A DNA stretch of 64,000 nucleotides. Origin: an uncultured Kordiimonas sp. Lineage in GTDB: Bacteria > Pseudomonadota > Alphaproteobacteria > Sphingomonadales > Kordiimonadaceae. The notes below the pieces were generated by a model, which saw nothing but the letters and a program-made list of their open reading frames with translations, had not been told where the DNA came from and searched no databases. Where the stretch lies: positions 496,001-560,000 of the forward strand of contig CANNDZ010000001.1 in the NCBI GenBank assembly GCA_947503575.1. The letters run 5' to 3'. Positions 1 to 64,000 of this stretch are shown in pieces. A program made the position numbers and the translations under genes. The first letter of the stretch is position 1. Every line of letters starts with the position of its first letter.

Positions 1-321
1 CAGCTCAGGGTCCACTTCGTCCAGGCTTTTGGGTTTGTCCTGGCTTTTGGGCGCAGCGTAATAATAGATGTCGTTATAATCGATTTTGGGGTAATCAACC
101 TTTGCCCAGTCGGGCTCTTCCATTTTCAGCCACGCGCGGTATGCCTTCAGCCGCCACTCCAGCATCCATTCCGGCTCTTTTTTCTTGGCCGAAATAAAGC
201 GCACAATGTCCTCAGACAAGCCTTTGGGGGCCATGTCCATATCGACATCGGTAACGAAGCCATACTTATATTCGCCGGTGATTTCGGCGACGTGGTCCTG
301 GGTTTCCTGAGTGCCCGCCAT
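1..321 (-). CDS. sufB: Fe-S cluster assembly scaffold SufB (N-terminal part only)
   Basis: The first 107 residues of SufB; the gene runs off the left edge of the window. SufB is the scaffold subunit of the cytoplasmic SufBCD complex, on which Fe-S clusters are built. The N-terminus carries family-typical segments such as YKYGFVTD, KGLSEDIV, KKEPEWMLEWRLKAY and KVDYPKIDYNDIYYY. The ATG at 321 has AAGGAG nine bases upstream. It lies 79 bases downstream of the Rrf2-type regulator on the same strand, so the two are probably one operon. The catalytic and ligand cysteines of the C-terminal domain are outside the window. Confidence 0.93.
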   Translation of the reverse strand, partial: MAGTQETQDHVAEITGEYKYGFVTDVDMDMAPKGLSEDIVRFISAKKKEPEWMLEWRLKAYRAWLKMEEPDWAKVDYPKIDYNDIYYYAAPKSQDKPKSLDEVDPEL

Positions 322-400
322 GGGGGTCAGCTCCTTGTTTTTGTGTCCGGTCTTGTTTGCTTTTTTTCAGGGCGTTTCCCTGACTGGGTATGACCGGGGG

Positions 401-859
401 TTAGTTTGCTGTGGCGGCTTGCGCCTCGAATTGTGCGGCAAGTTCTTCGCCGGTCATGGGTGTGATCAGCGACGCCAATGTTACATTTTCAAGGGCACCA
501 CGAACCGCTCCGTTAATGACCTGCCATTTCGGCCGCATGAAACAAATCTCGGTGTAGCCGCAGTTCGTATTATCTTGTGGTTCGGTGCAGTGGGTCAGGG
601 CTATGGGTCCGTCGATTGCTTCCACAATATCAGCGACTGTGATGTCGGCCACACCGCGCGCAAGAGCAAACCCGCCCTTGAGGCCTCGGTGAGATACCAA
701 AAGGTTACCGCGACCCAGTGCATTAAGTATCTTCGATACGGTGGGTACAGGAATGCCGGTGCTGGCAGACAGGCCCTGAGCGCTCACGCGGTCTGGCGCG
801 TTGGCAACCTCGCACATCAGTACAACAGCATAGTCGGCAAGATTTGTGAGCCGTATCAT
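401..859 (-). CDS. Rrf2/IscR-family Fe-S-sensing regulator of the suf operon
   Basis: A 152-residue Rrf2-family transcription factor. The N-terminal winged helix-turn-helix (about residues 1-80) begins MIRLTNLADYAV and contains the wing signature RGLKGGF, as in IscR and the SUF regulators. Cys91, Cys100 and Cys106 form the CX8CX5C array that holds a [2Fe-2S] or [4Fe-4S] cluster in this family; Cys16 is an extra cysteine. It directly precedes sufB, so it most likely represses or tunes suf expression according to Fe-S status. A palindrome resembling an IscR type-1 site lies 49 bases upstream of its start, which suggests autoregulation. Whether it is the IscR orthologue proper or a SUF-specific paralogue cannot be decided here. 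Confidence 0.9.
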   Translation of the reverse strand: MIRLTNLADYAVVLMCEVANAPDRVSAQGLSASTGIPVPTVSKILNALGRGNLLVSHRGLKGGFALARGVADITVADIVEAIDGPIALTHCTEPQDNTNCGYTEICFMRPKWQVINGAVRGALENVTLASLITPMTGEELAAQFEAQAATAN

Positions 860-907
860 TGGTGTAGCCCTTTCCGTAAGGATCGAAGAGTGACTGATTT
901 AAATATA

Positions 908-922
908 TGACTAAAAAAGTCA
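908..922 (-). promoter_or_regulatory. IscR/Rrf2-type operator candidate upstream of the suf regulator
   Basis: A perfect inverted repeat TGACT-AAAAA-AGTCA. The core GACT-N5-AGTC matches the E. coli IscR type-1 consensus core (GACTRWWWYAGTC) at all but one position. On the minus strand the repeat starts with TTGACT, so it overlaps a possible -35 element; no convincing -10 was found at the standard spacing. It sits 49 bases upstream of the Rrf2 start, a sensible place for autorepression. Confidence 0.6.
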
Positions 923-1085
923 AGATTACATATGGGAGGTATTTGCAGCGGAGTCAATCAACTTCGCCTGAGTAAGCAAAATGGGGTACCAAAGGTTTGT
1001 ATCCCGACACAATATGCTGTGACAATTTGGCGACAGGTTTATGTCAGGTCACGATGTTGTCGCTGACTTGATCAAAGGGTAATTC

Positions 1086-1226
1086 ATGGCATGGCTTATC
1101 CGTCTTTTTGCACAGGTCTTCGTCCCTTTTTTGCAATTCTTCGTAAATTTTTGGTCGTTTTTCGTCTCTTTTTGCTGGCGTTTGCATGGTTTTTTCACGC
1201 TGGCGAACGGTTTCTTCATCGTGTAG
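1086..1226 (+). CDS. Possible 46-residue Phe-rich membrane peptide
   Basis: A short ORF starting ATG-GCA-TGG behind AAAGGG (about 8 bases upstream) and ending TAG 10 bases before the E1 alpha start. Thirteen of its 46 residues are phenylalanine, with further Trp, Leu and Val, so the product would be one very hydrophobic segment. It begins MAWLIRLFAQVF. I do not recognise a family. Its position and ribosome-binding site suggest a leader peptide or a small membrane protein co-transcribed with the E1 genes. The opposite strand is also open here and would give a Lys/Glu-rich peptide, so coding strand and reality are uncertain. Confidence 0.35.
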   Translation: MAWLIRLFAQVFVPFLQFFVNFWSFFVSFCWRLHGFFTLANGFFIV

Positions 1227-1236
1227 GGGTAAAACC

Positions 1237-2130
1237 ATGAGCAAAACTGCCTTACATCACTATCAGCGTTGCTGCTTTATTCGCGCTTTTGAATCTGCGA
1301 TCGCCACTCAAGCCGCGGCGGGGAATGTGCCTGGTCTTGTGCATCTCAGCACCGGATCAGAAGTGGCGGATGTGGTGCTCGCCAGCCATTTGGACAGCCG
1401 CCTTGATCAAGTGACGGGATCACACAGAAGCCATGGCATTGCACTGGCATGCGGCGCAGAACCCCTTGAAGTTGCAAAAGAAATTCTCGGTAAAGAAGGC
1501 GGTCTCTCGGATGGTCTTGGCGGCACACAGCATTTGATTGCCCCGGAGGCAGGCTTCCTGACCTCTAACGGTATTGTGGGCGCACAGGTGCCAATGGCGG
1601 CTGGAGCCGCCTTAAGCGCCAAAACCCGGGCTGACGGCGGTATTGGTGTTGCGGTCTTTGGCGATGGTGCTGCCAATCAGGGCGCGGTACTGGAGACAAT
1701 GAACCTCGCTGTTGTTCTCAAATTACCGATGCTTTTTGTTATGTATAACAATGGCATGGCACAAACTACAGCGGCCGCCACCGCGACGGGAGGTAGCCTT
1801 ATCGCGCGCTCGGAAAGCTTTGGCCTCGAAGCCTACACGACCGATAGTGCCGATTACGCCGACTGTATCAGGGTGTTTGGAAAAGCGGTACAAACTGCGC
1901 GCCGGGGCACCGCCGCATGTGTTGATGTGGCCGTCACACGCGATCACGGCCATTATTTTGGCGATGGGGACGCCGATGATTTTCAAGCATCAACAGCAAT
2001 GAAGTCTCTAGAAAAATATATTTTAAATCAAAGCATTAGCCTTGATTCGTTGACCGCAGCCAAAAACAGGGCGCAGGAAGATGCAGTCGCGGTTGTTGCG
2101 CAAGCTGCCGCAGGGGCCGCCGATGGTTAA
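1237..2130 (+). CDS. 2-oxoacid (pyruvate/acetoin-type) dehydrogenase E1, alpha subunit
   Basis: A 297-residue thiamine-diphosphate-dependent E1 alpha subunit. The ThDP motif is clear: GDGAANQG followed about 25 residues later by the NN of VMYNNG. The family segments HRSHG, NGIVGAQVPMAAGAA and RDHGHY are also present. With E1 beta it would decarboxylate a 2-oxo acid or acetoin. The frame is open upstream to 1186, but the ATG at 1237 is preferred because the protein then starts where family members do. The stop overlaps the E1 beta start by 8 bases, implying translational coupling. No E2 or E3 gene is nearby, so substrate and partner complex are unknown. Confidence 0.85.
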   Translation: MSKTALHHYQRCCFIRAFESAIATQAAAGNVPGLVHLSTGSEVADVVLASHLDSRLDQVTGSHRSHGIALACGAEPLEVAKEILGKEGGLSDGLGGTQHLIAPEAGFLTSNGIVGAQVPMAAGAALSAKTRADGGIGVAVFGDGAANQGAVLETMNLAVVLKLPMLFVMYNNGMAQTTAAATATGGSLIARSESFGLEAYTTDSADYADCIRVFGKAVQTARRGTAACVDVAVTRDHGHYFGDGDADDFQASTAMKSLEKYILNQSISLDSLTAAKNRAQEDAVAVVAQAAAGAADG

Positions 2131-3121
2131 GCGGGACATGACACTTCAGCAGGCCCTTAATCAGGCGCTGCACCAAATGATGGCAGAAAACGACAGCGTT
2201 GTTTGCATTGGTGAAGACATTGCGGTGAGCGGCGGCGTCTTCGGCGTAACCGGCGGCCTGGCAGAGCGGTTTGGCAACGCCCGGGTAATTGACACCCCCA
2301 TATCAGAAACCGCCTTTGTCGGCATGGCTGTAGGGGCGGCCATGACTGGCCTTAAGCCCATGGTAGAATTAATGTTTTGCGACTTTGCCGGTGTTTGTTT
2401 TGACCAGATTTTAAACCAAGCTGCTAAGGCGCGTTTTCTATCAAATAATCGGCTTGAGCTGCCGCTGATCATCCGCACCACCATGGGCGCAGGGGATGGG
2501 TCCGGGGCGATGCATAGCCAAAGCCTTCATGGGCTTTTTGCCTGCATACCGGGGCTTACCGTTGTGTGCCCGTCCACACCTGCGGATGCCGCCGGCCTGC
2601 TAAAGGCATCGTTTGCCAGCGCCGACCCCGTGGTATTCATGGAAAACAAACAGCTTTACACTACGACGGGGCCGGTTGGCGAAGACCTGCCAGTTGTCCC
2701 GCTGGGTAAAGCCGCCCTTGTGCGGGCTGGCGGCGATGTTACTGTCGTTGCTGCAAGCGCCATGGTGCAACAGGCACTCAAGGCCGCGAGCGCTTTGGAA
2801 AGTGGCGGCGTCTCGGTTGCGGTGATTGACCCCCGCACCATCAAACCCCTGGACATCGACACCATCATTACCAGCGTAGAAAAAACAGGCCGGTTGCTGG
2901 TGGTGGATGAAGGTGCCGCTTACGGTGGATTTGCGGACGCGGTTATCGCGCAGGTTACACAAGGTGCCTTTGAGTTTTTGCGATCAAAACCGGGCAAATT
3001 AACGCCGCCGGATACACCGGTGCCTTACGCCGTGCTTGCTGAGCAAGCATGGTTGCCAGGCGCAAAAGACATTGAAAAAGCAGTGCTGAACATGATGGAT
3101 CAAAACAATGACAACACCTGA
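2123..3121 (+). CDS. 2-oxoacid (pyruvate/acetoin-type) dehydrogenase E1, beta subunit
   Basis: A 332-residue transketolase-like E1 beta subunit. It shows the GEDIAVSGGVFGVTGGL start of the pyrimidine-binding domain, DTPISETAFVG with the glutamate that activates ThDP, the HSQS segment, and a C-terminal transketolase domain (GDVTVVAAS, DPRTIKPLD, VDEGAAYGGF). The ATG at 2123 lies inside the end of E1 alpha; an in-frame earlier start at 2081 would overlap more and extend past the usual N-terminus. Its own end overlaps the b561 gene by 14 bases. The tight packing argues that the two E1 subunits and the cytochrome are made together, which is unusual for this family. Confidence 0.86.
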   Translation: MVKRDMTLQQALNQALHQMMAENDSVVCIGEDIAVSGGVFGVTGGLAERFGNARVIDTPISETAFVGMAVGAAMTGLKPMVELMFCDFAGVCFDQILNQAAKARFLSNNRLELPLIIRTTMGAGDGSGAMHSQSLHGLFACIPGLTVVCPSTPADAAGLLKASFASADPVVFMENKQLYTTTGPVGEDLPVVPLGKAALVRAGGDVTVVAASAMVQQALKAASALESGGVSVAVIDPRTIKPLDIDTIITSVEKTGRLLVVDEGAAYGGFADAVIAQVTQGAFEFLRSKPGKLTPPDTPVPYAVLAEQAWLPGAKDIEKAVLNMMDQNNDNT

Positions 3122-3785
3122 AAAGAAAACCATTCGCGTTTGGGATGTGCCGGTGCGATTGTTTCACTGGACGCTGGCGACCCTGTTTGCGCTGTCGGCC
3201 TATTCGGCGTTTCAGGACAAGTTCGGCATTTATGCCGACATGCATTTTTATTCCGGCTACACAATTCTGATTTTGGTCACATGGCGCATTTTGTGGGGTT
3301 TTTTCGGTAGCAAAACTGCGCAATTCAAAACCTTTGTCAAAGGCCCCTCTGCCATTCTGAAAAACATAAAACAGCTTTTCAATTACGACGAAGATCACAC
3401 GGTTGGCCACAAAGCGCTGGGCGCGGTATCGGTGATGCTGGTTTTGTTGCTGTTGTTGATGCAAGCCAGTTTTGGGCTTTTTGCAAGCGACGGCATGATT
3501 TTTTCTGGCCCGCTTTCGGACGAAGTTTCCAGTAATTTGCGCGGCTTTTTCACCCGCTGGCACAAAGACATCGGCCTCGTGTTGCTGGGCCTCGTGCTAC
3601 TGCATCTGCTGGCAATCGCCTATTATGGCATGTTTAAAGGCGATGACCTGGTCACGCCCATGATCACTGGCAAAAAGCGGGTTGCCAGCCATGTTGAAGA
3701 ACCGACCCGCAAGCCAGCATGGCGCGCCGCGCTGTTCTTTCTGTTGGCGGGTGGCTTGGTCTGCACTCTTGTTTTTGTGCTGTAG
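3108..3785 (+). CDS. Cytochrome b561-type di-haem membrane protein
   Basis: A 225-residue inner-membrane protein of the bacterial cytochrome b561 / hydrogenase-type cytochrome b family. It starts VWDVPVRLFHW, the family hallmark that carries the first haem-ligand histidine. Further histidines lie in the hydrophobic segments (DMHFYSG, VGHKALG, RWHKDIG, LLHLLA), consistent with two b haems and four helices, and a fifth hydrophobic stretch closes the protein. Such proteins pass electrons between the quinone pool and periplasmic c-type cytochromes; a convergent cytochrome c' gene follows directly, a common pairing. The ATG overlaps the end of E1 beta. Confidence 0.85.
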   Translation: MTTPEKKTIRVWDVPVRLFHWTLATLFALSAYSAFQDKFGIYADMHFYSGYTILILVTWRILWGFFGSKTAQFKTFVKGPSAILKNIKQLFNYDEDHTVGHKALGAVSVMLVLLLLLMQASFGLFASDGMIFSGPLSDEVSSNLRGFFTRWHKDIGLVLLGLVLLHLLAIAYYGMFKGDDLVTPMITGKKRVASHVEEPTRKPAWRAALFFLLAGGLVCTLVFVL

Positions 3786-3792
3786 CGACAAA

Positions 3793-3818
3793 AAAAGGCG
3801 CCTCAAAAGGCGCCTTTT
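3793..3818. terminator. Bidirectional rho-independent terminator between b561 and cytochrome c'
   Basis: A perfect 10-base-pair stem AAAAGGCGCC / GGCGCCTTTT with a 6-base loop, flanked by A runs on the left and T residues on the right. It therefore works in both directions between the two convergent genes. Confidence 0.88.
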
Positions 3819-3838
3819 GAGCCTAATGGCGTAATCGC

Positions 3839-4321
3839 CTAATCAGCTTTGTATTTATCGTGGCACGATTTGCAGTGGCCAACAGCCTTGCGGAAAGCGG
3901 GTGTGATCTGCGCCATGTCACCGGACTGGGCCGCTTCAGCGAAAGCCGCTGTATCGGTTTCCAGTTCATCCAGTCTGGACGCAAAATCCTCCCAGTTTGC
4001 CCACACATCATCTTTGGCCTGCGTATGACCGTCCATGCCGCGTGTATCTTTTTCAAAGGCATCTTTTGTCATGGTTGCCGTTGTCGCCATAATTTGGGCC
4101 AGCGGTGCGTAATGATCAGGGTGTTCAACATTTCCCTGAAAGTTTTGAAGGATGCTTTTGATCGCGTAGCTAAAGTGCTCCATCACGTCATGCCGATACT
4201 GCGACTCAGCAAAACGCTTGTCTCCCTCATCATCTGCTAAAACAGATGATCCGGCCATCGGCACCAACAGGCTACCTGTTACTGCAACAGCCAATAGTTT
4301 TTTGGTAAAAAGGCGTGTCAT
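3839..4321 (-). CDS. Cytochrome c' (class II c-type cytochrome)
   Basis: A 160-residue secreted protein with an N-terminal signal peptide (MTRLFTKKLLAVAVTGSLL, cleavage near residue 29) and a single haem motif CKSCH at residues 150-154, near the C-terminus as is typical of class II cytochromes c. The body is helical and Met/Ala-rich, as expected of the four-helix bundle. Cytochromes c' bind NO and CO in the periplasm and are often linked to NO resistance or to b561 partners. The ATG has GGGAGAG six bases upstream. It is convergent with the b561 gene and shares its terminator. Confidence 0.88.
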   Translation of the reverse strand: MTRLFTKKLLAVAVTGSLLVPMAGSSVLADDEGDKRFAESQYRHDVMEHFSYAIKSILQNFQGNVEHPDHYAPLAQIMATTATMTKDAFEKDTRGMDGHTQAKDDVWANWEDFASRLDELETDTAAFAEAAQSGDMAQITPAFRKAVGHCKSCHDKYKAD

Positions 4322-4451
4322 ACCACTCTCCCTTATTATTGTTCCCGCTCGAACACAATGTTAGCTGGTGCCAGCACAAGTGCAAGCCCGAACCTGAAAA
4401 GGCCCGTTAAAAAGGTGATCGCTTTTCTGATGGTAACGCTTCTAACAAGAC

Positions 4452-4868
4452 CTAAAGAATAGGCGGGCGTGGTGTTTGACGCCGGTCGCGGCGCGGAGGC
4501 TGGGCCTGATACGCTTCGGCGCAGTGGCGTGCACAATAAGGCATGCCGGGTTCGGACGGTTTACCGCAGAAATGGAAATCCGGGTCGCCAGGGTGACCAA
4601 TAGGCCATTTGCACATGCGGTCCGTCAGGTCCAAAAGGGTAACAAGTTTCTTGTCGCTTTTCTTGGCGACAGGTTTTGGCGCAGCCTTTTTCTTATCCGA
4701 ATCTGTTTTTACGGGCGATGGCCTGGATTTCAGGCCCAGCCGGTGCGCCTTACCAATAACAGCATTACGGGTAACCCCTTCGCCAAGCTCTTTTGCGATC
4801 TGACTTGCGCTCAAGCCATCATCCCATAGTTTCCGAAGCTTTTCGATGCGGTCTTCCGTCCAGGCCAT
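4452..4868 (-). CDS. gcrA: GcrA cell-cycle regulator
   Basis: A 138-residue GcrA-family protein. The N-terminal DNA-binding helix-turn-helix (residues 1-50) reads MAWTEDRIEKLRKLWDDGLS, then the ELG..VTRNAVIGKAHRLGL segment, the unmistakable family signature. A basic Lys/Pro linker follows, and then a C-terminal cysteine-containing region (CKWPIGHPGD, FCGKP, YCARHC) that in Caulobacter GcrA binds sigma-70. GcrA works with the DNA methyltransferase CcrM to activate promoters carrying methylated GANTC, and is essentially limited to Alphaproteobacteria. GAAGGA lies about 7 bases before the ATG. Three GANTC sites cluster just upstream. Confidence 0.95.
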   Translation of the reverse strand: MAWTEDRIEKLRKLWDDGLSASQIAKELGEGVTRNAVIGKAHRLGLKSRPSPVKTDSDKKKAAPKPVAKKSDKKLVTLLDLTDRMCKWPIGHPGDPDFHFCGKPSEPGMPYCARHCAEAYQAQPPRRDRRQTPRPPIL

Positions 4869-4918
4869 GAAGGTATCCTTCTTATGTCAGCGATTGGTTT
4901 GCTGGTATTGATTTACTC

Positions 4919-4942
4919 GAATCGATAGACGAGTCGAGATTC
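4919..4942. promoter_or_regulatory. Cluster of three GANTC (CcrM) sites in the gcrA promoter region
   Basis: GAATC at 4919-4923, GAGTC at 4931-4935 and GATTC at 4938-4942 fall within 24 bases, about 50-75 bases upstream of the gcrA start and about 100 bases before the divergent permease gene. GANTC is the CcrM methylation target and the GcrA-dependent promoter mark, so methylation state could set the timing of gcrA and perhaps of the divergent gene. Confidence 0.65.
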
Positions 4943-5040
4943 GCACATCTTATATCTTCTTGAGGCCCCCCTTGCCAAGACCTCATGTCTGCCCATATGA
5001 AGGGACCCTCATTTTTACACGCATTCGGAGCAGTTCCGCC

Positions 5041-5865
5041 GTGACAGAAACCGACAATTCACGCTATCCGGACTTGGGCACCCGCACGATTGGCCAGGTA
5101 AACTGGATCGGCCTTCAGACGCTGTATCTAAAAGAAACCCGCCGCTTCATGAAGGTTTGGGCCCAGACTCTGGCAGCACCGGCAGTGACCACCATTTTGT
5201 TTATGGTGATTTTCTCCCTCGCGCTGGGTGGCCGTGGCCGCATGGTAGCAGATATGCCTTACGGCCAGTTTTTGGCACCAGGTCTGATTGCAATGTCGAT
5301 CTTGCAAAACGCTTTTGCCAACACAAGCTCATCGATTCTTATCGCCAAAGTGCAAGGCAATATTGTTGATACTTTGATGCCGCCCCTGTCCGCGCTTGAG
5401 CTAACAATCGGGTTTGCCCTCGGGGGTGTAACCCGCGGTGTACTGGTAGGGTGTTCTGTTGGCTTTGCCTTTGTTCTGATGCCGGGCGTTGACATGGCGG
5501 TCGCTAACCTGTGGGCGGTTATTTATTTTGCGTTGGCCGCCAGCACCATGTTGTCCCTAATGGGGGTTCTTACTGGCGTTTGGGCGGAAAAGTTTGATCA
5601 TTCTGCCGCCGTCACAAATTTTGTCATCGCGCCGCTTAGCCTGCTGTCAGGCACCTTTTATTCGGTTGAACGCCTGAGTGAAGGTTGGCAGATATTTTCC
5701 AGTATCAACCCGTTTTTCTACCTGATTGATGGTTTTAGATACGGGTTTATTGGCCGCGCAGACAGCGATCTGACGATCGGCGTTACCTTCACGCTATTGA
5801 TCAATCTTGCGCTGATGTTCGCCGTTTATCAGGTGTTTAAAAAAGGCTACCGGCTGAAAGCCTGA
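5041..5865 (+). CDS. ABC-2 type transporter permease (NodJ/YadH-like)
   Basis: A 274-residue inner-membrane protein with six predicted membrane segments and the ABC-2 family signature region LSLLSGTFYSVERL..GWQIFSSINPFFYLIDGFRYGF. Such permeases pair with a separate ATPase and export drugs, polysaccharides or lipids. The frame extends upstream to a TTG at 4960, but the GTG at 5041 (CGGAGCA upstream, then VTETDNSRYPD) gives a normal N-terminus and is preferred. No ATPase gene is adjacent, so its partner is encoded elsewhere. It is divergent from gcrA and shares the GANTC-rich spacer. The substrate is unknown. Confidence 0.82.
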   Translation: MTETDNSRYPDLGTRTIGQVNWIGLQTLYLKETRRFMKVWAQTLAAPAVTTILFMVIFSLALGGRGRMVADMPYGQFLAPGLIAMSILQNAFANTSSSILIAKVQGNIVDTLMPPLSALELTIGFALGGVTRGVLVGCSVGFAFVLMPGVDMAVANLWAVIYFALAASTMLSLMGVLTGVWAEKFDHSAAVTNFVIAPLSLLSGTFYSVERLSEGWQIFSSINPFFYLIDGFRYGFIGRADSDLTIGVTFTLLINLALMFAVYQVFKKGYRLKA

Positions 5866-6109
5866 TGGCAGGCAGGGTGAAGCTTCGTAAGCCTGTTTCC
5901 CCCTCATAAAATTGCCTGCTAAGGGCGCGGAAAATCTTGGCTCCGTGGCATTGACATCGTCATTTTAGAGGAGCATGTTGACCGCGTTATGGCCGGTGCA
6001 GCAGCGCGCCGGCCCGAGCATTTTAACCCACGTTTTTCAAGTAGCCGGATGGCACTTGTCCCCCCGCAACTTTTTTGAAGTACCCGGGATCTTTTGAGGG
6101 AGAGAGACC
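5866..6109. other. Intergenic leader region before argD with a stem-loop
   Basis: A 244-base gap without a convincing gene. It holds a short stem-loop at 6038-6058 (CAAGT-a-GCC, loop GGAT, GGC-ACTTG) followed by a C run, then ACTTTTTTGAAGT and CCCGGG close to the argD ribosome-binding site. These could fold in the argD leader RNA, but no known riboswitch or arginine operator is recognisable. Confidence 0.4.
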
Positions 6110-7300
6110 TTGATCACACCTTTGATGCCAACATATGCCCGTCAGCCTGTCGCATTCGAGCGCGGCGAAGGCATGTATTTGTACGACACGGATGGCAAAA
6201 AATATCTGGATTTCTATTCCGGCATTGGGGTGATGTGCCTGGGTCACAGCCACCCAAGTCTTGTGAAGGCCCTGCAGGAACAAGGGTCCAAGCTTTGGCA
6301 TACGGCGAACACATACCGTATTCCCGAAGGCGAAAGGTTCGCCGAGCGTCTTACCAATGCCTGCGTGGCGGATACGGTGTTTTTTGGTAACTCCGGTGCG
6401 GAAGCGATTGAATGCGCCATTAAGATGGTGCGCAAATATCATCATGATAAAGGCAACAAGGGTAAATATCGCCTGATCACCATGGCGTCGGCGTTTCATG
6501 GACGCACGCTTGCAGGGATCGCGGCAGCTGGCCAGGAAAAACTGACCAAAGGGTTTGAACCCTTGCCAGATGGATTTGATGTGGTGCCGTTCAATGACCT
6601 TGATGCCGTGAAAGCTGCAGTCGGCCCGGAAACAGGCGGCATTATGGTGGAGCCGGTTCAGGGTGAAGGCGGTATCCGCCCCATTCCGGTAGAGACAATG
6701 CAGGCGCTGCGCCAAATTTGTGATGAAAACGGCCTGTTGCTGGTGGCGGATGAAATCCAGTGTGGTATGGGGCGCACCGGCAAATTGTTTGCCTATGAAT
6801 GGTCCGGCATTGAACCCGATATCATTACAGCCGCCAAAGGTATTGGTGGCGGATTTCCGCTGGGTGCCTGCATGGCAACAGAAGAAGCGGCATCCGGCAT
6901 GGTGGTTGGCACGCACGGGTCAACATATGGTGGTAACCCGCTTGGCATGGCAGTGGGCAATGCGGTTCTTGATGAATTGTTGGCACCGGGCTTTTTCGAC
7001 CGGGTTATCGAAATGGGGGATATGCTCCATGGTCGGCTTGCGGCCCTGCAGCAACGCCATAGCGATTTGATCAGTGAAGTGCGCGGCAAAGGCCTGATGG
7101 CAGGCATTCGGGTGCCGGATATCCCAACCCGCGATATTGTTAGTGACCTGATCAGCCGGGGCTTCTGCCCCGCGGTCGCTGGTGACATGGTTGTACGTAT
7201 GTTGCCGCCGCTCATTTTGGATGAAAGTCATATTGATGAGGCGATGGACCATCTGGACGCAAGCCTGAATGATGTTCGTGCAAAGGCGAAAGCCAGCTAG
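6110..7300 (+). CDS. argD: Acetylornithine aminotransferase
   Basis: A 396-residue class III PLP aminotransferase. ArgD converts N-acetylglutamate semialdehyde to N-acetylornithine in arginine synthesis, and the enzyme often also acts on succinyldiaminopimelate. Features seen are the N-terminal MPTYAR and [41 protein letters not shown] with the PLP-ring aspartate, and [12 protein letters not shown], where Lys243 would bind PLP. The TTG at 6110 is chosen because GGGAGAGAG lies six bases upstream and related alphaproteobacterial ArgD proteins start with a similar MI-x-P-x-MPTY; an ATG at 6125 is the alternative. argF follows after 20 bases, so the two form an arginine operon. Confidence 0.93.
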
Positions 7301-7320
7301 AGCAGGGCGAGCAGCGTATC

Positions 7321-8262
7321 ATGTCAGCAGTCATTCCAAACAGTCATTTTATTGATCTGAAAGACCTTCCTGCAGAGGTGTTGCGGAATATCCTTGATAC
7401 CGCAAAATGCTGGAAAGCGGCGCGCACTAGCTTGCCTAAGGGCGCGGTGGATGACGGCGCGCCGCTGGCAGGGCATACGCTGGCGATGATTTTTGAAAAA
7501 TCTTCCACGCGGACGCGCATCAGCTTTGAAATGGCCATGCAGCAGCTTGGGGGCACCAGTGTTGTTTTGCAGGGCGGTAGCATGCAACTGGGACGCGGTG
7601 AATCGGTGGCGGATACTGCACGGGTTATGAGCCGGTATGTCGATGCGATCATGGTGCGGGCGAACGAGCATGACACTGTGCTGGAACTGGCTAAAGAGGG
7701 CAGCGTGCCGGTGATTAACGCGCTGACCGATCGGTCACACCCCTGCCAGTTGATTGCCGACATGTTGACCCTTGAAGACCATTTTGGCGACATGACAGGC
7801 CGCAAGGTCGCGTGGGTTGGTGATGGCAATAATGTTGCCACATCTTTCATTGAAGCGGCTGTTCGGTTCGGATTCAGCCTTACCCTTGCCTGCCCGGACG
7901 GGTTTCTGCCATCTGAAGCGGCGCTTGCCTGGGCCAAGGCAGAAGGCGGTGACATTGCGCTGACCAATGATCCGGTTGCTGCCGTGTGCGGGGCGTGTGC
8001 GGTGGTGGCGGATGCGTGGGTGTCGATGGGAGACGAGGATGTGGACGCGCGGATGCAGGCGCTCAGGCCGTATCAGGTTAACAGTGCCCTGATGGACCAT
8101 GCTGCTGATGATGCTGTTTTCCTGCACTGTTTACCGGCCCACCGGGGCGAAGAGGTCACCGCAGATGTAATTGATGGCCCGCGCTCTCTTGTATGGGATG
8201 AAGCTGAAAATCGGCTGCATGCGCAAAAGGCGATCCTTGCCTGGTGCATGGGTAAAATTTAA
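7321..8262 (+). CDS. argF: Ornithine carbamoyltransferase
   Basis: A 313-residue OTCase that joins carbamoyl phosphate to ornithine to make citrulline. The carbamoyl-phosphate motif STRTR is at residues 62-66, the motif HPCQ follows NALTDRS, and the ornithine/active-site motif HCLP is at 269-272. The length is normal for the anabolic enzyme. It lies between argD and hslO with gaps of 20 and 12 bases, forming a three-gene operon. Confidence 0.95.
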
Positions 8263-8274
8263 CAGGACCAACAG

Positions 8275-9243
8275 ATGACGGACGTGGATCATACAACACC
8301 TATTGTTGTGGCGGACCCCGGCGATAGCCGAGACAATGAAGTGCGCCCTTTTCAGATTGAAGGTATGGATGTGCGGGGGCGCGCCGTCCGGCTGGGTACT
8401 GTCGTCGACCAGATTTTGAAAGCCCATGATTACCCGGAACCAATTGCGCGTATTTTGGGCGAGTTGTTGACGCTGACGGGCTTATTGGGGTCTATCATGA
8501 AGTTTGACGGCATCGTGACTGTACAGACGAAATCTGACGGACCGGTGCCCATGCTGGTGGCTGACTATGAACGGCAGGATGACGGTATTGGCCGGTTGCG
8601 GGGCTATGCTGATATTGATGAGGCCAAACTGTCTGCCTATGGCAAAAACCCCAGCTTCAAAGGACTGATTGGCTCCAAGAAAGGCTATCTGGCTCTGACC
8701 ATTGACCAGGGCGAGGACATGGACCGTTATCAGGGCATCGTTGATCTGGCAGGCGACAGTATTGCCGATGTTGCCCGTAATTATTTTATGAATTCAGAGC
8801 AGACACCCACCGAAATGCGGTTGGTGTGTGACCGGAACGACGTAACCGGCCATTGGCGCGCCGGTGGCATTATGGTGCAACATCTGGCACGCGGCGAGGA
8901 AGGCCAGGAACGGATATTGGACCGCGATACCCAGGAAGAATGGAACCGCGCCAGTGTGTTGATGCACAGCGTCAAGCACGAAGAACTGCTGGATCCTCAG
9001 ATGGACCTCGATCAGCTTTTGTACCGGCTTTACAACGAGGACGGCGTGCGGGTTTTTGATGCTGCCCGACTGGTGCATGCATGCCGCTGTTCGCGGGAAC
9101 GGCTGCAAACCGTGCTGACCCAGTTTGATGACGGGGAACTGGCAGAGATGGTGCGCGAAGGCGTTATTGACGTGAACTGCCAGTTTTGCAACACGACCTA
9201 CATCTTCACACCCGATGAAGTGCGTAGCGTGGAGCCGGAATAA
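8275..9243 (+). CDS. hslO: Redox-regulated chaperone Hsp33
   Basis: A 322-residue Hsp33. This cytoplasmic holdase is switched on by oxidation. The C-terminal zinc site is complete: Cys270 and Cys272 (CRC) and Cys302 and Cys305 (CQFC). The N-terminal domain has the family segments LGELLTLTGLLGS, KSDGPVPMLVADY and KGYLALTIDQG, and a short acidic N-terminal extension. AGGA precedes the ATG. The pairing with argF downstream of argD is seen in many Alphaproteobacteria and is probably only transcriptional. Confidence 0.95.
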   Translation: MTDVDHTTPIVVADPGDSRDNEVRPFQIEGMDVRGRAVRLGTVVDQILKAHDYPEPIARILGELLTLTGLLGSIMKFDGIVTVQTKSDGPVPMLVADYERQDDGIGRLRGYADIDEAKLSAYGKNPSFKGLIGSKKGYLALTIDQGEDMDRYQGIVDLAGDSIADVARNYFMNSEQTPTEMRLVCDRNDVTGHWRAGGIMVQHLARGEEGQERILDRDTQEEWNRASVLMHSVKHEELLDPQMDLDQLLYRLYNEDGVRVFDAARLVHACRCSRERLQTVLTQFDDGELAEMVREGVIDVNCQFCNTTYIFTPDEVRSVEPE

Positions 9244-9318
9244 GGTCAATCGTATCTAAAGCGGCGCGCGGCTTGCCTGATATTTGATGCGCTGCTAGGG
9301 TCTGCGCCGGGGGCGTAA

Positions 9319-9876
9319 ATGAGATACAGTGTGACCCCTACCATTGTACCAGCATCGCAATACGCACCTTCAGGGCCCCAGGCCGTGCTTTGGGACTATT
9401 GGCGTGTCTTACAGCAGCAGCATGATGGGTGTGTGCCCCCCTATGCCGCGTTTCGGCCATCTAGGCTAGCGAGTATTTTGCCTACTATGGCGCTGAGCGA
9501 ATATGTCGACCGCGACACCCAGAAAATACGGCTTATTGGCGGGGGTCATGATGGTTTTTGGCCACGAGAGGCCATTGGTGCGAACCTTTTTGATTTTGTG
9601 GATGCGACAGCAGCGGAAGGCCGCAAGCGACTGTACCAGGAAGTGATTACCCGACCCTGCGGTTGCTATTTTGACGAAGAGGGTCTTGCCAGCAATGGGC
9701 GTATCGTCCGTTATCGGGGTTTGTTTCTGCCGTTCCTGGACACCAACGGCAAGCCCTACATCTTCATCGGTTCCTATACCGTCTCGGCAGATGGGTTTGA
9801 CCTGAAGGGCACGACGGTTCCTGGCCTTGCCTCCCGAACGACCAACGACATAAAGTTTGTCACCCTATCAGATTAG
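9319..9876 (+). CDS. PAS-domain protein (PAS_5 / PF07310-like)
   Basis: A 185-residue soluble protein resembling the alphaproteobacterial PAS_5 family: a helix with VLWDYWRVLQQQ, then FRPSRLASILPTMALSEYV, IRLIGGG and GANLFDFVD, then a strand-rich end with VRYRGLFLPFLD and YIFIGSYT. These stand-alone proteins have no output domain, and most have no assigned function; some act as sensors or cell-cycle-linked adaptors. It lies 75 bases downstream of hslO on the same strand with no evident terminator between, and has only a weak GC-rich ribosome-binding site. No cofactor-binding residue can be named from sequence. Confidence 0.75.
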   Translation: MRYSVTPTIVPASQYAPSGPQAVLWDYWRVLQQQHDGCVPPYAAFRPSRLASILPTMALSEYVDRDTQKIRLIGGGHDGFWPREAIGANLFDFVDATAAEGRKRLYQEVITRPCGCYFDEEGLASNGRIVRYRGLFLPFLDTNGKPYIFIGSYTVSADGFDLKGTTVPGLASRTTNDIKFVTLSD

Positions 9877-9992
9877 GCTTGGCGAGACCGGATTAGAATT
9901 GGCGAGTTGGATGGCTGCAAGCCGTTTGCTTGTGTGGCTCATTTGGTCCTGATAGCCTCTAACCAGGCCATCGGTTTGTGTGGGGCGGGGGC

Positions 9993-11369
9993 ATGATGAC
10001 GAGCAAAAAAGTGTATTTCAAACAGGGTGATGAGCTGTCTTTGATACAGTTTAGCAAGTTCCTGCTGCCATCCTTGTTAGGCATCTTTATGTTTGTGATG
10101 CCGGTAACCGTTGATGGCAACAGCACCATTGTTGTAGCGCTTGTGATGGCTGTGCTGCGCGCACCAATTGACCATATCCTGCCTGAAATCAGTGTCAGTT
10201 TCCTGGGGTTCGCAGCACTGGGTGCGGCTGTGTATTTGCTGTTTCGACCATCGTGGATGCTGCAAAGGCCTGTTCTGTTGGCCTTTTGTGAAACCACACC
10301 AGTGTGGTTTTTGATGCGGCTCTTGGGTTTTGCTGTTGCTTGTATGGTGTTTTTTGACACTGGGCCCGCCCTCCTGAGGCAAGCGGACACCGGCGGCACC
10401 GCTCTTAATGTGATTGCCCCCGCCTTATTGTTTACCATCGGCGTTGCCTGCATCCTGTTGCCTTTGTTAACCGATTTCGGCTTGCTGGAATTTACAGGTA
10501 CGATGTTGCGCCGACCGTTCGAGCGCTTGTTTACCTTGCCGGGCCGCGCGGCGATTGATGCGGCATCATCCATTTTTGCAGCGGCGTCAGTTGGGTTATT
10601 GTTAACCTTCAAGCAGTATGAAGATGGGCGTTATACGGTGCGCGAAGCGGCATCCGTTGCGACCAATTTTTCCATTGTTTCCCTGCCGTTTAGCCTAGTG
10701 GTCGCTGCAACCGCCAGGGTCGATCATTTGTTTTTCCCTTGGTACCTGTCTGTGGTGGCAGCTTGCATTGTCTGTGCCGCCATAATGGTGCGACTAAGGC
10801 CCCTAAAGACCTTACCAGATAGCTATTATGAACCAGTGGGTAAAACGGTAAACGAAGAAAAAGACGACCAGTATACCTTGGTACAATGGGCGCTGCGGGA
10901 AGCCGTTATGCGGGCGGCTGCGGCCCCTAAACCTCACCGGCTTTTTGTTCGGGGTCTCCAGTCGGCGGTGGTCACCCTTGCCAAAGTCATGGGCCCATCA
11001 CTGGCCATTGTGACAGCATCCAGCATTATCGTGTTTCACTCACCCGCAATGGAGGCTTTGTCCTGGCCCATATATCAACTGCTGGACTTAGTGGGTGTGC
11101 CCGAAGCACAGAAGGTTGCACCCGGCGTGATCGGCGGTTTTCTGGAAATGCTGATCCCGTCTTTGGTGGCGGCAAGCGTCGACAGCGAGCTGATGCGTTT
11201 TGTGCTGGCCGGGCTGTCGGTATCGCAGTTGATCTATATGTCCGAAGTGGGTGTTTTGATCCTGCGCTCCAAGGTGCCACTCAGCTTCATTAACCTCTTG
11301 CAGATTTTCTTGCTCAGGACCGTGATCCTGTTTCCTCTGTTGATGCTGGCGGGTTGGCTACTTGTATAG
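9993..11369 (+). CDS. YjiH-type membrane protein with nucleoside-recognition (Gate) domains
   Basis: A 458-residue polytopic inner-membrane protein of about ten hydrophobic segments, resembling the YjiH / nucleoside-recognition (Gate, PF07670) family. N-terminal segments include SLIQFSKFLLPSLLGIFMFVMPV. Later parts such as TNFSIVSLPFSLVVAATA, GVIGGFLEMLIPSLVAA and LSVSQLIYMSEVGVLIL match the paired Gate repeats. The transported substrate is unknown for the family. ATG codons at 9993 and 9996 follow a GGGGCGGGGG stretch; a GTG at 9978 is possible but gives no better N-terminus. It ends against the convergent PQQ dehydrogenase with no spacer, the two stops abutting at 11369/11370. Confidence 0.75.
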   Translation: MMTSKKVYFKQGDELSLIQFSKFLLPSLLGIFMFVMPVTVDGNSTIVVALVMAVLRAPIDHILPEISVSFLGFAALGAAVYLLFRPSWMLQRPVLLAFCETTPVWFLMRLLGFAVACMVFFDTGPALLRQADTGGTALNVIAPALLFTIGVACILLPLLTDFGLLEFTGTMLRRPFERLFTLPGRAAIDAASSIFAAASVGLLLTFKQYEDGRYTVREAASVATNFSIVSLPFSLVVAATARVDHLFFPWYLSVVAACIVCAAIMVRLRPLKTLPDSYYEPVGKTVNEEKDDQYTLVQWALREAVMRAAAAPKPHRLFVRGLQSAVVTLAKVMGPSLAIVTASSIIVFHSPAMEALSWPIYQLLDLVGVPEAQKVAPGVIGGFLEMLIPSLVAASVDSELMRFVLAGLSVSQLIYMSEVGVLILRSKVPLSFINLLQIFLLRTVILFPLLMLAGWLLV

Positions 11370-13535
11370 TCAATTGCCACTAGGTGCCGGGGCTTTGGCT
11401 TGCGCGGTGGCATTGTGTGCCTGCCTCACCACATAAGCGCGGATGGCCTCAATATCTTCCGGCGTTAACACGTCACTGAAAGAAACCATGCCCTGGTCTG
11501 CCAGCACGCCCTCTGCGACAACAGCCTGCCAAGCATCTGCATTACCGCTATAGTCAGACCACCGCAGGTCGGGCAGCACACCACTGCTTATACCAAGCCC
11601 TCCATGGCAGACAGCACAGTTACGAGCATAATGTATCATCCCCGTTTGCTGTTCTTCCGGTGTGCCAAAAGGATCAGCTTTTACCACGCGCTCAACTTCT
11701 GGAAGGGGGATGTCGGCGATTGTGCCGGTGCCACCAAGTTTGAAAGTGACAACCTTGCCAACTTTTGGCGAGACAGGCGTGTCATAACCAAGGCCAACAG
11801 TTAGAGCATACAATGTTCCCCAGCCGGTAGTGATGGTAACATATTGCTCTCCGTCAATTTCAAATGTGGCCGGTCCTGATGCTGCACCGGACTTCAGATT
11901 TGTGGTCCACAGTTTTGCACCTGTTGCAGCATCATAGGCCACAAAGTCGCCGGCAAGTTTGCCTTGAAATATCAGACCGCCAGCGGTTGAAAGCACACCG
12001 CCATTCCAGGCGTTATCATGTTCAACGCTCCATCGAGCTTCTTGAGTGACCGGGTCCCAGGCAATCAACCGACCTTTCAGCGAGGCCCGCGAGGCCTGCA
12101 TAAGCCCGGGAGGTACGTCAACTGCCAGACCGCCTGCGAAGTCGGAGCCAGTATTCCATTTGACTTGTTTGGTCTTCCACAACTTATCCAGTGAATAGGT
12201 GGCGGGGATTTCCTGCGCAGGTATATAGGCAAGTTTCAGGCTCGGGTTGAAGGCCATGGGGTGCCAATTGTGGGCGCCGTGCGGACCAGGAAGTTGCGCA
12301 TATAATTCCGTGCCATACCTCGCAGCCGGAATTTCAATGGGCCGTCCATTTTCATCCAGTCCCGCTGCCCAGTTTTGCGGGCCGAACGGCTTGCCAGAAA
12401 TAAACTCACCAGTGGCAGCGTCCAGGACGTAAAAGAAACTGTTTTTGGGTGCTTGCATGACAACGCGTCGCGTCGTCCCCCCTTCACCGAAAGGGAGTTC
12501 CGCGAGAATGATCGACTGGGTGGCGGTATAGTCCCAGTTATCGCCGGGCGTCGTTTGAAAGTGCCACTTGTAGGTGCCGGTTTTTGCGTCAACCGCAACA
12601 ATAGATGACAGGAACAAGTTGTCACCGCCCGCAGGGTCGCGGATGGTGCGGTTCCATGGTGAACCATTGCCGACACCGAATATGATCTGGTCGCCCACAT
12701 GGTCATAAACAATACTATCCCATACGGTTCCACCCCCGCCGTCTGTTACCCACGCACCATCATCACCCCACGTCAGATTACCGATTGATTCAAACGCTGC
12801 ATCCGATACGGCGCCGTCTGGCATCTTGTTGGGGTTTGGCACGGTGTAAAAGCGCCAAACCAGCTCGCCGGTCTCGGCGCTGTAGGCTGAAATATAACCA
12901 CGCACCCCCAGCTCAGCTCCGCCGTTGCCAATAAGAACAAGGCCGTTAACAATGCGCGGCGCGCCAGTGATGGTATAGGGCTTGGTTTGGTCAACGGTAA
13001 CAGTGCTCCAGACAACTGCACCGGTCTCGGCGTCCAGTGCTTCCAGTCTGCCGTCGATGACCCCAACAAATACTTTACCGCCGTAGACGCCCACGCCGCG
13101 GTTTACCACATCGCAGCAAGCCTTAACCCCAACGCTTTTATCCACCTCAGGGTCGTAAACCCAAAGCTCTTTACCGGTTGCTGCGTCCAGCGCATAAACC
13201 AGGGACCAGGCGGAGGTGACATACATAACCCCGTCAACAACAATCGGCGTGGCTTCAACGCCCCGGTTTGTCGCCAGGTCATAGGTCCAGGCCACACCCA
13301 GTTTCTCTACATTTTGTGTCGTTATTTGCGTGAGAGAGGAATGGCGTTGCTCGTTATATCCACCACCATAGGAAAGCCATTCTGTGCCAGGGCTGGTCGC
13401 CGCGATGCGCGCCGTATCTACGTCAGCAAAGGCGGGCTGTGTGGTTTCTGTTTCGCTGTTGTTATCATTGCTGCACCCCAACAGGATAAGACAAAGTCCA
13501 GCACAAAGGCCTTTTATAATAGTGCGTGCATGCAT
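11370..13535 (-). CDS. PQQ-dependent quinohaemoprotein alcohol dehydrogenase (lipoprotein)
   Basis: A 721-residue type II (quinohaemoprotein) alcohol dehydrogenase. An eight-blade PQQ propeller covers roughly residues 40-600 with tryptophan-docking repeats (ATGKELW, ETGELVW, ATGAKLW). The adjacent-cysteine disulfide that sits on PQQ is present (ACCD), and the catalytic Asp lies in GDNWDYTATQ. The residue two after that Asp is Thr rather than Asp, so a calcium rather than lanthanide enzyme is expected. A C-terminal cytochrome c domain has CAVCH at 640-644. The N-terminus ends in a lipobox LLGC (Cys21), so the enzyme is probably membrane-anchored in the periplasm. No PQQ synthesis genes are in the window. 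Confidence 0.92.
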   Translation of the reverse strand: MHARTIIKGLCAGLCLILLGCSNDNNSETETTQPAFADVDTARIAATSPGTEWLSYGGGYNEQRHSSLTQITTQNVEKLGVAWTYDLATNRGVEATPIVVDGVMYVTSAWSLVYALDAATGKELWVYDPEVDKSVGVKACCDVVNRGVGVYGGKVFVGVIDGRLEALDAETGAVVWSTVTVDQTKPYTITGAPRIVNGLVLIGNGGAELGVRGYISAYSAETGELVWRFYTVPNPNKMPDGAVSDAAFESIGNLTWGDDGAWVTDGGGGTVWDSIVYDHVGDQIIFGVGNGSPWNRTIRDPAGGDNLFLSSIVAVDAKTGTYKWHFQTTPGDNWDYTATQSIILAELPFGEGGTTRRVVMQAPKNSFFYVLDAATGEFISGKPFGPQNWAAGLDENGRPIEIPAARYGTELYAQLPGPHGAHNWHPMAFNPSLKLAYIPAQEIPATYSLDKLWKTKQVKWNTGSDFAGGLAVDVPPGLMQASRASLKGRLIAWDPVTQEARWSVEHDNAWNGGVLSTAGGLIFQGKLAGDFVAYDAATGAKLWTTNLKSGAASGPATFEIDGEQYVTITTGWGTLYALTVGLGYDTPVSPKVGKVVTFKLGGTGTIADIPLPEVERVVKADPFGTPEEQQTGMIHYARNCAVCHGGLGISSGVLPDLRWSDYSGNADAWQAVVAEGVLADQGMVSFSDVLTPEDIEAIRAYVVRQAHNATAQAKAPAPSGN

Positions 13536-13647
13536 CGTCTGCCTCCCCTGCAGGTGATCTCATATACTGAACTAGCGCGCTGGTTTCATTTGGCCAGTTT
13601 GGTGAAAAGCGCGAGTATGCCTTACTATGCGGCGTGTTATGGGAAGT

Positions 13648-13665
13648 TTGTCATCAAATTGTAAC
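13648..13665 (+). promoter_or_regulatory. Candidate Pho box upstream of pstS
   Basis: The sequence TTGTCATCAAATTGTAAC contains two half-sites (TGTCAT at 13649, TGTAAC at 13660) exactly 11 bases apart, the spacing of PhoB-binding repeats. It matches about 12 of 18 positions of the E. coli Pho-box consensus and lies about 120 bases upstream of the pstS start. Confidence 0.55.
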
Positions 13666-13784
13666 AGCAGGTCAGTAGGACAGCGAAGCACATTTATGCG
13701 CCAAGTGTGTTCATTGATTGTACGAACTTTTTATCCCGTTGTGGCTGTGCCCCAGCGGGACTATCGCTATTGGAGATAGAGACC

Positions 13785-14867
13785 GTGATCCGGTTTGTCT
13801 TTGCTACAGTGTTATCAGTGCTATCGCTGGCCACAATCGTGGGGCCAGTGGCGATGCCTGCATGGTCGCAAGACAATATTCGTATTGTCGGGTCTTCAAC
13901 GGTTTTTCCTTTTGCAACCGCGGCGGCCGAGGAATTTGGTAACACCAGTCCTTACAAAACACCAATTGTCGAGGCAACAGGCACAGGGGGCGGGTTGAAG
14001 CTATTCTGTGCTGGCATTGGCACCAACTTTCCGGACGTTGTGAATGCATCCCGCCGCATTAACAAAACTGAACTGGACGTATGCCGGGCTAACGGCGTGA
14101 CCGACATTGTGGAAGTCAAAATCGGGTTTGACGGTATTGTTTTAGCGGGTGCCAAAAGCGCCCCTGCCATGCAATTGACCTTGCGAGACCTGTATTTGGC
14201 ACTGGCTGCCCGTGTGCCGGCACCCGGTAGTGCAGGGGCGCCAGATGACCTGGTTGAAAATCCCTATCGTCGCTGGAATGAAGTCAACCCGGCATTACCG
14301 GATATGGAGATTTCTGTCTTGGGCCCACCGCCGACGTCCGGTACGCGTGATGCCTTTAACCGTATTGTTATTGAAGGTGGCTGCCGCAATTTCGCCGGTA
14401 TGCGCGCACTTGAACAAGAAGACCCTTACCGGTTTTTGGCTCTATGCAGGGCGGTTCGCGAAGATGGTGCCTATGTGGAAGCTGGTGAAAACGATAATCT
14501 GATCGTACAAAAAATAGTTGGCAATGACCGGGCCGTTGGTGTTTTTGGCTATAGTTTTCTTAGCCAGAACCCAGACATTTTGCAGGCATATCCGATATCC
14601 GAAGATGGGGTGTCTTTCTTAAACCCCACTTTTGACTTGATTGCAGACGGGTCATATCCGATTTCACGGTCTTTGTTTCTGTATGCAAAAAAGGCGCATA
14701 TTGGCGTAGTGCCAGGCATTGAGGAATTCATTAGAGAATTTATCAGTGAACGGGCCTCAGGTGATTTTGGATACCTGCTTGATCGTGGGCTTATCCCGCT
14801 TTCCGCAGAAGAGAGAATTGCGTCTCTTGGTTTGATAAACAGCCTTGTTAACCTGCAGCTCAATTAA
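13785..14867 (+). CDS. pstS: Phosphate ABC transporter, periplasmic binding protein
   Basis: A 360-residue PstS. The GTG at 13785 follows GGAGA with an 8-base gap and gives a signal peptide (MIRFVFATVLSVLSLATIV, cleavage near AWSQ). The phosphate-binding loops are visible: IRIVGSSTVFPF, TGTGGGLKLFC, NASRRINKTE, GFDGIVLAG and PPPTSGTRDAF. It captures periplasmic phosphate for PstCAB. The frame is open further upstream to 13707, but that would put residues before the signal peptide. It heads the pst operon, with a Pho box before it and a stem-loop directly after it. Confidence 0.93.
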   Translation: MIRFVFATVLSVLSLATIVGPVAMPAWSQDNIRIVGSSTVFPFATAAAEEFGNTSPYKTPIVEATGTGGGLKLFCAGIGTNFPDVVNASRRINKTELDVCRANGVTDIVEVKIGFDGIVLAGAKSAPAMQLTLRDLYLALAARVPAPGSAGAPDDLVENPYRRWNEVNPALPDMEISVLGPPPTSGTRDAFNRIVIEGGCRNFAGMRALEQEDPYRFLALCRAVREDGAYVEAGENDNLIVQKIVGNDRAVGVFGYSFLSQNPDILQAYPISEDGVSFLNPTFDLIADGSYPISRSLFLYAKKAHIGVVPGIEEFIREFISERASGDFGYLLDRGLIPLSAEERIASLGLINSLVNLQLN

Positions 14868-14884
14868 CTCGTAACAAACGAGTT
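14866..14884 (+). promoter_or_regulatory. Stem-loop between pstS and pstC
   Basis: AACTCGT, loop AACAA, ACGAGTT, followed by TTAT. The left arm includes part of the pstS stop codon. Such a hairpin could stop many transcripts or protect the upstream mRNA, giving more PstS than membrane subunits, as is usual in binding-protein-dependent operons. Confidence 0.55.
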
Positions 14885-14974
14885 TTATGGATGAAGATTG
14901 TGATTTTCAGTTCAACCAGCGATCATGATGTGGATAAAGCCATTGTGGCCATGGTTCGGCGCAGGGAATTTTAG

Positions 14975-16354
14975 GTGACCAACGCAACGATAGTCGTGGT
15001 ACTTGCGCTGATGGCGCTTATTGCATTTGCAGTGGTGCGACAGCGATCTGTGGCGCTGGTTGCCGGTGCCACCGACCAGCTTCATTCTTTGCCGCGTTAC
15101 CACGGCTATTATGCCGCCTTAATGGTGGCTCTGCCCGGTTTGGTTGTTCTGGTGCTGTGGCTGATCAGCGGAAAATATATCGTCGAGAATTTGATACTTT
15201 CGGGTTTGCCGTCTGCATTGGTTGACGCCAACGCTGAACGACTTGATTTGTTGGTGAACCGCATACGGTTAATTGCTGAAAATGGTGTCGGCCTTGAAAC
15301 TGATGACGCGATTTTAGACGCAGCAGCCCGGTTTAACAGCCTTTATGGCCGGGGTATTGCGGCGACACTGGTGTTGACGATGGCAGCGGCAGGTGCGGGT
15401 TATCTGTATGCAGTTGGCAAAGTTGCCCCCCTGTTCAGGGCGCGCACACGTTTTGAAAAAATACTGCACAGTATGTTGGCTCTCAGTTCGTTTCTGGCAA
15501 TTGGCATTACCATCGGCATCATCGGGTCCTTGATTTTTGAAAGCCTGCGGTTTTTCCAACAGGTGCCGCTAGAAGAATTTATCTTTGGTTTGAAATGGAG
15601 TCCGCAAACCGCGCTTCGCGTTGACCAGATCGCTGCCGAAGGATCATTCGGCGCAGTGCCGCTGTTTGCCGGTACATTTTTAATCAGTCTGATTGCCATG
15701 GTTGTGGCCGGCCCCATCGGCTTGTTCGCTGCTATTTACCTGACGCAGTATGCCAGCCCCCGGACACGAAACTTTGCTAAACCAATCCTGGAAATCCTCG
15801 CGGGTGTCCCAACGGTGGTGTATGGCTTTTTTGCTGCCCTAACAGTGGCCCCGTTGTTTCGCGATTTGGGTATGACCCTGGGTCTTGATATCGCGAGCGA
15901 AAGCGCGCTGGTCGCAGGGGTTGTGATGGGTATCATGATCATTCCTTTTGTTTCGTCGCTATCTGACGATGCATTGATGGCCGTGCCAGACGCCATGAAA
16001 GAGGGATCTTTGGCATTGGGCGCAACCCCAGCAGAAACAGTGATGAAAGTATTGCTGCCGTCTGCATTACCGGGCATTGCAAGTGCATTTTTGCTGGCTG
16101 CCAGTCGTGCGGTGGGCGAGACCATGATTGTGGTAATGGCTGCAGGCATGCGTCCAAACCTCACGGCAAATCCGCTTGAAGCGGTGACAACTGTAACGGT
16201 GCAGATTGTTGCGCTTTTGACGGGTGACCAGGAATTTAACAGCACCAAGACCCTGTCGGCATTTGCGCTTGGGTTGGCGTTGTTTGTGACGACCCTGATG
16301 CTCAATATTTTTGCGCTGCGTTTGGTACGGCGATACAGGCAAGTTTATGAGTGA
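14975..16354 (+). CDS. pstC: Phosphate ABC transporter permease PstC
   Basis: A 459-residue PstC. The second half is the conserved permease: PIGLFAAIYLTQYASP, LEILAGVPTVVYGFFA, and the loop that contacts the ATPase, EGSLALGATPAETVMKVLLP. The first 230 residues add two membrane segments and a periplasmic part, making it longer than E. coli PstC (319). That longer form, as in PstA here, appears in several Alphaproteobacteria. The GTG at 14975 follows GCAGGGA. The stop overlaps the pstA start by 8 bases. Confidence 0.93.
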   Translation: MTNATIVVVLALMALIAFAVVRQRSVALVAGATDQLHSLPRYHGYYAALMVALPGLVVLVLWLISGKYIVENLILSGLPSALVDANAERLDLLVNRIRLIAENGVGLETDDAILDAAARFNSLYGRGIAATLVLTMAAAGAGYLYAVGKVAPLFRARTRFEKILHSMLALSSFLAIGITIGIIGSLIFESLRFFQQVPLEEFIFGLKWSPQTALRVDQIAAEGSFGAVPLFAGTFLISLIAMVVAGPIGLFAAIYLTQYASPRTRNFAKPILEILAGVPTVVYGFFAALTVAPLFRDLGMTLGLDIASESALVAGVVMGIMIIPFVSSLSDDALMAVPDAMKEGSLALGATPAETVMKVLLPSALPGIASAFLLAASRAVGETMIVVMAAGMRPNLTANPLEAVTTVTVQIVALLTGDQEFNSTKTLSAFALGLALFVTTLMLNIFALRLVRRYRQVYE

Positions 16355-17678
16355 CGACCGCGCAAATAACCTGGACGTTCTGAGTAGGCGCGTGAACTGG
16401 AAATCAACCCAGATGCGGGCGCGGGTGCGTCGGCGTTACTGGGCCGACAGGTTGTTTCGTTTGTCCGGGTTCTCGGCCGTTGTAATCGCGGGTCTGTTCT
16501 TGTTGTTCCTGCTGGGCAATATAATCCAGAATGGTATTTCAGGGTTTATGCAAACCAGTATCGAAATTGATATTGCGTTTGACCCGACCCTATTGCCTGA
16601 CCCAACCCTGCCACCTGATCAGTTTAGTGCCGCGTTAGCGCGGGCCGATATGCAGCGCCTGTTGCGCCAGGCACTGATGGCAGAGTTTCCGAATGTTTCA
16701 GGCAGGCGGGATATTATCCAGTTAACCCGCATGTTAAGCAGCGGTGCCCGCGCTCAGCTTCGCCAAGTTATCCTAAAAGACCCATCGGTAATCGGAACAA
16801 CCAAGCGAGTTCGCATTCTCGCGTCTGATGAAGTGGATCAGGTGATGAAGGGCAACATTGATGTTGGTGTTTCGGAAGAAAACCGCAAACTGCAGGACAA
16901 AGAACTTGCCTGGCTGGGAAGATTTCAACAAGAGGATAGGGTTTCACTGTCCTTTCATTCCCGGTTCATCACCGGCGGTGATTCGCGCGAGCCGGAACTT
17001 GTTGGTGTTCGGGGTGCTATCACAGGGTCGGCGTTGACGCTGCTTGTTACCCTGCTGACAGCGTTTCCGGTTGGCCTTGCTGCGGCTATTTATCTGGAAG
17101 AATTCGCGCCCCGCAACCGTTTTACGGACATTATCGAGGTTAACATCAATAATCTTGCAGCCGTTCCCTCGATAGTGTTTGGCTTGCTGGGCCTGGCGTT
17201 TTTTTTAGGGTTTATGGGTATGGCCCGGTCTGCACCGCTTGTTGGCGGGTTGACGCTGGCGTTGTTAACACTCCCGACGATTATTATCTCGGCGCGCGCA
17301 GCTATTGCGGCCGTTCCCGGCTCGATTAGGGATGCTGCGCGGGGCCTCGGTGCCTCGCCTATGCAAGTGGCGTTTCATCATGTGGTGCCGTTGGCTATGC
17401 CGGGCATCATGACAGGCACCATCATTGGTATGGCGCGTGCTTTGGGTGAAAGCGCGCCGTTGCTGATGATTGGTATGGTAGCGTTTATCGTTGATGTGCC
17501 CGGCGGTGTCAACGACCCGGCGACAGTTTTGCCCGTGCAAATATATTTGTGGGCTGATAGCCCCGAGCGGGCGTTCATTGAAAAAACATCTGCGGCGATT
17601 ATGGTGCTATTGTTTTTCCTGATTTCGATGAATGGGCTGGCAATCTGGCTGCGTCAAAGATTCGAGCGAAAGTGGTGA
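16347..17678 (+). CDS. pstA: Phosphate ABC transporter permease PstA
   Basis: A 443-residue PstA. The ATG at 16347 overlaps the end of pstC. After a basic cytoplasmic N-terminus and one membrane segment comes a periplasmic insert of about 190 residues not found in E. coli PstA (296 residues). Then come the permease core segments [33 protein letters not shown] and the ATPase-contact loop [22 protein letters not shown]. The insert may modify docking of PstS. pstB begins one base after its stop. Confidence 0.93.
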
Positions 17679-17679
17679 T

Positions 17680-18477
17680 ATGCCTGATACGGCGATAGAT
17701 TTGCAAAACACTGTTGGCGCACAGCCTAAAATGAGCATCCGGGATGTTCATGTGCGCTACGGCGAAACCCATGCGGTAAAGGGGATTAATCTGGACCTAT
17801 ATCAGGATAATGTTACCGCCCTGATCGGGCCGTCCGGTTGCGGAAAGTCTACGTTGTTGCGTTGTCTGAACCGGATGAATGACACCATCGTTGATTGCAG
17901 CGTCGAAGGCAGCATTTTGCTGGACGGCGAGGATATTTACGCCAAAGAAATTGATGTTGTTCAGCTTCGTGCACGAGTTGGCATGGTGTTCCAAAAGCCG
18001 AACCCGTTTCCTAAATCGGTGTATGACAATGTGGCCTATGGTCCGCGCATTCATGGCTTGGCCACCGACCGTGATGCGCTGGATGAGATTGTCGAAGCAT
18101 CGCTTGAAAAAGCTGGTTTATGGCACGAGGTTAAAGATCGCCTGGATCATTTGGGCACGACGCTGTCTGGTGGTCAGCAGCAACGGCTGTGCATTGCGCG
18201 CGCCATTGCCGTGAACCCAGAAGTGATCCTGATGGATGAACCCTGCTCATCCCTGGATCCGATTGCGACGGCGCGGGTTGAAGCGTTGATTGACGAACTT
18301 AGCGGCCACTATGCTATTGTGATTGTCACTCACAGTATGCAGCAGGCTGCTCGCGTGTCGCAAAAAACTGTATTCTTTCATTTGGGTGAGATGATCGAGT
18401 ATGGCGACACAACCCAGATTTTCACTGCGCCGCGGCAAGAGCGCACGCGCGATTACATAACCGGACGGTTTGGATAG
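17680..18477 (+). CDS. pstB: Phosphate ABC transporter ATPase PstB
   Basis: A 265-residue ATPase. The Walker [10 protein letters not shown] covers residues 50-58; the PstB-specific [18 protein letters not shown], the signature [14 protein letters not shown], Walker [14 protein letters not shown] and the switch histidine in VTHSMQQA are all present. It powers phosphate import through PstCA. The ATG at 17680 was chosen; an upstream in-frame start at 17632 would lie deep inside pstA. Confidence 0.95.
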
Positions 18478-18488
18478 GGGCTTATGCC

Positions 18489-19199
18489 ATGAACCAACAT
18501 ATTCTTCGCACCTATGACGATGAATTGATGGAAGTTCGCAGTGTTGTGGTTCGCATGGGCGGACTGGCAGCAGAACAGCTTGCTGATTCGATGCAGGCGC
18601 TGCGGGAACTGGACCTGGATTTGGCGGAAAAAACGCGACAAGCAGACAAGAAACTGGATGCTCTTGAGGTGCAGGCGGAAAATACAGTCATTGGCGTATT
18701 TGCTCGCCGGGCACCCGTTGCCGACGATTTGAGGGAAGTGGTTTCCGCCCTGAAAATAACCACTATGATAGAGCGGATGGGGGATTATGCTAAAAATATC
18801 GCCCGGCGGTCTATCGCAATTGCTGAAGGGAAAGGCGTGGTTTTAATGCCCCCTCTTCTGGACGACATGGCAACGCATGCGCATGAAATGATTCAGGATG
18901 TGATGGATGCGTATGTTAAGCGCGGCGCTGACGAAGCGATTGCCGTATGGGAACGCGATGAGCATCTGGACAATATGTATAATGCGGCTTACCGGCAGAT
19001 TTTGGCGCGCATGATGGAAGCCCCCGAACAGATTGGCGTTTGGAGCCATTATCTGATGATTGCCAAGAACCTTGAGCGAATTGGTGACCAGGCAACCAAT
19101 GTGGCGGAACAGGTCCACTATGCGATCATGGGTGAGTTTTTAGAGGAAGCGCGCCAGAAACGTGACAGGACTAGCGCTGAGGTATTTGAAGGCCACTAG
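18489..19199 (+). CDS. phoU: Phosphate signalling protein PhoU
   Basis: A 236-residue PhoU made of two homologous three-helix bundles, each with the metal-binding type motif (about residues 75-100 with TTMIERMGDYAKNIARR, and 180-200 with KNLERIGDQATNVAE). PhoU represses PhoR signalling and limits Pst uptake when phosphate is plentiful. It closes the pst operon 11 bases after pstB. No phoB or phoR follows; the next gene is on the other strand. Confidence 0.95.
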   Translation: MNQHILRTYDDELMEVRSVVVRMGGLAAEQLADSMQALRELDLDLAEKTRQADKKLDALEVQAENTVIGVFARRAPVADDLREVVSALKITTMIERMGDYAKNIARRSIAIAEGKGVVLMPPLLDDMATHAHEMIQDVMDAYVKRGADEAIAVWERDEHLDNMYNAAYRQILARMMEAPEQIGVWSHYLMIAKNLERIGDQATNVAEQVHYAIMGEFLEEARQKRDRTSAEVFEGH

Positions 19200-19251
19200 G
19201 GTGGGTGTTTCTTGTGCTACTATAACTGTGATCAGGCCACAGAGATTGTGA

Positions 19252-19833
19252 TTAGCGTGACAGACTTAACGTTACCTGGCCCATCACATCATTAAGCGCC
19301 TGATTAAAAACGCTCTGGCCCTCAACGCGCACAGCATCAGCAATCGTATCCTGCAAGGCTACAAGACGCGAGAAATACGGTGATAGCTCACGCTGCGTTA
19401 TAATCGACTGAAGTTCATCGTGATTGAAATGCTGGCTGTAGATACCCGCCAGTATGCGAACCCACTCTGTTTCATGGGACTGTTGAGCCGACTTGATGGC
19501 ATGAACAACAGTTGCCTGAACGTGGTCCATGCCAAGGCGATCAATCGCCGCGTCAACCTGCTGCGCATTTTTAACATCCTGCAACAACAGCAACGATAGA
19601 TTATTGGATAGCCCTGCGTTCCGGACAAACGTTTCGGCTGCAGCAAACCGGCCGTCATCGGTGGGGGTGAAGAATCGATCATCTTCTTGTGTGCGTGGCA
19701 ACTGCGCTTGAGGTTTTGTTGGTGCGGCCGCTGCCGTTGCAGCGCCTGCAGCGGAGGATGCACCAAAAGCAACCAGTATGACGCAAATTATGCGACCGAA
19801 AACACCGATTTTTTGTGTCGCTGTGTGCAGCAT
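19252..19833 (-). CDS. Secreted DUF2059-like protein
   Basis: A 193-residue exported protein with a signal peptide (FGRIICVILVAFGASSAAGA). The C-terminal half (WVRILAGIYSQHFNHDELQSI...LSPYFSRLVAL) resembles DUF2059: a helix with Tyr and Phe-x-x-x-E-L, then a segment ending in a polar helix. The function of that family is unknown. AGAGGATAAA precedes the ATG. It is convergent with phoU and divergent from the small TPR-like gene. The DUF assignment is by eye and moderate. Confidence 0.6.
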   Translation of the reverse strand: MLHTATQKIGVFGRIICVILVAFGASSAAGAATAAAAPTKPQAQLPRTQEDDRFFTPTDDGRFAAAETFVRNAGLSNNLSLLLLQDVKNAQQVDAAIDRLGMDHVQATVVHAIKSAQQSHETEWVRILAGIYSQHFNHDELQSIITQRELSPYFSRLVALQDTIADAVRVEGQSVFNQALNDVMGQVTLSLSR

Positions 19834-20128
19834 TTTATCCTCTGGAGCAAAACCAAGTTGGGACTATGAGCTCCTGCTACGCGACTATTTCATGCGTGTC
19901 CGCTTTTTTTTCACCGTGTCATAAAAAATTCATATGGGTTTTGCGAATCACTTCAAAAAACAGCTAATTATTTGGCGTGAAAAGACATTTTCTGTGTAAC
20001 ATATGAAAAAAATTTTTAATCAATAGTTTCAAAATGTTAATTTGAGCTGGTGTTAAAAATACTTTCTATGTTACACATAAATGTAACAAACATGTTGATA
20101 ATAGGAAGATTTGCCACAGGAGTTTAGT
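19834..20128. other. AT-rich divergent promoter region
   Basis: A 295-base spacer between divergent genes, noticeably richer in A+T than its neighbours, with several A and T runs. It contains TGTAACA at 19996-20002 and the TGTTACA/TGTAACA inverted repeat at 20069-20088, but no ORF of note. It probably holds the promoters of both flanking genes. Confidence 0.5.
20069..20088. promoter_or_regulatory. Inverted repeat TGTTACA-N6-TGTAACA, candidate operator
   Basis: Perfect 7-base arms around a 6-base spacer (CATAAA), centred about 50 bases upstream of the TPR-like gene start. A further TGTAACA half-site lies 70 bases upstream. The geometry (7-6-7) fits one helical turn between dimer half-sites. 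No regulator can be named. Confidence 0.5.
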
Positions 20129-20533
20129 ATGCATCATTCAGTAGTAAGGAAGATTGCAACGGCAAGTGCGATGGTAGCTTTGGCTCCCTTCGTCACCATG
20201 GGAATCGCTAACGCAGATGCGGCCGGTATGGCACCGGTGAAGGCGAGCATGGCATTCAATGATGAAGATTTTGCAAATAAAGAACTGAAAAAGCGCGACT
20301 GGAGCAAAGCCGAAGCCGCTCTTCTGGGTTCTGACATTTCTGATGAAGATCAGGTTTTTGCAAAATTGAACCTGGCGTTTGTATACAGTTCAACAGGCCG
20401 TCGTGACCTGGCTGTCGCGCTGTACAACGATATTCTATCTGCTAAGGAAAACCCATACGCGATGACCCGCTCTGGTCAACCGCGTCGTGTTAAATCCATT
20501 GCGAAAATGGCTTTGGCACGCTTGAGCGAATAG
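20129..20533 (+). CDS. Small exported TPR-like protein
   Basis: A 134-residue protein with a signal peptide (VVRKIATASAMVALAPFVTMG, cleavage near ANA-DA). The mature part is a short helical array: NKELKKRDWSKAEAALL, then DEDQVFAKLNLAFVYSSTGRRDLAVALYNDIL, the latter close to a tetratricopeptide repeat. It is probably a periplasmic protein-interaction unit; no specific role is evident. The ATG at 20129 has AGGAG nine bases upstream. It has its own AT-rich promoter region and a strong terminator, so it is likely a single, well-expressed gene. Confidence 0.75.
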   Translation: MHHSVVRKIATASAMVALAPFVTMGIANADAAGMAPVKASMAFNDEDFANKELKKRDWSKAEAALLGSDISDEDQVFAKLNLAFVYSSTGRRDLAVALYNDILSAKENPYAMTRSGQPRRVKSIAKMALARLSE

Positions 20534-20586
20534 ACGAGCCACTGGTTCCCTGCGCACCTGTCTATGGTGCGCTTGTTTCACACTAA

Positions 20587-20623
20587 AAATAGGGTACATG
20601 CTAAGGCGTGTACCCTATTTTTT
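20587..20623 (+). terminator. Strong rho-independent terminator after the TPR-like gene
   Basis: A 12-base-pair perfect stem AAATAGGGTACA / TGTACCCTATTT with a 10-base loop, followed by further T residues. It lies 54 bases after the stop codon. Confidence 0.9.
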
Positions 20624-20764
20624 GTCGCTATCCTTTGTTTACCTATAGGTCCAACTCTAGTTAAGTGACAGCATCTTTCTTGCTTTCGCAGTTCAAGCAC
20701 AATAGGTGATGCCATACGAGCCATGTGACCAGGCCCATGAAGATATACATCGTTACACTACAGG

Positions 20765-20832
20765 CGAACCCAGACAATAAAAACGAACCCAGATAATAAA
20801 TACCCAGGCAATAAAGGCGAACCCAGGCATTG
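20765..20832 (+). repeat. Four degenerate tandem repeats (CGAACCCAG.AATAAA-like)
   Basis: Four imperfect copies, 16-19 bases each, of a unit close to CGAACCCAGACAATAAAA. The first is at 20765, then 20784, about 20802 and 20818. The array ends a few bases before the prepilin peptidase start and lies in the same open frame. It may be a slipped-strand array or an unusual translation leader. Confidence 0.6.
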
Positions 20833-20836
20833 GACT

Positions 20837-21361
20837 TTGTCCTTGGTCTTATTGGCTTTGGTGTTCGGCGCTTTTCTGGCAGCTTTGTGGTTCATGCGCC
20901 CGCAACATGAATTATTGTCTGTGATATTATTCACCAACCTTGCCGTGCTTGCCATTTATGATGCCCGCAGTTTCCGGTTGCCAAACCTGTTGACCTTATC
21001 TTTGTTTATCGCCGGGGTAGCAGCCACTGTTATCGCCCCTCGATACCCGGTTATTGATCACCTTATCGGTGCTGCGGTGGGTTTGTTCCTGTTTCCGGCG
21101 ATTAATTTTGTCTATCGGCAGCTACGGGGACATGATGGGATCGGTCTGGGCGACGCCAAATTGTTGGCGGGTCTTGGCCTGTGGCTCGGATGGCCGGCAT
21201 TGCCGCCTCTGGTCTTGGTTGGCTCGCTGCTGGGACTCGCTTACGCGGCACTCATGATGACCCTAAAGCCTGGTGAAAGAAGTAAACATACTGTCAAAAA
21301 CCCGATCCCTTTTGGATTTTTCCTGGCTATCTCCGGCTGGCTGACTTGGCTTTTTTTCTAA
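20837..21361 (+). CDS. Type IV prepilin peptidase (A24), single-domain
   Basis: A 174-residue inner-membrane aspartyl protease that cleaves (pseudo)pilin leader peptides. The two catalytic aspartates are visible: the first in AIYDARSFRLPN and the second in the GxGD motif GIGLGDAKLLAGLG. It lacks the N-terminal cysteine-containing methylase domain of GspO/PilD (about 250+ residues), as in CpaA/TadV-type enzymes. With no other peptidase near the T2SS operon, it is the likely processor of GspGHIJK. The start is doubtful: TTG at 20837 is the first start-like codon, GTG at 20861 the next, neither with a good ribosome-binding site. Confidence 0.82.
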   Translation: MSLVLLALVFGAFLAALWFMRPQHELLSVILFTNLAVLAIYDARSFRLPNLLTLSLFIAGVAATVIAPRYPVIDHLIGAAVGLFLFPAINFVYRQLRGHDGIGLGDAKLLAGLGLWLGWPALPPLVLVGSLLGLAYAALMMTLKPGERSKHTVKNPIPFGFFLAISGWLTWLFF

Positions 21362-21586
21362 GCGCGGTTTCCTCAACCCATTGAGCATAATAGATAAAAA
21401 CTCACTCTGCCGAAACGCCGTTCATACCTGATCGCAATGTTACAAAAACGGTAAAACTTCCGAAAAGAAACTGTCACAAATCCTCGTTAAACGTCGGCCC
21501 CATGAACCGGTGGGTGGGCCTGCTGGCGCTTATCTAATCGACACAAGATTTTTTCAGGTGACGGATCTCGTCAAACGGGGAACACG

Positions 21587-24454
21587 ATGACAAACAATGA
21601 AATTCTCAAGAAAACTTTGTTGGCTGCAGTAGCGTCTGTTGCGCTTGTGGCTTGCGGAGATGATAGCACTGAGCTGGCATCACCGGGCTTAGAAACGCCA
21701 GCTCCAAACCCTACTCCCAATCCCGACCCGGATCCGGACCCCGATCCAGAACCATCGGTTAAACTGGGCCGTGGTGGTATCGAATATACCTCTGACGGGA
21801 ACTGTCCGACTGGAACCACTTCCGCAACCGTAGGCGACCAAACGCACTGCGCGATTTCAGGCACCATTACTAACGATGTGACCCTGACATCTGGCAACAT
21901 CTATCAGTTATCGGGCAAGGTTGCTGTTGGTGTAGACACCGGCGCGGACGATTCAGCCGCAGCGGGTGATGCTGCCGTGCTGACTATCGAGCCCGGCGCG
22001 GTTATTTATGGTGCGACAGCTTCGGATGTCCTTGTTATCTCGCGCGGCTCTGAAATTCGGGCCAACGGTACAGCAACAAATCCCATTGTTTTCACATCTG
22101 CTTTGGACCTTAATCTGGCCACCGAGCTTGGCCTAAATGCGCCAGCTTCTTTCAATGGCGCGCTTTTGGATGAGCCGTTTACCTCTGAGTGGGGCGGCCT
22201 CGTAATCAACGGCCAGGCGCCAATCAATACGTGTAACGGTGCGGGCACCTGTGAAGCTGAAGGCGAGGGCGATAGCGGTCTTTATGGCGGCGATGACGCC
22301 ACCGATTCGAGCGGCACAATGCGCTATGTCCAGGTAAAATATGCGGGCAACCCGATCACAGCTGATGACGAGTTGAACGGTATTGCTTTCCAGGGTGTTG
22401 GTTCTGGAACGACGCTTGAGTATATCCAGGTGCACAATGGTGCTGACGACGGTATCGAGTTTTTTGGTGGTACGGCTCAGGCCAAATATCTGGTGATCAC
22501 CGGCGCCGATGATGACAGCCTGGATTGGACACAAGGCTGGCGCGGTAAAGGCCAGCACATCATTATCATTCAAAACCCGGCTCAACCTGCTTCTGACCAG
22601 GGTATCGAAGCAGATAACTTTGGCGATGGTAACGACTTCCTGCCGCGTGCACAGCCTCAATTGTCTAACATGACGATTGTCGGTTCCGACTCGCGCAGTG
22701 GCGAGTCGGACGTTGGTGTGCTGCTGCGTGAAGGCACAGGCGCCAACATCTGGAACACAGTCGTTTCTGACTTTGGGGATGCTTGTCTCGATATCGATGA
22801 CACCGCAACCTTTACGGCGGCTGGGTCGAGCGCAACCAACCTTACGGGCACGCTGACAATCGAATCTACGCTGCTTGGTACAGATTGCGCGGAAGTATTC
22901 CAAAGCGACGACAATGTGTTCGATCTCGAAGCGTACTTCACTAACCAGGCGAACAACCAGGTCGGTGTAACCTCACTGTCAAACTTGTTCATCAACGGGT
23001 CTGCAGAAAACGCCGTTACAGCAACGGATCCAAGCGCTGTTGATACTTTCTTTGATAGTGTTGACTATGCGGGCGCCGTACGCAGCAGCGCGGCTGACGA
23101 TAACTGGACGCTAAACTGGACATACGGCCTGAACCCTGATCCGGAGTGCCCAACAGGTACAACGGCAAACGCCGACGGCACTGTGTGTACGCTGACCGGT
23201 ACTTACACAGACGACCTTCGTCTGGTATCGGGTCTGACTTATCAGCTTTCAGGCAAGGTAACCATTGGTGTTGATATGGGCCCCGACCCTGCCAGCCCGC
23301 TTGGTTCTGGTGATGCCGCTACCCTGACCATTGAACCTGGTGTAACGATTGAAGGTGAAGACACCACATCTTACCTGGTGATCTCTCGCGGTTCCAAGCT
23401 GAACTCGAACGGTACGGTTGACGCACCGGTTACATTCACGGCAACCGACCCGGACACTCGCGACCTTGATACGGACACGTCGTTGTGGGGTGGTATCGTG
23501 ATCAACGGCCGCTCAACCATCAATACATGTAATGGCTCTGGCATCTGTGAAGCAGAAGGCGAAGGCGATAGCGGCCTGTATGGCGGCACCGACGAAGCCG
23601 ACGATAGTGGTCAGATATTCTACACACGCGTTGTCTATGCGGGTAACCCGATTACGGCGGATGACGAACTGAACGGGATCGCTTTCCAGGGTGTTGGCTC
23701 CAACACTGAAATCGACTTCCTGCAGGTTCACAACGGTGCTGATGACGGGATTGAGTTCTTCGGTGGTACCGCTGAAGCCAAGCACTTGGTGATCACGGGC
23801 GCTGACGATGACAGCCTCGATTGGACACAGGGTTGGCGCGGAAAGGTTCAGCACCTGTTGATTATCCAGAATCCTAACCAGCCTGCTTCTGACCAGGGCA
23901 TCGAAGCCGATAACTTCGGCGACGGTAATGACTTCCTGCCTCGTGCTCAGCCAATGATTGCGAACGCGACCATCGTTGGTTCGCTCGCAGCGGGCGGCGA
24001 AACAGATGTGGGCGTGCTGCTGCGCGAAGGTACGGGTGCGAACCTGTGGAACGTTGTTGTGGCAGACATGGGTGACGCCTGCCTGGATATCGATGATACA
24101 GCGACCTTCACGGCGGCGGGCTCAAGTGCCACTAACCTGACAGGGACCTTGACCATCGAAAGCACGCTCCTGAGTGACAGCTGCGTTGAAGTCTTCCAGA
24201 GCGATGATAATGCCTTTGACCTGGAAGATTATTTCACGAACCAGGCGAACAACCAGGTGGCCACAGACAGCCTTGCTGCTTTGGCAGGCGCCGCGGCCTT
24301 CAAGACCTACATCAATGGGTCTGTTGAAGCCGGTGTGACCGTCACGGATGTGAGCGCAATCGACAGCTTCTTTGATGCAGTGACCGCCGTTGGCGCAGTA
24401 CCAAACGCATCTGGCGATTGGACACTGGGTTGGACGGTTTGGCTCGACCGCTAA
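21587..24454 (+). CDS. Large internally duplicated surface-type lipoprotein
   Basis: A 955-residue lipoprotein: signal peptide with lipobox LVAC (Cys23), then a Pro/Asp/Asn-rich spacer (about residues 37-56) and two tandem copies of a roughly 435-450-residue domain (about 70-505 and 518-950). Both copies share CPTGTT, YQLSGKV.IGVD, LTIEPG, AGNPITADDELNGIAFQGVGS, HNGADDGIEFFGG and DDDSLDWTQGWRGK, and look like a parallel beta-helix with many Asp/Asn turns, possibly calcium-binding. I cannot name an activity. GGGGAA precedes the ATG. A TonB receptor gene follows directly and the T2SS operon after that, so export by T2SS to the cell surface is plausible. Confidence 0.85.
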   Translation: MTNNEILKKTLLAAVASVALVACGDDSTELASPGLETPAPNPTPNPDPDPDPDPEPSVKLGRGGIEYTSDGNCPTGTTSATVGDQTHCAISGTITNDVTLTSGNIYQLSGKVAVGVDTGADDSAAAGDAAVLTIEPGAVIYGATASDVLVISRGSEIRANGTATNPIVFTSALDLNLATELGLNAPASFNGALLDEPFTSEWGGLVINGQAPINTCNGAGTCEAEGEGDSGLYGGDDATDSSGTMRYVQVKYAGNPITADDELNGIAFQGVGSGTTLEYIQVHNGADDGIEFFGGTAQAKYLVITGADDDSLDWTQGWRGKGQHIIIIQNPAQPASDQGIEADNFGDGNDFLPRAQPQLSNMTIVGSDSRSGESDVGVLLREGTGANIWNTVVSDFGDACLDIDDTATFTAAGSSATNLTGTLTIESTLLGTDCAEVFQSDDNVFDLEAYFTNQANNQVGVTSLSNLFINGSAENAVTATDPSAVDTFFDSVDYAGAVRSSAADDNWTLNWTYGLNPDPECPTGTTANADGTVCTLTGTYTDDLRLVSGLTYQLSGKVTIGVDMGPDPASPLGSGDAATLTIEPGVTIEGEDTTSYLVISRGSKLNSNGTVDAPVTFTATDPDTRDLDTDTSLWGGIVINGRSTINTCNGSGICEAEGEGDSGLYGGTDEADDSGQIFYTRVVYAGNPITADDELNGIAFQGVGSNTEIDFLQVHNGADDGIEFFGGTAEAKHLVITGADDDSLDWTQGWRGKVQHLLIIQNPNQPASDQGIEADNFGDGNDFLPRAQPMIANATIVGSLAAGGETDVGVLLREGTGANLWNVVVADMGDACLDIDDTATFTAAGSSATNLTGTLTIESTLLSDSCVEVFQSDDNAFDLEDYFTNQANNQVATDSLAALAGAAAFKTYINGSVEAGVTVTDVSAIDSFFDAVTAVGAVPNASGDWTLGWTVWLDR

Positions 24455-24468
24455 GCAAATGCTGAAGG

Positions 24469-24501
24469 CGCCGCAGGAGGGCTTCGTGCTCTGCTGCGGC
24501 G
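24469..24501 (+). promoter_or_regulatory. Intercistronic hairpin between lipoprotein and TonB receptor genes
   Basis: CGCCGCAG (24469-24476) pairs with CTGCGGCG (24494-24501) around a 17-base loop. There is no T tract, so it is more likely an mRNA-stabilising or partial-termination element than a full terminator. It would allow the two genes to be expressed at different levels from one transcript. Confidence 0.45.
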
Positions 24502-24524
24502 TCACGCACAAATATGAAAGCTAA

Positions 24525-27149
24525 ATGGTGGCCAAAATGAAATTGAACCACAAAAAACTAAAGCATTTGCTTTTGGCTTCGACGGTGCTGATTGTACCGA
24601 CCGGGGTTTTCGCTCAAGAGGAAGCCGAACAGCCACAGGACGACATTGAAGAAATCACTGTTCTGGGTCGCTTTATTCCCGATGAAAAACGGGCGACGTC
24701 AGAGATTTCAAACGTTCTGGACGCAGAGGCCTTTACGCTGGCAGGGGACGGAAATGTTGCAGCTGGTTTGCAGCGTTTGCCGGGTGTCTCCTTGGTGGGC
24801 GGCAAATATATTTATGTTCGCGGTCTTGGTGACCGTTACTCTTCAACGCTGCTGAACTATTCAGGCATTCCAAGCCCTGATCCGTTGCGGCGTGTTGTTC
24901 CATTGGACCTGTTCCCTACGTCTATCATCGAATCAGTATTGGTGCAGAAAACATTCTCGCCAGAATATCCTGCTGAATTTGGTGGCGGTGTTGTTGATCT
25001 GCGGACCAAAGCGGTGCCTGACGAGTTTATCCTCGAGGTGGGCCTGTCTGGCAGTTACAACAGCGAGGCAACCGGGAAAACCGGTCTCAGTTATGATGGT
25101 ACTGGCTCCGAAATTTTTGGTTTTGGCGGGTCGCGTCGTAATATCCCTGATGAAATTCTGCAGGATGTGACGCTTGAAAGCCTGACAGCCGAAGAACTTG
25201 AGGCTGCCGGGGAATCTATTCCCAACATCTGGTCGATTGATGAAGAACCAATTTATCCGGGTGCCGGTCTGAACTTTGTTGTGGGTGACCGTATTGATGT
25301 CGGCAGTGAGAGCGCTTTCGGCTTTTTCGTAGCCGTTGATTATGACGTTGATACGCGTAACCGTAACGGTGTGCGGCGAACTGTGACGGTGAATGATGCA
25401 GGCGGTCAGGCGGAAACCAACTTTGCGCCAGAGGTTTGTAACAACCCGGAATTTGGTGAGGTGCCGCCCGACGATTGCGGCGTGCGCCAGACGTTCCTTG
25501 ATGTGTCTTTGAACGGTTTGCTCTCTCTCGGCTACGAGTTCAACAACGATCATTCTATAAACTACACGGGAACCGTTCTGCGGCAGTCCACTAAACGCGC
25601 GGTGATCGAAAAAGGCGTGTTCGCGCAGGAAGATGCTTTGCGGACGCGCTCGACCATTGATTGGATTGAAAGCCAGGTCTGGACCAACCAACTGACCGGC
25701 GAGCATATCCTAAACCTGTTTGGAGACAGCGACACGTTCCAGCAGACGGAAATTAACTGGCGGGCAAACATCTCTCGGTCTGACCGCGATGTGCCGTCTC
25801 GTCGTAGTACGATCTACGAACTCAACCCTGAACTGGGTGTCGATCTCCTTCTTCCAACAACGGTTGGTAACACCACAGTTTACAATGCGCTGGATGAAGA
25901 GACTAAAGAGTTTGGCCTGAATTTCGTTCAGCCAACTTATATTGCCGATCTTCCGATCGACTTTTTGGGTGGTTTCACCTACCAGGACAAAGAGCGTAGC
26001 TTCGGTCTGGTTCGCTATACCTACGAACTCGCTCGGACCGCCGGCCTAAACGATCTGCGGGCCCGCGTGCCTGAGATTATCTTTGGCCCTGCCAATGTTG
26101 GCCCGGGCCAAAATACGCTTCTGGAGTTGTTTGACAGATCCGACTTCTACACGGTGGATTTCGAGAATGTTCAAGCGTACTTGGGTGCGGATATCGAGCT
26201 TTCAGCAAAAGCGCGGTTGGCCGTTGGTTTACGCTATGAGGATAGCACGCAGATTGTGGATACAGCCGAGCGGACAACACCTTTTAACCCGATCCGCATT
26301 TCCCAATTTGGTGAGTTTTGGCTGCCATCTGCAACTTTCACGTACGAAATTGTTGAAAACATGCAGCTTCGTCTGGCTTTCAGCCAAACGCTCAACCGAC
26401 CAGACCTTCGGGAACTGTCGAACGCGCGTTTCCTTGACGAAGAATTAAACCGGACTGTGCAGGGTAATCCTGAGTTGCGGATTGCTGAAATCAATAACTT
26501 TGACGCCCGCTTTGAATGGTACTTTGGCACAGGCGAAAGCCTGACCATCGGTGCCTTCTACAAAGACTTCACAAGGCCCATCGAGCTGAGTGCCCAGGCC
26601 TTTGGTGAAGGACGATTGATTACCGCGATCAATGCCGCCTCAGGTGAGTTGAGAGGTATTGAAGCCGAAGTTGAGAAAATCCTGTTCCTGCAAGACTGGT
26701 GGGGCTGGGACTGGCTTGGTTCCCGTGAAGTATTTGTCAAAGCGAATGGTTCCTACATCGACAGCGAGTCGGTCACTGCTGAAGAAGATCTGGGTATCGT
26801 GACGAATGCGGTTCGTCCGTTCCAGGGTCAGTCCGAGTGGCTTGCCAACCTTCAGTTTGGCTGGCGCGATTATGATCGCGGTGAAAACTTTGCTGTTGTC
26901 TTGAATTACACTGGACGCCGCCTGGCTTTCATTGGTGTATTTGAGGCTCAGGATGAGTTTGAAACACCGCCAATTATGCTGAACCTTGCGTACAGCAAAG
27001 AGTTTGAGGTTGGCGGCAGCATCCTGGAGTTAAGCCTTGGGGCAGAGAACCTTCTGGGTGACGAATTCCGCTTGTCACAAGAAGGCATTATCACGGAAGG
27101 GTACGAAATTGGTCGCACCGTTTCTGTTGGTCTGACCTTCAAATATTGA
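24525..27149 (+). CDS. TonB-dependent outer-membrane receptor
   Basis: An 874-residue TonB-dependent receptor. A signal peptide (LKHLLLASTVLIVPTGVFAQ) is followed by a TonB box (EITV at 43-46). The plug domain (about 55-180) has VAAGLQRLPGVSLVGGKYIYVRG, GLGDRYSSTLLN and PAEFGGGVVDLRTK. The rest is the 22-strand barrel, ending in an aromatic residue (SVGLTFKY). The plug resembles receptors often encoded with large surface lipoproteins, not classical siderophore receptors; the substrate is unknown. The ATG at 24525 has a weak GAAAG upstream; ATG 24537 is an alternative. Its upstream neighbour is probably its partner. Confidence 0.9.
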   Translation: MVAKMKLNHKKLKHLLLASTVLIVPTGVFAQEEAEQPQDDIEEITVLGRFIPDEKRATSEISNVLDAEAFTLAGDGNVAAGLQRLPGVSLVGGKYIYVRGLGDRYSSTLLNYSGIPSPDPLRRVVPLDLFPTSIIESVLVQKTFSPEYPAEFGGGVVDLRTKAVPDEFILEVGLSGSYNSEATGKTGLSYDGTGSEIFGFGGSRRNIPDEILQDVTLESLTAEELEAAGESIPNIWSIDEEPIYPGAGLNFVVGDRIDVGSESAFGFFVAVDYDVDTRNRNGVRRTVTVNDAGGQAETNFAPEVCNNPEFGEVPPDDCGVRQTFLDVSLNGLLSLGYEFNNDHSINYTGTVLRQSTKRAVIEKGVFAQEDALRTRSTIDWIESQVWTNQLTGEHILNLFGDSDTFQQTEINWRANISRSDRDVPSRRSTIYELNPELGVDLLLPTTVGNTTVYNALDEETKEFGLNFVQPTYIADLPIDFLGGFTYQDKERSFGLVRYTYELARTAGLNDLRARVPEIIFGPANVGPGQNTLLELFDRSDFYTVDFENVQAYLGADIELSAKARLAVGLRYEDSTQIVDTAERTTPFNPIRISQFGEFWLPSATFTYEIVENMQLRLAFSQTLNRPDLRELSNARFLDEELNRTVQGNPELRIAEINNFDARFEWYFGTGESLTIGAFYKDFTRPIELSAQAFGEGRLITAINAASGELRGIEAEVEKILFLQDWWGWDWLGSREVFVKANGSYIDSESVTAEEDLGIVTNAVRPFQGQSEWLANLQFGWRDYDRGENFAVVLNYTGRRLAFIGVFEAQDEFETPPIMLNLAYSKEFEVGGSILELSLGAENLLGDEFRLSQEGIITEGYEIGRTVSVGLTFKY

Positions 27150-27160
27150 TGCAAATAAAT

Positions 27161-27192
27161 TGGGGCTTGCCGCCACGACGGTAAGCCCCAAT
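27161..27192 (+). terminator. Stem-loop after the TonB receptor gene
   Basis: A 13-base-pair stem TTGGGGCTTGCCG / CGGTAAGCCCCAA (one G-T pair) with a 6-base loop, 12 bases after the stop codon. There is no U tract on the downstream side, so it may attenuate rather than fully stop transcription into the T2SS operon. Confidence 0.6.
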
Positions 27193-27270
27193 ACTCCCGT
27201 CTTTCAAACAGCCCATAGAGGCTGGGACGAATAATACGAATGTTGATGCTTGTGGAGACGTACCATTTCC

Positions 27271-28161
27271 ATGGAAAGTGCTGGACATCTCTCAACCGGC
27301 AGGACGAAGCTCCCGTCTCCGCCGCGCAGTATGCGTGTGGTGGTTACCTGTGTAGAGCTGGGTCTTGCTGCGCTCTTGGCCTATTTTCTGGCACAGTTCA
27401 GCTTTGCTTTGCTAGCGGTTGATCCGCCACTTGAAAGACCGCTGCCTAGGGTGCAGGTCTCAAATCTTGCAACTGCAAGCTTTGATGGCCTAACAGATTT
27501 TGATCCTTTTTTCAGAGAGCTGCAAGGTGCTCAGGTTGCGGCACAAGCGGCAGTAAGAGAGAGCTCCCTGCGGCTGGAAGTATTTGGCTTGAGGGCCGAA
27601 CCTGATGGCCGCGGCACTGCAATCATAAAAGCGCAAGACGGTGAGCAGAGGCTTATACGTGTGGGTGACCGTGTTGCTGCAGGCGTAACATTGGCGGCTG
27701 TGTTCCCGGATCGCCTGGAAGTAAATCGTGCAGGCATCAGAGAAGCTATTTATCTGCGCCCGCAAAAGGAACGCAGCGCGACGCCCCTTTCACCACCCCG
27801 CGCAGCATCCACCCTGCAAGCGGGGTCGCCGATGGCACCGCAGTTCGACCTTGCAGGTTTTGGCCTAACACCTGTTCGGCGCGAACGCCGGGTTATCGGC
27901 TTTCTGGTGCCTAACCCTTTGCCACTGCCATTGATGGGGTCAGGCCTTGAAGCAGGCGATATTTTAACGCATGCAAACGGGGAACCGCTGGTATCATTTG
28001 AGCGGTTGTTGGAAATTGGGGAAGGCCTGTCAGGGGCACAGAAACTCGCGCTTGAAATAGAGCGGCGCGGCGAGCGGCGAAACCTGACACTTAGCTTGGC
28101 CAATAGTTCGATCAATGGTTCGGCCAATGACTCAGCCAGTGATCTAGGAGGAACCCGCTAG
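27271..28161 (+). CDS. gspC: T2SS inner-membrane protein GspC
   Basis: A 296-residue GspC: a short cytoplasmic N-terminus, one membrane helix (VTCVELGLAALLAYFLAQFSFALL), a periplasmic homology region (about 85-165, with LEVFGLRAEPDGRGTAIIKAQDGEQ and VGDRVAAGVTL) that docks on GspD, and a C-terminal PDZ-like domain (about 190-280, with GSGLEAGDILTHANGEPL). It links the inner-membrane platform to the secretin and may take part in substrate choice. The ATG at 27271 is picked, but GGAG lies rather far upstream (about 14 bases) and an upstream GTG/TTG cannot be excluded. gspD follows the stop immediately. Confidence 0.85.
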   Translation: MESAGHLSTGRTKLPSPPRSMRVVVTCVELGLAALLAYFLAQFSFALLAVDPPLERPLPRVQVSNLATASFDGLTDFDPFFRELQGAQVAAQAAVRESSLRLEVFGLRAEPDGRGTAIIKAQDGEQRLIRVGDRVAAGVTLAAVFPDRLEVNRAGIREAIYLRPQKERSATPLSPPRAASTLQAGSPMAPQFDLAGFGLTPVRRERRVIGFLVPNPLPLPLMGSGLEAGDILTHANGEPLVSFERLLEIGEGLSGAQKLALEIERRGERRNLTLSLANSSINGSANDSASDLGGTR

Positions 28162-30150
28162 ATGGCTATTTTACAGCATAGCGCAAGGCTGTTGATCGGC
28201 TTGCTCGCACTGGCGGTGGTGGCGTTGCCCACCCCCGCGCAAAATGCAGGCAATGTGCTGAATTACCGGGATGCCGAAATTCGCGCGTTTATTGATGATG
28301 TTGCCGCAATAACCGGCAAGACATTTATTATTGACCCGCGTGTGCGGGGCAAAGTTAATGTGGTGTCCACTGAGGCTGTCACCCTTGAAGGCGTGTTTCA
28401 GACCTTCTTGTCCGCCTTGCGTGTTAATGGCTTTACGCTGGTGCCCACATCCAGCGGTGCCTACAAAATTGTGCCTGATGAAGTTGCCGCCCAAGACGCT
28501 GGCCCAGTTGATGAGGGCCGCGAGGGGGATACTCTTGTTACCCGCGTCTTCAACCTGCGCTACGCAGACCCGCTTGCCGTGCAGGCGGCGGCCAAGCCAT
28601 TTGTTTTTAAAAACGGCCGGGTTTTCGCCCGGCGCGGCATGTCAATGGTGATCGTGACTGACTATGCTGACAATCTTGCCCGCATAGCCCAGCTTGTCGC
28701 CAGTCTGGACGTCGACCCGTCGGTGATCAAAACCCTGGCTCTAGAGAACACATCGGCTGGCGAGATGGCGGACATTGCCCTCCGGCTTTCAGCCCAACCG
28801 GGCACGGACGACAATACTAGGCAATCCCTTTCCGCGCTGCCGCTTGAGTCTAGCAACACGCTCATTCTTAAGGGGCCTGCAGATGTTATTGATACCATCT
28901 TGCCAGTGCTGCGAGAATTGGATCAAGGTAATGCATCCCGCAGTGACTTGCGTGTTATCTACCTCAAGCACGCCAACGCAGAAGCCATGTTGCCAATGCT
29001 GGAAACGGTTACCAAGTCTTTGTCGCGCCGCGACGCGGCAGGCAACCTCATTTCCACTGACGGTGATGTAACCCTGTCGTCTTATGCTGGGGCCAATGCC
29101 ATTGTGATCAATGCATCCAGCGAAATGCAGCAGCGTATCACCAATGTCATTAACATGCTGGACGTGCAAAGGGCGCAGGTGCTGGTTGAAGCCATCGTGG
29201 TTGAAGTGTCTGACAATGCCGCCAAAGAACTTGGTGTGCAGTATTTGCTTGCTGGCGGCGATAACAGCAACATTCCCTTTACCATAGCAAACTATTCTAA
29301 CACCGCTCCCAATTTGCTTGCTCTCGCGGGCGCTTTGCAGGTTGATGGCGGTTCAGATAGCGACAGTGATAGTGATAGCATTCGGGATACATTCGGCGCT
29401 GCTGCGGTTGACTCCATACTGGGGTTCAATGGTTTTGGTTTGGGTATCGCCGGGGAAACAGACGGTGGTACCATTTTTGGCGCGGTCCTGAACGCAGTGC
29501 AGCAGGATAGTGGCAGCAATGTTCTGTCGACGCCGTCGATCATGACGATGGACAACGAGGCCGCGCGCTTTCTCTCTGGTCAGGAAATCCCGATTTCCAC
29601 AGGCGAGGCGCTGGGTGCTGCCAATATCAACCCGTTCAGAACGATTGAACGGAAAGATGTTGGTATCCAGCTTGAGGTGACGCCGCAAATCAATGAAGGT
29701 GAAGAAATTCGCCTGCAAATCCGGCAAGAAATATCATCTATTGCTGGCCCAGTTAGCAGCAGCTTCAGTGAACTTGTCACTAACAAACGGGAAATCGAAA
29801 CAACGGTCAGCGTCAAAAACGGTGACATTGTTGTTTTGGGTGGCCTGGTGCAACAGGACGAGATTACATCGGTCGAAAAAGTGCCGTTTCTGGGCGATAT
29901 TCCCCTGCTTGGCCGATTGTTCCGGTCTGACAGCCGAAGCAGTGCAAAAACCAACCTGATGATTTTTCTGCGCCCCACGATTGTGCGCAACGCAGGTGAT
30001 GCGCAAACCGTGACCGAGCAGAAGTTCAATTATATTCGCGGGCAGCAAAACCTTGTTAATAGTGGCGGCTTGACGCTTGATCAGTTGCTGCAAGACGTAA
30101 TGGGTGCAAAGACCGTTCCCGGTGGAGATACCAGAGACGATAACAGGTAA
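28162..30150 (+). CDS. gspD: T2SS secretin GspD
   Basis: A 662-residue outer-membrane secretin with a signal peptide (LLIGLLALAVVALPTPAQ). Periplasmic N0 (VLNYRDAEIRAFIDDVAAITGKTFIIDPRVRGKV begins it) and N1-N3 domains extend to about residue 340, with a Ser/Asp-rich insert near 395-405. The secretin core follows, with VLSTPSIMTMDNEAA, ERKDVGIQLEVTPQI and VVLGGLVQ. GAGG lies before the ATG, and the gene abuts gspC. It forms the exit channel of the T2SS. A short acidic tail may serve as a pilotin-binding segment. Confidence 0.95.
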   Translation: MAILQHSARLLIGLLALAVVALPTPAQNAGNVLNYRDAEIRAFIDDVAAITGKTFIIDPRVRGKVNVVSTEAVTLEGVFQTFLSALRVNGFTLVPTSSGAYKIVPDEVAAQDAGPVDEGREGDTLVTRVFNLRYADPLAVQAAAKPFVFKNGRVFARRGMSMVIVTDYADNLARIAQLVASLDVDPSVIKTLALENTSAGEMADIALRLSAQPGTDDNTRQSLSALPLESSNTLILKGPADVIDTILPVLRELDQGNASRSDLRVIYLKHANAEAMLPMLETVTKSLSRRDAAGNLISTDGDVTLSSYAGANAIVINASSEMQQRITNVINMLDVQRAQVLVEAIVVEVSDNAAKELGVQYLLAGGDNSNIPFTIANYSNTAPNLLALAGALQVDGGSDSDSDSDSIRDTFGAAAVDSILGFNGFGLGIAGETDGGTIFGAVLNAVQQDSGSNVLSTPSIMTMDNEAARFLSGQEIPISTGEALGAANINPFRTIERKDVGIQLEVTPQINEGEEIRLQIRQEISSIAGPVSSSFSELVTNKREIETTVSVKNGDIVVLGGLVQQDEITSVEKVPFLGDIPLLGRLFRSDSRSSAKTNLMIFLRPTIVRNAGDAQTVTEQKFNYIRGQQNLVNSGGLTLDQLLQDVMGAKTVPGGDTRDDNR

Positions 30151-30155
30151 AGGCC

Positions 30156-31652
30156 ATGCAGGAGCAAACTGACCATAAGCTTCGATATACGTTTGCCCGG
30201 GACCATGGGTACGCTTTGGTTGATGTGACCCAAGACGGCGCGACCCTCATTATGCGGGACGATGCCACCCTGCGACTATTGCCGGAAGTCCGCCGGGTTG
30301 CTGGGGTACCCCTGACCATAGAAACCCGGAGCAAGCCGGAATTTGATTCGCTCTTGTCGGATATGCATGCGGTAGAAGGCATCAATGAAGAACTGAGCGA
30401 TGAGCTGCCTGCCGACAGCCTGGACCGGGCACTTGAAGGTATGCCCGCCGTTGCTGACTTGCTGGCCAGCGAAGATGACGCGCCGGTTATACGCTTGATC
30501 AATAGCCTGATCGCCGAAGCGGTTAAAAATGCGGCGTCAGATGTCCATCTGGAGCCCTTTGAAAACCGATTGTCCGTAAGGTTGCGGGTTGATGGCGTGT
30601 TAACCGAAATTGCCAGTCTTGCAGCCCGCCTGACACCTTATATTGTGTCGCGTATCAAAGTGATGGCGCGTCTGGATATTGCAGAAAAACGTGTACCTCA
30701 GGATGGTCGTTTATCTTTGAAGCTTGGGTCCCGCGTGTTTGATGTTCGGGTTTCCACGTTACCGGCCCGGCATGGGGAGCGGGTTGTGCTGCGTCTTCTG
30801 GATGCGTCACAAGCGCATTTTTCGCTTGAGGACCTAGGCATGGGACCCGCTGTCCATTCAGGTTTCAGGGACCTACTAACGGAACCGAATGGCATTATTC
30901 TGGTAACCGGCCCAACAGGGTCAGGCAAAACCACGACACTCTATGCTGGTCTTGGTTTATTGAATGACCAAAGCCGCAATATCATGACGGTCGAGGACCC
31001 GGTGGAATACGCGCTGGACGGTGTTAGCCAGACCCAGGTCAATTCAAAGGTCGGGATGACTTTCGCGTCTGGCCTACGGGCCATTCTGCGGCAGGACCCG
31101 GACGTGGTGATGGTGGGTGAAATTCGCGATATGGAAACGGCAGAGATGGCAATACAAGCCAGTTTGACCGGCCACCTTGTCCTGTCGACAGTGCATACCA
31201 ACAGTTCCGTTGCTGCCATCACAAGATTGCGGGATATGGGTGTGGAACCCTTTTTGCTGGCTTCAACTGTTAAGGGTATTTTGGCTCAACGCCTTGTGCG
31301 TAAACTGTGTGATGTTTGCAAGAAACCCGCCGCAAATCCAGCGGACTTGTTAAGTCAATTGGGCCAGACTGATGAACCCAAGGCCACCTTAATGGAAGCT
31401 GTTGGGTGCCAGGCTTGTGGTGGCAAAGGCTATCGCGGTCGGATCGGCATTTACGAACTTGCGACCATTGACGACACCCTGCGCAAAATGATCCAAGAAA
31501 ATGCATCTGAACAGGATATGGAGGCTATTGCCTTCAATAATCGGGGTACATTGGCCGATAGTGGTCGTGAACTTGTGCTTGCCGGTGTAACCACCATTGA
31601 AGAAGTACTACGGGTATCCCGGATCAAGGAGACATCCGGTGCAGGCATTTGA
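30156..31652 (+). CDS. gspE: T2SS assembly ATPase GspE
   Basis: A 498-residue cytoplasmic secretion ATPase. It has an N-terminal N1E-type region, the linker to the catalytic core, Walker A GPTGSGKTTT (252-261), the Asp and His boxes (VEDPVEYALDG, TGHLVLSTVHTN), Walker B (VVMVGEIRD) and a tetracysteine zinc domain with Cys385/Cys388 and Cys418/Cys421. It drives pseudopilus growth and binds GspL. The ATG lies five bases after gspD, and the stop is inside the start of gspF. Confidence 0.96.
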   Translation: MQEQTDHKLRYTFARDHGYALVDVTQDGATLIMRDDATLRLLPEVRRVAGVPLTIETRSKPEFDSLLSDMHAVEGINEELSDELPADSLDRALEGMPAVADLLASEDDAPVIRLINSLIAEAVKNAASDVHLEPFENRLSVRLRVDGVLTEIASLAARLTPYIVSRIKVMARLDIAEKRVPQDGRLSLKLGSRVFDVRVSTLPARHGERVVLRLLDASQAHFSLEDLGMGPAVHSGFRDLLTEPNGIILVTGPTGSGKTTTLYAGLGLLNDQSRNIMTVEDPVEYALDGVSQTQVNSKVGMTFASGLRAILRQDPDVVMVGEIRDMETAEMAIQASLTGHLVLSTVHTNSSVAAITRLRDMGVEPFLLASTVKGILAQRLVRKLCDVCKKPAANPADLLSQLGQTDEPKATLMEAVGCQACGGKGYRGRIGIYELATIDDTLRKMIQENASEQDMEAIAFNNRGTLADSGRELVLAGVTTIEEVLRVSRIKETSGAGI

Positions 31653-32868
31653 ATACAGTGCCGTTGACCGGAACGGAAAGGCTTGCAAGGGAACGATTTC
31701 CGCCGATGGTCCGAATGAGGCGCGGCGAACGCTTCTAGCACGGCAGATATATGCAACAGACATCAAGCCCACCGGGTCACGTGGGAAATCTGTTGCCAAT
31801 TTTTTGCCCGCCATTTTTCGTCAGCAGGAAAAAATAGGCTCCAAGGAACTGGCGCTGATTACCCGGCAAATGGCGACAATGATAGAAGCGGCATCTCCGG
31901 TGGAAGAGGTGCTGGCCGCGTTGGCGCAGCAGGCTGAAAAATCCACCACGAGGGCGATCCTGTCCCGTGTGCGCACAAATGTGATCGAAGGCATGCGCCT
32001 GTCACGAGCCATGGAAGAGGAACCGGCGACGTTTGATTCGCTCTACTGCTCAATGGTGGCTGCGGGTGAGGCGGCTGGTGCTCTTGGGTCTGTTCTGTCT
32101 CGTGTTGCTGACCACCGGGAAAAGTCGGAAGAAACGCGGGCAAAGATTCAGTCGGCCCTCATATATCCTGCTGTGCTGCTAACCGTTGCAACGGGGGTTG
32201 TCACTGCCTTGATGGTTCTGGTCGTGCCCAAGGTTGTGGCCCAGTTCGACAGTTTTGGCGGTGAATTGCCTGCGATTACGCAAATAGTGGTCGGTATTTC
32301 TAATTTTTTGTCGAGTTATGGTCTTTTTTTGCTGCTTGTTATTACCGCTCTTGTCTTTGGTTTTGGTGTGGCGATGCGTAGACCGGCGGTTCGATATCAT
32401 GTCCATACGGGTTTATTGGCACTGCCGGTGATCGGGCGATTGATCAGGTCTGTTAATGCGGCCCGGTTTGCCCGGGCATTTGGCACGCTTGTGCTGGGGG
32501 GAAGCCCAGTGCTGGAAGCGATGGTCGCTGCCAAAGAAACAATCCGGAGCGCCCCCATAAAAAGTTCCCTTTCTGATGCGATAACGCGGGTCCGGGAAGG
32601 CAGCGGTGTTGCAGGCAGCTTACAACAGGTAGCGGCGCTACCACCGATGTTGTCATACATGGCATCTGCGGGGGAGCGCAGCGGCCAGTTGGGTATGATG
32701 ATGCATAAGGTTGCTGATTATCTGGAAAGTGAATTTGACGGCTTTACCAAGTCTGCCCTTAGCCTTCTGGAACCAATGATTGTAATATTGATGGGTGGGA
32801 TTGTTGGCGTGATTGTAATGTCCATCATGCTGCCAATCCTGAGGCTGAACAGCCTTGTCCTTTTGTAA
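31639..32868 (+). CDS. gspF: T2SS inner-membrane platform protein GspF
   Basis: A 409-residue GspF with two cytoplasmic T2SSF helical bundles (about 70-190 and 270-390) and three membrane segments. The start FEYSAVDRNGKACKGTI is typical. The GTG at 31639 follows AAGGAG and overlaps gspE by 14 bases; the longer in-frame ORF from 31597 adds 14 atypical residues. GspF rotates or supports pseudopilin assembly at the membrane. Confidence 0.94.
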   Translation: MQAFEYSAVDRNGKACKGTISADGPNEARRTLLARQIYATDIKPTGSRGKSVANFLPAIFRQQEKIGSKELALITRQMATMIEAASPVEEVLAALAQQAEKSTTRAILSRVRTNVIEGMRLSRAMEEEPATFDSLYCSMVAAGEAAGALGSVLSRVADHREKSEETRAKIQSALIYPAVLLTVATGVVTALMVLVVPKVVAQFDSFGGELPAITQIVVGISNFLSSYGLFLLLVITALVFGFGVAMRRPAVRYHVHTGLLALPVIGRLIRSVNAARFARAFGTLVLGGSPVLEAMVAAKETIRSAPIKSSLSDAITRVREGSGVAGSLQQVAALPPMLSYMASAGERSGQLGMMMHKVADYLESEFDGFTKSALSLLEPMIVILMGGIVGVIVMSIMLPILRLNSLVLL

Positions 32869-32879
32869 GGAGAGTAACA

Positions 32880-33344
32880 ATGAAACGATGTATCGCCGGT
32901 TGGAAAGCATGGGTTAAAAAAGCCACAGCGGAAGATGCCGGTTTTTCGCTTATTGAGTTGATGGTCGTGATTGTCATCATGGGATTGCTGACAACGATTG
33001 TAGTGGTCAATGTGCTGCCAAGTCAGGACCGCGCGATGGTGGAAAAGGCACGCACCGATGTGCGCATGATCGAGCAAGCCATAGAGATGTATCGTATCGA
33101 TACCCGCAAATACCCAACCCTTGAAGAAGGTTTGGATGCGCTGACCGCCGCGCCTAGGGGGTCAAGCCTGCGCACCGAGAGCTACATCAAGTCGTTGCCG
33201 ATGGATCCATGGGGTAACCCCTATCAGTATCTGATACCGGGCGAAAACGGCCAGTTTGATGTCTTTTCCTTTGGCGCAGACGGTCGCAGTGGCGGCGATG
33301 GCTTGAATGCAGATATCGGCAACTGGACCCGCGACGACAACTGA
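32880..33344 (+). CDS. gspG: T2SS major pseudopilin GspG
   Basis: A 154-residue major pseudopilin. A 22-residue basic leader ends in Gly, then FSLIELMVVIVIMGLLTTIVV, with Glu5 of the mature protein. The C-terminal calcium loop is seen as LPMDPWGNPYQYL...FDVFSFGADGRSGGDGLNADIGNW. It builds the pseudopilus that pushes substrates through GspD. The leader is cut by a prepilin peptidase, probably the one encoded at 20.8 kb. GGAGAG precedes the ATG. Confidence 0.95.
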   Translation: MKRCIAGWKAWVKKATAEDAGFSLIELMVVIVIMGLLTTIVVVNVLPSQDRAMVEKARTDVRMIEQAIEMYRIDTRKYPTLEEGLDALTAAPRGSSLRTESYIKSLPMDPWGNPYQYLIPGENGQFDVFSFGADGRSGGDGLNADIGNWTRDDN

Positions 33345-33345
33345 T

Positions 33346-33840
33346 ATGAAAAGACTGGCTGATAATCGTGGTTTTTCGCTTGTTGAGGTGATGGTGGTGG
33401 TTGCCATTGTCGGCCTTATGGCAGGTGTTGTTGTCTTGTCACTGCCATCAAAATCAAACCAGTTTCGCCAGTCCGTTGAACAAACCGGACGTACCTTAAC
33501 TGCCCTGTCACGCAGCAGCATCCTTAGCGGCCAGACCGTTGGCGTTGTTTTCAAGCCCACCGGGCTTGCGGTCATGCGACTTGGCGACAATGGTTGGGTC
33601 AACGATGGGACTATTTTGAAAACCGGTTTAGCGCACTGGTCGGACCTGTCGCTTGTTTCATTGTATGTGGATGATACAGAACAATCTTTGTCGTCGGACC
33701 GGGTGGACCCTCACGTCTGGTTCTTGCCAACCGGTGATTATCCATCCTTCACCCTTGCTTTTGCTGGTGATGCAGGCGGCGCAACTGTGTCCGCTGAGAC
33801 GGCCGCCCCTGTGCGTGTGAGCTTTGATAATGAACCGTAA
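33346..33840 (+). CDS. gspH: T2SS minor pseudopilin GspH
   Basis: A 164-residue minor pseudopilin with the leader MKRLADNRG and the helix FSLVEVMVVVAIVGLMAGVVV (Glu5 kept). The rest is a beta-rich head. GspH lies in the pseudopilus tip complex with GspI, J and K. The ATG at 33346 begins one base after the gspG stop; its own end overlaps gspI by 11 bases. Confidence 0.88.
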   Translation: MKRLADNRGFSLVEVMVVVAIVGLMAGVVVLSLPSKSNQFRQSVEQTGRTLTALSRSSILSGQTVGVVFKPTGLAVMRLGDNGWVNDGTILKTGLAHWSDLSLVSLYVDDTEQSLSSDRVDPHVWFLPTGDYPSFTLAFAGDAGGATVSAETAAPVRVSFDNEP

Positions 33841-34243
33841 CTACACAATGCCATCCAAGCTCAAAAAGGCTGCAAAAGTATGCGATGAGAGAGGCTTCTC
33901 CCTGATAGAGTTGCTGGTTGCTGTGTCGATTTTAGCGCTGGTTGCTGTGGCGCTCCTTGATGGGCAAACCCAGGCTATCACCATTACCGGAAAGCTGGAG
34001 GAGCGAAGCCTGGCGTCCGTGGTTGCCGAAAACAGGCTGAACCTTGCACTTGGATTGGTAGAACCACCGGCACCGGGCGTGCGCAGCGGCAGGGAACAGC
34101 AGTTGGGCATGACCTTCGAGTGGCGCGAGACGGTCAGGCCTGCCCCTGGCAATGATCTGACCATTATCGAAATTATTGTCGCGTCCCCAGACAACCGACA
34201 AACGGACCTTGCTCGTTTGGTTGGTTTTCGGAAAGCGCCCTGA
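33830..34243 (+). CDS. gspI: T2SS minor pseudopilin GspI
   Basis: A 137-residue minor pseudopilin with a basic leader ending ERG and the helix FSLIELLVAVSILALVAVALL (Glu5 kept). GspI starts assembly of the tip complex with GspJ and GspK. The ATG at 33830 lies inside the end of gspH; a TTG at 33824 is also in frame. The following gspJ starts one base after its stop. Confidence 0.88.
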   Translation: MNRNYTMPSKLKKAAKVCDERGFSLIELLVAVSILALVAVALLDGQTQAITITGKLEERSLASVVAENRLNLALGLVEPPAPGVRSGREQQLGMTFEWRETVRPAPGNDLTIIEIIVASPDNRQTDLARLVGFRKAP

Positions 34244-34244
34244 T

Positions 34245-34874
34245 ATGCGATGGACCGAAATATATAGCAAGAGCAAAAGCGACAGCGGGTTTTCCCTGGT
34301 GGAAACCCTGATAGCAACCTTCATTTTTGCGATTATCAGCGCTATGGCCGTCGCCCTCATTTCAAACTATCAGACGAGCAGGCTCGGCTTGCAGTCTGCT
34401 GATGAGCGGCTGGCACAGTTGCAAACCGCGCGCGCCGTCATGCGGGATGACTTTTTTTCCGTGGTTAACCGACCGGTTAGGGACCAGTTTGGTGCCATGT
34501 TGAGTGCGTTTGAGGGCGGCCAGCACATGGGGGATGGCATCAAGTTACGCCTGGTACGCGGCGGTGATGCAGGTGCCAAGCTGAACGGAACCGTGTCACA
34601 AGTTAAGCGCATTGATTATATGCTGATAGACGGCAACCTGACGCGGCGCACCTATGTTCGGCCTGATACGGTGCCTGGCGGGCGCTACACGGATCAGCGC
34701 TTGCTGGAAGGTGTTGAGGCAGCTGAATTGCGGTATGCCTCAGATGGAATTTGGAGCGATGAATGGGGTACCAACGCAGCCATTAGTCCGGTCCCAAGGC
34801 TTGCGGAACTTTCTCTGCGGTTTCTTGGTGGTCAGGAAATGCGAATGACCTTCGTCGTTGGGGCGCCAACATGA
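34245..34874 (+). CDS. gspJ: T2SS minor pseudopilin GspJ
   Basis: A 209-residue minor pseudopilin with a leader ending DSG and the helix FSLVETLIATFIFAIISAMAV (Glu5 kept). The head domain is about 170 residues, the usual GspJ size, with family-like segments RLQLQTARAVMRDDFFSVVNRPVRD-type near residue 65. The longer in-frame ORF reading into gspI is rejected in favour of the ATG at 34245. The stop overlaps gspK as ATGA. Confidence 0.88.
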   Translation: MRWTEIYSKSKSDSGFSLVETLIATFIFAIISAMAVALISNYQTSRLGLQSADERLAQLQTARAVMRDDFFSVVNRPVRDQFGAMLSAFEGGQHMGDGIKLRLVRGGDAGAKLNGTVSQVKRIDYMLIDGNLTRRTYVRPDTVPGGRYTDQRLLEGVEAAELRYASDGIWSDEWGTNAAISPVPRLAELSLRFLGGQEMRMTFVVGAPT

Positions 34875-35854
34875 TCAAGCGCACTATAAATCATTCCCGG
34901 AGCGAGTGCGGTGCAGCCCTCGTAACAGTATTGCTGTTGGTAACCGTGATGGCGCTTGGTGCTGTTGTGACATTCGAGGCACTGGGCTTTTCGATCAAGC
35001 GCGCGGGTGCTCTAAGGGAATATGACCAAGCGCGACAGTATGCGATAGGCGGCGAGCAATTGGCACTGTCCGTTGCAGAAACCCTCTTCGAATCTGAAAC
35101 TGTTCTGGTGGCGCCAAGAGCCGTCTCCTTCCCCATTGATGGCGGTCGGATTGACGGCGTGATAACTGATAACAGCAATTGTTTTAACGTTAACAGCCTC
35201 GTTGTTCGCCGGGATGCTGGAACTCTCGTTGCTAATGCCGAAACCGGGCGGCAATTTTGGCGTTTGCTGACAGCCCTTGGGATCGCTGACCGTCAGGCAG
35301 AAGAATTGCTGGCTGCTCTGACCGATTGGCTGGACAGTGACAGTCGACCCTTACCCATGGGCGCAGAAGACTATGATTATGCCAATTTGCAGGACCCTTA
35401 TCGTACGGCCAATGGTTTGATGGCGGACACATCCGAGCTTTATATGGTGCAGGGGTTTGATCCCCTTTTACTCGAGGCGGTGAAGCCATTTTTGTGCGCC
35501 AGAGCAACGACCGAACCATCAGTGCTCAACCTCAATAGCCTGACTGAACTGCACGCACCCTTGCTGGTTGCATTAATTGGCGGTGATTTCGGCTTTGACA
35601 TGGCGATCGAATTGATCTTGGCCCGGCCCGGCAATGGGTACGGCAATGTTGCGGACTTCTGGCTTGATCCGCTTTTAGCCGGGCGGGAGGTAGAACAATC
35701 TGTCAGACGCCAGACCAGCGTAAAAGCGCATCAGTTTACCAGCAGATTGCGCGTAACCTATTATGACGCCGTTAGTTATTTGACCACGGACATTAATGTT
35801 GATGAGGCTGGCGTTGCCTCGGTCATACGCCACCATGCAGGAGTATTGCCGTGA
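34871..35854 (+). CDS. gspK: T2SS minor pseudopilin GspK
   Basis: A 327-residue GspK. The leader ends with CG and the helix is AALVTVLLLVTVMALGAVVTF; residue 5 is not Glu, as is characteristic of GspK at the pseudopilus tip. The large alpha domain includes DWLDSDSRPLPMGAEDYDYANL, which carries the calcium-site residues of the family. Tip position and lack of Glu5 mean it caps the pseudopilus. Start and stop both overlap neighbours by four bases. Confidence 0.9.
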   Translation: MIKRTINHSRSECGAALVTVLLLVTVMALGAVVTFEALGFSIKRAGALREYDQARQYAIGGEQLALSVAETLFESETVLVAPRAVSFPIDGGRIDGVITDNSNCFNVNSLVVRRDAGTLVANAETGRQFWRLLTALGIADRQAEELLAALTDWLDSDSRPLPMGAEDYDYANLQDPYRTANGLMADTSELYMVQGFDPLLLEAVKPFLCARATTEPSVLNLNSLTELHAPLLVALIGGDFGFDMAIELILARPGNGYGNVADFWLDPLLAGREVEQSVRRQTSVKAHQFTSRLRVTYYDAVSYLTTDINVDEAGVASVIRHHAGVLP

Positions 35855-36957
35855 CCCAAACGTTGGTCATTGAAGTCGACGAAAATGCCACATCCGTTGT
35901 CCATGCGGCCTTGGTTGATGACGTGGGCCTATCGTCTGTACCGGTCAACAATCTGCCTGCGTTAGAACATGGTGGACGTGTTATCGTTGTTCTCGATGGT
36001 CGCGCGGTTGCCGCCCATGCTATTGACCTGCCTGCCGTTGATGATGCCAAAGCACGCAAAATTTTACCGGCAATTTTGGACGACAAAATCGCATCGCTGG
36101 ACGTGCCTGTGCATATGGCATTGATTGGTGACAGAAACCCAGAGACGGGCAAACGTATCGTCGCGGTGGTTGGCCAGCATGTAATGACCAATATGATGAC
36201 TCTTATGGCTACGCTCGGGATAAACCCCGATGTCGTTGTGCCGGACTTTATGCTGCTAACGCCGATGGAGGATGCCACCGTTACGCTGTCCCACCGGGAT
36301 GTTCGCCTTGTGCGTCTGCCAGACGGTGATGGTTATTGCCTTGATCAGTCCTGCAGTGACACCGTATTCGGCGATCAACCGGCGCATCCTTTGCCTGCAG
36401 ATGCTTGGGACACGTGCCTGCAAGGGATCACCGCCACAGACATCAACCTTCTGCAAGGTAGTTTTGCACCGCGAAACAGCCTTGGGCAGCAGTTGATATG
36501 GTGGCGTCGTTCAGCGATGCTGGCAGTACTTATTGTGGCCATTGTATCAATAACAACCTGGTATGATGCCCAGGAAAATTTTCGCAAAGCAGATGCCTTT
36601 TATCAGGGCGCTGAACGCGTATTCCGTCAGGCATTGCCGGAAGAAACGCGCATCATCAACATGGAAGTACAGTTGCGCAGAGCGCTGGCCAGCCGTCGAC
36701 AGCAAGGCGGCAGTGAGTTTTTTGTGCTCAGCGGCCATGTCTTTAATGCGATACAAGCGGGCGAGCAGGCCTTGCTTGAAACGTTGCGCTACAACAAAGA
36801 AAGCGGCGAGCTGATTCTTGATGTTTCTTTTGCAACCTTTGCTGAAAGCGCGGAATTCAAACAAGAACTGGAACAAAGTGGCATGCAGGTTACAGAGGGC
36901 AGTAGCCGTCAGGAGGCCGGTAGGGTTTATTCCGAAATTCGGCTCAGGAGACCATAA
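35851..36957 (+). CDS. gspL: T2SS inner-membrane protein GspL
   Basis: A 368-residue GspL: an actin-like cytoplasmic domain of about 220 residues that binds GspE, one membrane helix near residue 225 (MLAVLIVAIVSITTW), and a ferredoxin-like periplasmic domain. The GTG at 35851 overlaps the gspK stop. GspL transmits ATPase motion to the pseudopilus with GspM; gspM begins in its stop codon (TAATG). Confidence 0.85.
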   Translation: MTQTLVIEVDENATSVVHAALVDDVGLSSVPVNNLPALEHGGRVIVVLDGRAVAAHAIDLPAVDDAKARKILPAILDDKIASLDVPVHMALIGDRNPETGKRIVAVVGQHVMTNMMTLMATLGINPDVVVPDFMLLTPMEDATVTLSHRDVRLVRLPDGDGYCLDQSCSDTVFGDQPAHPLPADAWDTCLQGITATDINLLQGSFAPRNSLGQQLIWWRRSAMLAVLIVAIVSITTWYDAQENFRKADAFYQGAERVFRQALPEETRIINMEVQLRRALASRRQQGGSEFFVLSGHVFNAIQAGEQALLETLRYNKESGELILDVSFATFAESAEFKQELEQSGMQVTEGSSRQEAGRVYSEIRLRRP

Positions 36958-37445
36958 TGCAGGAATACTGGCATTCATTGACGGTGCGCGAACGATCCTT
37001 GATCTCGGTGGGTGCTATCATGTTAGGGCTCACCATTGCCTATTTCCTGATTGCCCGCCCGCTGTTGCAGTACAAGGCCGACAGTGAACGTGCCTATGCG
37101 TCGGCAGAGGCAACTTTTGAAACAATACAGCGCCACGCAGCTGAGTTGAAAATCCATACGCAGTCCAGCCAATCCCTAAAGCCACAGGTGCAGCCAGCCA
37201 CGTCCCTGCGTGTTGCCGTTTCAAATGCGGCACGGCAGGCTAGTGTGACGGTCAGCCGCTTGCAGCCCTCAGAAGATGGTGCGTTGACGATCTGGGCCGA
37301 AGGTGTGCAAAGCGCGCAAATGTATCAATGGCTGCGGCAATTGGCACAGGAACGCGGCATTGGTCCCAGCAATGTTCTGGTTCAAAAGGCAACAGACGGC
37401 AATAGCTTACGGGTGCAGTTTCGCTTTGAAGAGGGTAGCCCGTGA
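36957..37445 (+). CDS. gspM: T2SS inner-membrane protein GspM
   Basis: A 162-residue GspM with a short cytoplasmic N-terminus (EYWHSLTVRERSLISVGAI), one membrane helix and a periplasmic ferredoxin-like domain ending VQFRFEEGSP. It stabilises GspL. Position, length and topology make the assignment secure although sequence conservation is low. Confidence 0.85.
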   Translation: MQEYWHSLTVRERSLISVGAIMLGLTIAYFLIARPLLQYKADSERAYASAEATFETIQRHAAELKIHTQSSQSLKPQVQPATSLRVAVSNAARQASVTVSRLQPSEDGALTIWAEGVQSAQMYQWLRQLAQERGIGPSNVLVQKATDGNSLRVQFRFEEGSP

Positions 37446-38176
37446 CAAAAGTGCGCGATCTTCTACTGCTCGTCATTCTGGTCTTTATTGTTGCTTTTGG
37501 TGTGTATTTGCCTGCCGCGGTAGCACTGCGGTTTGTCGATCTTCCCACAGGTATGACCTATAGATCAGTTCAAGGGTCCGTATGGCATATGCGCTTTGAA
37601 GAGACCGTCCTTTTTGGCCGGCCAATAGGGATGCTTGAGCTTTCACCAAGCCCGATATCCATTTTGGGCAGCACACAAGGCACTGCAAAAATTGCTGGTT
37701 CTGATATGCAGGCGGAGTTTGTATTCGAATTTGACGAAACCCTGCATGTCGATGAGCTGTTTGTCACTACCGGCATCCAAACTTCTTTGATGGGACTGGC
37801 TGCCAGTGGTGTTGCGGACATCTCAGATGCCAATCTCGTGCTTGAGCCATCAGGTCGATGTCGTGAGGCATCAGGGCGGCTGAAAACTGATATATTTCGG
37901 GCGGCGTTTACGGCATTTGGTTTGGCAAGCGATGCAATAACCACCAATCTTCGGTGTGATGCGGGCGTCTTATCTTTTTCTTTTTCCCGCCAGTTGGACG
38001 GCGGTGTTCTGGATATTCAAGGGCGGTTGACCAGGCCACAGGAAATCAATCTGGCCATGCAGTTACGGTTTGACGATCAGGCCCGAATGCCGCAACAATG
38101 GATAAATGGTCTTGGCCGTGCTGGTTTTCAGGCAACTGATGATGGATGGCGCGCCGAAGTGAGGGTGCCGCTTTGA
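37442..38176 (+). CDS. gspN: T2SS protein GspN
   Basis: A 244-residue GspN-like protein: one N-terminal membrane helix (LLLLVILVFIVAFGVYLPAAVAL), then a periplasmic beta-rich domain with VQGSVW and an FEFDETL-type segment. GspN is found only in part of the T2SS and its role is poorly defined. GTG at 37442 overlaps gspM by four bases; the stop overlaps the following lipoprotein gene by four. Confidence 0.78.
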   Translation: MTKVRDLLLLVILVFIVAFGVYLPAAVALRFVDLPTGMTYRSVQGSVWHMRFEETVLFGRPIGMLELSPSPISILGSTQGTAKIAGSDMQAEFVFEFDETLHVDELFVTTGIQTSLMGLAASGVADISDANLVLEPSGRCREASGRLKTDIFRAAFTAFGLASDAITTNLRCDAGVLSFSFSRQLDGGVLDIQGRLTRPQEINLAMQLRFDDQARMPQQWINGLGRAGFQATDDGWRAEVRVPL

Positions 38177-38706
38177 CACAAAACGACATAACAAGGCTCT
38201 GCCGTAGTTTGACGATATGCGCTGCTTTTGCATTATCTGCCTGTGGTGGTTTGCCAGAGCGATCCTCATCCACCGTACCCCAAGCGTCCCAGCCATCATC
38301 TGGACCGACGTCCCGAATAGTGCTGGGTGATGACGAGGTATTGTCACGGCTTAGTGCCTTGCCTGCACAGCAACTGGCCAATGGTGAATGCGGAATGTTT
38401 TTGTGGGCCAAGCGGGATGATGCACCGCTGGTTTTTTTCCAGCGATCTGGTGGACAAGCATATATGGACCTTGATGGAAATGTAGCGCAGTTAGACCGTA
38501 TTGGTGTGGAAGATGTTATTGGTTTGCAGTTTCACAAGAACCAGCAATTCACGATGACAGACATGAATATCAGAGTGGCAGTTGTCCCCGAAAACACGCA
38601 GTCCCTGCAGCAAGGTCTGAAGTTGCCTACAGGGAGTATTTCCGTATCGACTGGCGATGGCTGGAGCGCGTCTATACCTGTAGCTGGCGCAATTGGCTGT
38701 AAGTAA
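38173..38706 (+). CDS. Small lipoprotein encoded at the end of the T2SS operon
   Basis: A 177-residue lipoprotein with lipobox LSAC (Cys24, followed by GG). The mature part has a Ser/Pro-rich linker then a compact domain (LVFFQRSGGQAYMDLDGNVAQL and so on) that I do not recognise. The TTG at 38173 overlaps the gspN stop as TTGA, so coupling is strong; an earlier in-frame start at 38146 would add nine residues. Being the last gene of the T2SS operon, it might serve as a pilotin (GspS analogue) or secretion accessory. This is inference from position. Confidence 0.7.
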   Translation: MTQNDITRLCRSLTICAAFALSACGGLPERSSSTVPQASQPSSGPTSRIVLGDDEVLSRLSALPAQQLANGECGMFLWAKRDDAPLVFFQRSGGQAYMDLDGNVAQLDRIGVEDVIGLQFHKNQQFTMTDMNIRVAVVPENTQSLQQGLKLPTGSISVSTGDGWSASIPVAGAIGCK

Positions 38707-38807
38707 ATTTTAACAGGCACAGACGTTTTTGTGCGTTAAAAAATTTCTCGCCAAAGCCTTGTTTTGTTTCATTTTCTTGAATTATTTGTGACCAGACGTT
38801 GCTGTCG

Positions 38808-38835
38808 TTGACTGTTGTGTCGTGCCCGTTATGCT
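38808..38835 (+). promoter_or_regulatory. Sigma-70-like promoter of a possible small RNA
   Basis: TTGACT (38808-38813), 16-base spacer, TATGCT (38830-38835). Transcription would start near 38843 and meet the terminator ending at 38892, giving an RNA of about 50 bases. Confidence 0.4.
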
Positions 38836-38865
38836 CCCCATGTTTTCAATAAGCATCAACTAATT

Positions 38866-38892
38866 GCCGCAGCATGTCTGCGGCTTTTTTTT
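38866..38892 (+). terminator. Strong rho-independent terminator
   Basis: GCCGCAG, loop CATGT, CTGCGGC, then eight T residues. It lies 160 bases beyond the last T2SS operon gene, so it could terminate that operon or a short separate RNA. Confidence 0.88.
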
Positions 38893-39044
38893 GTCTTTGG
38901 ATTATTAGAATACGTTGCTGGGCTAGGCAGTTGCCAAAACACATGTCATCAACGCCACCTTGACACTGATTTTGCCATGTGAGGTAATGTACTCCATTAA
39001 TGGGTATGCCATACAGCGTTTGGCATATGAAGGGAGGGCTTCAC

Positions 39045-40940
39045 GTGAAACTATCTTGGCTGTTTTCAGGCTGCGCCGTTTTATTGTTCCATGCAACACC
39101 CGTTGCTTCACAAGATGAGCCTACGCAGCTTTTTTGGGGCGATACCCACCTTCATACATCCTATTCCTTTGATGCCTTCATGAACGGCAACAAAAGCGCT
39201 GACCCGGACACAGCTTACCGCTGGGCTAAGGGTCAGCCGGTTATTCACCCGTACAACCGTGCCAGGGTTCAGCTTGACCGACCGCTGGATTTTCTGGTTG
39301 TTGCGGATCATGCCGAACTAATGGGTGTTATTCGCGCCATTCATCTGGAAGAGCCCGAGCTTCCTGAAATGGGTTTTTTGGGCAGCATCAGACGCTGGTT
39401 TTCCATTCGTGTCCTGAACTCCAAGCTTGAAGAAGGAACAGCGGGAGAACTGTTTTTAGAGCTTCTCCCCAGCTCTGCAGAAAAGCCTGGTGGCGATCCT
39501 GTGGCCGACCCGGCCAATGTGCTGCCAACGCGGGCTTTCGGCGATACCCGCGACATGGAACAAATCGCCTGGAACGAGATTGTTGATGCGGCCGAGCGGC
39601 ACAATGATCCTGGCAAGTTCACCAGTTTTGTCGGGTGGGAGTGGAGTTCCATACCCACTGGTGCGAATCTTCACCGTGTTGTTATGTCGCCAGATGCCAG
39701 CCTTGCCAAACAGTATCTTCCGTTTGGATCTGACGACAGCCAGTACCCCGAAGACTTGTGGGCTTGGCTTGAAGAAACATCAGAAAATACTGGTGCGCAG
39801 TTTTTAGCGATCCCGCACAACTCCAACATCTCCAAAGGGTATATGTTCAGCGATACAACGCTTAAGGGCGCACCGATCACCCGAGCATACGCAGAGCAGC
39901 GTATGCGGTGGGAGCCGGTGGCGGAGATAACCCAAATCAAGGGGGATTCTGAAACCCACCCGAGTTTATCCCCAGATGACGAATTTGCAGACTTTGAGGG
40001 CTATGAGTTTTATATTCAGAAAACCGATGGTGGTTACGCCTACGCCCCGGGTAAAGGGGACTTTGTTCGCTCTGGCTTGAAAACGGGCCTTGAAGTGGAG
40101 GCGGCTGTTGGCGCTAATCCGTTCAAGTTTGGGGTGATTGGGTCCACCGACAGCCACAGCGGCCTGGCAAGTGCGGACGAAGATAACTTTTGGGGCAAGA
40201 TGGCGCGCGACAGCACGCCTGAAACCAAACGCAACTTCGGCATTGGTCGCAGAGCAGTAACGGGTTGGAATATGGCAGCCCAGGGCCTTGCTGCCGTCTG
40301 GGCGGAGGAGAACTCCCGTGAGGCTATTTTTGCCGCTTTCAAAAGGCGTGAAGTGTATGGCACCACGGGCCCACGCATGAAGCTGCGTTTCTTCGCCGGC
40401 TGGGACTATAGCGACCTCAATGATGACATGAATAATCTGGTGGAAATTGGTTACCGTGACGGTGTTCCCATGGGTGGTGATTTAGTTCGGCCAACCGGCG
40501 CGAATGGCCGAGATGGTTCAGCGCCGTCATTCATTATCCAGGCTGTGAAAGACCCTGTCGGCGTCGGGCTGGACCGTGTGCAGGTTGTCAAAGGCTGGCT
40601 TGATAGCGAGGGTCGCTCGCATGAGCGGATATTCAATGTTGCCTGGGCAGGAGAACGCAGCTTGGACGAAAGTGGTAACCTGCCACCCTTGCCGGAAACG
40701 GTTGATGAAACCACTGGCCGCCTCACCGAAGACTTGGGCGCGCCTGAACTGATCACTGTTTGGCAGGACCCTGAGTTCAACGTGGATGAGCTCGCTTTTT
40801 ACTATCTCAGGGTGCTCGAGGTACCAACAGCGCGGCATTCTTTGCTGGATGCGATAGCGCTGCAAATTGATCCACCAAAAGAGGGGCCTGCCGTGCAACA
40901 GGAACGTGCGTATAGCTCACCTATCTGGTATACACCCTGA
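39045..40940 (+). CDS. Exported DUF3604 protein (PHP-like metal site)
   Basis: A 631-residue secreted protein of the DUF3604 family. The GTG at 39045 follows AAGGGAGGG and yields a signal peptide (SWLFSGCAVLLFHATPVASQ). Metal-binding-type motifs of the PHP-like fold are clear: GDTHLHTSYSFDA (His35, His37), VVADHAEL and GSTDSHSG. A hydrolase or phosphoesterase role is often guessed for the family, but none is established to my knowledge. It forms an apparent operon with the PpiC-type isomerase (gap 38 bases) and HupE/UreJ-like genes. An ATG at 39000 is possible but would spoil the signal peptide. Confidence 0.85.
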   Translation: MKLSWLFSGCAVLLFHATPVASQDEPTQLFWGDTHLHTSYSFDAFMNGNKSADPDTAYRWAKGQPVIHPYNRARVQLDRPLDFLVVADHAELMGVIRAIHLEEPELPEMGFLGSIRRWFSIRVLNSKLEEGTAGELFLELLPSSAEKPGGDPVADPANVLPTRAFGDTRDMEQIAWNEIVDAAERHNDPGKFTSFVGWEWSSIPTGANLHRVVMSPDASLAKQYLPFGSDDSQYPEDLWAWLEETSENTGAQFLAIPHNSNISKGYMFSDTTLKGAPITRAYAEQRMRWEPVAEITQIKGDSETHPSLSPDDEFADFEGYEFYIQKTDGGYAYAPGKGDFVRSGLKTGLEVEAAVGANPFKFGVIGSTDSHSGLASADEDNFWGKMARDSTPETKRNFGIGRRAVTGWNMAAQGLAAVWAEENSREAIFAAFKRREVYGTTGPRMKLRFFAGWDYSDLNDDMNNLVEIGYRDGVPMGGDLVRPTGANGRDGSAPSFIIQAVKDPVGVGLDRVQVVKGWLDSEGRSHERIFNVAWAGERSLDESGNLPPLPETVDETTGRLTEDLGAPELITVWQDPEFNVDELAFYYLRVLEVPTARHSLLDAIALQIDPPKEGPAVQQERAYSSPIWYTP

Positions 40941-40978
40941 CGTCACGTTTTGGTCAGGAATAACAGGTTTCTTTTATC

Positions 40979-41860
40979 ATGAGTATTTTTAGGCAACCTC
41001 TTGTGCAATTTTTGCTGGGGGGCATCGTTCTTTACGGCTTGCTGTTGGCATCGAATGCGGGGGGGCAAGGTGATGAAGGTGATAAAAACATTACTGTCAC
41101 CCAGGCATCGTTGCTGACTTATTTGCAATTTCAGGACAAGGCTTTTGATGCAGCGCAGGCACGTGAACTTTTTAACTCGCTTGATGATGAAGCGCGTGCC
41201 CGGTTGGTTGATGAATATGTGCGCGATGAAATCATGGTGCGGGAAGCTGTTGATCTGGGCCTTGATGAAAATGACGACGTTATCCGCCAGCGCCTGATAC
41301 AAAAAATGGATTTTCTGTTTCAAGGGTTTGCTGACGATATGGCGGCCCCGGATGAAGACGTTTTGGCGGACTATTTTGCTGCCAACAAAGATCGGTACCA
41401 GGAACCCGCACAGGCCACATTCACCCACATATTTTTTAATGTCCGGGACCGCGACCGGGACACTGCGCAGAAGCAGGCACAAGACCTGTTATCGACCTTG
41501 AACACGGAAAATGTACCATTTGAAGCAGCAGGGCGTTACGGGGATCGCTTCTTCTTTTTGCGCAATTACGTCAACCGCAGCCAGCAGTTGATCGAGGACC
41601 ACTTTGGGCCTGAGATGACAGAACAGGTTTTTGCCATTGAAGCACAAAGCCAATGGGTGGGGCCTTTCTCATCTCGGTACGGTGAGCATTTGGTATTGCT
41701 GAGAAATCGCGCTGATGCCCGGGCTTTATCTCTGACAGAAGCGCGCGACCGAGTGCGCGATGATGTGTTGCGGGAGCGCCGTGACCAGGCGCGCCGTGCC
41801 GCGTTTGAAGACCGCGCCAAAAACTATTCTGTCGATATCAGGATGAGTGCAGGCCAATGA
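40979..41860 (+). CDS. PpiC/SurA-type peptidyl-prolyl isomerase, membrane-anchored
   Basis: A 293-residue protein with one N-terminal membrane helix (PLVQFLLGGIVLYGLLLAS), a helical chaperone region (about 45-130) and a parvulin-like domain (about 140-270). The latter has the family segments ATFTHIFFNVRDR, FEAAGRYGDR and WVGPFSSRYGEHLVLL. The catalytic centre is degenerate compared with active parvulins, so it may be mainly a chaperone. Position between a DUF3604 protein and a HupE/UreJ-like protein suggests it helps fold one of them. The stop overlaps the next start as ATGA. Confidence 0.8.
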   Translation: MSIFRQPLVQFLLGGIVLYGLLLASNAGGQGDEGDKNITVTQASLLTYLQFQDKAFDAAQARELFNSLDDEARARLVDEYVRDEIMVREAVDLGLDENDDVIRQRLIQKMDFLFQGFADDMAAPDEDVLADYFAANKDRYQEPAQATFTHIFFNVRDRDRDTAQKQAQDLLSTLNTENVPFEAAGRYGDRFFFLRNYVNRSQQLIEDHFGPEMTEQVFAIEAQSQWVGPFSSRYGEHLVLLRNRADARALSLTEARDRVRDDVLRERRDQARRAAFEDRAKNYSVDIRMSAGQ

Positions 41861-42861
41861 CCCGTAGCGTTTTGGCCTTTGCGGCGCTGGTTCTGACCAC
41901 GATCACGGCGGCGCCCTCGGCAATCGCCCATGAAGGGCGTCCGATCCATATAACGGTAACGGCGCAGTCCGTTATTCAGTATGAAGTGCGCTGGAAAATC
42001 CCCCCTGTATTGAGGTCAAGTGAAGTACCTGCCGTTTCCTTGCTAGGCGGCGACTGCGCGCCTGTGACTGAGCCAGTCAGTCAGTTAAAGGCGAGCGCCT
42101 TGTTTCGGTGCACGTCGTCACCAACGGCTGTTTCTCTGGATTTTCCTGACTACAATCCTGCGCTTTCTACGTTGGTTGAGTATCGCCAGCTGGATGGTGC
42201 GCAGTATTCCCTATTTGTCGGTCCGGAGCTTCGCACCATTGATCTGCCAGATGAGCAGTCGTTCGGTGCGGTAGCAACACAGTATTTGACGGCTGGTTTT
42301 GATCATATTCTGGAAGGTTTTGATCACCTGCTGTTTGTTTTTTGCCTGTTGCTTGTTGTTGGCAGCTTTGGCCGTATATTCTGGGCCGTGACCGGCTTTA
42401 CGCTCGGTCACTCGGTTACATTGGGCCTGACGGCCCTGTATGGTATTTCTCTGCCGCCTCCGTTTGTTGAACCGTTGATTGCGCTCAGTATTGCAATGCT
42501 GGCTGCTGAAAAACTGATCGCGGACAAAGCCGATGTATCTCAAAAACCAATGGTCTTCCGGTACCCAGCGGTTATCGCAACACTGTTTGGTCTGCTGCAC
42601 GGGTTTGGTTTTGGCGGTGCCCTCTCGGAAATTGGCCTGCCCTATGGTTATGCCCTCACGGCCCTGGCTTTTTTCAATATCGGGGTAGAGGTTGGGCAGG
42701 TGGCTTTTATCCTTGTGGTTCTGTCTGTTGCGGTGGTCGGCAGGTTTGTGCTTCGCATGCCAAAATCAATGCCGCCCATGCTGGCGAAGGCTCTGCTTTA
42801 TCCTGCCGGGATCTTGGCCGGATACTGGACTGTGGAGAGAGTTGCATCGATCTGGGTGTAG
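41857..42861 (+). CDS. HupE/UreJ-family membrane protein
   Basis: A 334-residue protein with a signal peptide, a periplasmic beta domain of about 120 residues and a C-terminal membrane domain (about 140-334) of six or seven helices. The membrane part carries the HupE/UreJ hallmarks GFDHILEGFDHLLFVF, FTLGHSVTLGL and HGFGFGG. HupE-type proteins are linked to nickel or cobalt entry; the long periplasmic form found here (HupE/UreJ_2-like) is not assigned. No hydrogenase or urease gene is nearby, so the metal, if any, is unknown. Translation is coupled to the isomerase gene. Confidence 0.82.
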   Translation: MTRSVLAFAALVLTTITAAPSAIAHEGRPIHITVTAQSVIQYEVRWKIPPVLRSSEVPAVSLLGGDCAPVTEPVSQLKASALFRCTSSPTAVSLDFPDYNPALSTLVEYRQLDGAQYSLFVGPELRTIDLPDEQSFGAVATQYLTAGFDHILEGFDHLLFVFCLLLVVGSFGRIFWAVTGFTLGHSVTLGLTALYGISLPPPFVEPLIALSIAMLAAEKLIADKADVSQKPMVFRYPAVIATLFGLLHGFGFGGALSEIGLPYGYALTALAFFNIGVEVGQVAFILVVLSVAVVGRFVLRMPKSMPPMLAKALLYPAGILAGYWTVERVASIWV

Positions 42862-42959
42862 CGTGATTTCCGCTCAACACCGTTAGCCCCCTTTACAGCC
42901 GACAAACTGCCCCGCTACAGTCTCATCGGGTTATTTAGTTCACAGGAAAGGGTGGAGCG

Positions 42960-44594
42960 TTGAAAAAAACATATGCTATTGCGCTGGCAGCAGCGTTGCT
43001 GGCTGGCTGTTCGCCACAGGCAACAAACAACCAGACACAGCAGGCAACCGCAGAGGCAGAGGAAGTTTCGTATGTGCCAACGGGTTGGCTTGCCAAAACA
43101 TTACCCGAGATTGCGGCAGGACTGCAAAACGGCGATGTGACGGCAGAAGAGCTTGTTCAGGCGTACATTGATCGTATCAACGCGGTTGACCGGGCAGGTC
43201 CGACGCTGCAAAGCGTGATTTCCATCAACCCTGACGCGCTGGCTATTGCCCGCGATAAAGATGCGCAGCGTGCGGCAGGACAAGCAGTTGGGCCGCTACA
43301 CGGCGTACCCATTCTGCTGAAGGATAATATCGAGTCCGCAGACAATCTGGCCACAACAGCCGGTGCACTTGCTCTGAAAGATAACATCACAGGTCGTGAC
43401 TCGCCGCTGGTTGCCGGGCTGCGGGACGCAGGTGCCATCATTTTGGGCAAGGCGAACCTGAGCCAGTGGGCCAACTTTCGGTCTAATGATTCGATGAGCG
43501 GTTGGACCGCTCTTGGTGGCCAGGTCCACAATCCACATATCCTGAACCGTAACCCGTGTGGGTCCAGCTCCGGGTCCGGTGCTTCCGCTGCGGCGTCATT
43601 AGCCGCCGGTACGGTTGGCACAGAAACAAACGGGTCGATCATTTGTCCATCAACCGTCAACGGCGTTGTTGGTTTCAAGCCAACAGTTGGGTTGGTATCA
43701 CAGCAATATATTGTGCCCATTTCTTCGTCGCAGGATACGGCAGGCCCGATGACGAAATCGGTCCGGGGTGCCGCCATGATGATGAATGCGATGGCGACAG
43801 GCGATATGAAAACAGATTATGTCGCAGCGCTGGATGCCGGGTCACTTTCTGGTAAGCGGGTCGGCGTGTTGCGGTTTGCAGAAGGGTCAAATGCGGATAT
43901 CAAAGCTCTCTTCAATGCCGCTGTTGCTGAACTGGAAGCCGCTGGTGCCATCCTCGTGGAAATTAAAGATAACCCTGTAACAGTTGAGGACTTCAGCACC
44001 AGCTCACGCCAGCTCCTGTATCATGAGTTTAAAGCGACGCTGAATGACTATCTGGCCAGCACGCCGGACACGGTTAAAACTCGCACGCTGGCTGAATTGA
44101 TTGCGTTCAACCTGGACAATGCAGACGTTGAGCTTGCGCTGTATGACCAAAGCATTTTTGATATCTCTGCGCCGCTGCCGGGCCTTGATGACCCCGCGTA
44201 TATCGAAGCGCGCGACAAGGTGCAAACGGCCACCCGCAAAGATGGCATTGACGCACTTATTGCAGAGCATAGCCTTGATTTTCTAGTGTCGCCGTCCGGG
44301 CCGGTGCCGGGCCAAATTGACCCAATCAATGGTGACGTTTGGCCATCCTTCCCGGGGGCAGGCTGGATTGCAGCCATTGCCGGATACCCCCATGCGACGG
44401 TGCCAATGGGTGCTGTGCATGGTATGCCGGTCGGGTTTTCCATCATGGGGGCAAAAGACCAGGATGCCAATATCCTGTCATATGCATATGCCTATGAGCA
44501 GCGCACAAACTTGCGGGTAGAACCTCAGTATCTGCCAACATCAGATATGCGCGATGAAATTGCAGGGCCCATGAAAGGTGTACTGCGTCAGTAG
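42960..44594 (+). CDS. Amidase-signature hydrolase, lipoprotein
   Basis: A 544-residue lipoprotein of the amidase signature family. The lipobox is LAGC (Cys17). The Ser-cisSer-Lys triad is complete: Lys121 in ILLKDN, cis-Ser202 in the GSSSGSGAS loop and nucleophile Ser226 in GTETNGS, with the usual 24-residue spacing. It should hydrolyse an amide in the periplasm, with unknown substrate. The TTG at 42960 follows GGTGGAG and gives a normal lipoprotein signal. A paralogue follows 108 bases later. Confidence 0.9.
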   Translation: MKKTYAIALAAALLAGCSPQATNNQTQQATAEAEEVSYVPTGWLAKTLPEIAAGLQNGDVTAEELVQAYIDRINAVDRAGPTLQSVISINPDALAIARDKDAQRAAGQAVGPLHGVPILLKDNIESADNLATTAGALALKDNITGRDSPLVAGLRDAGAIILGKANLSQWANFRSNDSMSGWTALGGQVHNPHILNRNPCGSSSGSGASAAASLAAGTVGTETNGSIICPSTVNGVVGFKPTVGLVSQQYIVPISSSQDTAGPMTKSVRGAAMMMNAMATGDMKTDYVAALDAGSLSGKRVGVLRFAEGSNADIKALFNAAVAELEAAGAILVEIKDNPVTVEDFSTSSRQLLYHEFKATLNDYLASTPDTVKTRTLAELIAFNLDNADVELALYDQSIFDISAPLPGLDDPAYIEARDKVQTATRKDGIDALIAEHSLDFLVSPSGPVPGQIDPINGDVWPSFPGAGWIAAIAGYPHATVPMGAVHGMPVGFSIMGAKDQDANILSYAYAYEQRTNLRVEPQYLPTSDMRDEIAGPMKGVLRQ

Positions 44595-44702
44595 AGTATC
44601 CGGCCCTTTGTCAGGCACTATTGAAAGCAAAGCTGGTCTGGCGTGTGACGTGCCAGGCCGGTTTTGTGGCGGAAAATATCAGTGAATTCTAGGAGGGTAA
44701 AT

Positions 44703-46289
44703 ATGCGGTACATACGCAGTGGATGGATGTTTGCGCCTGTGCTTTCATCCGCATTGGCCTTGGCGGCCTGTGAGCAAAAACCAAATCCCGTCCCGGAACC
44801 ATTTGATTTTGTGGAAACCACCATTGCTGATGTGCAAGCGGCCATCAAAAACGGTGATATAACATGCCGTGGTGTCGTTGAAGGGTATAGCGCTCGCATA
44901 AAAGAATTCGACAAGCCGACCGGATTGAATGCTATCACAGAGGTCAATCCGGCCGCTGTTGCTCGCGCCGATGAAATCGACAAGGCGTTGGCGGCTGGTG
45001 AAGATGTTGGACCGCTCTTTTGCGTGCCGCTTCTGATCAAAGACAATTTTGACACTGCTGATATGCGCACCACGGGCGGCTCTATTGCGTTGAAGGACAG
45101 CATCCCACCGGACGATGCGTTCATGATTCGTAAGTTGCGGGAAGCGGGCGCAATTGTTTTGGCCAAAACCAATATGGCCGAATGGGCTTTCAGCCCGCGC
45201 CAAACGGTTAGTTCGTCCTACGGCACAACGGCAAACGCCTATGACCTGACCCGCACGCCCGCTGGGTCCAGTGGGGGCACGGCATCCGGTGTCGCCGCCA
45301 GCTTTGGTATTGCAGGGATGGGCACGGATACTGGCAATTCCATCCGTGGCCCGTCGTCTCATCTGGCATTGTTTGGTATTCGCTCAACCATCGGACTCAC
45401 CAGTCGGGACGGCATTATTCCTTTGTCTTTTGATTGGGATATTGCGGGGCCGATGACCAGGACAGTCGAGGATGGTGCCAGAATTTTCAATGTTGTCGCA
45501 GGGTATGACCCTGCTGATCCATTTACTGAATTAGGGCGCGGGAAAAGGGAAATTGACTATACGTCGTTTCTTCAGGCAGATGGCCTGCAAGGTGCCCGTA
45601 TCGGTGTCCTGCGGGCGCTTGTGGAGACGAAGGATGCTGATCCTGAGGTAACAGCTGTTTTCGATCAGGCCGTTGAAGATTTGCAGGCCGCGGGTGCCGT
45701 CATTGTTGACGATTTTGAGATTGATAATTTTTCGGCCCATCTGGACGTCGATGTATTTTGCGTCCGCTTCCGGTATGACATGCAGCAGTATTTAGCTTCC
45801 TTAGGCGACAATGCGCCGATAAAGGATGTAATGGAAGTTTACGAGACTGAAAAATACTCTCCTTACATCAAAGAAGGATTGGAATTTTTTGGTGGCAAGC
45901 CTCTGGGTCAACACCCCGAAGACGGCGATCCACCCTGTCTGGATTACCCCGACCATCCTGCCCGAAGCGCCTACAAGAATGCGGTGATCGCAGCCATGGA
46001 TACCGCTGTGGTTGATGCCGTCGTTTTCCCAACATGGACCAATCCACCCGCGCCTTTGGTAACTGCAAATGAAGACTATAAGGGCGACAACAGCCAGCTT
46101 GTGGCACCTCCTACAGGACTGCCTGCTGTGACTGTGCCAATGGGCTATACGCGCGGTAATTTGCCTGCCGGGCTGCAAATTCTTGGTCGGCCCTTCGCGG
46201 AAGGGGATTTGATCAAGTTTGCCTATTCTTACGAACAGGCAACTATGCACCGGATACCACCGATATTGTATAAAGAGGAACTCCGCTAG
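44703..46289 (+). CDS. Second amidase-signature hydrolase, lipoprotein
   Basis: A 528-residue amidase-signature lipoprotein (lipobox LAAC, Cys23). The triad is Lys113 in LLIKDN, cis-Ser189 in GSSGGTASG and nucleophile Ser213 in GTDTGNS. It differs clearly from the preceding amidase, so it is an old duplicate or an independent family member with another substrate. The ATG at 44703 follows GGAGGGTAAAT; an earlier in-frame start at 44664 would add residues before the signal. It converges on the alternative oxidase gene. Confidence 0.9.
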   Translation: MRYIRSGWMFAPVLSSALALAACEQKPNPVPEPFDFVETTIADVQAAIKNGDITCRGVVEGYSARIKEFDKPTGLNAITEVNPAAVARADEIDKALAAGEDVGPLFCVPLLIKDNFDTADMRTTGGSIALKDSIPPDDAFMIRKLREAGAIVLAKTNMAEWAFSPRQTVSSSYGTTANAYDLTRTPAGSSGGTASGVAASFGIAGMGTDTGNSIRGPSSHLALFGIRSTIGLTSRDGIIPLSFDWDIAGPMTRTVEDGARIFNVVAGYDPADPFTELGRGKREIDYTSFLQADGLQGARIGVLRALVETKDADPEVTAVFDQAVEDLQAAGAVIVDDFEIDNFSAHLDVDVFCVRFRYDMQQYLASLGDNAPIKDVMEVYETEKYSPYIKEGLEFFGGKPLGQHPEDGDPPCLDYPDHPARSAYKNAVIAAMDTAVVDAVVFPTWTNPPAPLVTANEDYKGDNSQLVAPPTGLPAVTVPMGYTRGNLPAGLQILGRPFAEGDLIKFAYSYEQATMHRIPPILYKEELR

Positions 46290-46310
46290 CGTCCTGCCAT
46301 GTCAAGGCTG

Positions 46311-46325
46311 TGGCACATCGTGCCA
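46311..46325. terminator. Short hairpin between convergent amidase and oxidase genes
   Basis: TGGCAC-ATC-GTGCCA in the 49-base gap between two convergent genes. The stem is only six base pairs and there is no T tract, so its termination strength is doubtful. Confidence 0.35.
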
Positions 46326-46338
46326 TCTAAGGTGCATC

Positions 46339-47019
46339 TCATTCTGCCGGTATGTGTGCCGTTTTACTGCCGGGCTGTTGGCCGCTTTTGATCGCATTGG
46401 CGAAACCGTGGTTGCGGTCCCGGTGGCCGGCTTCATCTTCGCGCACAGCAATGACAACGTCCCGTAGGCGGGCTGTTTCAGGCAGGCCCCAATAATCAAT
46501 GGCAATTTGGGGTGCAGGCGTATTTTCCAAACGACCAGCATCAATTTCTTCGAGATATTGTGTGTAACTTATGACAGCCTCTTCTTCAAAATAACCGACA
46601 ATCCGATGTGCCGTTTTTGGCGATAGAAGATACAAGAAGAAATACACATTATAAAAGACCATCTGCACCGCCATAATCAGCGTGCGTTCAAACATCGATG
46701 GTTTTGCGATACGAATAAAAGTCATCAAATGCATACGCTCATTGTCTGCTTCTTCCAGCAGTTCCGCAATCCAACCCTGATCGTCCCTGATATGTCGCAA
46801 GGCTTTCAGATGCTGTAACAAACCGCCAACCATGCCGGGAACAGCCGCAACAGTTTCCAGTACGACGGCGCGGTGGCCATAGCGCTTACGAAAAAAGCCA
46901 TCGGCGAAAAACCGTAATGCTTTGACGAACATAAAAGCAAAACGATCGCTAAGGGTTACAGGGAGATGATGCTCTCCTTTAGCGATGGGAAGGTCGGGCC
47001 GTTGAGGGTTCGGTGTCAT
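46339..47019 (-). CDS. aox: Alternative oxidase (AOX), di-iron ubiquinol oxidase
   Basis: A 226-residue alternative oxidase, a membrane-associated di-iron enzyme that oxidises ubiquinol and reduces oxygen to water without pumping protons. All di-iron ligands of the family can be placed: Glu55 ([10 protein letters not shown]), Glu94 and His97 (NERMHL), a Glu of EEEAV (145-147), and Glu196 with His199 (EDEAGH). It is insensitive to cyanide and nitric oxide. Bacterial AOX is uncommon but known in Alphaproteobacteria such as Novosphingobium. The gene lies at the end of the long minus-strand run containing the cbb3 operon. It probably has its own promoter in the 188 bases upstream. Confidence 0.92.
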
Positions 47020-47207
47020 GTTCTTTACTCACACTATAAATTGGGCACCCGCTTCAATCCCAGACACCAACTCATGTGTCGTTTTCTGGGGCTGACGTAA
47101 GCACCATAATCATAATACGTAAGGAAATGCCAAACAGATACGCGTGCGGCTAGCTGCCGCGGAACGGGATAAGGGGGTCGCGGTAGGCTGCAGTCGCGAT
47201 TGATGTA

Positions 47208-48347
47208 TTAAGGGGCAGAGCTGTGGCCCATCTTGGAAAGCAGGTTTTTGTCATCTACCTGACGCGCGTAATCGAGCACAGAAAAACCCGCTTTGTTTTT
47301 AAGGGTTGGGTTAGCGCCAAGTTCCAGAAGCCTATCAACAGTATTCATCTTGCCTTCGCCCAAAGCCCACATCATAGGCGTGCCGCCGTCTCTGCCTTGG
47401 GGGTCAACTTTGGCACCGGCCTCTGCCAGCAGGCTGACGATGGCCGCATCACCGCTTATGGCTGCCATATGCATGGGGGTTAAATGAAGTGCGCTGGCTT
47501 CTGATCGCCGATTAACATCTACATCCTGGGTCAGCAGATACTCTACCACCTCGGTCTTGCCGTCGCGGGCCGCTTCCATCAGGGCAGTAAAACCAATCTC
47601 GTCTGCGGCATCAACATCAGCCCCGGCACTGATCAGGCGCTGGACGATGTCTACATTGCCGCTACGCGCAGCAAGCTCCAGGATAGGCCTGCCGGTAAAG
47701 TCCGCCGCATTTGCTGAGGCACCAAGGGACAAAGCCTCGTCCACGGCGTTCACGTTTTCTGTGCGGATTGCCTCAATCAACAACGCAGTGTCAGGGGAGG
47801 GTAATTCGATACCAGCCACCCGGGCCATAAGACCCACAAACGACTGGTGCCCGCGCCGCATGGCAATTTGGCGCGGGTTTCCGTGACCCACTTGCTGAGT
47901 GTTGGCACCGGCTTTCAACAGACGTTCCGCAATGTCTGTGTAGCCATAATAGGCCGCCCAGTTGATTGCCGGGTCGTCGTTTATGTCTGCCAGGTTAACA
48001 TCGGCATCATTTTCCAGAAGCAGGTTGACGATGTCTATTTCCTGATAAGCAGCGGCCATCATCAGGGGCGTCGCGCCAATGTTTTGGGTGTTCGCAAAAT
48101 TTACATCTGCACCCGATGCCACCAACAGGCGGCATATATCCAGTGACTGATTTTGCACAGCAGCAAACAATGGGCTGGCACCAGACGCATTGACGGCGTT
48201 TACATCAGACCCGGCTTCAATGGCTATGCGCACTGCGGTTGGGTCTTTGTTTTCAATTGCGGCAAACAAGGCCACTTCGTCTTGTGCCAGAGCCGATGGG
48301 GCCAGGTAGGCAAGCAATGCAAGGAAAACAAACAGGCGTTTTTTCAT
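47208..48347 (-). CDS. Exported ankyrin-repeat protein
   Basis: A 379-residue protein with a signal peptide (KKRLFVFLALLAYLAPSALAQ) and about ten ankyrin repeats (for example GASPLFAAVQNQ, GATPLMMAAAYQEIDIVNLLL, GFTALMEAARDGKTEVVEYLL). It is probably a periplasmic protein-binding scaffold. GAGAGGGT precedes the ATG at 48347; the frame is open further upstream, but that part does not look coding. The partner is unknown. It lies between the lipocalin and the oxidase genes on the same strand. Confidence 0.9.
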   Translation of the reverse strand: MKKRLFVFLALLAYLAPSALAQDEVALFAAIENKDPTAVRIAIEAGSDVNAVNASGASPLFAAVQNQSLDICRLLVASGADVNFANTQNIGATPLMMAAAYQEIDIVNLLLENDADVNLADINDDPAINWAAYYGYTDIAERLLKAGANTQQVGHGNPRQIAMRRGHQSFVGLMARVAGIELPSPDTALLIEAIRTENVNAVDEALSLGASANAADFTGRPILELAARSGNVDIVQRLISAGADVDAADEIGFTALMEAARDGKTEVVEYLLTQDVDVNRRSEASALHLTPMHMAAISGDAAIVSLLAEAGAKVDPQGRDGGTPMMWALGEGKMNTVDRLLELGANPTLKNKAGFSVLDYARQVDDKNLLSKMGHSSAP

Positions 48348-48430
48348 GCTGACCCTCTCTCTCTCAAGATACGGTGCTTTCCCCGCAATTCTATGGCCCG
48401 CCACAACGGGAGCGCAAGAGAAGCAAAAGT

Positions 48431-49486
48431 TTAATAGCCCGTCATTTCCAGATAGCCAACAGCCGCATGGCTGCCTTCTGCATTCACGGGTCCTTCCCAA
48501 TAGGGGATGCTGGTTTGCATCCAGCTATCGGGATTAAGGGCGCTGACCGTCAGGTCAACACCTTGCGAAGCCACCACAACACGCCACCGGGTTGGCACGG
48601 GTCGCCCCTCAACGGTTGTTGTGTTCAGCGGTATCAATTTTATGTCGTCTTCCTTAAGGGCCAGAAGGGAGCCATCTGCCTGTATCCAACTACCAGACCG
48701 ATACATACCACCAGCAGTGTCGCGCAGGCCAAACACCATTAAACGCTCGCCTGTTTTGAACTTCAAGGAAAACCAGTCCCAGCCGGATTGATGCTGCGCG
48801 AGTGGCTGGCTGCTCCATTCCCGGTCTAACCAGGCGTTGCCGGTAACCACATAGTCTTTATCCCCAATTGTTACTGTCCCGGTTGCCTGCAGAAAGGGGT
48901 GGCTGAAGTAATAGGACGCCTGACCCTGGTCAGATTTGACACTGAAGCCATTGTCGCCGTGGCGCACATGAGGACCTGTTTCCGTTAGGGCCAGAGCGTA
49001 GCGGAATGTGTCACCTCCCGCTTTTAAGCTATAGGTTTTGTCTGTGCTCGACGCGGCAAATTGCCAGTCATCTATCCAGGCACTGATGGGTGATGCCGCG
49101 GCGCCAGCTTGCCCCGTACCGCCGCGCGCCAGTTTTTCAGCATCAAAATGTGCTGTTGCTGTTGTAAGGGCTGCATGCCCCATCCAAAACTCGTGGCCTG
49201 ACCATCCGACGTTACTTTTGCCTGGCTTTGTAGCCTGGCGAAACAGTGTCCATTGCAGGCCAAGTTGTTCGCCGTCTGCGGCTCTTAGGTTTGCGGTGAC
49301 GTACCACCATTCCAGCCGGAAACCGGGGTGGGGGCCATAGTCTTGCGGGAAACGGATTGTTCTGCCGGGTACGACTTTCTCAAATCCTTCTGCGGTGGTG
49401 CCAAGCCCCGCGAACCCCTGCCCAGCGGCCGGCAGGGTCGTCAACAGCAACAGACTGATCGACAGCAAGGCCTGTTTAATGTTCAT
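48431..49486 (-). CDS. Secreted lipocalin-like AttH/CrtC-type protein
   Basis: A 351-residue exported protein with a signal peptide (QALLSISLLLLTTLPAAGQ) and the AttH/CrtC-type double lipocalin domain (PF07143). It has the characteristic FRLEWWYVTANLR near the start, GWSGHEFWMGHAALT, and GNAWLDREWSSQPL with the conserved DREW. The AttEFGH theme pairs such a protein with a LolD-like ATPase and FtsX-like permeases. The ATG at 49486 lies inside the end of the permease gene (11-base overlap). It may bind a lipid or pigment in the periplasm. Confidence 0.85.
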   Translation of the reverse strand: MNIKQALLSISLLLLTTLPAAGQGFAGLGTTAEGFEKVVPGRTIRFPQDYGPHPGFRLEWWYVTANLRAADGEQLGLQWTLFRQATKPGKSNVGWSGHEFWMGHAALTTATAHFDAEKLARGGTGQAGAAASPISAWIDDWQFAASSTDKTYSLKAGGDTFRYALALTETGPHVRHGDNGFSVKSDQGQASYYFSHPFLQATGTVTIGDKDYVVTGNAWLDREWSSQPLAQHQSGWDWFSLKFKTGERLMVFGLRDTAGGMYRSGSWIQADGSLLALKEDDIKLIPLNTTTVEGRPVPTRWRVVVASQGVDLTVSALNPDSWMQTSIPYWEGPVNAEGSHAAVGYLEMTGY

Positions 49487-51953
49487 GAGCAAAAACCTTC
49501 GATAGCTCGGCTGGCGGGATGCGTTGCAGGCGTACAAGGGGGTATAGTGCCGCGAGAAATGCCGTGAAAACACCCAAAGCGCCAAGCTGCAACCATTGCA
49601 TGGGAAACACATATAGCGGCAAGCGCCAGCCGAATGCAGCGACGTTAATGACAGCGACAAGGCACCAGCTTATTGCAATGCCAAGGGGAATAGCTGCCAG
49701 CGAGGTTAACAGCGCAAGCAGCAGGATTTTCAACCCTTCCAGACGCGTGATGGTGCGCCGCCGCACCCCCATTGCCCATAGCGGCGCAACGCCGGTAAGC
49801 CGCGCCCCTGATAGCGTCAGCAAACTGGTGATCATGGCAATGCCCGCCACCCCCAGGGTAAGGGTGCCCAGCGCGCCAGAGATGACAAACGTCTTGTTGA
49901 AAACACTGCGCGAAAAACCCTTGAGGCCGCTTTGGTTGATCATTTGGTCGGCGGGAATGCCAACGTCTTGTGTGATCCGATCTGCAAGTTTTGTGGCATC
50001 GCCTGTTGTTAACAGCGATACCCGGCGTCGTTCCGCCGGTGGCCAATATTGCTCTAGCACTTTGTTGGGCAGGCGAATTTCAGCGCGTGGGTTGCCATAA
50101 TCGGAATAGATGCCGGCAACAGTTCTGCGTAGCAGAGTGCCGTCTGTTGGCACATCAACCGCATCACCAATTTGAAGGTCCGCCCGGTAATGCAGTTGCT
50201 CGTTAATCAAAACACCATCGTTTACAACAGTGTCCGCCCAGGGGGTTTCTGTTTGTTGCAGCAGGGTCCATGTATCGCGGTAGGTGGAATGATCGGTGAA
50301 ACCAACCACACCCACCGGCAACCCTTCAAGCTGGGTCGTTGCACCCCATATTGGCAAAACGGCTGTGATATCAGCCTGTTGTGTGGCCCATTCCATCAGG
50401 GTTTGGGCTTCTTCGTCTGAGGATCCCAAGACATAAATATCTGCCGACAAGCGTTCTTCAAGGAAGGCATCGAAGGTCAGGCGAAAGCCTTCGACCATGC
50501 CGTTAACGCCGACATTGGTGCCTAGCGCCAGCAGCAGCGCCATCAACGCCAGCGACAGGCCAGACAATTGTTGACGGCTGTCAGCCCAGAACCACTGTGC
50601 CAGCGGTGTGGTTGCTGTGCGCCGTCCAATGCTTAAAAGCACCAGTAAAATACCGGGCAGTAAAAACGCGGCCCCCAGCAAAATACCGGCCATAACCATG
50701 AAACTGGCCAGCAATCCATACCCAAACTGGTACAAAAAGAACGCCAGAAGCGCCAAAAAAGTACCAAAAATGGCCTGAAAATAGACAATTCGGGTCTGTT
50801 TAAGGTGCCACACTGCCGTGCCGCGGGCTTCCAGCAGAGACATTTTAGAGACTTTGAAAAATGCCCCCAGGGCTGCCCCTAATGCACCGATCAGGCTAAC
50901 GGCGATACCGCTCAGCCACCAGCTAAGATCAAGCCGAAGCGAGCCGGCAACTTGGGCGCCATACAGTCCGCGCAAACTGGCGGCAACATCCGGCAGCAAA
51001 AACGCTGCAATTGCATAGCCGCCCAACACACCAAGCGCACCCGCAATGGCAGCGATCACCATCATTTCGCTGACCAAAAGTGCCAGCAGGCGGCGACGGC
51101 TGACGCCGCAAATGCGCAGCGTTCTGAACGCATGCAGCCGGTCTTCAATAGCAAGCCCAATTGCGGAATAAACAATAAACAGTCCAACCAGAAAACACAG
51201 CAATCCAAAGGCGGTAAGGTTGAGGTGAAAACTGTCCGTGAGGCCCGCAAGGTCAACCTCTACCGCTGGTTCAGTGACAACAAGTTGGTCCCGCCATTGT
51301 GCTGGAAGGTTGACGGTATCAAAGGTGTGTCCGGGCGGCAGCAGCAATTTGGTGAGGCGCCCCTCAAGCTCCAGCAAGCGCTGAGCCGTGGCAATGTTGC
51401 CTATAACCTGGCCTGCGCCAAGTGTATCGCGGATTTCGATGCTGGGTCGGTCGGTTACAGCGACGGTATCAAGCACCTGCTGCAGCCGTGCGGCTGTCAT
51501 AGTATCTGCATATACCATACCTGGCGGTTCAAGAAACTTCAGCAACGCCTCACCTTGCGGCGTTTCTATGACATCGTTGCCAGATGTGTCTGCGGGTGCA
51601 TCGTAGGTCAGGGGGTCAATGCCGGTGAGCCTAATACCGCTCGCCGGGGATCCAAGCCGCCCTTCCACGATAGGCGTGACCAGAACTCCCGCCCGCCGAA
51701 GCGACGCAAAAGCTGCCTGATCAAAAGGCGAACGGTCACGGCTAACCAGCGAGGGTCGGTCAAGCGCCGCCACGGTTGCTGCAGACCTGTCATAGCTCGC
51801 TCGGGCGTGCGTGTTCAGGGCCTGTACGGCTGTCCACAAAGCTGTAGCAGACGCAAGCCCGATTAGCAGGGTAAGAAATTGTAGCTTATGACGCCGCCAG
51901 TGGCTGAAAAGGCTGGCGAAAACCAGCCATAGGGGTGCAGCTTGGGCCGTCAT
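49476..51953 (-). CDS. FtsX/MacB-type ABC permease (fused, 825 residues)
   Basis: An 825-residue inner-membrane permease with two FtsX-like membrane modules. An N-terminal helix and a large periplasmic domain are followed by a first helix group (about 235-370), central helices (about 385-475), a second periplasmic region and the C-terminal FtsX module (about 690-815). This is the LolCE/MacB type that extracts or exports lipophilic molecules from the membrane rather than importing solutes. It has a coupled ATPase (ATGA overlap at 51950) and an AttH-like periplasmic partner downstream. Permeases split in AttF and AttG elsewhere appear fused here. Confidence 0.88.
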   Translation of the reverse strand: MTAQAAPLWLVFASLFSHWRRHKLQFLTLLIGLASATALWTAVQALNTHARASYDRSAATVAALDRPSLVSRDRSPFDQAAFASLRRAGVLVTPIVEGRLGSPASGIRLTGIDPLTYDAPADTSGNDVIETPQGEALLKFLEPPGMVYADTMTAARLQQVLDTVAVTDRPSIEIRDTLGAGQVIGNIATAQRLLELEGRLTKLLLPPGHTFDTVNLPAQWRDQLVVTEPAVEVDLAGLTDSFHLNLTAFGLLCFLVGLFIVYSAIGLAIEDRLHAFRTLRICGVSRRRLLALLVSEMMVIAAIAGALGVLGGYAIAAFLLPDVAASLRGLYGAQVAGSLRLDLSWWLSGIAVSLIGALGAALGAFFKVSKMSLLEARGTAVWHLKQTRIVYFQAIFGTFLALLAFFLYQFGYGLLASFMVMAGILLGAAFLLPGILLVLLSIGRRTATTPLAQWFWADSRQQLSGLSLALMALLLALGTNVGVNGMVEGFRLTFDAFLEERLSADIYVLGSSDEEAQTLMEWATQQADITAVLPIWGATTQLEGLPVGVVGFTDHSTYRDTWTLLQQTETPWADTVVNDGVLINEQLHYRADLQIGDAVDVPTDGTLLRRTVAGIYSDYGNPRAEIRLPNKVLEQYWPPAERRRVSLLTTGDATKLADRITQDVGIPADQMINQSGLKGFSRSVFNKTFVISGALGTLTLGVAGIAMITSLLTLSGARLTGVAPLWAMGVRRRTITRLEGLKILLLALLTSLAAIPLGIAISWCLVAVINVAAFGWRLPLYVFPMQWLQLGALGVFTAFLAALYPLVRLQRIPPAELSKVFAHEH

Positions 51954-52603
51954 GTCAGCACACCACTCCGCAGCTGCAGCAACCGGTCTGACCTCTCGGC
52001 GAGCCGTTTGCTATGAGTTGCCATCAGGAAGCCGGCCCCTGTTTTTGCAACCAGGTCGAAGGCGATATCGAGCACAGCATCGCTATTGTCTTCATCTAGG
52101 TTGCCGGTCGGTTCGTCGGCCAAAATCAATTGCGGCCTGCTTGCAAACGAGCGGCCAATGGCGACCCGCTGCTGTTGCCCCCCCGACAGCTGTTCGGGGT
52201 AGCGGTCCAGCAAGCCGTTGAGGTCAAGGCGTGTCGCCAGTTCTTCCACCCATTTGGGGTCAAATCGCCCAGCTAACCGAGCCTCAAATGTAAGGTTTTC
52301 AGCTACCGTCATGCTGGTGATCAGATTAAACTGCTGGAATATCAGGCTGATTTTTTGCTGGCGCACCAGTGCGCGACCCGCGTCGTCCAGTGACTGAATA
52401 GCTTGGTCATCAATTTCAATTGTACCAGCATCGATGGCATCCAGCCCGGCGATCACATGCAGCAGCGTGCTTTTGCCACATCCGCTTTCACCCATTAGAG
52501 CGATTTTTTCGCCTGGCGCCACATCGAAAGACACGCTTTTTAAGACGTCGACACGGCCCTGCGGCGATGCATAGCTTTTCACCAAGTTTGTGACACGTAG
52601 CAT
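51950..52603 (-). CDS. LolD-like ABC transporter ATPase
   Basis: A 217-residue ATPase. Walker A GESGCGKST, FQQFNLITSMTVAENLTF as Q-loop region, the signature [14 protein letters not shown], Walker B LILADEPTGNLD and the H-loop ATHS are all present; ADEPTGNLD is characteristic of the LolD/MacB/FtsE group. It powers the downstream permease, with which it overlaps. It lies 137 bases after ccoS with no obvious terminator between, so read-through from the cbb3 operon is possible. Confidence 0.92.
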   Translation of the reverse strand: MLRVTNLVKSYASPQGRVDVLKSVSFDVAPGEKIALMGESGCGKSTLLHVIAGLDAIDAGTIEIDDQAIQSLDDAGRALVRQQKISLIFQQFNLITSMTVAENLTFEARLAGRFDPKWVEELATRLDLNGLLDRYPEQLSGGQQQRVAIGRSFASRPQLILADEPTGNLDEDNSDAVLDIAFDLVAKTGAGFLMATHSKRLAERSDRLLQLRSGVLT

Positions 52604-52740
52604 CGCTTAACCCCAGTTCGGCATTTCAGAAAACACGTCAATTATACGACAGCATTACCTTTAGCATATACGATGCATACCATCGTGCGACTTTTCGCCT
52701 CTGGTGTGTCAGGCAGATACCGCAGCCAAACAATCGGTAA

Positions 52741-52911
52741 TCACTTTTGATCAGGCGGGTTTGGGGTGTCGTCGTCATCATCCAGAAGAATGCGATGGGC
52801 GTTGCCCTCCATGTCGTCAAACTGATCATTCTTCAGTGCCCACATGAAACCCACAAGTCCGACAAGGCCCAAGGTCAGCGCGATCGGGATCAGGTATAAC
52901 AAAATTTCCAT
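52741..52911 (-). CDS. ccoS: cbb3 oxidase maturation protein CcoS
   Basis: A 56-residue protein: one membrane helix at the N-terminus (MEILLYLIPIALTLGLVGLV), the family-typical FMWALKNDQFDDMEG and an acidic tail with DDDDD. CcoS is needed to insert haem b and copper into cbb3 oxidase. It starts where the ccoI stop ends and closes the ccoGHIS cluster. Confidence 0.92.
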   Translation of the reverse strand: MEILLYLIPIALTLGLVGLVGFMWALKNDQFDDMEGNAHRILLDDDDDTPNPPDQK

Positions 52912-55212
52912 TCAGTCCTCCCGCTTTAAGGTGAGGCGGAATGAATTTAGGATCACGACCAGTGACGACCCCGACATGGCAATGGCGGCAACGAGCGGCG
53001 TCACATGCCCCATGATAGCCAGGGGTATAGCGATGACATTATAAATGATCGCCAAGCCAAAGTTCTGTTTTACCAAGTGCATCGACAATTTGGCTGTGGT
53101 GTGTGCGGCGGCAACGGGCCCCAACCTGTCGCCCTGAAATACGACATCAGCGGTGTTTTGCGTGATGTCCACTGCGCTGGCGGGGGAGATAGATACATGC
53201 GCAAACGCCATGGCTGCGGCGTCATTAAGACCGTCGCCTGCCATTAAGACGGTGCGGCCCTCCGCTTGCAATGCCCTCAGGCGATCACTTTTATCAACCG
53301 GCGAGACCCCGGCTTCATAACTGTCGATACCAAGGGAGCTGGCAACCTCGCAGGCCACAGCCTCGCGGTCACCAGACAGCAAGCTGACCTTGAGGCCCCG
53401 GGCTTTTAATTTCTGTACGGTTTCAGCCGCATCGTCTCGCACCTGATCCGCGAAGGTGAAACACTCAACCGGGGTGCCATCGATTGACAACCACATCTCA
53501 AGCGAGGCATGGCCGTCCGCCTGTTCATCGCCGCACCAGGCCCTGCTGCCCAAGCGATACCGCTTGCCATCCATCAATGCCTCAAGGCCTTTCCCAGGGA
53601 CTTCGACGACATCTATTTTCTCTAATGTACCATCGTGGGCGCGGGACAGGGCGGTTGAGAGTGGGTGTTTGCTGTTAGCGGCCATAGAGGCTGCCAGCTG
53701 CATATGCCCTGGGTCATGAGTATTTGAAGTGAGCTCTGGTCGTCCAAGTGTCAGGGTGCCAGTTTTATCAAACACCACAGTGTCAATGGTTGCCATTTTC
53801 TCCAGTGCATCACCCGACTTCAGTAAAATGCCGTAGCGCATCAGTTTGCTGCTTGCCAGCACCTGCACCACGGGAACCGCGAGGCCAAGGGCGCATGGGC
53901 AGGTAATGATTAATACGGTGACCGCATTTAAAAGCGACACTTGCCAGGGGGCGCTCATGATGAGCCACCACCCCAGGAAAGTGAGCGCGCCCATGGAATG
54001 AATTACAGGTGTGTATAGCCGGGCTGCCGTGTCCGCAATACGAACGTATTTCGATGCGCCCTGCTCGGCGACCTCCATCAGCTTGACGATTTCGCTGAGC
54101 AGGCTTTTTTCACTGGCCTTGGATACCTCAATGCGCAGCGGCGCAGACAGATTAAGCGTGCCAGCAAATACGCTGCTGCCGACGGTAATGTCTTCTGGCA
54201 CGGTTTCCCCGGTAATTAATGACAGGTCTGCGCTTGATGTGCCTGACAGAATAGTGCCGTCAGCGGGAATATTTTCCCCAACGGCGACCCGCACAATCAT
54301 GCTTTCCCGTAAATCCCGGATCGGAACCTGCGTTAGCTGCCCGTTTTCTTCTACAGATGCAAAGCCCTGCAGTCGGGATAAGAGACGCCCGGCAGAGGAC
54401 CGGGCCTTGCCTTTGGCGCGGGCGTCCAGATAGCGACCAATCAGCAGGAAAAACAGCAGCATCACAGCGCTGTCGAAATATACATGTTCGCCGTGGTTGA
54501 CCGTTTCAAACAAGCTCATGGCAGAAGCCAGTACAACCGCAAGCGATATGGGCACGTCCATGTTGGTGCGGCGTTCCTTCAGCACGCTGATAGCAGACGC
54601 GAAAAACGGCTGGCCCGCGTAAATCACAGTGGGCAGGGCAATCAGGGCTGATATCCAGTGCATCAGGTCGCGGGTTGCCATTCCCATTGTTTCAGCGGTA
54701 GATGCCCAAAGCCCCATCGACAGCAACATCATATTCGCTGCGGCAAACCCTGACACAGCAATAGCGCGCAACAAGCGTTTTTCCTGATCGGTTTGCGCGG
54801 GTGCATCATCCCGCAATGTGTGCAGTTTGTAGCCAAGCCTGGTGATGGAGTCGGCCAATATATTGGCGTTGGCGCGGGGCCCGTTCCAGCGCACCATCAT
54901 GCGTTCCGTCGACATATTGACGCGGGCATCGGTAACACCGTCCCCTGCAGACAAAGCGTTTTCAATCAACCGGATGCAGGACGCACAGTGGATACCTTCC
55001 ACGCCTAAAACAAGCGTATGGGTACCGTCGGCATTATCGGTCGCCACAGAGGCAAAGGCACCGCCTTCAGCGATACTGTTGCGGGCTGCATGGGCCGCTT
55101 CACAGCCATTGCAGCAAAACTCCTTGCCGCTGGGTGTGGGCGCACCGCAATGGGCGCAATCACCTAGCGAACGATGAGCCGGTCTGCCTGCTGATACTGT
55201 TGCTGGTTCCAT
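52912..55212 (-). CDS. ccoI: Copper P1B-type ATPase CcoI (FixI)
   Basis: A 766-residue P-type ATPase that supplies copper for the CcoN active site. Seen are the cysteine-rich N-terminus (CAHC, CCNGC), a heavy-metal-associated domain with GIHCASC, eight membrane segments, the CPC motif (TCPCALGLA), the phosphorylation site DKTGTLT, the HP motif (KHPLSTAL) and the hinge GDGLNDAAA. The ATG at 55212 is the first reasonable start and overlaps the end of ccoH by 49 bases. It belongs to the ccoGHIS assembly set. Confidence 0.94.
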   Translation of the reverse strand: MEPATVSAGRPAHRSLGDCAHCGAPTPSGKEFCCNGCEAAHAARNSIAEGGAFASVATDNADGTHTLVLGVEGIHCASCIRLIENALSAGDGVTDARVNMSTERMMVRWNGPRANANILADSITRLGYKLHTLRDDAPAQTDQEKRLLRAIAVSGFAAANMMLLSMGLWASTAETMGMATRDLMHWISALIALPTVIYAGQPFFASAISVLKERRTNMDVPISLAVVLASAMSLFETVNHGEHVYFDSAVMLLFFLLIGRYLDARAKGKARSSAGRLLSRLQGFASVEENGQLTQVPIRDLRESMIVRVAVGENIPADGTILSGTSSADLSLITGETVPEDITVGSSVFAGTLNLSAPLRIEVSKASEKSLLSEIVKLMEVAEQGASKYVRIADTAARLYTPVIHSMGALTFLGWWLIMSAPWQVSLLNAVTVLIITCPCALGLAVPVVQVLASSKLMRYGILLKSGDALEKMATIDTVVFDKTGTLTLGRPELTSNTHDPGHMQLAASMAANSKHPLSTALSRAHDGTLEKIDVVEVPGKGLEALMDGKRYRLGSRAWCGDEQADGHASLEMWLSIDGTPVECFTFADQVRDDAAETVQKLKARGLKVSLLSGDREAVACEVASSLGIDSYEAGVSPVDKSDRLRALQAEGRTVLMAGDGLNDAAAMAFAHVSISPASAVDITQNTADVVFQGDRLGPVAAAHTTAKLSMHLVKQNFGLAIIYNVIAIPLAIMGHVTPLVAAIAMSGSSLVVILNSFRLTLKRED

Positions 55213-55652
55213 GTCACATACACTCTTACGTCCCAAACGCCCTCCAGCGGAAAGTCGACTGTGGCGCGGTAAGCGCCGGTGCTGTTTTCAAGCAGGGGCA
55301 CAGTAAAATCCACGCCATTATGCGTTGGACGGGTGAATTCGGCAACGATATCCGCACCAGACAGCGGTTGGTCCTGCGCGGTTAGGATATAGGTAAACTC
55401 ACCATTATCCGCATAATCTACAGTGCCGGCCCACCCCAACCGGGATTGAGCCTCTGCCGCAGCCACAGTGTCGTTATAGTTCAGGCCTTTCAGATAAGCC
55501 TGTTCGGTCACGACGCCTGTGTGCGTGTCTGTGGCAAGATAGACGAAAATACCGTCCATTACGAAAATAACGGCAAAAAAACCGACAATATACCAGGGGA
55601 TCCATCGATCCCGTTTGGTCATGCCGGTCTCTGTTGTTTGTGTGTCAGTCAT
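55164..55652 (-). CDS. ccoH: cbb3 oxidase assembly protein CcoH (FixH)
   Basis: A 162-residue membrane protein: one N-terminal helix (WIPWYIVGFFAVIFVMDGIFVYL), then a periplasmic FixH domain with DTHTGVVTEQAYLKGLNYND, a segment typical of the family. It helps assemble the oxidase and interacts with CcoN. It lies 10 bases after ccoG and overlaps ccoI. Confidence 0.93.
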   Translation of the reverse strand: MTDTQTTETGMTKRDRWIPWYIVGFFAVIFVMDGIFVYLATDTHTGVVTEQAYLKGLNYNDTVAAAEAQSRLGWAGTVDYADNGEFTYILTAQDQPLSGADIVAEFTRPTHNGVDFTVPLLENSTGAYRATVDFPLEGVWDVRVYVTWNQQQYQQADRLIVR

Positions 55653-55662
55653 GTCAGGCTCC

Positions 55663-57078
55663 CTAGCGCCTTTCGCTCAGGAACAGGCCTGAGTATGTTT
55701 CAACAATAGCACCATCCATCGTCCTTGCGGTAAAGGTTACGTCAGATCGTCCTTGCGCCGGTTTTGGCGCGGTCACGAAAACCCTGTAGTGCCCAACACT
55801 GTCGGCATAGACCAGAAGTGCGTCAGGTTCCGGGTCACCAGCCGCCTGAACCCGCAAGTTGGCACCGTCCAGCCCACTGACCGACAGGGAAAAGACCATG
55901 TCTTCATGGGTTTTGTTCAAAATTTTGACGTCATACCCGTTACGGATTGTGCCGTCTGACAAGGTGACAAATAAAGGGTTTCGGTCGTGGAGGACATTCA
56001 GGTCTGACGGACTGCGGTTGATAAGACCAAACAGCATCACACCGCCCACGATTGCTAAAATCGCGATGTACCAGAAAGTCCTTGGCCGCAGGATATGCGG
56101 ATTTTGGGTGCGGCCTTCCAGGCGCGCTTCCTGGTTGTTCATGGTGTCATAGCGGATCAGGCCGCGCGGGCGATCCACTTTGTCCATGATTTCATTGCAG
56201 GCATCTACACAAAGGCCGCAGGCAATGCATTCCATTTGCAGACCGTCACGAATATCAATACCAACCGGGCAAACCTGAACGCAGAGCGTGCAATCAACGC
56301 AGTCCCCGCGCCCGTCCCAGCTTTCGCCTTTTTTATGCTTGCCGCGGGGTTCGCCGCGTACTTCGTCGTACCCGATGATCAGCGTATCCTTATCAAACAT
56401 AGCGGATTGGAACCGCGAGTAGGGACACATGTACATGCATACCTGTTCGCGAGCAAAACCTGCCATCAGGTAAGTTGAGAAGGTTAGCGCCACAATCCAG
56501 ACACCAACCGACCATGGCACATCAAGGTGAACGATTTGATCCACCAGCGTTGGGGCATCATTAAAATAGAAGACCCAGGCGCCGCCAGTTAGTGCACCGA
56601 TAACGATCCATAGAAAATGTGTAACGCCGAACTTCCAGATTTTTTCAAAAGACAGAGGGCCTTTGGCCAGCCTCATGCGTTTGGCGCGGTCCCCTTGGAC
56701 AATACGTTCAACCCAAACGAACAAGTCGGTCCATACGGTTTGCGGGCAGGTGTAACCACACCATACACGCCCCGCCAGGCTGGTAACGAAGAATAAGGCA
56801 ACTGCCGCCATCACCAGAATGCCGGTAAGATAATAGACCTCCTGCGGCCATATCTCGATGAAGAAGAAGTAGGCGCGCCGGGCGGGCATATCGATCAGGA
56901 TGGCCTGGTCAGGGGCATGCAAGCCCCTGTCCCAGCGCAGAAACGGCGCCAGATAGTAGATCGAAAGCGTGACGATCATCGCCACCCACTTGAGCTGGCG
57001 ATATTTGCCCCAAATACGCTTTGGGTACGCTCGCTCGCGTTTTTCGAAAAACTTAATTGGCGCTGCGGTATCGCTCAT
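55663..57078 (-). CDS. ccoG: cbb3 oxidase accessory ferredoxin-like protein CcoG (RdxA/FixG)
   Basis: A 471-residue membrane protein with five to six helices and two [4Fe-4S] cluster motifs: CVDCTLCVQVCP and CIACGLCVDACNE. CcoG is a cupric reductase or redox partner in copper delivery to cbb3 oxidase. Motifs such as CGYTCPQTVWTDLFVWVER and CMYMCPYSRFQSAMFD complete the family picture. It starts six bases after ccoP and precedes ccoH. Confidence 0.95.
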   Translation of the reverse strand: MSDTAAPIKFFEKRERAYPKRIWGKYRQLKWVAMIVTLSIYYLAPFLRWDRGLHAPDQAILIDMPARRAYFFFIEIWPQEVYYLTGILVMAAVALFFVTSLAGRVWCGYTCPQTVWTDLFVWVERIVQGDRAKRMRLAKGPLSFEKIWKFGVTHFLWIVIGALTGGAWVFYFNDAPTLVDQIVHLDVPWSVGVWIVALTFSTYLMAGFAREQVCMYMCPYSRFQSAMFDKDTLIIGYDEVRGEPRGKHKKGESWDGRGDCVDCTLCVQVCPVGIDIRDGLQMECIACGLCVDACNEIMDKVDRPRGLIRYDTMNNQEARLEGRTQNPHILRPRTFWYIAILAIVGGVMLFGLINRSPSDLNVLHDRNPLFVTLSDGTIRNGYDVKILNKTHEDMVFSLSVSGLDGANLRVQAAGDPEPDALLVYADSVGHYRVFVTAPKPAQGRSDVTFTARTMDGAIVETYSGLFLSERR

Positions 57079-57084
57079 GGCTTT

Positions 57085-57957
57085 TTACTCTGCTTCCCCG
57101 CCGCCAAGCGAGTGAACGTAGATGGACAGTTGCCGGATGGTGCTGGCATCAAGCCGCGTATTCCAATTGGGCATCATGCCATGCTTTGGCTGACTGATCT
57201 GAGCAACCAGATCAACTTTTGTGCCGCCGTAGAACCAGATGGCGTCTGACAAATTAGGCGCCCCCTGATACTGATCACCTGTGCCATTCTCGGCATGACA
57301 AAGCGAGCATTGCTCGTCATACAAGGTTTTGCCGGCTGCCGGATAATCGCCGCCTGTGCTGAAACTCAGGACATAATCTGCAACATCCGAAATTTCCTCA
57401 CGGCTGAAGATTTCACCAAACGCAGGCATTTCCGAATAGCGGGTTTCGTCGTGGTCAGCCCGCACACCGAACTGGATGGTTTGGTGAATGTCATTCACTG
57501 TTCCGCCCCACAGCCAGTCATCGTCCAGAAGGTTCGGGTAACCGGCAGCGCCCGTGCCGCCCGTGCCGTGGCAGGTGGCGCAATTGTCTTTGAAGGCAGA
57601 TGCACCGCCCGCAAGAGCGAAGGCATATAGCGCAGGGTCAGCCTGAACATCCTCAAAACTGGCACTATCAAACCTACTGAGATACTGCGCGCGACGGGCG
57701 AAGATTTCAGCCTGGCTGTCAGCCAGTTCATTATATTGTGTCCAGCCCATGCTGCCCTGAGTGCCGCCGCGTTCGCCGTCACCCGACAGGGTGGGCCAGG
57801 ACGGATAAATCACCGAATAGCCGATGGCCCATATGATGGTGACAATCAGAACCCCAAGCCACCAGCGCGGCGCTGGGTTGTTTAGCTCTTTGATGCCATC
57901 CCATTCGTGGCCGGTGGTTTCAATACCTGTGTGGTCGTCTTTTTCAATGTTGCTCAT
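57085..57957 (-). CDS. ccoP: cbb3 oxidase di-haem subunit CcoP
   Basis: A 290-residue membrane-anchored di-haem cytochrome c. After one helix (WWLGVLIVTIIWAIGYSVIY) come two c-type domains with CATCH and CSLCH, each followed by the methionine ligand region. It receives electrons from soluble cytochromes c and hands them to CcoO. The ATG overlaps the ccoQ stop as ATGA. Confidence 0.95.
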   Translation of the reverse strand: MSNIEKDDHTGIETTGHEWDGIKELNNPAPRWWLGVLIVTIIWAIGYSVIYPSWPTLSGDGERGGTQGSMGWTQYNELADSQAEIFARRAQYLSRFDSASFEDVQADPALYAFALAGGASAFKDNCATCHGTGGTGAAGYPNLLDDDWLWGGTVNDIHQTIQFGVRADHDETRYSEMPAFGEIFSREEISDVADYVLSFSTGGDYPAAGKTLYDEQCSLCHAENGTGDQYQGAPNLSDAIWFYGGTKVDLVAQISQPKHGMMPNWNTRLDASTIRQLSIYVHSLGGGEAE

Positions 57958-58106
57958 TGCTCGTCCCCTTCAAGAGGAATGAATTTGTGCCCTTCGATGA
58001 TGTCCCGTTTGCTGGGGCGAAATGCCCAGAAAACGACGCCGCAGAAGACCGAGAAAAAGAACAACAGGCCAACCATACCGGCATTGTCTGAAATCCAGTC
58101 CATCAT
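57954..58106 (-). CDS. ccoQ: cbb3 oxidase small subunit CcoQ
   Basis: A 50-residue single-helix protein. It begins [10 protein letters not shown], the membrane helix is GLLFFFSVFCGVVFWAF, and the tail is RPSKRDIIEGHKFIPL. CcoQ stabilises the CcoNOP core. It is tightly packed between ccoO and ccoP, overlapping both by four bases. Confidence 0.93.
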   Translation of the reverse strand: MMDWISDNAGMVGLLFFFSVFCGVVFWAFRPSKRDIIEGHKFIPLEGDEQ

Positions 58107-58837
58107 CGCCCACTCCTTTGTGTGCCATCATGCTTATAGTCTTGCAGTTCGGCCATTGTGCCAAGGACCTGCAAATACGCGATCAGGGCATCCATTTCTG
58201 TGGTTGTAGACTGGCCATCGAAATTGCGGGCGTTGACCTTGCTATAGCGGCTCAAGAGACCATCAAGGTCGTCACTGTCGTCCGTTGCTTGGGCAAGCGC
58301 GTCAGTATAGGCATTTTCGATTTGTTCATCGGTGTAGGGCACCCCCACCATGCGAAGGGCAATCATGTCCTCGTGGATGTATTCAAGCTTGGCACCCTTT
58401 TCCACAAGGTGAGCATAGCCTGGCATGATTGATTCGGGCACCAGCGATTGTGGATGGATGGTATGAGCCACATGCCAGTCGTCAGAGTATTTGCCGCCCA
58501 CGCGCGCCAGGTCAGGACCTGTTCGCTTGGAACCCCACTGGAACGGATGGTCATACATGCTTTCCGCTGCCAGTGAATAGTGGCCGTACCGTTCCACCTC
58601 ATCACGTAATGGGCGAACCTGCTGGCTATGGCAACCATAACAGCCCTCGCGCAGGTACACATTATACCCAGCGAGCTCAAGTGGCGTGTAGGGCCGAACG
58701 CCCTTCACCGGCTCGATTGTGGTTTCCATCCGGAACAAGGGTACAATCTCGACCAAGCCGCCAATGGATATGGTGATCACCACAAAAATCAGCATCAGGA
58801 TGGAGTTTTTCTCTACAGATTTGTGACTGTTAAACAT
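58103..58837 (-). CDS. ccoO: cbb3 oxidase mono-haem subunit CcoO
   Basis: A 244-residue membrane-anchored cytochrome c with one N-terminal helix and a single haem motif CYGCH ([18 protein letters not shown]). The methionine ligand region ([10 protein letters not shown]) follows. The lack of signal-peptide cleavage and the length are standard. It passes electrons from CcoP to CcoN. The start overlaps the end of ccoN by eight bases. Confidence 0.96.
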
Positions 58838-60269
58838 GAACCGTCTCCAGATAAGCAGGCCGGGTTTCGGGCGCGGTATCCCCGCGCACCGTCCGGATAA
58901 GATTGTAGACCATGATCAAACTGCCTAGGAGGAACAACATGCCCCCGAAAGCACGGATCAGGTACGGGATGAATTTGGCCTGCACAGTTTCAACGAAGCT
59001 GTACTCAAGGAAGCCAAGCGCGTCATACGACCGCCACATCAGGCCTTCCATGATGCCGGACACCCACATTGCTGCGATGTACAGCACGATACCAATCGTT
59101 GCGATCCACAGATGCGCATTCACCAGCTTCAGGGAATAGAGGCCTGGCCGTTTCCACAGCACCGGCACCAGATGGTAGATCGCACCAAAGCTGATGAAGG
59201 CAACCCAGCCAAGCGCACCAGAGTGCACGTGCCCAATGGTCCAGTCTGTATAATGGCTTAGCGCATTAACGGCTTTGATAGACATAAGCGGGCCTTCAAA
59301 GGTGCTCATGCCATAAAAGGCCAATGAGATGATCATGAACTTCAGAACTGGATCTTCACGCAATTTGTGCCATGCACCAGACAAGGTCATCATGCCATTG
59401 ATCATGCCCCCCCAAGACGGCATCCACAGCATGATAGAGAAGGTCATGCCCAGTGTTTGCGCCCAGTCAGGCAACGCGGTGTAATGCAGGTGGTGCGGCC
59501 CGGCCCAGATATACATAAAGATCAAGGACCAGAAGTGCAGGATGGAAAGCCGGTAGCTGTAAACTGGCCGTCCTGCTCGTTTGGGTACAAAATAATACAT
59601 GATGCCCAGGAAGCCGGCGGTCAGGAAAAAGCCCACGGCATTGTGACCATACCACCATTGGATCATGGCAGACTGAACCCCACCCCAAAGCGGATAGCTT
59701 TTGGTGCTAAAGAGCGATACCGGGATAGAGATATTGTTCACCAGATGCAGCACTGCAACCGTCACGATGAACCCAAGAAAGAACCAGTTCGCCACATAGA
59801 TATGCGGTTCTTTGCGGTTTTTCAGGGTCATCAGAAAGACAATCAGATAGGCAACCCAAACAATGGTCAGCCAAAGGTCAGCGTACCATTCGGGTTCTGC
59901 ATATTCTTTACCCTGCGTAACACCGGTAACGTAACCAAGTGCAGCAATAACAATGAAGAACTGATAGCCCCAAAACGTAAACTTCGACCAGCCATCGCCC
60001 CAAAGCCGCGTGCGGCATGTGCGCTGGACAGCGAAATAGCTTGTCGCAAACAGGGCATTGCCGCCAAAAGCGAAAATAACCGCTGATGTATGCAGTGGCC
60101 GCAAGCGCCCAAAAGTTAAATATTCCCCGAAGTTCAATACCGGGAAGGCCATCTGTAGTGCGATAAACACCCCAACCAGAAAGCCGGTTACGCCCCAAAA
60201 AACAGTCGCGATTGTGAAAAGTTTCACAATATCGTCGTTATAGTTGGGTTTTTCCGCAAGCGAAGTCAT
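58830..60269 (-). CDS. ccoN: cbb3 cytochrome oxidase catalytic subunit CcoN
   Basis: A 479-residue haem-copper oxidase subunit I of the C type, with twelve membrane helices. Histidine-rich segments such as [30 protein letters not shown] and [16 protein letters not shown] carry the haem b, b3 and CuB ligands; the Tyr of the active-site cross-link lies in the usual helix VII region. It reduces oxygen at low concentration and pumps protons. The ATG at 60269 follows GAGG; the frame extends upstream but not with family-like sequence. It is the first structural gene of the oxidase operon, 11 bases after the TauE/SafE-like gene. Confidence 0.96.
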
Positions 60270-60279
60270 AGGCTTGTCC

Positions 60280-61026
60280 TCATGATAAAAGTCCCCCTGC
60301 AATTGCGAAAAGACTGGCACCGCTCAGCACCATTGCGCCCCTGGCGATGGTTTTAATGCCGGAAGGCCAGCGATTCGCAGAAAGTTGGCCAGCCGCTGCC
60401 ACAAGGGTCAGGGCTGGTATGGTGGCAAGGCCGAAACCCGCCATAGAAAAAAACGCGGCAGCTGGGTCACCTGTTGCCGCAACAGCAAGCAAAGCAGCCC
60501 CCACAAGCCCGCATGGTAAAAAGCCAAGCGTTACCCCGAGGGCGTAACGATGCAGTGGCGTTTGGCCGGCCACAAAAGGTCTGGCTACGTCACCCAGCTT
60601 TGTGCCTAAACCAAGAACCATGCGGTTAAAGCTGTTTGGCAACAGAGATGTGCGAAGGCCGGGAACAGCGCTGCCTAAAAACAGCGTGCCCGCCAACACC
60701 ATCATTGCCACGGCCACAGTGCGGAACACGGCACTGTCGGCAAAAAAACCGGAAAAGGTCGCCGCAGCAACCCCGAGTGCTGTGTAGGTTGTGATTCTGC
60801 CCAAATGATAAGGCATCAAGGCTGCCCCTTTTACGCGGGTTAATATGTTGCCGCCTGCGGGTGCTCGGGTGGCTGCTTTACTGGCAGTGGTTTGAGCAAA
60901 CGCAAACGGACCGCACATGCCGACACAATGCGTCAGACTGCCTACAAAACCGCCAATAAGCAGCGTTGTGGCAAGGCCGCCGTGGTTTTGAAGTGCAGCC
61001 TGGCAATGTTGCAAAAACAGTTCCAT
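60280..61026 (-). CDS. TauE/SafE-like (UreH/DsbD_2-type) membrane protein heading the cbb3 operon
   Basis: A 248-residue protein with about six membrane segments. The N-terminal [15 protein letters not shown] is the cysteine/histidine motif of the sulfite-exporter TauE/SafE-like family (DsbD_2) often found beside cbb3 and copper genes. Further repeats of the motif style appear as [13 protein letters not shown]. It may take part in copper or thiol handling for oxidase maturation; this is inference. The ATG at 61026 was chosen because the upstream frame does not look coding. A class II FNR-type promoter lies just ahead of it. Confidence 0.82.
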
Positions 61027-61056
61027 TGGAATCCCTAAGCGTTCCAGTTCGAGCGT

Positions 61057-61097
61057 ATAATACCCATGGCTCTGAGGCGGGGTTTGACAGAAGTCAA
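61057..61097 (-). promoter_or_regulatory. FNR/FixK-type promoter of the cbb3 operon
   Basis: The box TTGAC-AGAA-GTCAA (61084-61097) is a perfect palindrome and fits the FNR/FixK consensus TTGA(T/C)-N4-(A/G)TCAA. A -10 element TATTAT (61057-61062 on the minus strand) places the transcription start near 61050, about 40.5 bases from the box centre. That is the spacing of FNR-activated class II promoters. The TauE/SafE-like gene follows 24 bases later. Confidence 0.8.
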
Positions 61098-61321
61098 AAG
61101 CCAGACATCTTCTTGTGCGACAGGCGGTCGCAGGGCCGAAAACTGTAAAAACCTTTGCAGACCAAAAGTATGGAAAAGGCAAACTCCCAGATGCTTCAAA
61201 AATGTTGACCTCTTGGCCAAACCTGAATCGCGCCAGATAATGTTATGATATAGCCTTTGCCTCTGGTACCGTACCGGACGACGCCTTTTAGGGCGCATTA
61301 ACGACAAAAGAGGAGACAAAG

Positions 61322-61768
61322 GTGAAAAAAATCATCATTTTCATGGCCTTTATTGCGGGCCTTGCATGGCCAGCGGCTGCGGATCATCATAAAAAAAGTG
61401 AAGGTGACAAAGCGGCAATCAAAACGGCTGTGTTTGACTATTTTCATGGACAGGGCGAAGCCAGTGCCGAGCGTTTGTTCCGGGCCTTTGAGGCGGAGCA
61501 TGCAACGATGGTGGGAGTTACCAAAGGCGATAACGGTAGTGAGTCTGTCCGGTCCTGGAAAGACATGACGAGTGTATTGAATAACTGGGCGGCCAATGAA
61601 AACCCGCCGGGTGGCGACCGGGACGGAGAAATCATTTCTATGAATATGGTGGACGACCGGTTGGCTGTTGTTCTGTTTCGCTCGGCAGATCGCTTTTATG
61701 ACGCCCTGACACTTGGCAAGGTTAACGGTGAATGGAAGATCATCGCTAAGGCTTTCGTGCTGCAATAG
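61322..61768 (+). CDS. Secreted NTF2-like (lumazine-binding-like) small protein
   Basis: A 148-residue exported protein with a signal peptide (KKIIIFMAFIAGLAWPAAA) and one SnoaL/NTF2-like domain, close to the putative lumazine-binding group (PF12893 type). It has AIKTAVFDYFHGQGEASAERL, then W-x-D, and ends in LGKVNGEWKIIAKAFVL. No catalytic role can be named. GTG at 61322 follows AGGAGACAAAG. It is divergent from the cbb3 operon and followed by a stem-loop. Confidence 0.78.
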   Translation: MKKIIIFMAFIAGLAWPAAADHHKKSEGDKAAIKTAVFDYFHGQGEASAERLFRAFEAEHATMVGVTKGDNGSESVRSWKDMTSVLNNWAANENPPGGDRDGEIISMNMVDDRLAVVLFRSADRFYDALTLGKVNGEWKIIAKAFVLQ

Positions 61769-61793
61769 CTTTGTAGCGTTCGTCTATATTTAC

Positions 61794-61824
61794 CCAGCTG
61801 GGGCAGGTTACTAACCCCAGCTGG
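61794..61824. terminator. Perfect stem-loop between convergent genes
   Basis: CCAGCTGGGG / CCCCAGCTGG, a 10-base-pair GC-rich stem with an 11-base loop, in the 123-base gap between two convergent genes. It has no T tract on either side, so it would be a pause or mRNA 3' protection element as much as a terminator. Confidence 0.55.
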
Positions 61825-61891
61825 AGCCACTTCAAGCATGTGGTTCAGAGATGAAAATTACTGCGGCTAAATCTTACCCCCGCGCCCCACA

Positions 61892-62848
61892 TCAATTTAC
61901 AAAGGCATGTGTTACCGGTTTGCCGGGTTGTCTTAATTGGTTAATCGGCATTGCCATAATGCGACTTACCCCCTGGTTGAGCGAACCAGCGAATAACAGG
62001 GTTTTTCCTTCGTCCATGAAAGCTGGAAAATAAGCGGGGCCATTGACATCGGCGCTAACGCGCGTTGCAGTACCGCCGCTGCTGGCAATACGGTATATAT
62101 GTGTCATTCCATTTCCAGCGGCCGAAGTGTAATAAATGTGGTTGCCGTCAGGAGACCACTTGAGGCCGAATGCGATGCTTGGCTCGTCGCTGAGCTTGGT
62201 GATGGCGTGAGACTGTATATTTATCATGTAAATGCCGTCTGCATCGCTTGCGGTGTCCCCGGCCCTGCCGCTGTCATCAATGTCGCGATGAGAGAAGGCG
62301 ATGAAGTTTCCGTCCGGCGACCATGCTGGGCTGCTGTTATGGCCGCCAAAGCCTATTTCAAGCAGTGTTTGGGCATCGGCTTCAAAATTTTCAATTAAAA
62401 GGTCAGAGCTGCCATTTTCATATTCATACCAAAATACCATGCTCTTACCGTCAGGCGACCAATTGGGTGCCCCCCTACCATCTCCGTCATAAAATAGTCG
62501 GTAATCACTGCCATCTGGCTTTATAGAATAGAGCGCTAACTCTTTCATTGATGGTCCAGCGGCAAACACAATATTCTGCCCATCCGGTGACCAGCCTGGC
62601 TCAATTTCAAAAAGGCCTGGTGTTTTGGTAATGCGGCGCTCTACGCCGGTTGCAATATCAACTATATAAAGGTCGGACAAATGACCCCCTTCAGCACGGT
62701 AAGAATAATACACAATGTGTTTGCCGTCAGGCGATGCCGCGGGTGCATAGTCCTGACCCGACGGGTCTCTGTCCTCGGCGTGCAGCAACGTCGATGATAT
62801 AACGAAAATCATCATGAAAAGTCTGGTTTTGCTGGTTCTGAACAGCAT
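61892..62848 (-). CDS. Secreted beta-propeller protein (TolB/PD40 repeats)
   Basis: A 318-residue protein with a signal peptide (KTRLFMMIFVISSTLLHA) and about six PD40-type repeats, each with a WSPDG core (APAASPDGKHIVY, PGWSPDGQNIVF, PNWSPDGKSMVF, PAWSPDGNFIAF, LKWSPDGNHIYY). It makes up a periplasmic beta-propeller without a second domain. TolB-like proteins of this type bind ligands or partners, with no known reaction. The next gene on the other strand encodes another propeller-containing protein, so the two may belong together. Confidence 0.85.
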   Translation of the reverse strand: MLFRTSKTRLFMMIFVISSTLLHAEDRDPSGQDYAPAASPDGKHIVYYSYRAEGGHLSDLYIVDIATGVERRITKTPGLFEIEPGWSPDGQNIVFAAGPSMKELALYSIKPDGSDYRLFYDGDGRGAPNWSPDGKSMVFWYEYENGSSDLLIENFEADAQTLLEIGFGGHNSSPAWSPDGNFIAFSHRDIDDSGRAGDTASDADGIYMINIQSHAITKLSDEPSIAFGLKWSPDGNHIYYTSAAGNGMTHIYRIASSGGTATRVSADVNGPAYFPAFMDEGKTLLFAGSLNQGVSRIMAMPINQLRQPGKPVTHAFVN

Positions 62849-63216
62849 TTTTCTCGCTCACTTTTTGTGACCTTCAATCACTTAGGCTGCACCTTAAACT
62901 ATTTGTGAACCTTCGCAAAATGGCGGTTCTTGAGGTCTGGATTGCCTCTATCAGGAGATGAGTTGGCGGCTAGCCTAGGGTGGTTCGCGGTGCTCATGGT
63001 AATCATTGGCAATATTCAGCGGTGGCATAATGATCAACCTAGCTGATCGCTGTGCATGCGAATCTATACAATTGGTTTATTAACCTGTTCAAATTGCATT
63101 ATTTATTTGAACAGGTTGTCGGTGCTCGCTACCGTTTGAAGCGCCCGCAATGACGGGTCACCATCGTACCCTGGGGAGGGGGCGATACAAGAGCCAACAA
63201 AACCAAGGGGATTGTG
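62849..63216. other. Divergent intergenic region with a long inverted repeat
   Basis: A 368-base spacer between divergent propeller genes with no gene that I can support. Its notable content is the 13-base-arm inverted repeat at 63082-63117. A GAATC (CcrM-type) site lies close to it at 63060-63064. Confidence 0.5.
63082..63117. promoter_or_regulatory. 13-base-pair perfect inverted repeat, candidate operator or RNA hairpin
   Basis: AACCTGTTCAAAT (63082-63094) and ATTTGAACAGGTT (63105-63117) are perfect complements around a 10-base AT-rich loop (TGCATTATTT). It lies 100 bases upstream of the final gene and 234 bases upstream of the divergent one. No T tract follows, so an operator or leader structure is likelier than a terminator. 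Confidence 0.6.
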
Positions 63217-64000
63217 ATGTCTGTCATCAAAAAACGAACGCTGATCACAGCGCTTCTGTCCACCAGTCTTTTAGCGGGTGCTGCATATGCACAAACATCG
63301 GGCGATGGCACCAAACTGCAGCGGGAAAAATGGGTTGAGCCCAATTTAGTGGTTGTCAGTGACCAGCCCGTCGCCGACGATGCTGAAGACAAAGGCAAGA
63401 AAAAAGGGCTTCCGCTTGAAGCCGCCCGCACGGTGGACTTTGAAACAAATGAGGGCACCTGGATTTCTTTGGATGTTTCCCCCGATGGTGAAACCATTAT
63501 CTTCGAGCTTCTGGGCGATATTTATACCATGCCCATGGCTGGCGGTGAGGCAACTGCCCTGATTACCGGCATGGGGTTCCAGTCTCAGCCAGTTTATTCG
63601 CCGGATGGCAGCCAGATTGCCTTCATTTCGGATGAAGGCGGGTCAGAGAACCTTTACATTGCGAATGCGGATGGTTCAAAGCGCAAGAAGCTCTCGTCCA
63701 TGGGCTCGGGCGAGGCCATGAGCCCGGCGTGGTCAGCGGACGGTGACAATGTATTTGTATCCCAGGTTTCCAATGGTATCGGCGCGAACGAGATATGGAT
63801 GTATCACAAGCATGGCGGCAAGGGCATCAAGGTAACCAACGCCCGACCCGCTGGCCCCAATACGCCCAGCAGTCAGCAGCCCAATGCGCAAGGTGTGTCC
63901 CCGTCGTCTGATGGTCGTTACCTGTATTATGCCGGTAAGACAGGTGGCTTCCAATATAATATGACTGGTTTTCCCTGGGCTGTTGTGCGCCGCGATATGC
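63217..64000 (+). CDS. Exported propeller-containing hydrolase, probably amidohydrolase family (N-terminal part)
   Basis: The first 261 residues of a larger protein cut by the right edge. It has a signal peptide (KKRTLITALLSTSLLAGAAYAQ), then a propeller starting near residue 75 with the repeats ISLDVSPDGETIIFELLGDIY, PVYSPDGSQIAF and PAWSADGDNVF. This arrangement is typical of secreted amidohydrolases with an N-terminal TolB/WD40-like propeller, whose metal site would lie beyond the window. A peptidase of the tricorn or S9 type is the main alternative. AAGGGG lies six bases before the ATG at 63217; the adjacent GTG at 63214 is possible. Confidence 0.75.
   Translation, partial: MSVIKKRTLITALLSTSLLAGAAYAQTSGDGTKLQREKWVEPNLVVVSDQPVADDAEDKGKKKGLPLEAARTVDFETNEGTWISLDVSPDGETIIFELLGDIYTMPMAGGEATALITGMGFQSQPVYSPDGSQIAFISDEGGSENLYIANADGSKRKKLSSMGSGEAMSPAWSADGDNVFVSQVSNGIGANEIWMYHKHGGKGIKVTNARPAGPNTPSSQQPNAQGVSPSSDGRYLYYAGKTGGFQYNMTGFPWAVVRRDM

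Follow-up and report, generated by a model that had tools for sequence, protein, structure and literature searches.

Organization of the locus

The window, a stretch of 64,000 nucleotides from an uncultured Kordiimonas sp., carries on one strand a prepilin peptidase gene, a gene for a large predicted lipoprotein, a gene for a TonB-dependent receptor (TBDR) and a set of type II secretion system (T2SS) genes that ends with a second, much smaller lipoprotein gene. These genes had been picked out in an earlier note made from the letters alone, and all are borne out in position and on the + strand by their open reading frames and by Pfam and NCBIfam matches. The features are as follows.

13707..19199, +: neighbouring pstS-pstC-pstA-pstB-phoU (PstC, PstA, PstB and PhoU above their NCBIfam cut-offs, the PstS family under its cut-off)
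20837..21361, +: A24 prepilin peptidase, single-domain, GspO-like (PF01478, 76.3 bits)
21458..21489, +: conserved upstream block with half-sites at 11-bp spacing, a candidate regulator site, kept in the window and 8 relatives
21587..24454, +: 955-aa predicted lipoprotein, doubled and ElpS-like; signal peptide, lipid Cys23 (21653-21655), then GDDSTELASPG and an acidic/Pro spacer
21797..23134, +: lipoprotein domain 1, beta-helix-like (HMM domain 1 of 2; AlphaFold2 model)
23141..24448, +: lipoprotein domain 2, 65% identical to domain 1 (alignment, HMM)
24525..27149, +: TBDR, plug and barrel (PF00593, PF07715; TIGR01782 under its cut-off)
27250..28161, +: gspC (PF11356)
28162..30150, +: gspD, secretin (TIGR02517, 538 bits, above cut-off)
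30156..31652, +: gspE (PF00437, 491 bits)
31597..32868, +: gspF (PF00482); the listed start overlaps gspE and the true start is probably downstream
32880..33344, +: gspG, major pseudopilin (PF08334)
33307..33840, +: gspH (only PF07963, N_methyl; named from its position between gspG and gspI)
33824..34243, +: gspI (PF02501)
34176..34874, +: gspJ (PF11612)
34871..35854, +: gspK (PF21687, PF03934)
35851..36957, +: gspL (TIGR01709, above cut-off)
36957..37445, +: gspM (PF04612)
37442..38176, +: gspN (PF01203)
38146..38706, +: terminal lipoprotein of the T2SS operon, 186 aa (a relative follows gspM/N in 6 of the 7 other same-class T2SS clusters examined)

The T2SS part list is complete, with secretin, ATPase, inner-membrane platform, pseudopilins and peptidase, gspH being recognized by position and N-methylation motif. 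The A24 peptidase, for which there is no NCBIfam match, is probably the T2SS's own pseudopilin peptidase; just one other A24 match is present in the genome, some 1.9 kb ahead of the one further secretin match, on contig C2. For the terminal 186-residue lipoprotein neither Pfam nor NCBIfam gives a match; it is a candidate pilotin. Between the lipoprotein gene and the start of the TBDR gene there are 70 bp.

Eight related loci were available for comparison, from four Kordiimonas or Kordiimonadaceae genomes, one metagenome-assembled genome labelled Sphingomonadales and three labelled Alphaproteobacteria. All eight have a doubled lipoprotein, 72-85% identical, and all eight keep the order peptidase, lipoprotein, TBDR, followed by gspC-J in the seven whose stretch continues, so the arrangement is more than chance. 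The pst-phoU cluster is a different matter. It is real, but the earlier placing of the locus directly after it needs amending: two small genes intervene, at 19252-19833 (-) and 20111-20533 (+), and pst-phoU is in the flank of only one of the eight relatives (L003), the flank of another (L006) being short at 4.5 kb.

The lipoprotein and its predicted fold

A lipobox LVAC, followed at the lipid cysteine by GDDSTEL, is found in all nine proteins (LVAC then GDDST in the window protein, and its eight relatives), and lipoprotein status is predicted accordingly from these motifs. The residue at +2 after the lipid cysteine is Gly in every one of the nine, and not the Asp of the pullulanase type. The acidic and proline-rich spacer, which had been proposed as suited to a surface tether, is present in the window protein and that of L003, but it is mixed in L007 and replaced by a Gly-rich spacer in the other six of the nine. 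Aligned with each other, the two halves of the window protein are 65% identical over 458 columns (74% over 781 bp of DNA); the description of near-identical halves fits their core and overstates the likeness of the whole. Across 29 diverse domains the core has seven invariant acidic residues, D201, D202, E205, D223, D224, D227 and E255 in domain-2 numbering.

Neither the whole lipoprotein, searched against Pfam and NCBIfam (no match at E<=0.01), nor domain 1, searched against PDB sequences (no match at E<=1), resembles a known family by sequence. An AlphaFold2 model of domain 1 (21782-23140, from 18 sequences) is mostly beta, with pLDDT 74.6 and pTM 0.83; a model of the full-length protein was set aside as too poor (pLDDT 52, pTM 0.43). 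The fold search with the domain-1 model against the PDB gave 210 matches at E<=10, the best at E 3.4e-3 and zero at E<=0.001. The 50 listed of these 210 are nearly all right-handed beta-helix proteins, among them PL6 lyases, pectate lyase, polygalacturonases and phage tailspikes. The model thus supports, without proving, a beta-helix for domain 1, and since no match reaches E<=0.001 this is a statement at the level of fold class.

Domain number and probable homogenization of the copies

In the lineages surveyed the number of full domains per protein is one, two or three. Single-domain proteins occur in a Sphingomonadaceae-like family (f2), in family f53, in two Bacteroidota records and in others, those of other same-class genomes being of about 500 aa with the same gene order. 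Two domains are present in the window's group, Indioceanicola, Pseudoalteromonas and others, and three in Alteromonas and in genome G696. In trees of 43 and of 88 domains (the latter from 93, a partial L035 and L042-L045 being dropped) the copies within a protein cluster by lineage, with strong support and in several separate places. Such clustering can come either from repeated duplication or from homogenization. Independent duplication as the only reading of the trees was dropped because the codons of the window's group point to homogenization.

For the codon comparison, carried out in nine species at positions where both halves share the amino acid, the core was taken as residues ~209-388 and 641-820. 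Within a species the codons of the two core halves match at a rate of 0.594 versus 0.498 after permutation of the C halves across species, a value reached in 0 of 20000 permutations, and the species' own C half is best or tied in six of the nine. Outside the core the corresponding rates are 0.442 and 0.412 (633 of 20000 permutations as high), and the own C half is the best match, or shares first place, in two of nine. Codon bias alone contributes about 0.06 at non-homologous positions (0.447 versus 0.388) and the permutation leaves this bias in, so that the excess in the core beyond bias is, by rough comparison, about 0.04. Amino-acid changes common to both halves are also in excess (505 agreements versus 419 expected over 125 columns), for which shared selection could be an alternative cause. 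These common changes and the unevenness of the codon match along the sequence add to the argument for gene conversion, and its action on the central parts of both halves in the window's group is supported, though not proven, by the sequences.

The pair of lipoprotein and receptor across genomes

With a wide profile (A2), domain carriers make up 57 of the 397 genomes of a phylum sample; a narrow profile (A1) finds 12 among the 387 genomes of a class sample, probably an undercount. Of the 56 other carriers in the phylum sample, 43 had their neighbourhoods read, as did two genomes of the class sample (G129 and G341). Together with wider profiles this gave 61 loci, namely the eight relatives, 46 genome loci and seven plasmid records; L010 (Kordiimonas laminariae 5E331) and L078 are taken as one genome and G471 contributes two loci. 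A TBDR gene adjoins the lipoprotein gene in 58 of the 61, downstream in 55 and upstream in three, across Alphaproteobacteria, Gammaproteobacteria and Bacteroidota; beside the remaining three, of which one lies at the end of its contig, no TBDR was found. The conserved unit is lipoprotein plus TBDR, and the view of the earlier note that the two belong together is supported. ExbB, ExbD and mostly also TonB genes are near the pair in 11 loci, and a 2OG-Fe(II) oxygenase gene adjoins it in several.

Links to phosphate

An independent phosphate link is given by Alteromonas-type clusters. The genes of Alteromonas macleodii pBGP9 run phoB, phoR, PstS family, 2OG oxygenase, triple-domain lipoprotein, TBDR, DUF3450, ExbB, ExbB, ExbD, TonB, with PhoB, PhoR and the PstS-family protein each above the NCBIfam cut-off. 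In all, a strong PhoB match lies within 6 kb of the pair in eight of the 61 loci, a count that leaves out PhoB-like matches of 27-32% identity next to loci of the same order. In the window, the block at 21458..21489 has half-sites whose 11-bp spacing we take to be of the PhoB/OmpR kind. When 14 regions upstream of lipoprotein genes and of pstS, the window's pstS among them, were compared with a Pho-box consensus, the best sites agreed at 8-10 of 14 positions and in none of the regions exceeded dinucleotide shuffles (lowest p 0.117); the regulator acting at the block is therefore unproven.

Published work also links loci of this type with phosphate. In Caulobacter, the T2SS and various TBDRs are assigned to the PhoB regulon (PMC11208175). 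Phosphate depletion strongly induces three ElpS relatives of Flavobacterium johnsoniae, and also the TBDTs beside two of them; under nitrogen and iron limitation such loci are repressed (Lidbury 2020, PMC8115612). The phosphate link drawn in the earlier note is thus supported by these Caulobacter and Flavobacterium papers and by the PhoB matches near the pair. The passages on phosphate in a survey of marine TBDTs (PMC3400609) do not cover the lipoprotein-TBDR pair.

Relation to known systems

The locus type is already known. The order elpS-cc0171-gspC..N of Caulobacter crescentus was printed in 2010, together with the remark that Xanthomonas campestris, Sphingomonas alaskensis and Hyphomonas neptunium have a similar one (Le Blastier 2010, PMC2996285), and ElpS relatives with low-phosphate TBDTs followed in 2020 (PMC8115612), so that the system cannot be called undescribed, as had been suggested for it. 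The window locus is very probably of this kind, an ElpS-type phosphate-starvation cluster as first described in Caulobacter. It has the same run of lipoprotein gene, TBDR and gspC-N, an N-terminal lipobox and a phosphate context (PMC2996285). ElpS is a single-domain protein of about 50 kDa, unlike the two-domain, 955-residue protein of the window, and in Caulobacter the peptidase gene comes after gspN on the other strand, not before the lipoprotein gene (PMC2996285); the nearness of pst-phoU is a further difference. Homology of the window lipoprotein to CC0170 is presumed from gene order, the size of single-domain relatives, the lipobox and statements in the papers.

The Flavobacterium low-phosphate lipoproteins FI, FII and FIII, with TBDTs (PUSIII, PUSIV), are likewise ElpS relatives, for which 31-36% identity to ElpS is given; the genes of two adjoin TBDTs, one of these beside phoBR, and the proteins are modelled as polygalacturonase-like (PMC8115612). 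They belong to a different phylum, the passages that describe them mention no T2SS for their clusters, and their likeness to the window is by description. As a pair of surface lipoprotein and TonB-dependent transporter the window genes resemble SusCD and PusCD of Bacteroidota, but PusD belongs to PF07980/PF14322 (PMC8115612) and the window lipoprotein has no Pfam match at E<=0.01 and a beta-helix-like model. A surface lipoprotein with a T2SS encoded nearby also recalls pullulanase. Pullulanase, however, is exported by its T2SS with Asp at +2 as sorting signal, where the window protein has Gly, and ElpS, the presumed homologue, is exposed without the T2SS (PMC2996285).

Export, activity and cargo

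The proposal with which the analysis began makes the lipoprotein a T2SS substrate, brought to the surface in the fashion of pullulanase and feeding the TBDR. It draws on the tight linkage with gspC-N in the window's group and others, gspD being within 8 kb of the pair in 26 of the 61 loci, and on the commoner occurrence of GspD (E<=1e-60 in the phylum sample) in carriers than in non-carriers: 48/57 versus 172/340 in the phylum sample (Fisher p 1e-6) and 9/12 versus 50/375 in the class sample (p 4e-6), both p values being uncorrected for relatedness. The family is thus not one found mostly in genomes that lack a T2SS, an outcome that had been named as telling against the proposal. Furthermore, the CGDD at the lipid site is cited among the inner-membrane retention signals of another genus, in P. 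aeruginosa (PMC2996285), which makes a pullulanase-like T2SS route possible in this branch. Yet in many carriers the pair has no neighbouring T2SS. Nine of the 57 carriers have no GspD match at E<=1e-60. Within the window's class, GspD is found at that threshold in 26 of 34 carriers, within a few kb of the pair in 18 among the GspD places listed; the eight carriers without a match at that threshold include two (G569 and G586) with none at 1e-40 either. Other classes have 23 carriers; 14 of them gave 15 loci, in which gspD is never within 8 kb, and in the remaining nine carriers it is on other contigs, among the places listed; two Bacteroidota members have the TBDR partner and no annotated T2SS gene alongside. 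A T2SS-fed system is not supported by these carriers. The Caulobacter work bears on export directly. ElpS there is surface-located and phosphate-induced, and after deletion of gspC-N its lipidation persists and proteinase K still has full access to it; what is lost is release into the medium, which protease inhibitors also block, the released form being cleaved at residue 38 (PMC2996285). The earlier note had cited the T2SS as exporting ElpS in Caulobacter, the reverse of what this source says: display is T2SS-independent and release T2SS-dependent (PMC2996285). As ElpS is surface-exposed without the T2SS, the experiment put forward as decisive, surface display on loss of the T2SS, had in effect been done in 2010, on the presumed homologue and in Caulobacter, with the outcome that goes against export (PMC2996285). 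T2SS-dependent export of the window lipoprotein is accordingly judged distinctly unlikely.

A role as an enzyme, polysaccharide-lyase-like or phosphoesterase-like, that degrades a phosphate-rich polymer whose fragments the TBDR imports, would suit the pectate, alginate and chondroitin lyases and polygalacturonases among the 50 listed fold matches of 210, the invariant acidic residues of the core, the polygalacturonase-like modelling of the Flavobacterium relatives (Lidbury 2020, PMC8115612) and the raised secreted alkaline phosphatase activity associated with ElpS overproduction (PMC2996285). The fold matches are weak, none being at E<=0.001, no Pfam or NCBIfam enzyme family is matched and the activity is putative, so that an enzymatic role is rated rather unlikely. 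It overlaps in all but activity with the explanation favoured below. A cargo without phosphorus, such as iron or a polysaccharide, with the phosphate link as an effect of neighbours, is very doubtful: the clusters with phoB-phoR-pstS upstream in Alteromonas-type loci tell against it, as do the strong low-phosphate induction in Flavobacterium and the repression under nitrogen and iron limitation (PMC8115612), even if adjacency to pst-phoU is kept in only one of eight relatives, a 2OG-Fe(II) oxygenase adjoins the pair in several loci, and cc0171 of Caulobacter is not phosphate-induced, being alike in rich and poor media with a constitutive T2SS (Le Blastier 2010, PMC2996285). Intracellular phosphate in Caulobacter is described in the same source as without measurable change (PMC2996285).

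Proposed role

The Caulobacter gene order, the TBDR pairing, the PhoB links, the Flavobacterium induction, the beta-helix model and the codon match together lead to the explanation that seems best, which we hold with some confidence: the lipoprotein would be a phosphate-starvation partner of the TBDR for capture at the surface, and the T2SS would secrete hydrolases and a protease and not be its exporter. The lipoprotein would be a doubled ElpS relative, lipid-anchored on the outer face of the outer membrane, which it probably reaches without need of the T2SS. There the beta-helix protein may bind a phosphorus-containing compound, or present it, to the adjacent TBDR, through which TonB-driven uptake would follow under phosphate starvation. 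Most likely the T2SS secretes hydrolases in the same starvation response, among them a protease that cuts the lipoprotein from the cell. Doubling would give two copies of the same binding surface, whose core gene conversion apparently keeps alike. Weighing against this explanation are the lack of a Pho box above shuffles, the Caulobacter findings on cc0171, on the constitutive T2SS and on intracellular phosphate, the pst-phoU adjacency kept in one of eight relatives, the nine carriers that have no GspD match at E<=1e-60, the CGDD at the lipid site and the codon bias left in by the permutation.

This capture partnership may extend well beyond the window, though a wider form of it is put forward tentatively, as a possibility that could readily fail. 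ElpS-type lipoprotein and TBDR would be a widespread PhoB-linked phosphorus uptake pair in Proteobacteria and Bacteroidota, SusCD-like but unrelated to SusCD; the beta-helix would have been multiplied in tandem, to one, two or three copies, on several occasions or with repeated re-homogenization, gene conversion keeping the core of the copies alike; and the T2SS would be an alphaproteobacterial addition that cuts back or releases the capture protein. In the open-access literature searched, which was covered in part, no account was met of the doubled lipoprotein, of the series of copy numbers, of the gene conversion or of TBDR linkage compared with T2SS linkage, and no paper treating Kordiimonas, type II secretion and TonB together was found in that literature.

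The reading of the Caulobacter work in which the T2SS is the exporter of ElpS is corrected here before being built upon. The series of one, two and three domains, with carriers that have and carriers that lack an adjacent T2SS, makes it testable whether the T2SS serves export or release only, and whether copy number affects ligand avidity. Should the pair prove to be a general system for phosphorus capture, there would be a candidate function for a large family whose member in the window matches no Pfam or NCBIfam model, and the recurrence of TBDRs in Pho regulons would be explained.

Genes flanking the locus

The interval between pst-phoU and the prepilin peptidase, and the end of the type II secretion system (T2SS) operon, hold three small genes in the window:

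19252-19833 (-), small gene between pst-phoU and the peptidase
20111-20533 (+), small gene between pst-phoU and the peptidase
38146-38706, small lipoprotein ending the T2SS operon (relatives L112-L117)

Neither of the first two has a Pfam family, and both accompany the locus in all 8 of its close relatives with a doubled lipoprotein; counterparts were not found at the more distant locus of genome G624. The terminal lipoprotein, a candidate pilotin, matched no known family in Pfam and NCBIfam searches; a relative is present in six of the seven other alphaproteobacterial T2SS clusters examined. After the operon come a DUF3604 protein gene (39000-40940; match 755 bits) and two adjacent ORFs (42960-44594 and 44664-46289) whose products are exported and amidase-like, as judged only from reading their translations.

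The lipoprotein family elsewhere

At several distant loci a 2OG-Fe(II) oxygenase gene adjoins the pair formed by the lipoprotein and the TonB-dependent receptor (TBDR): it lies at 8549-9313 of locus L028, and is also found at the pair in genomes G550, G584, G626, G717, G580, G696 and G712 and in Alteromonas. Genome G471 has a single-domain lipoprotein in two nearly identical copies some 2.3 Mb apart:

L097 and L098, contig C1, ~0.88 Mb and ~3.19 Mb

One copy has genes for a TBDR and ExbB/ExbD/TonB upstream, and the other has no TBDR nearby.

In most alphaproteobacterial members the lipid cysteine is followed by a short retained motif that has SPG at its end. At that place the Alteromonas-type members, with phoB-phoR-pstS upstream, mostly have a GGDI-like motif; both motifs are possible surface-sorting signals.
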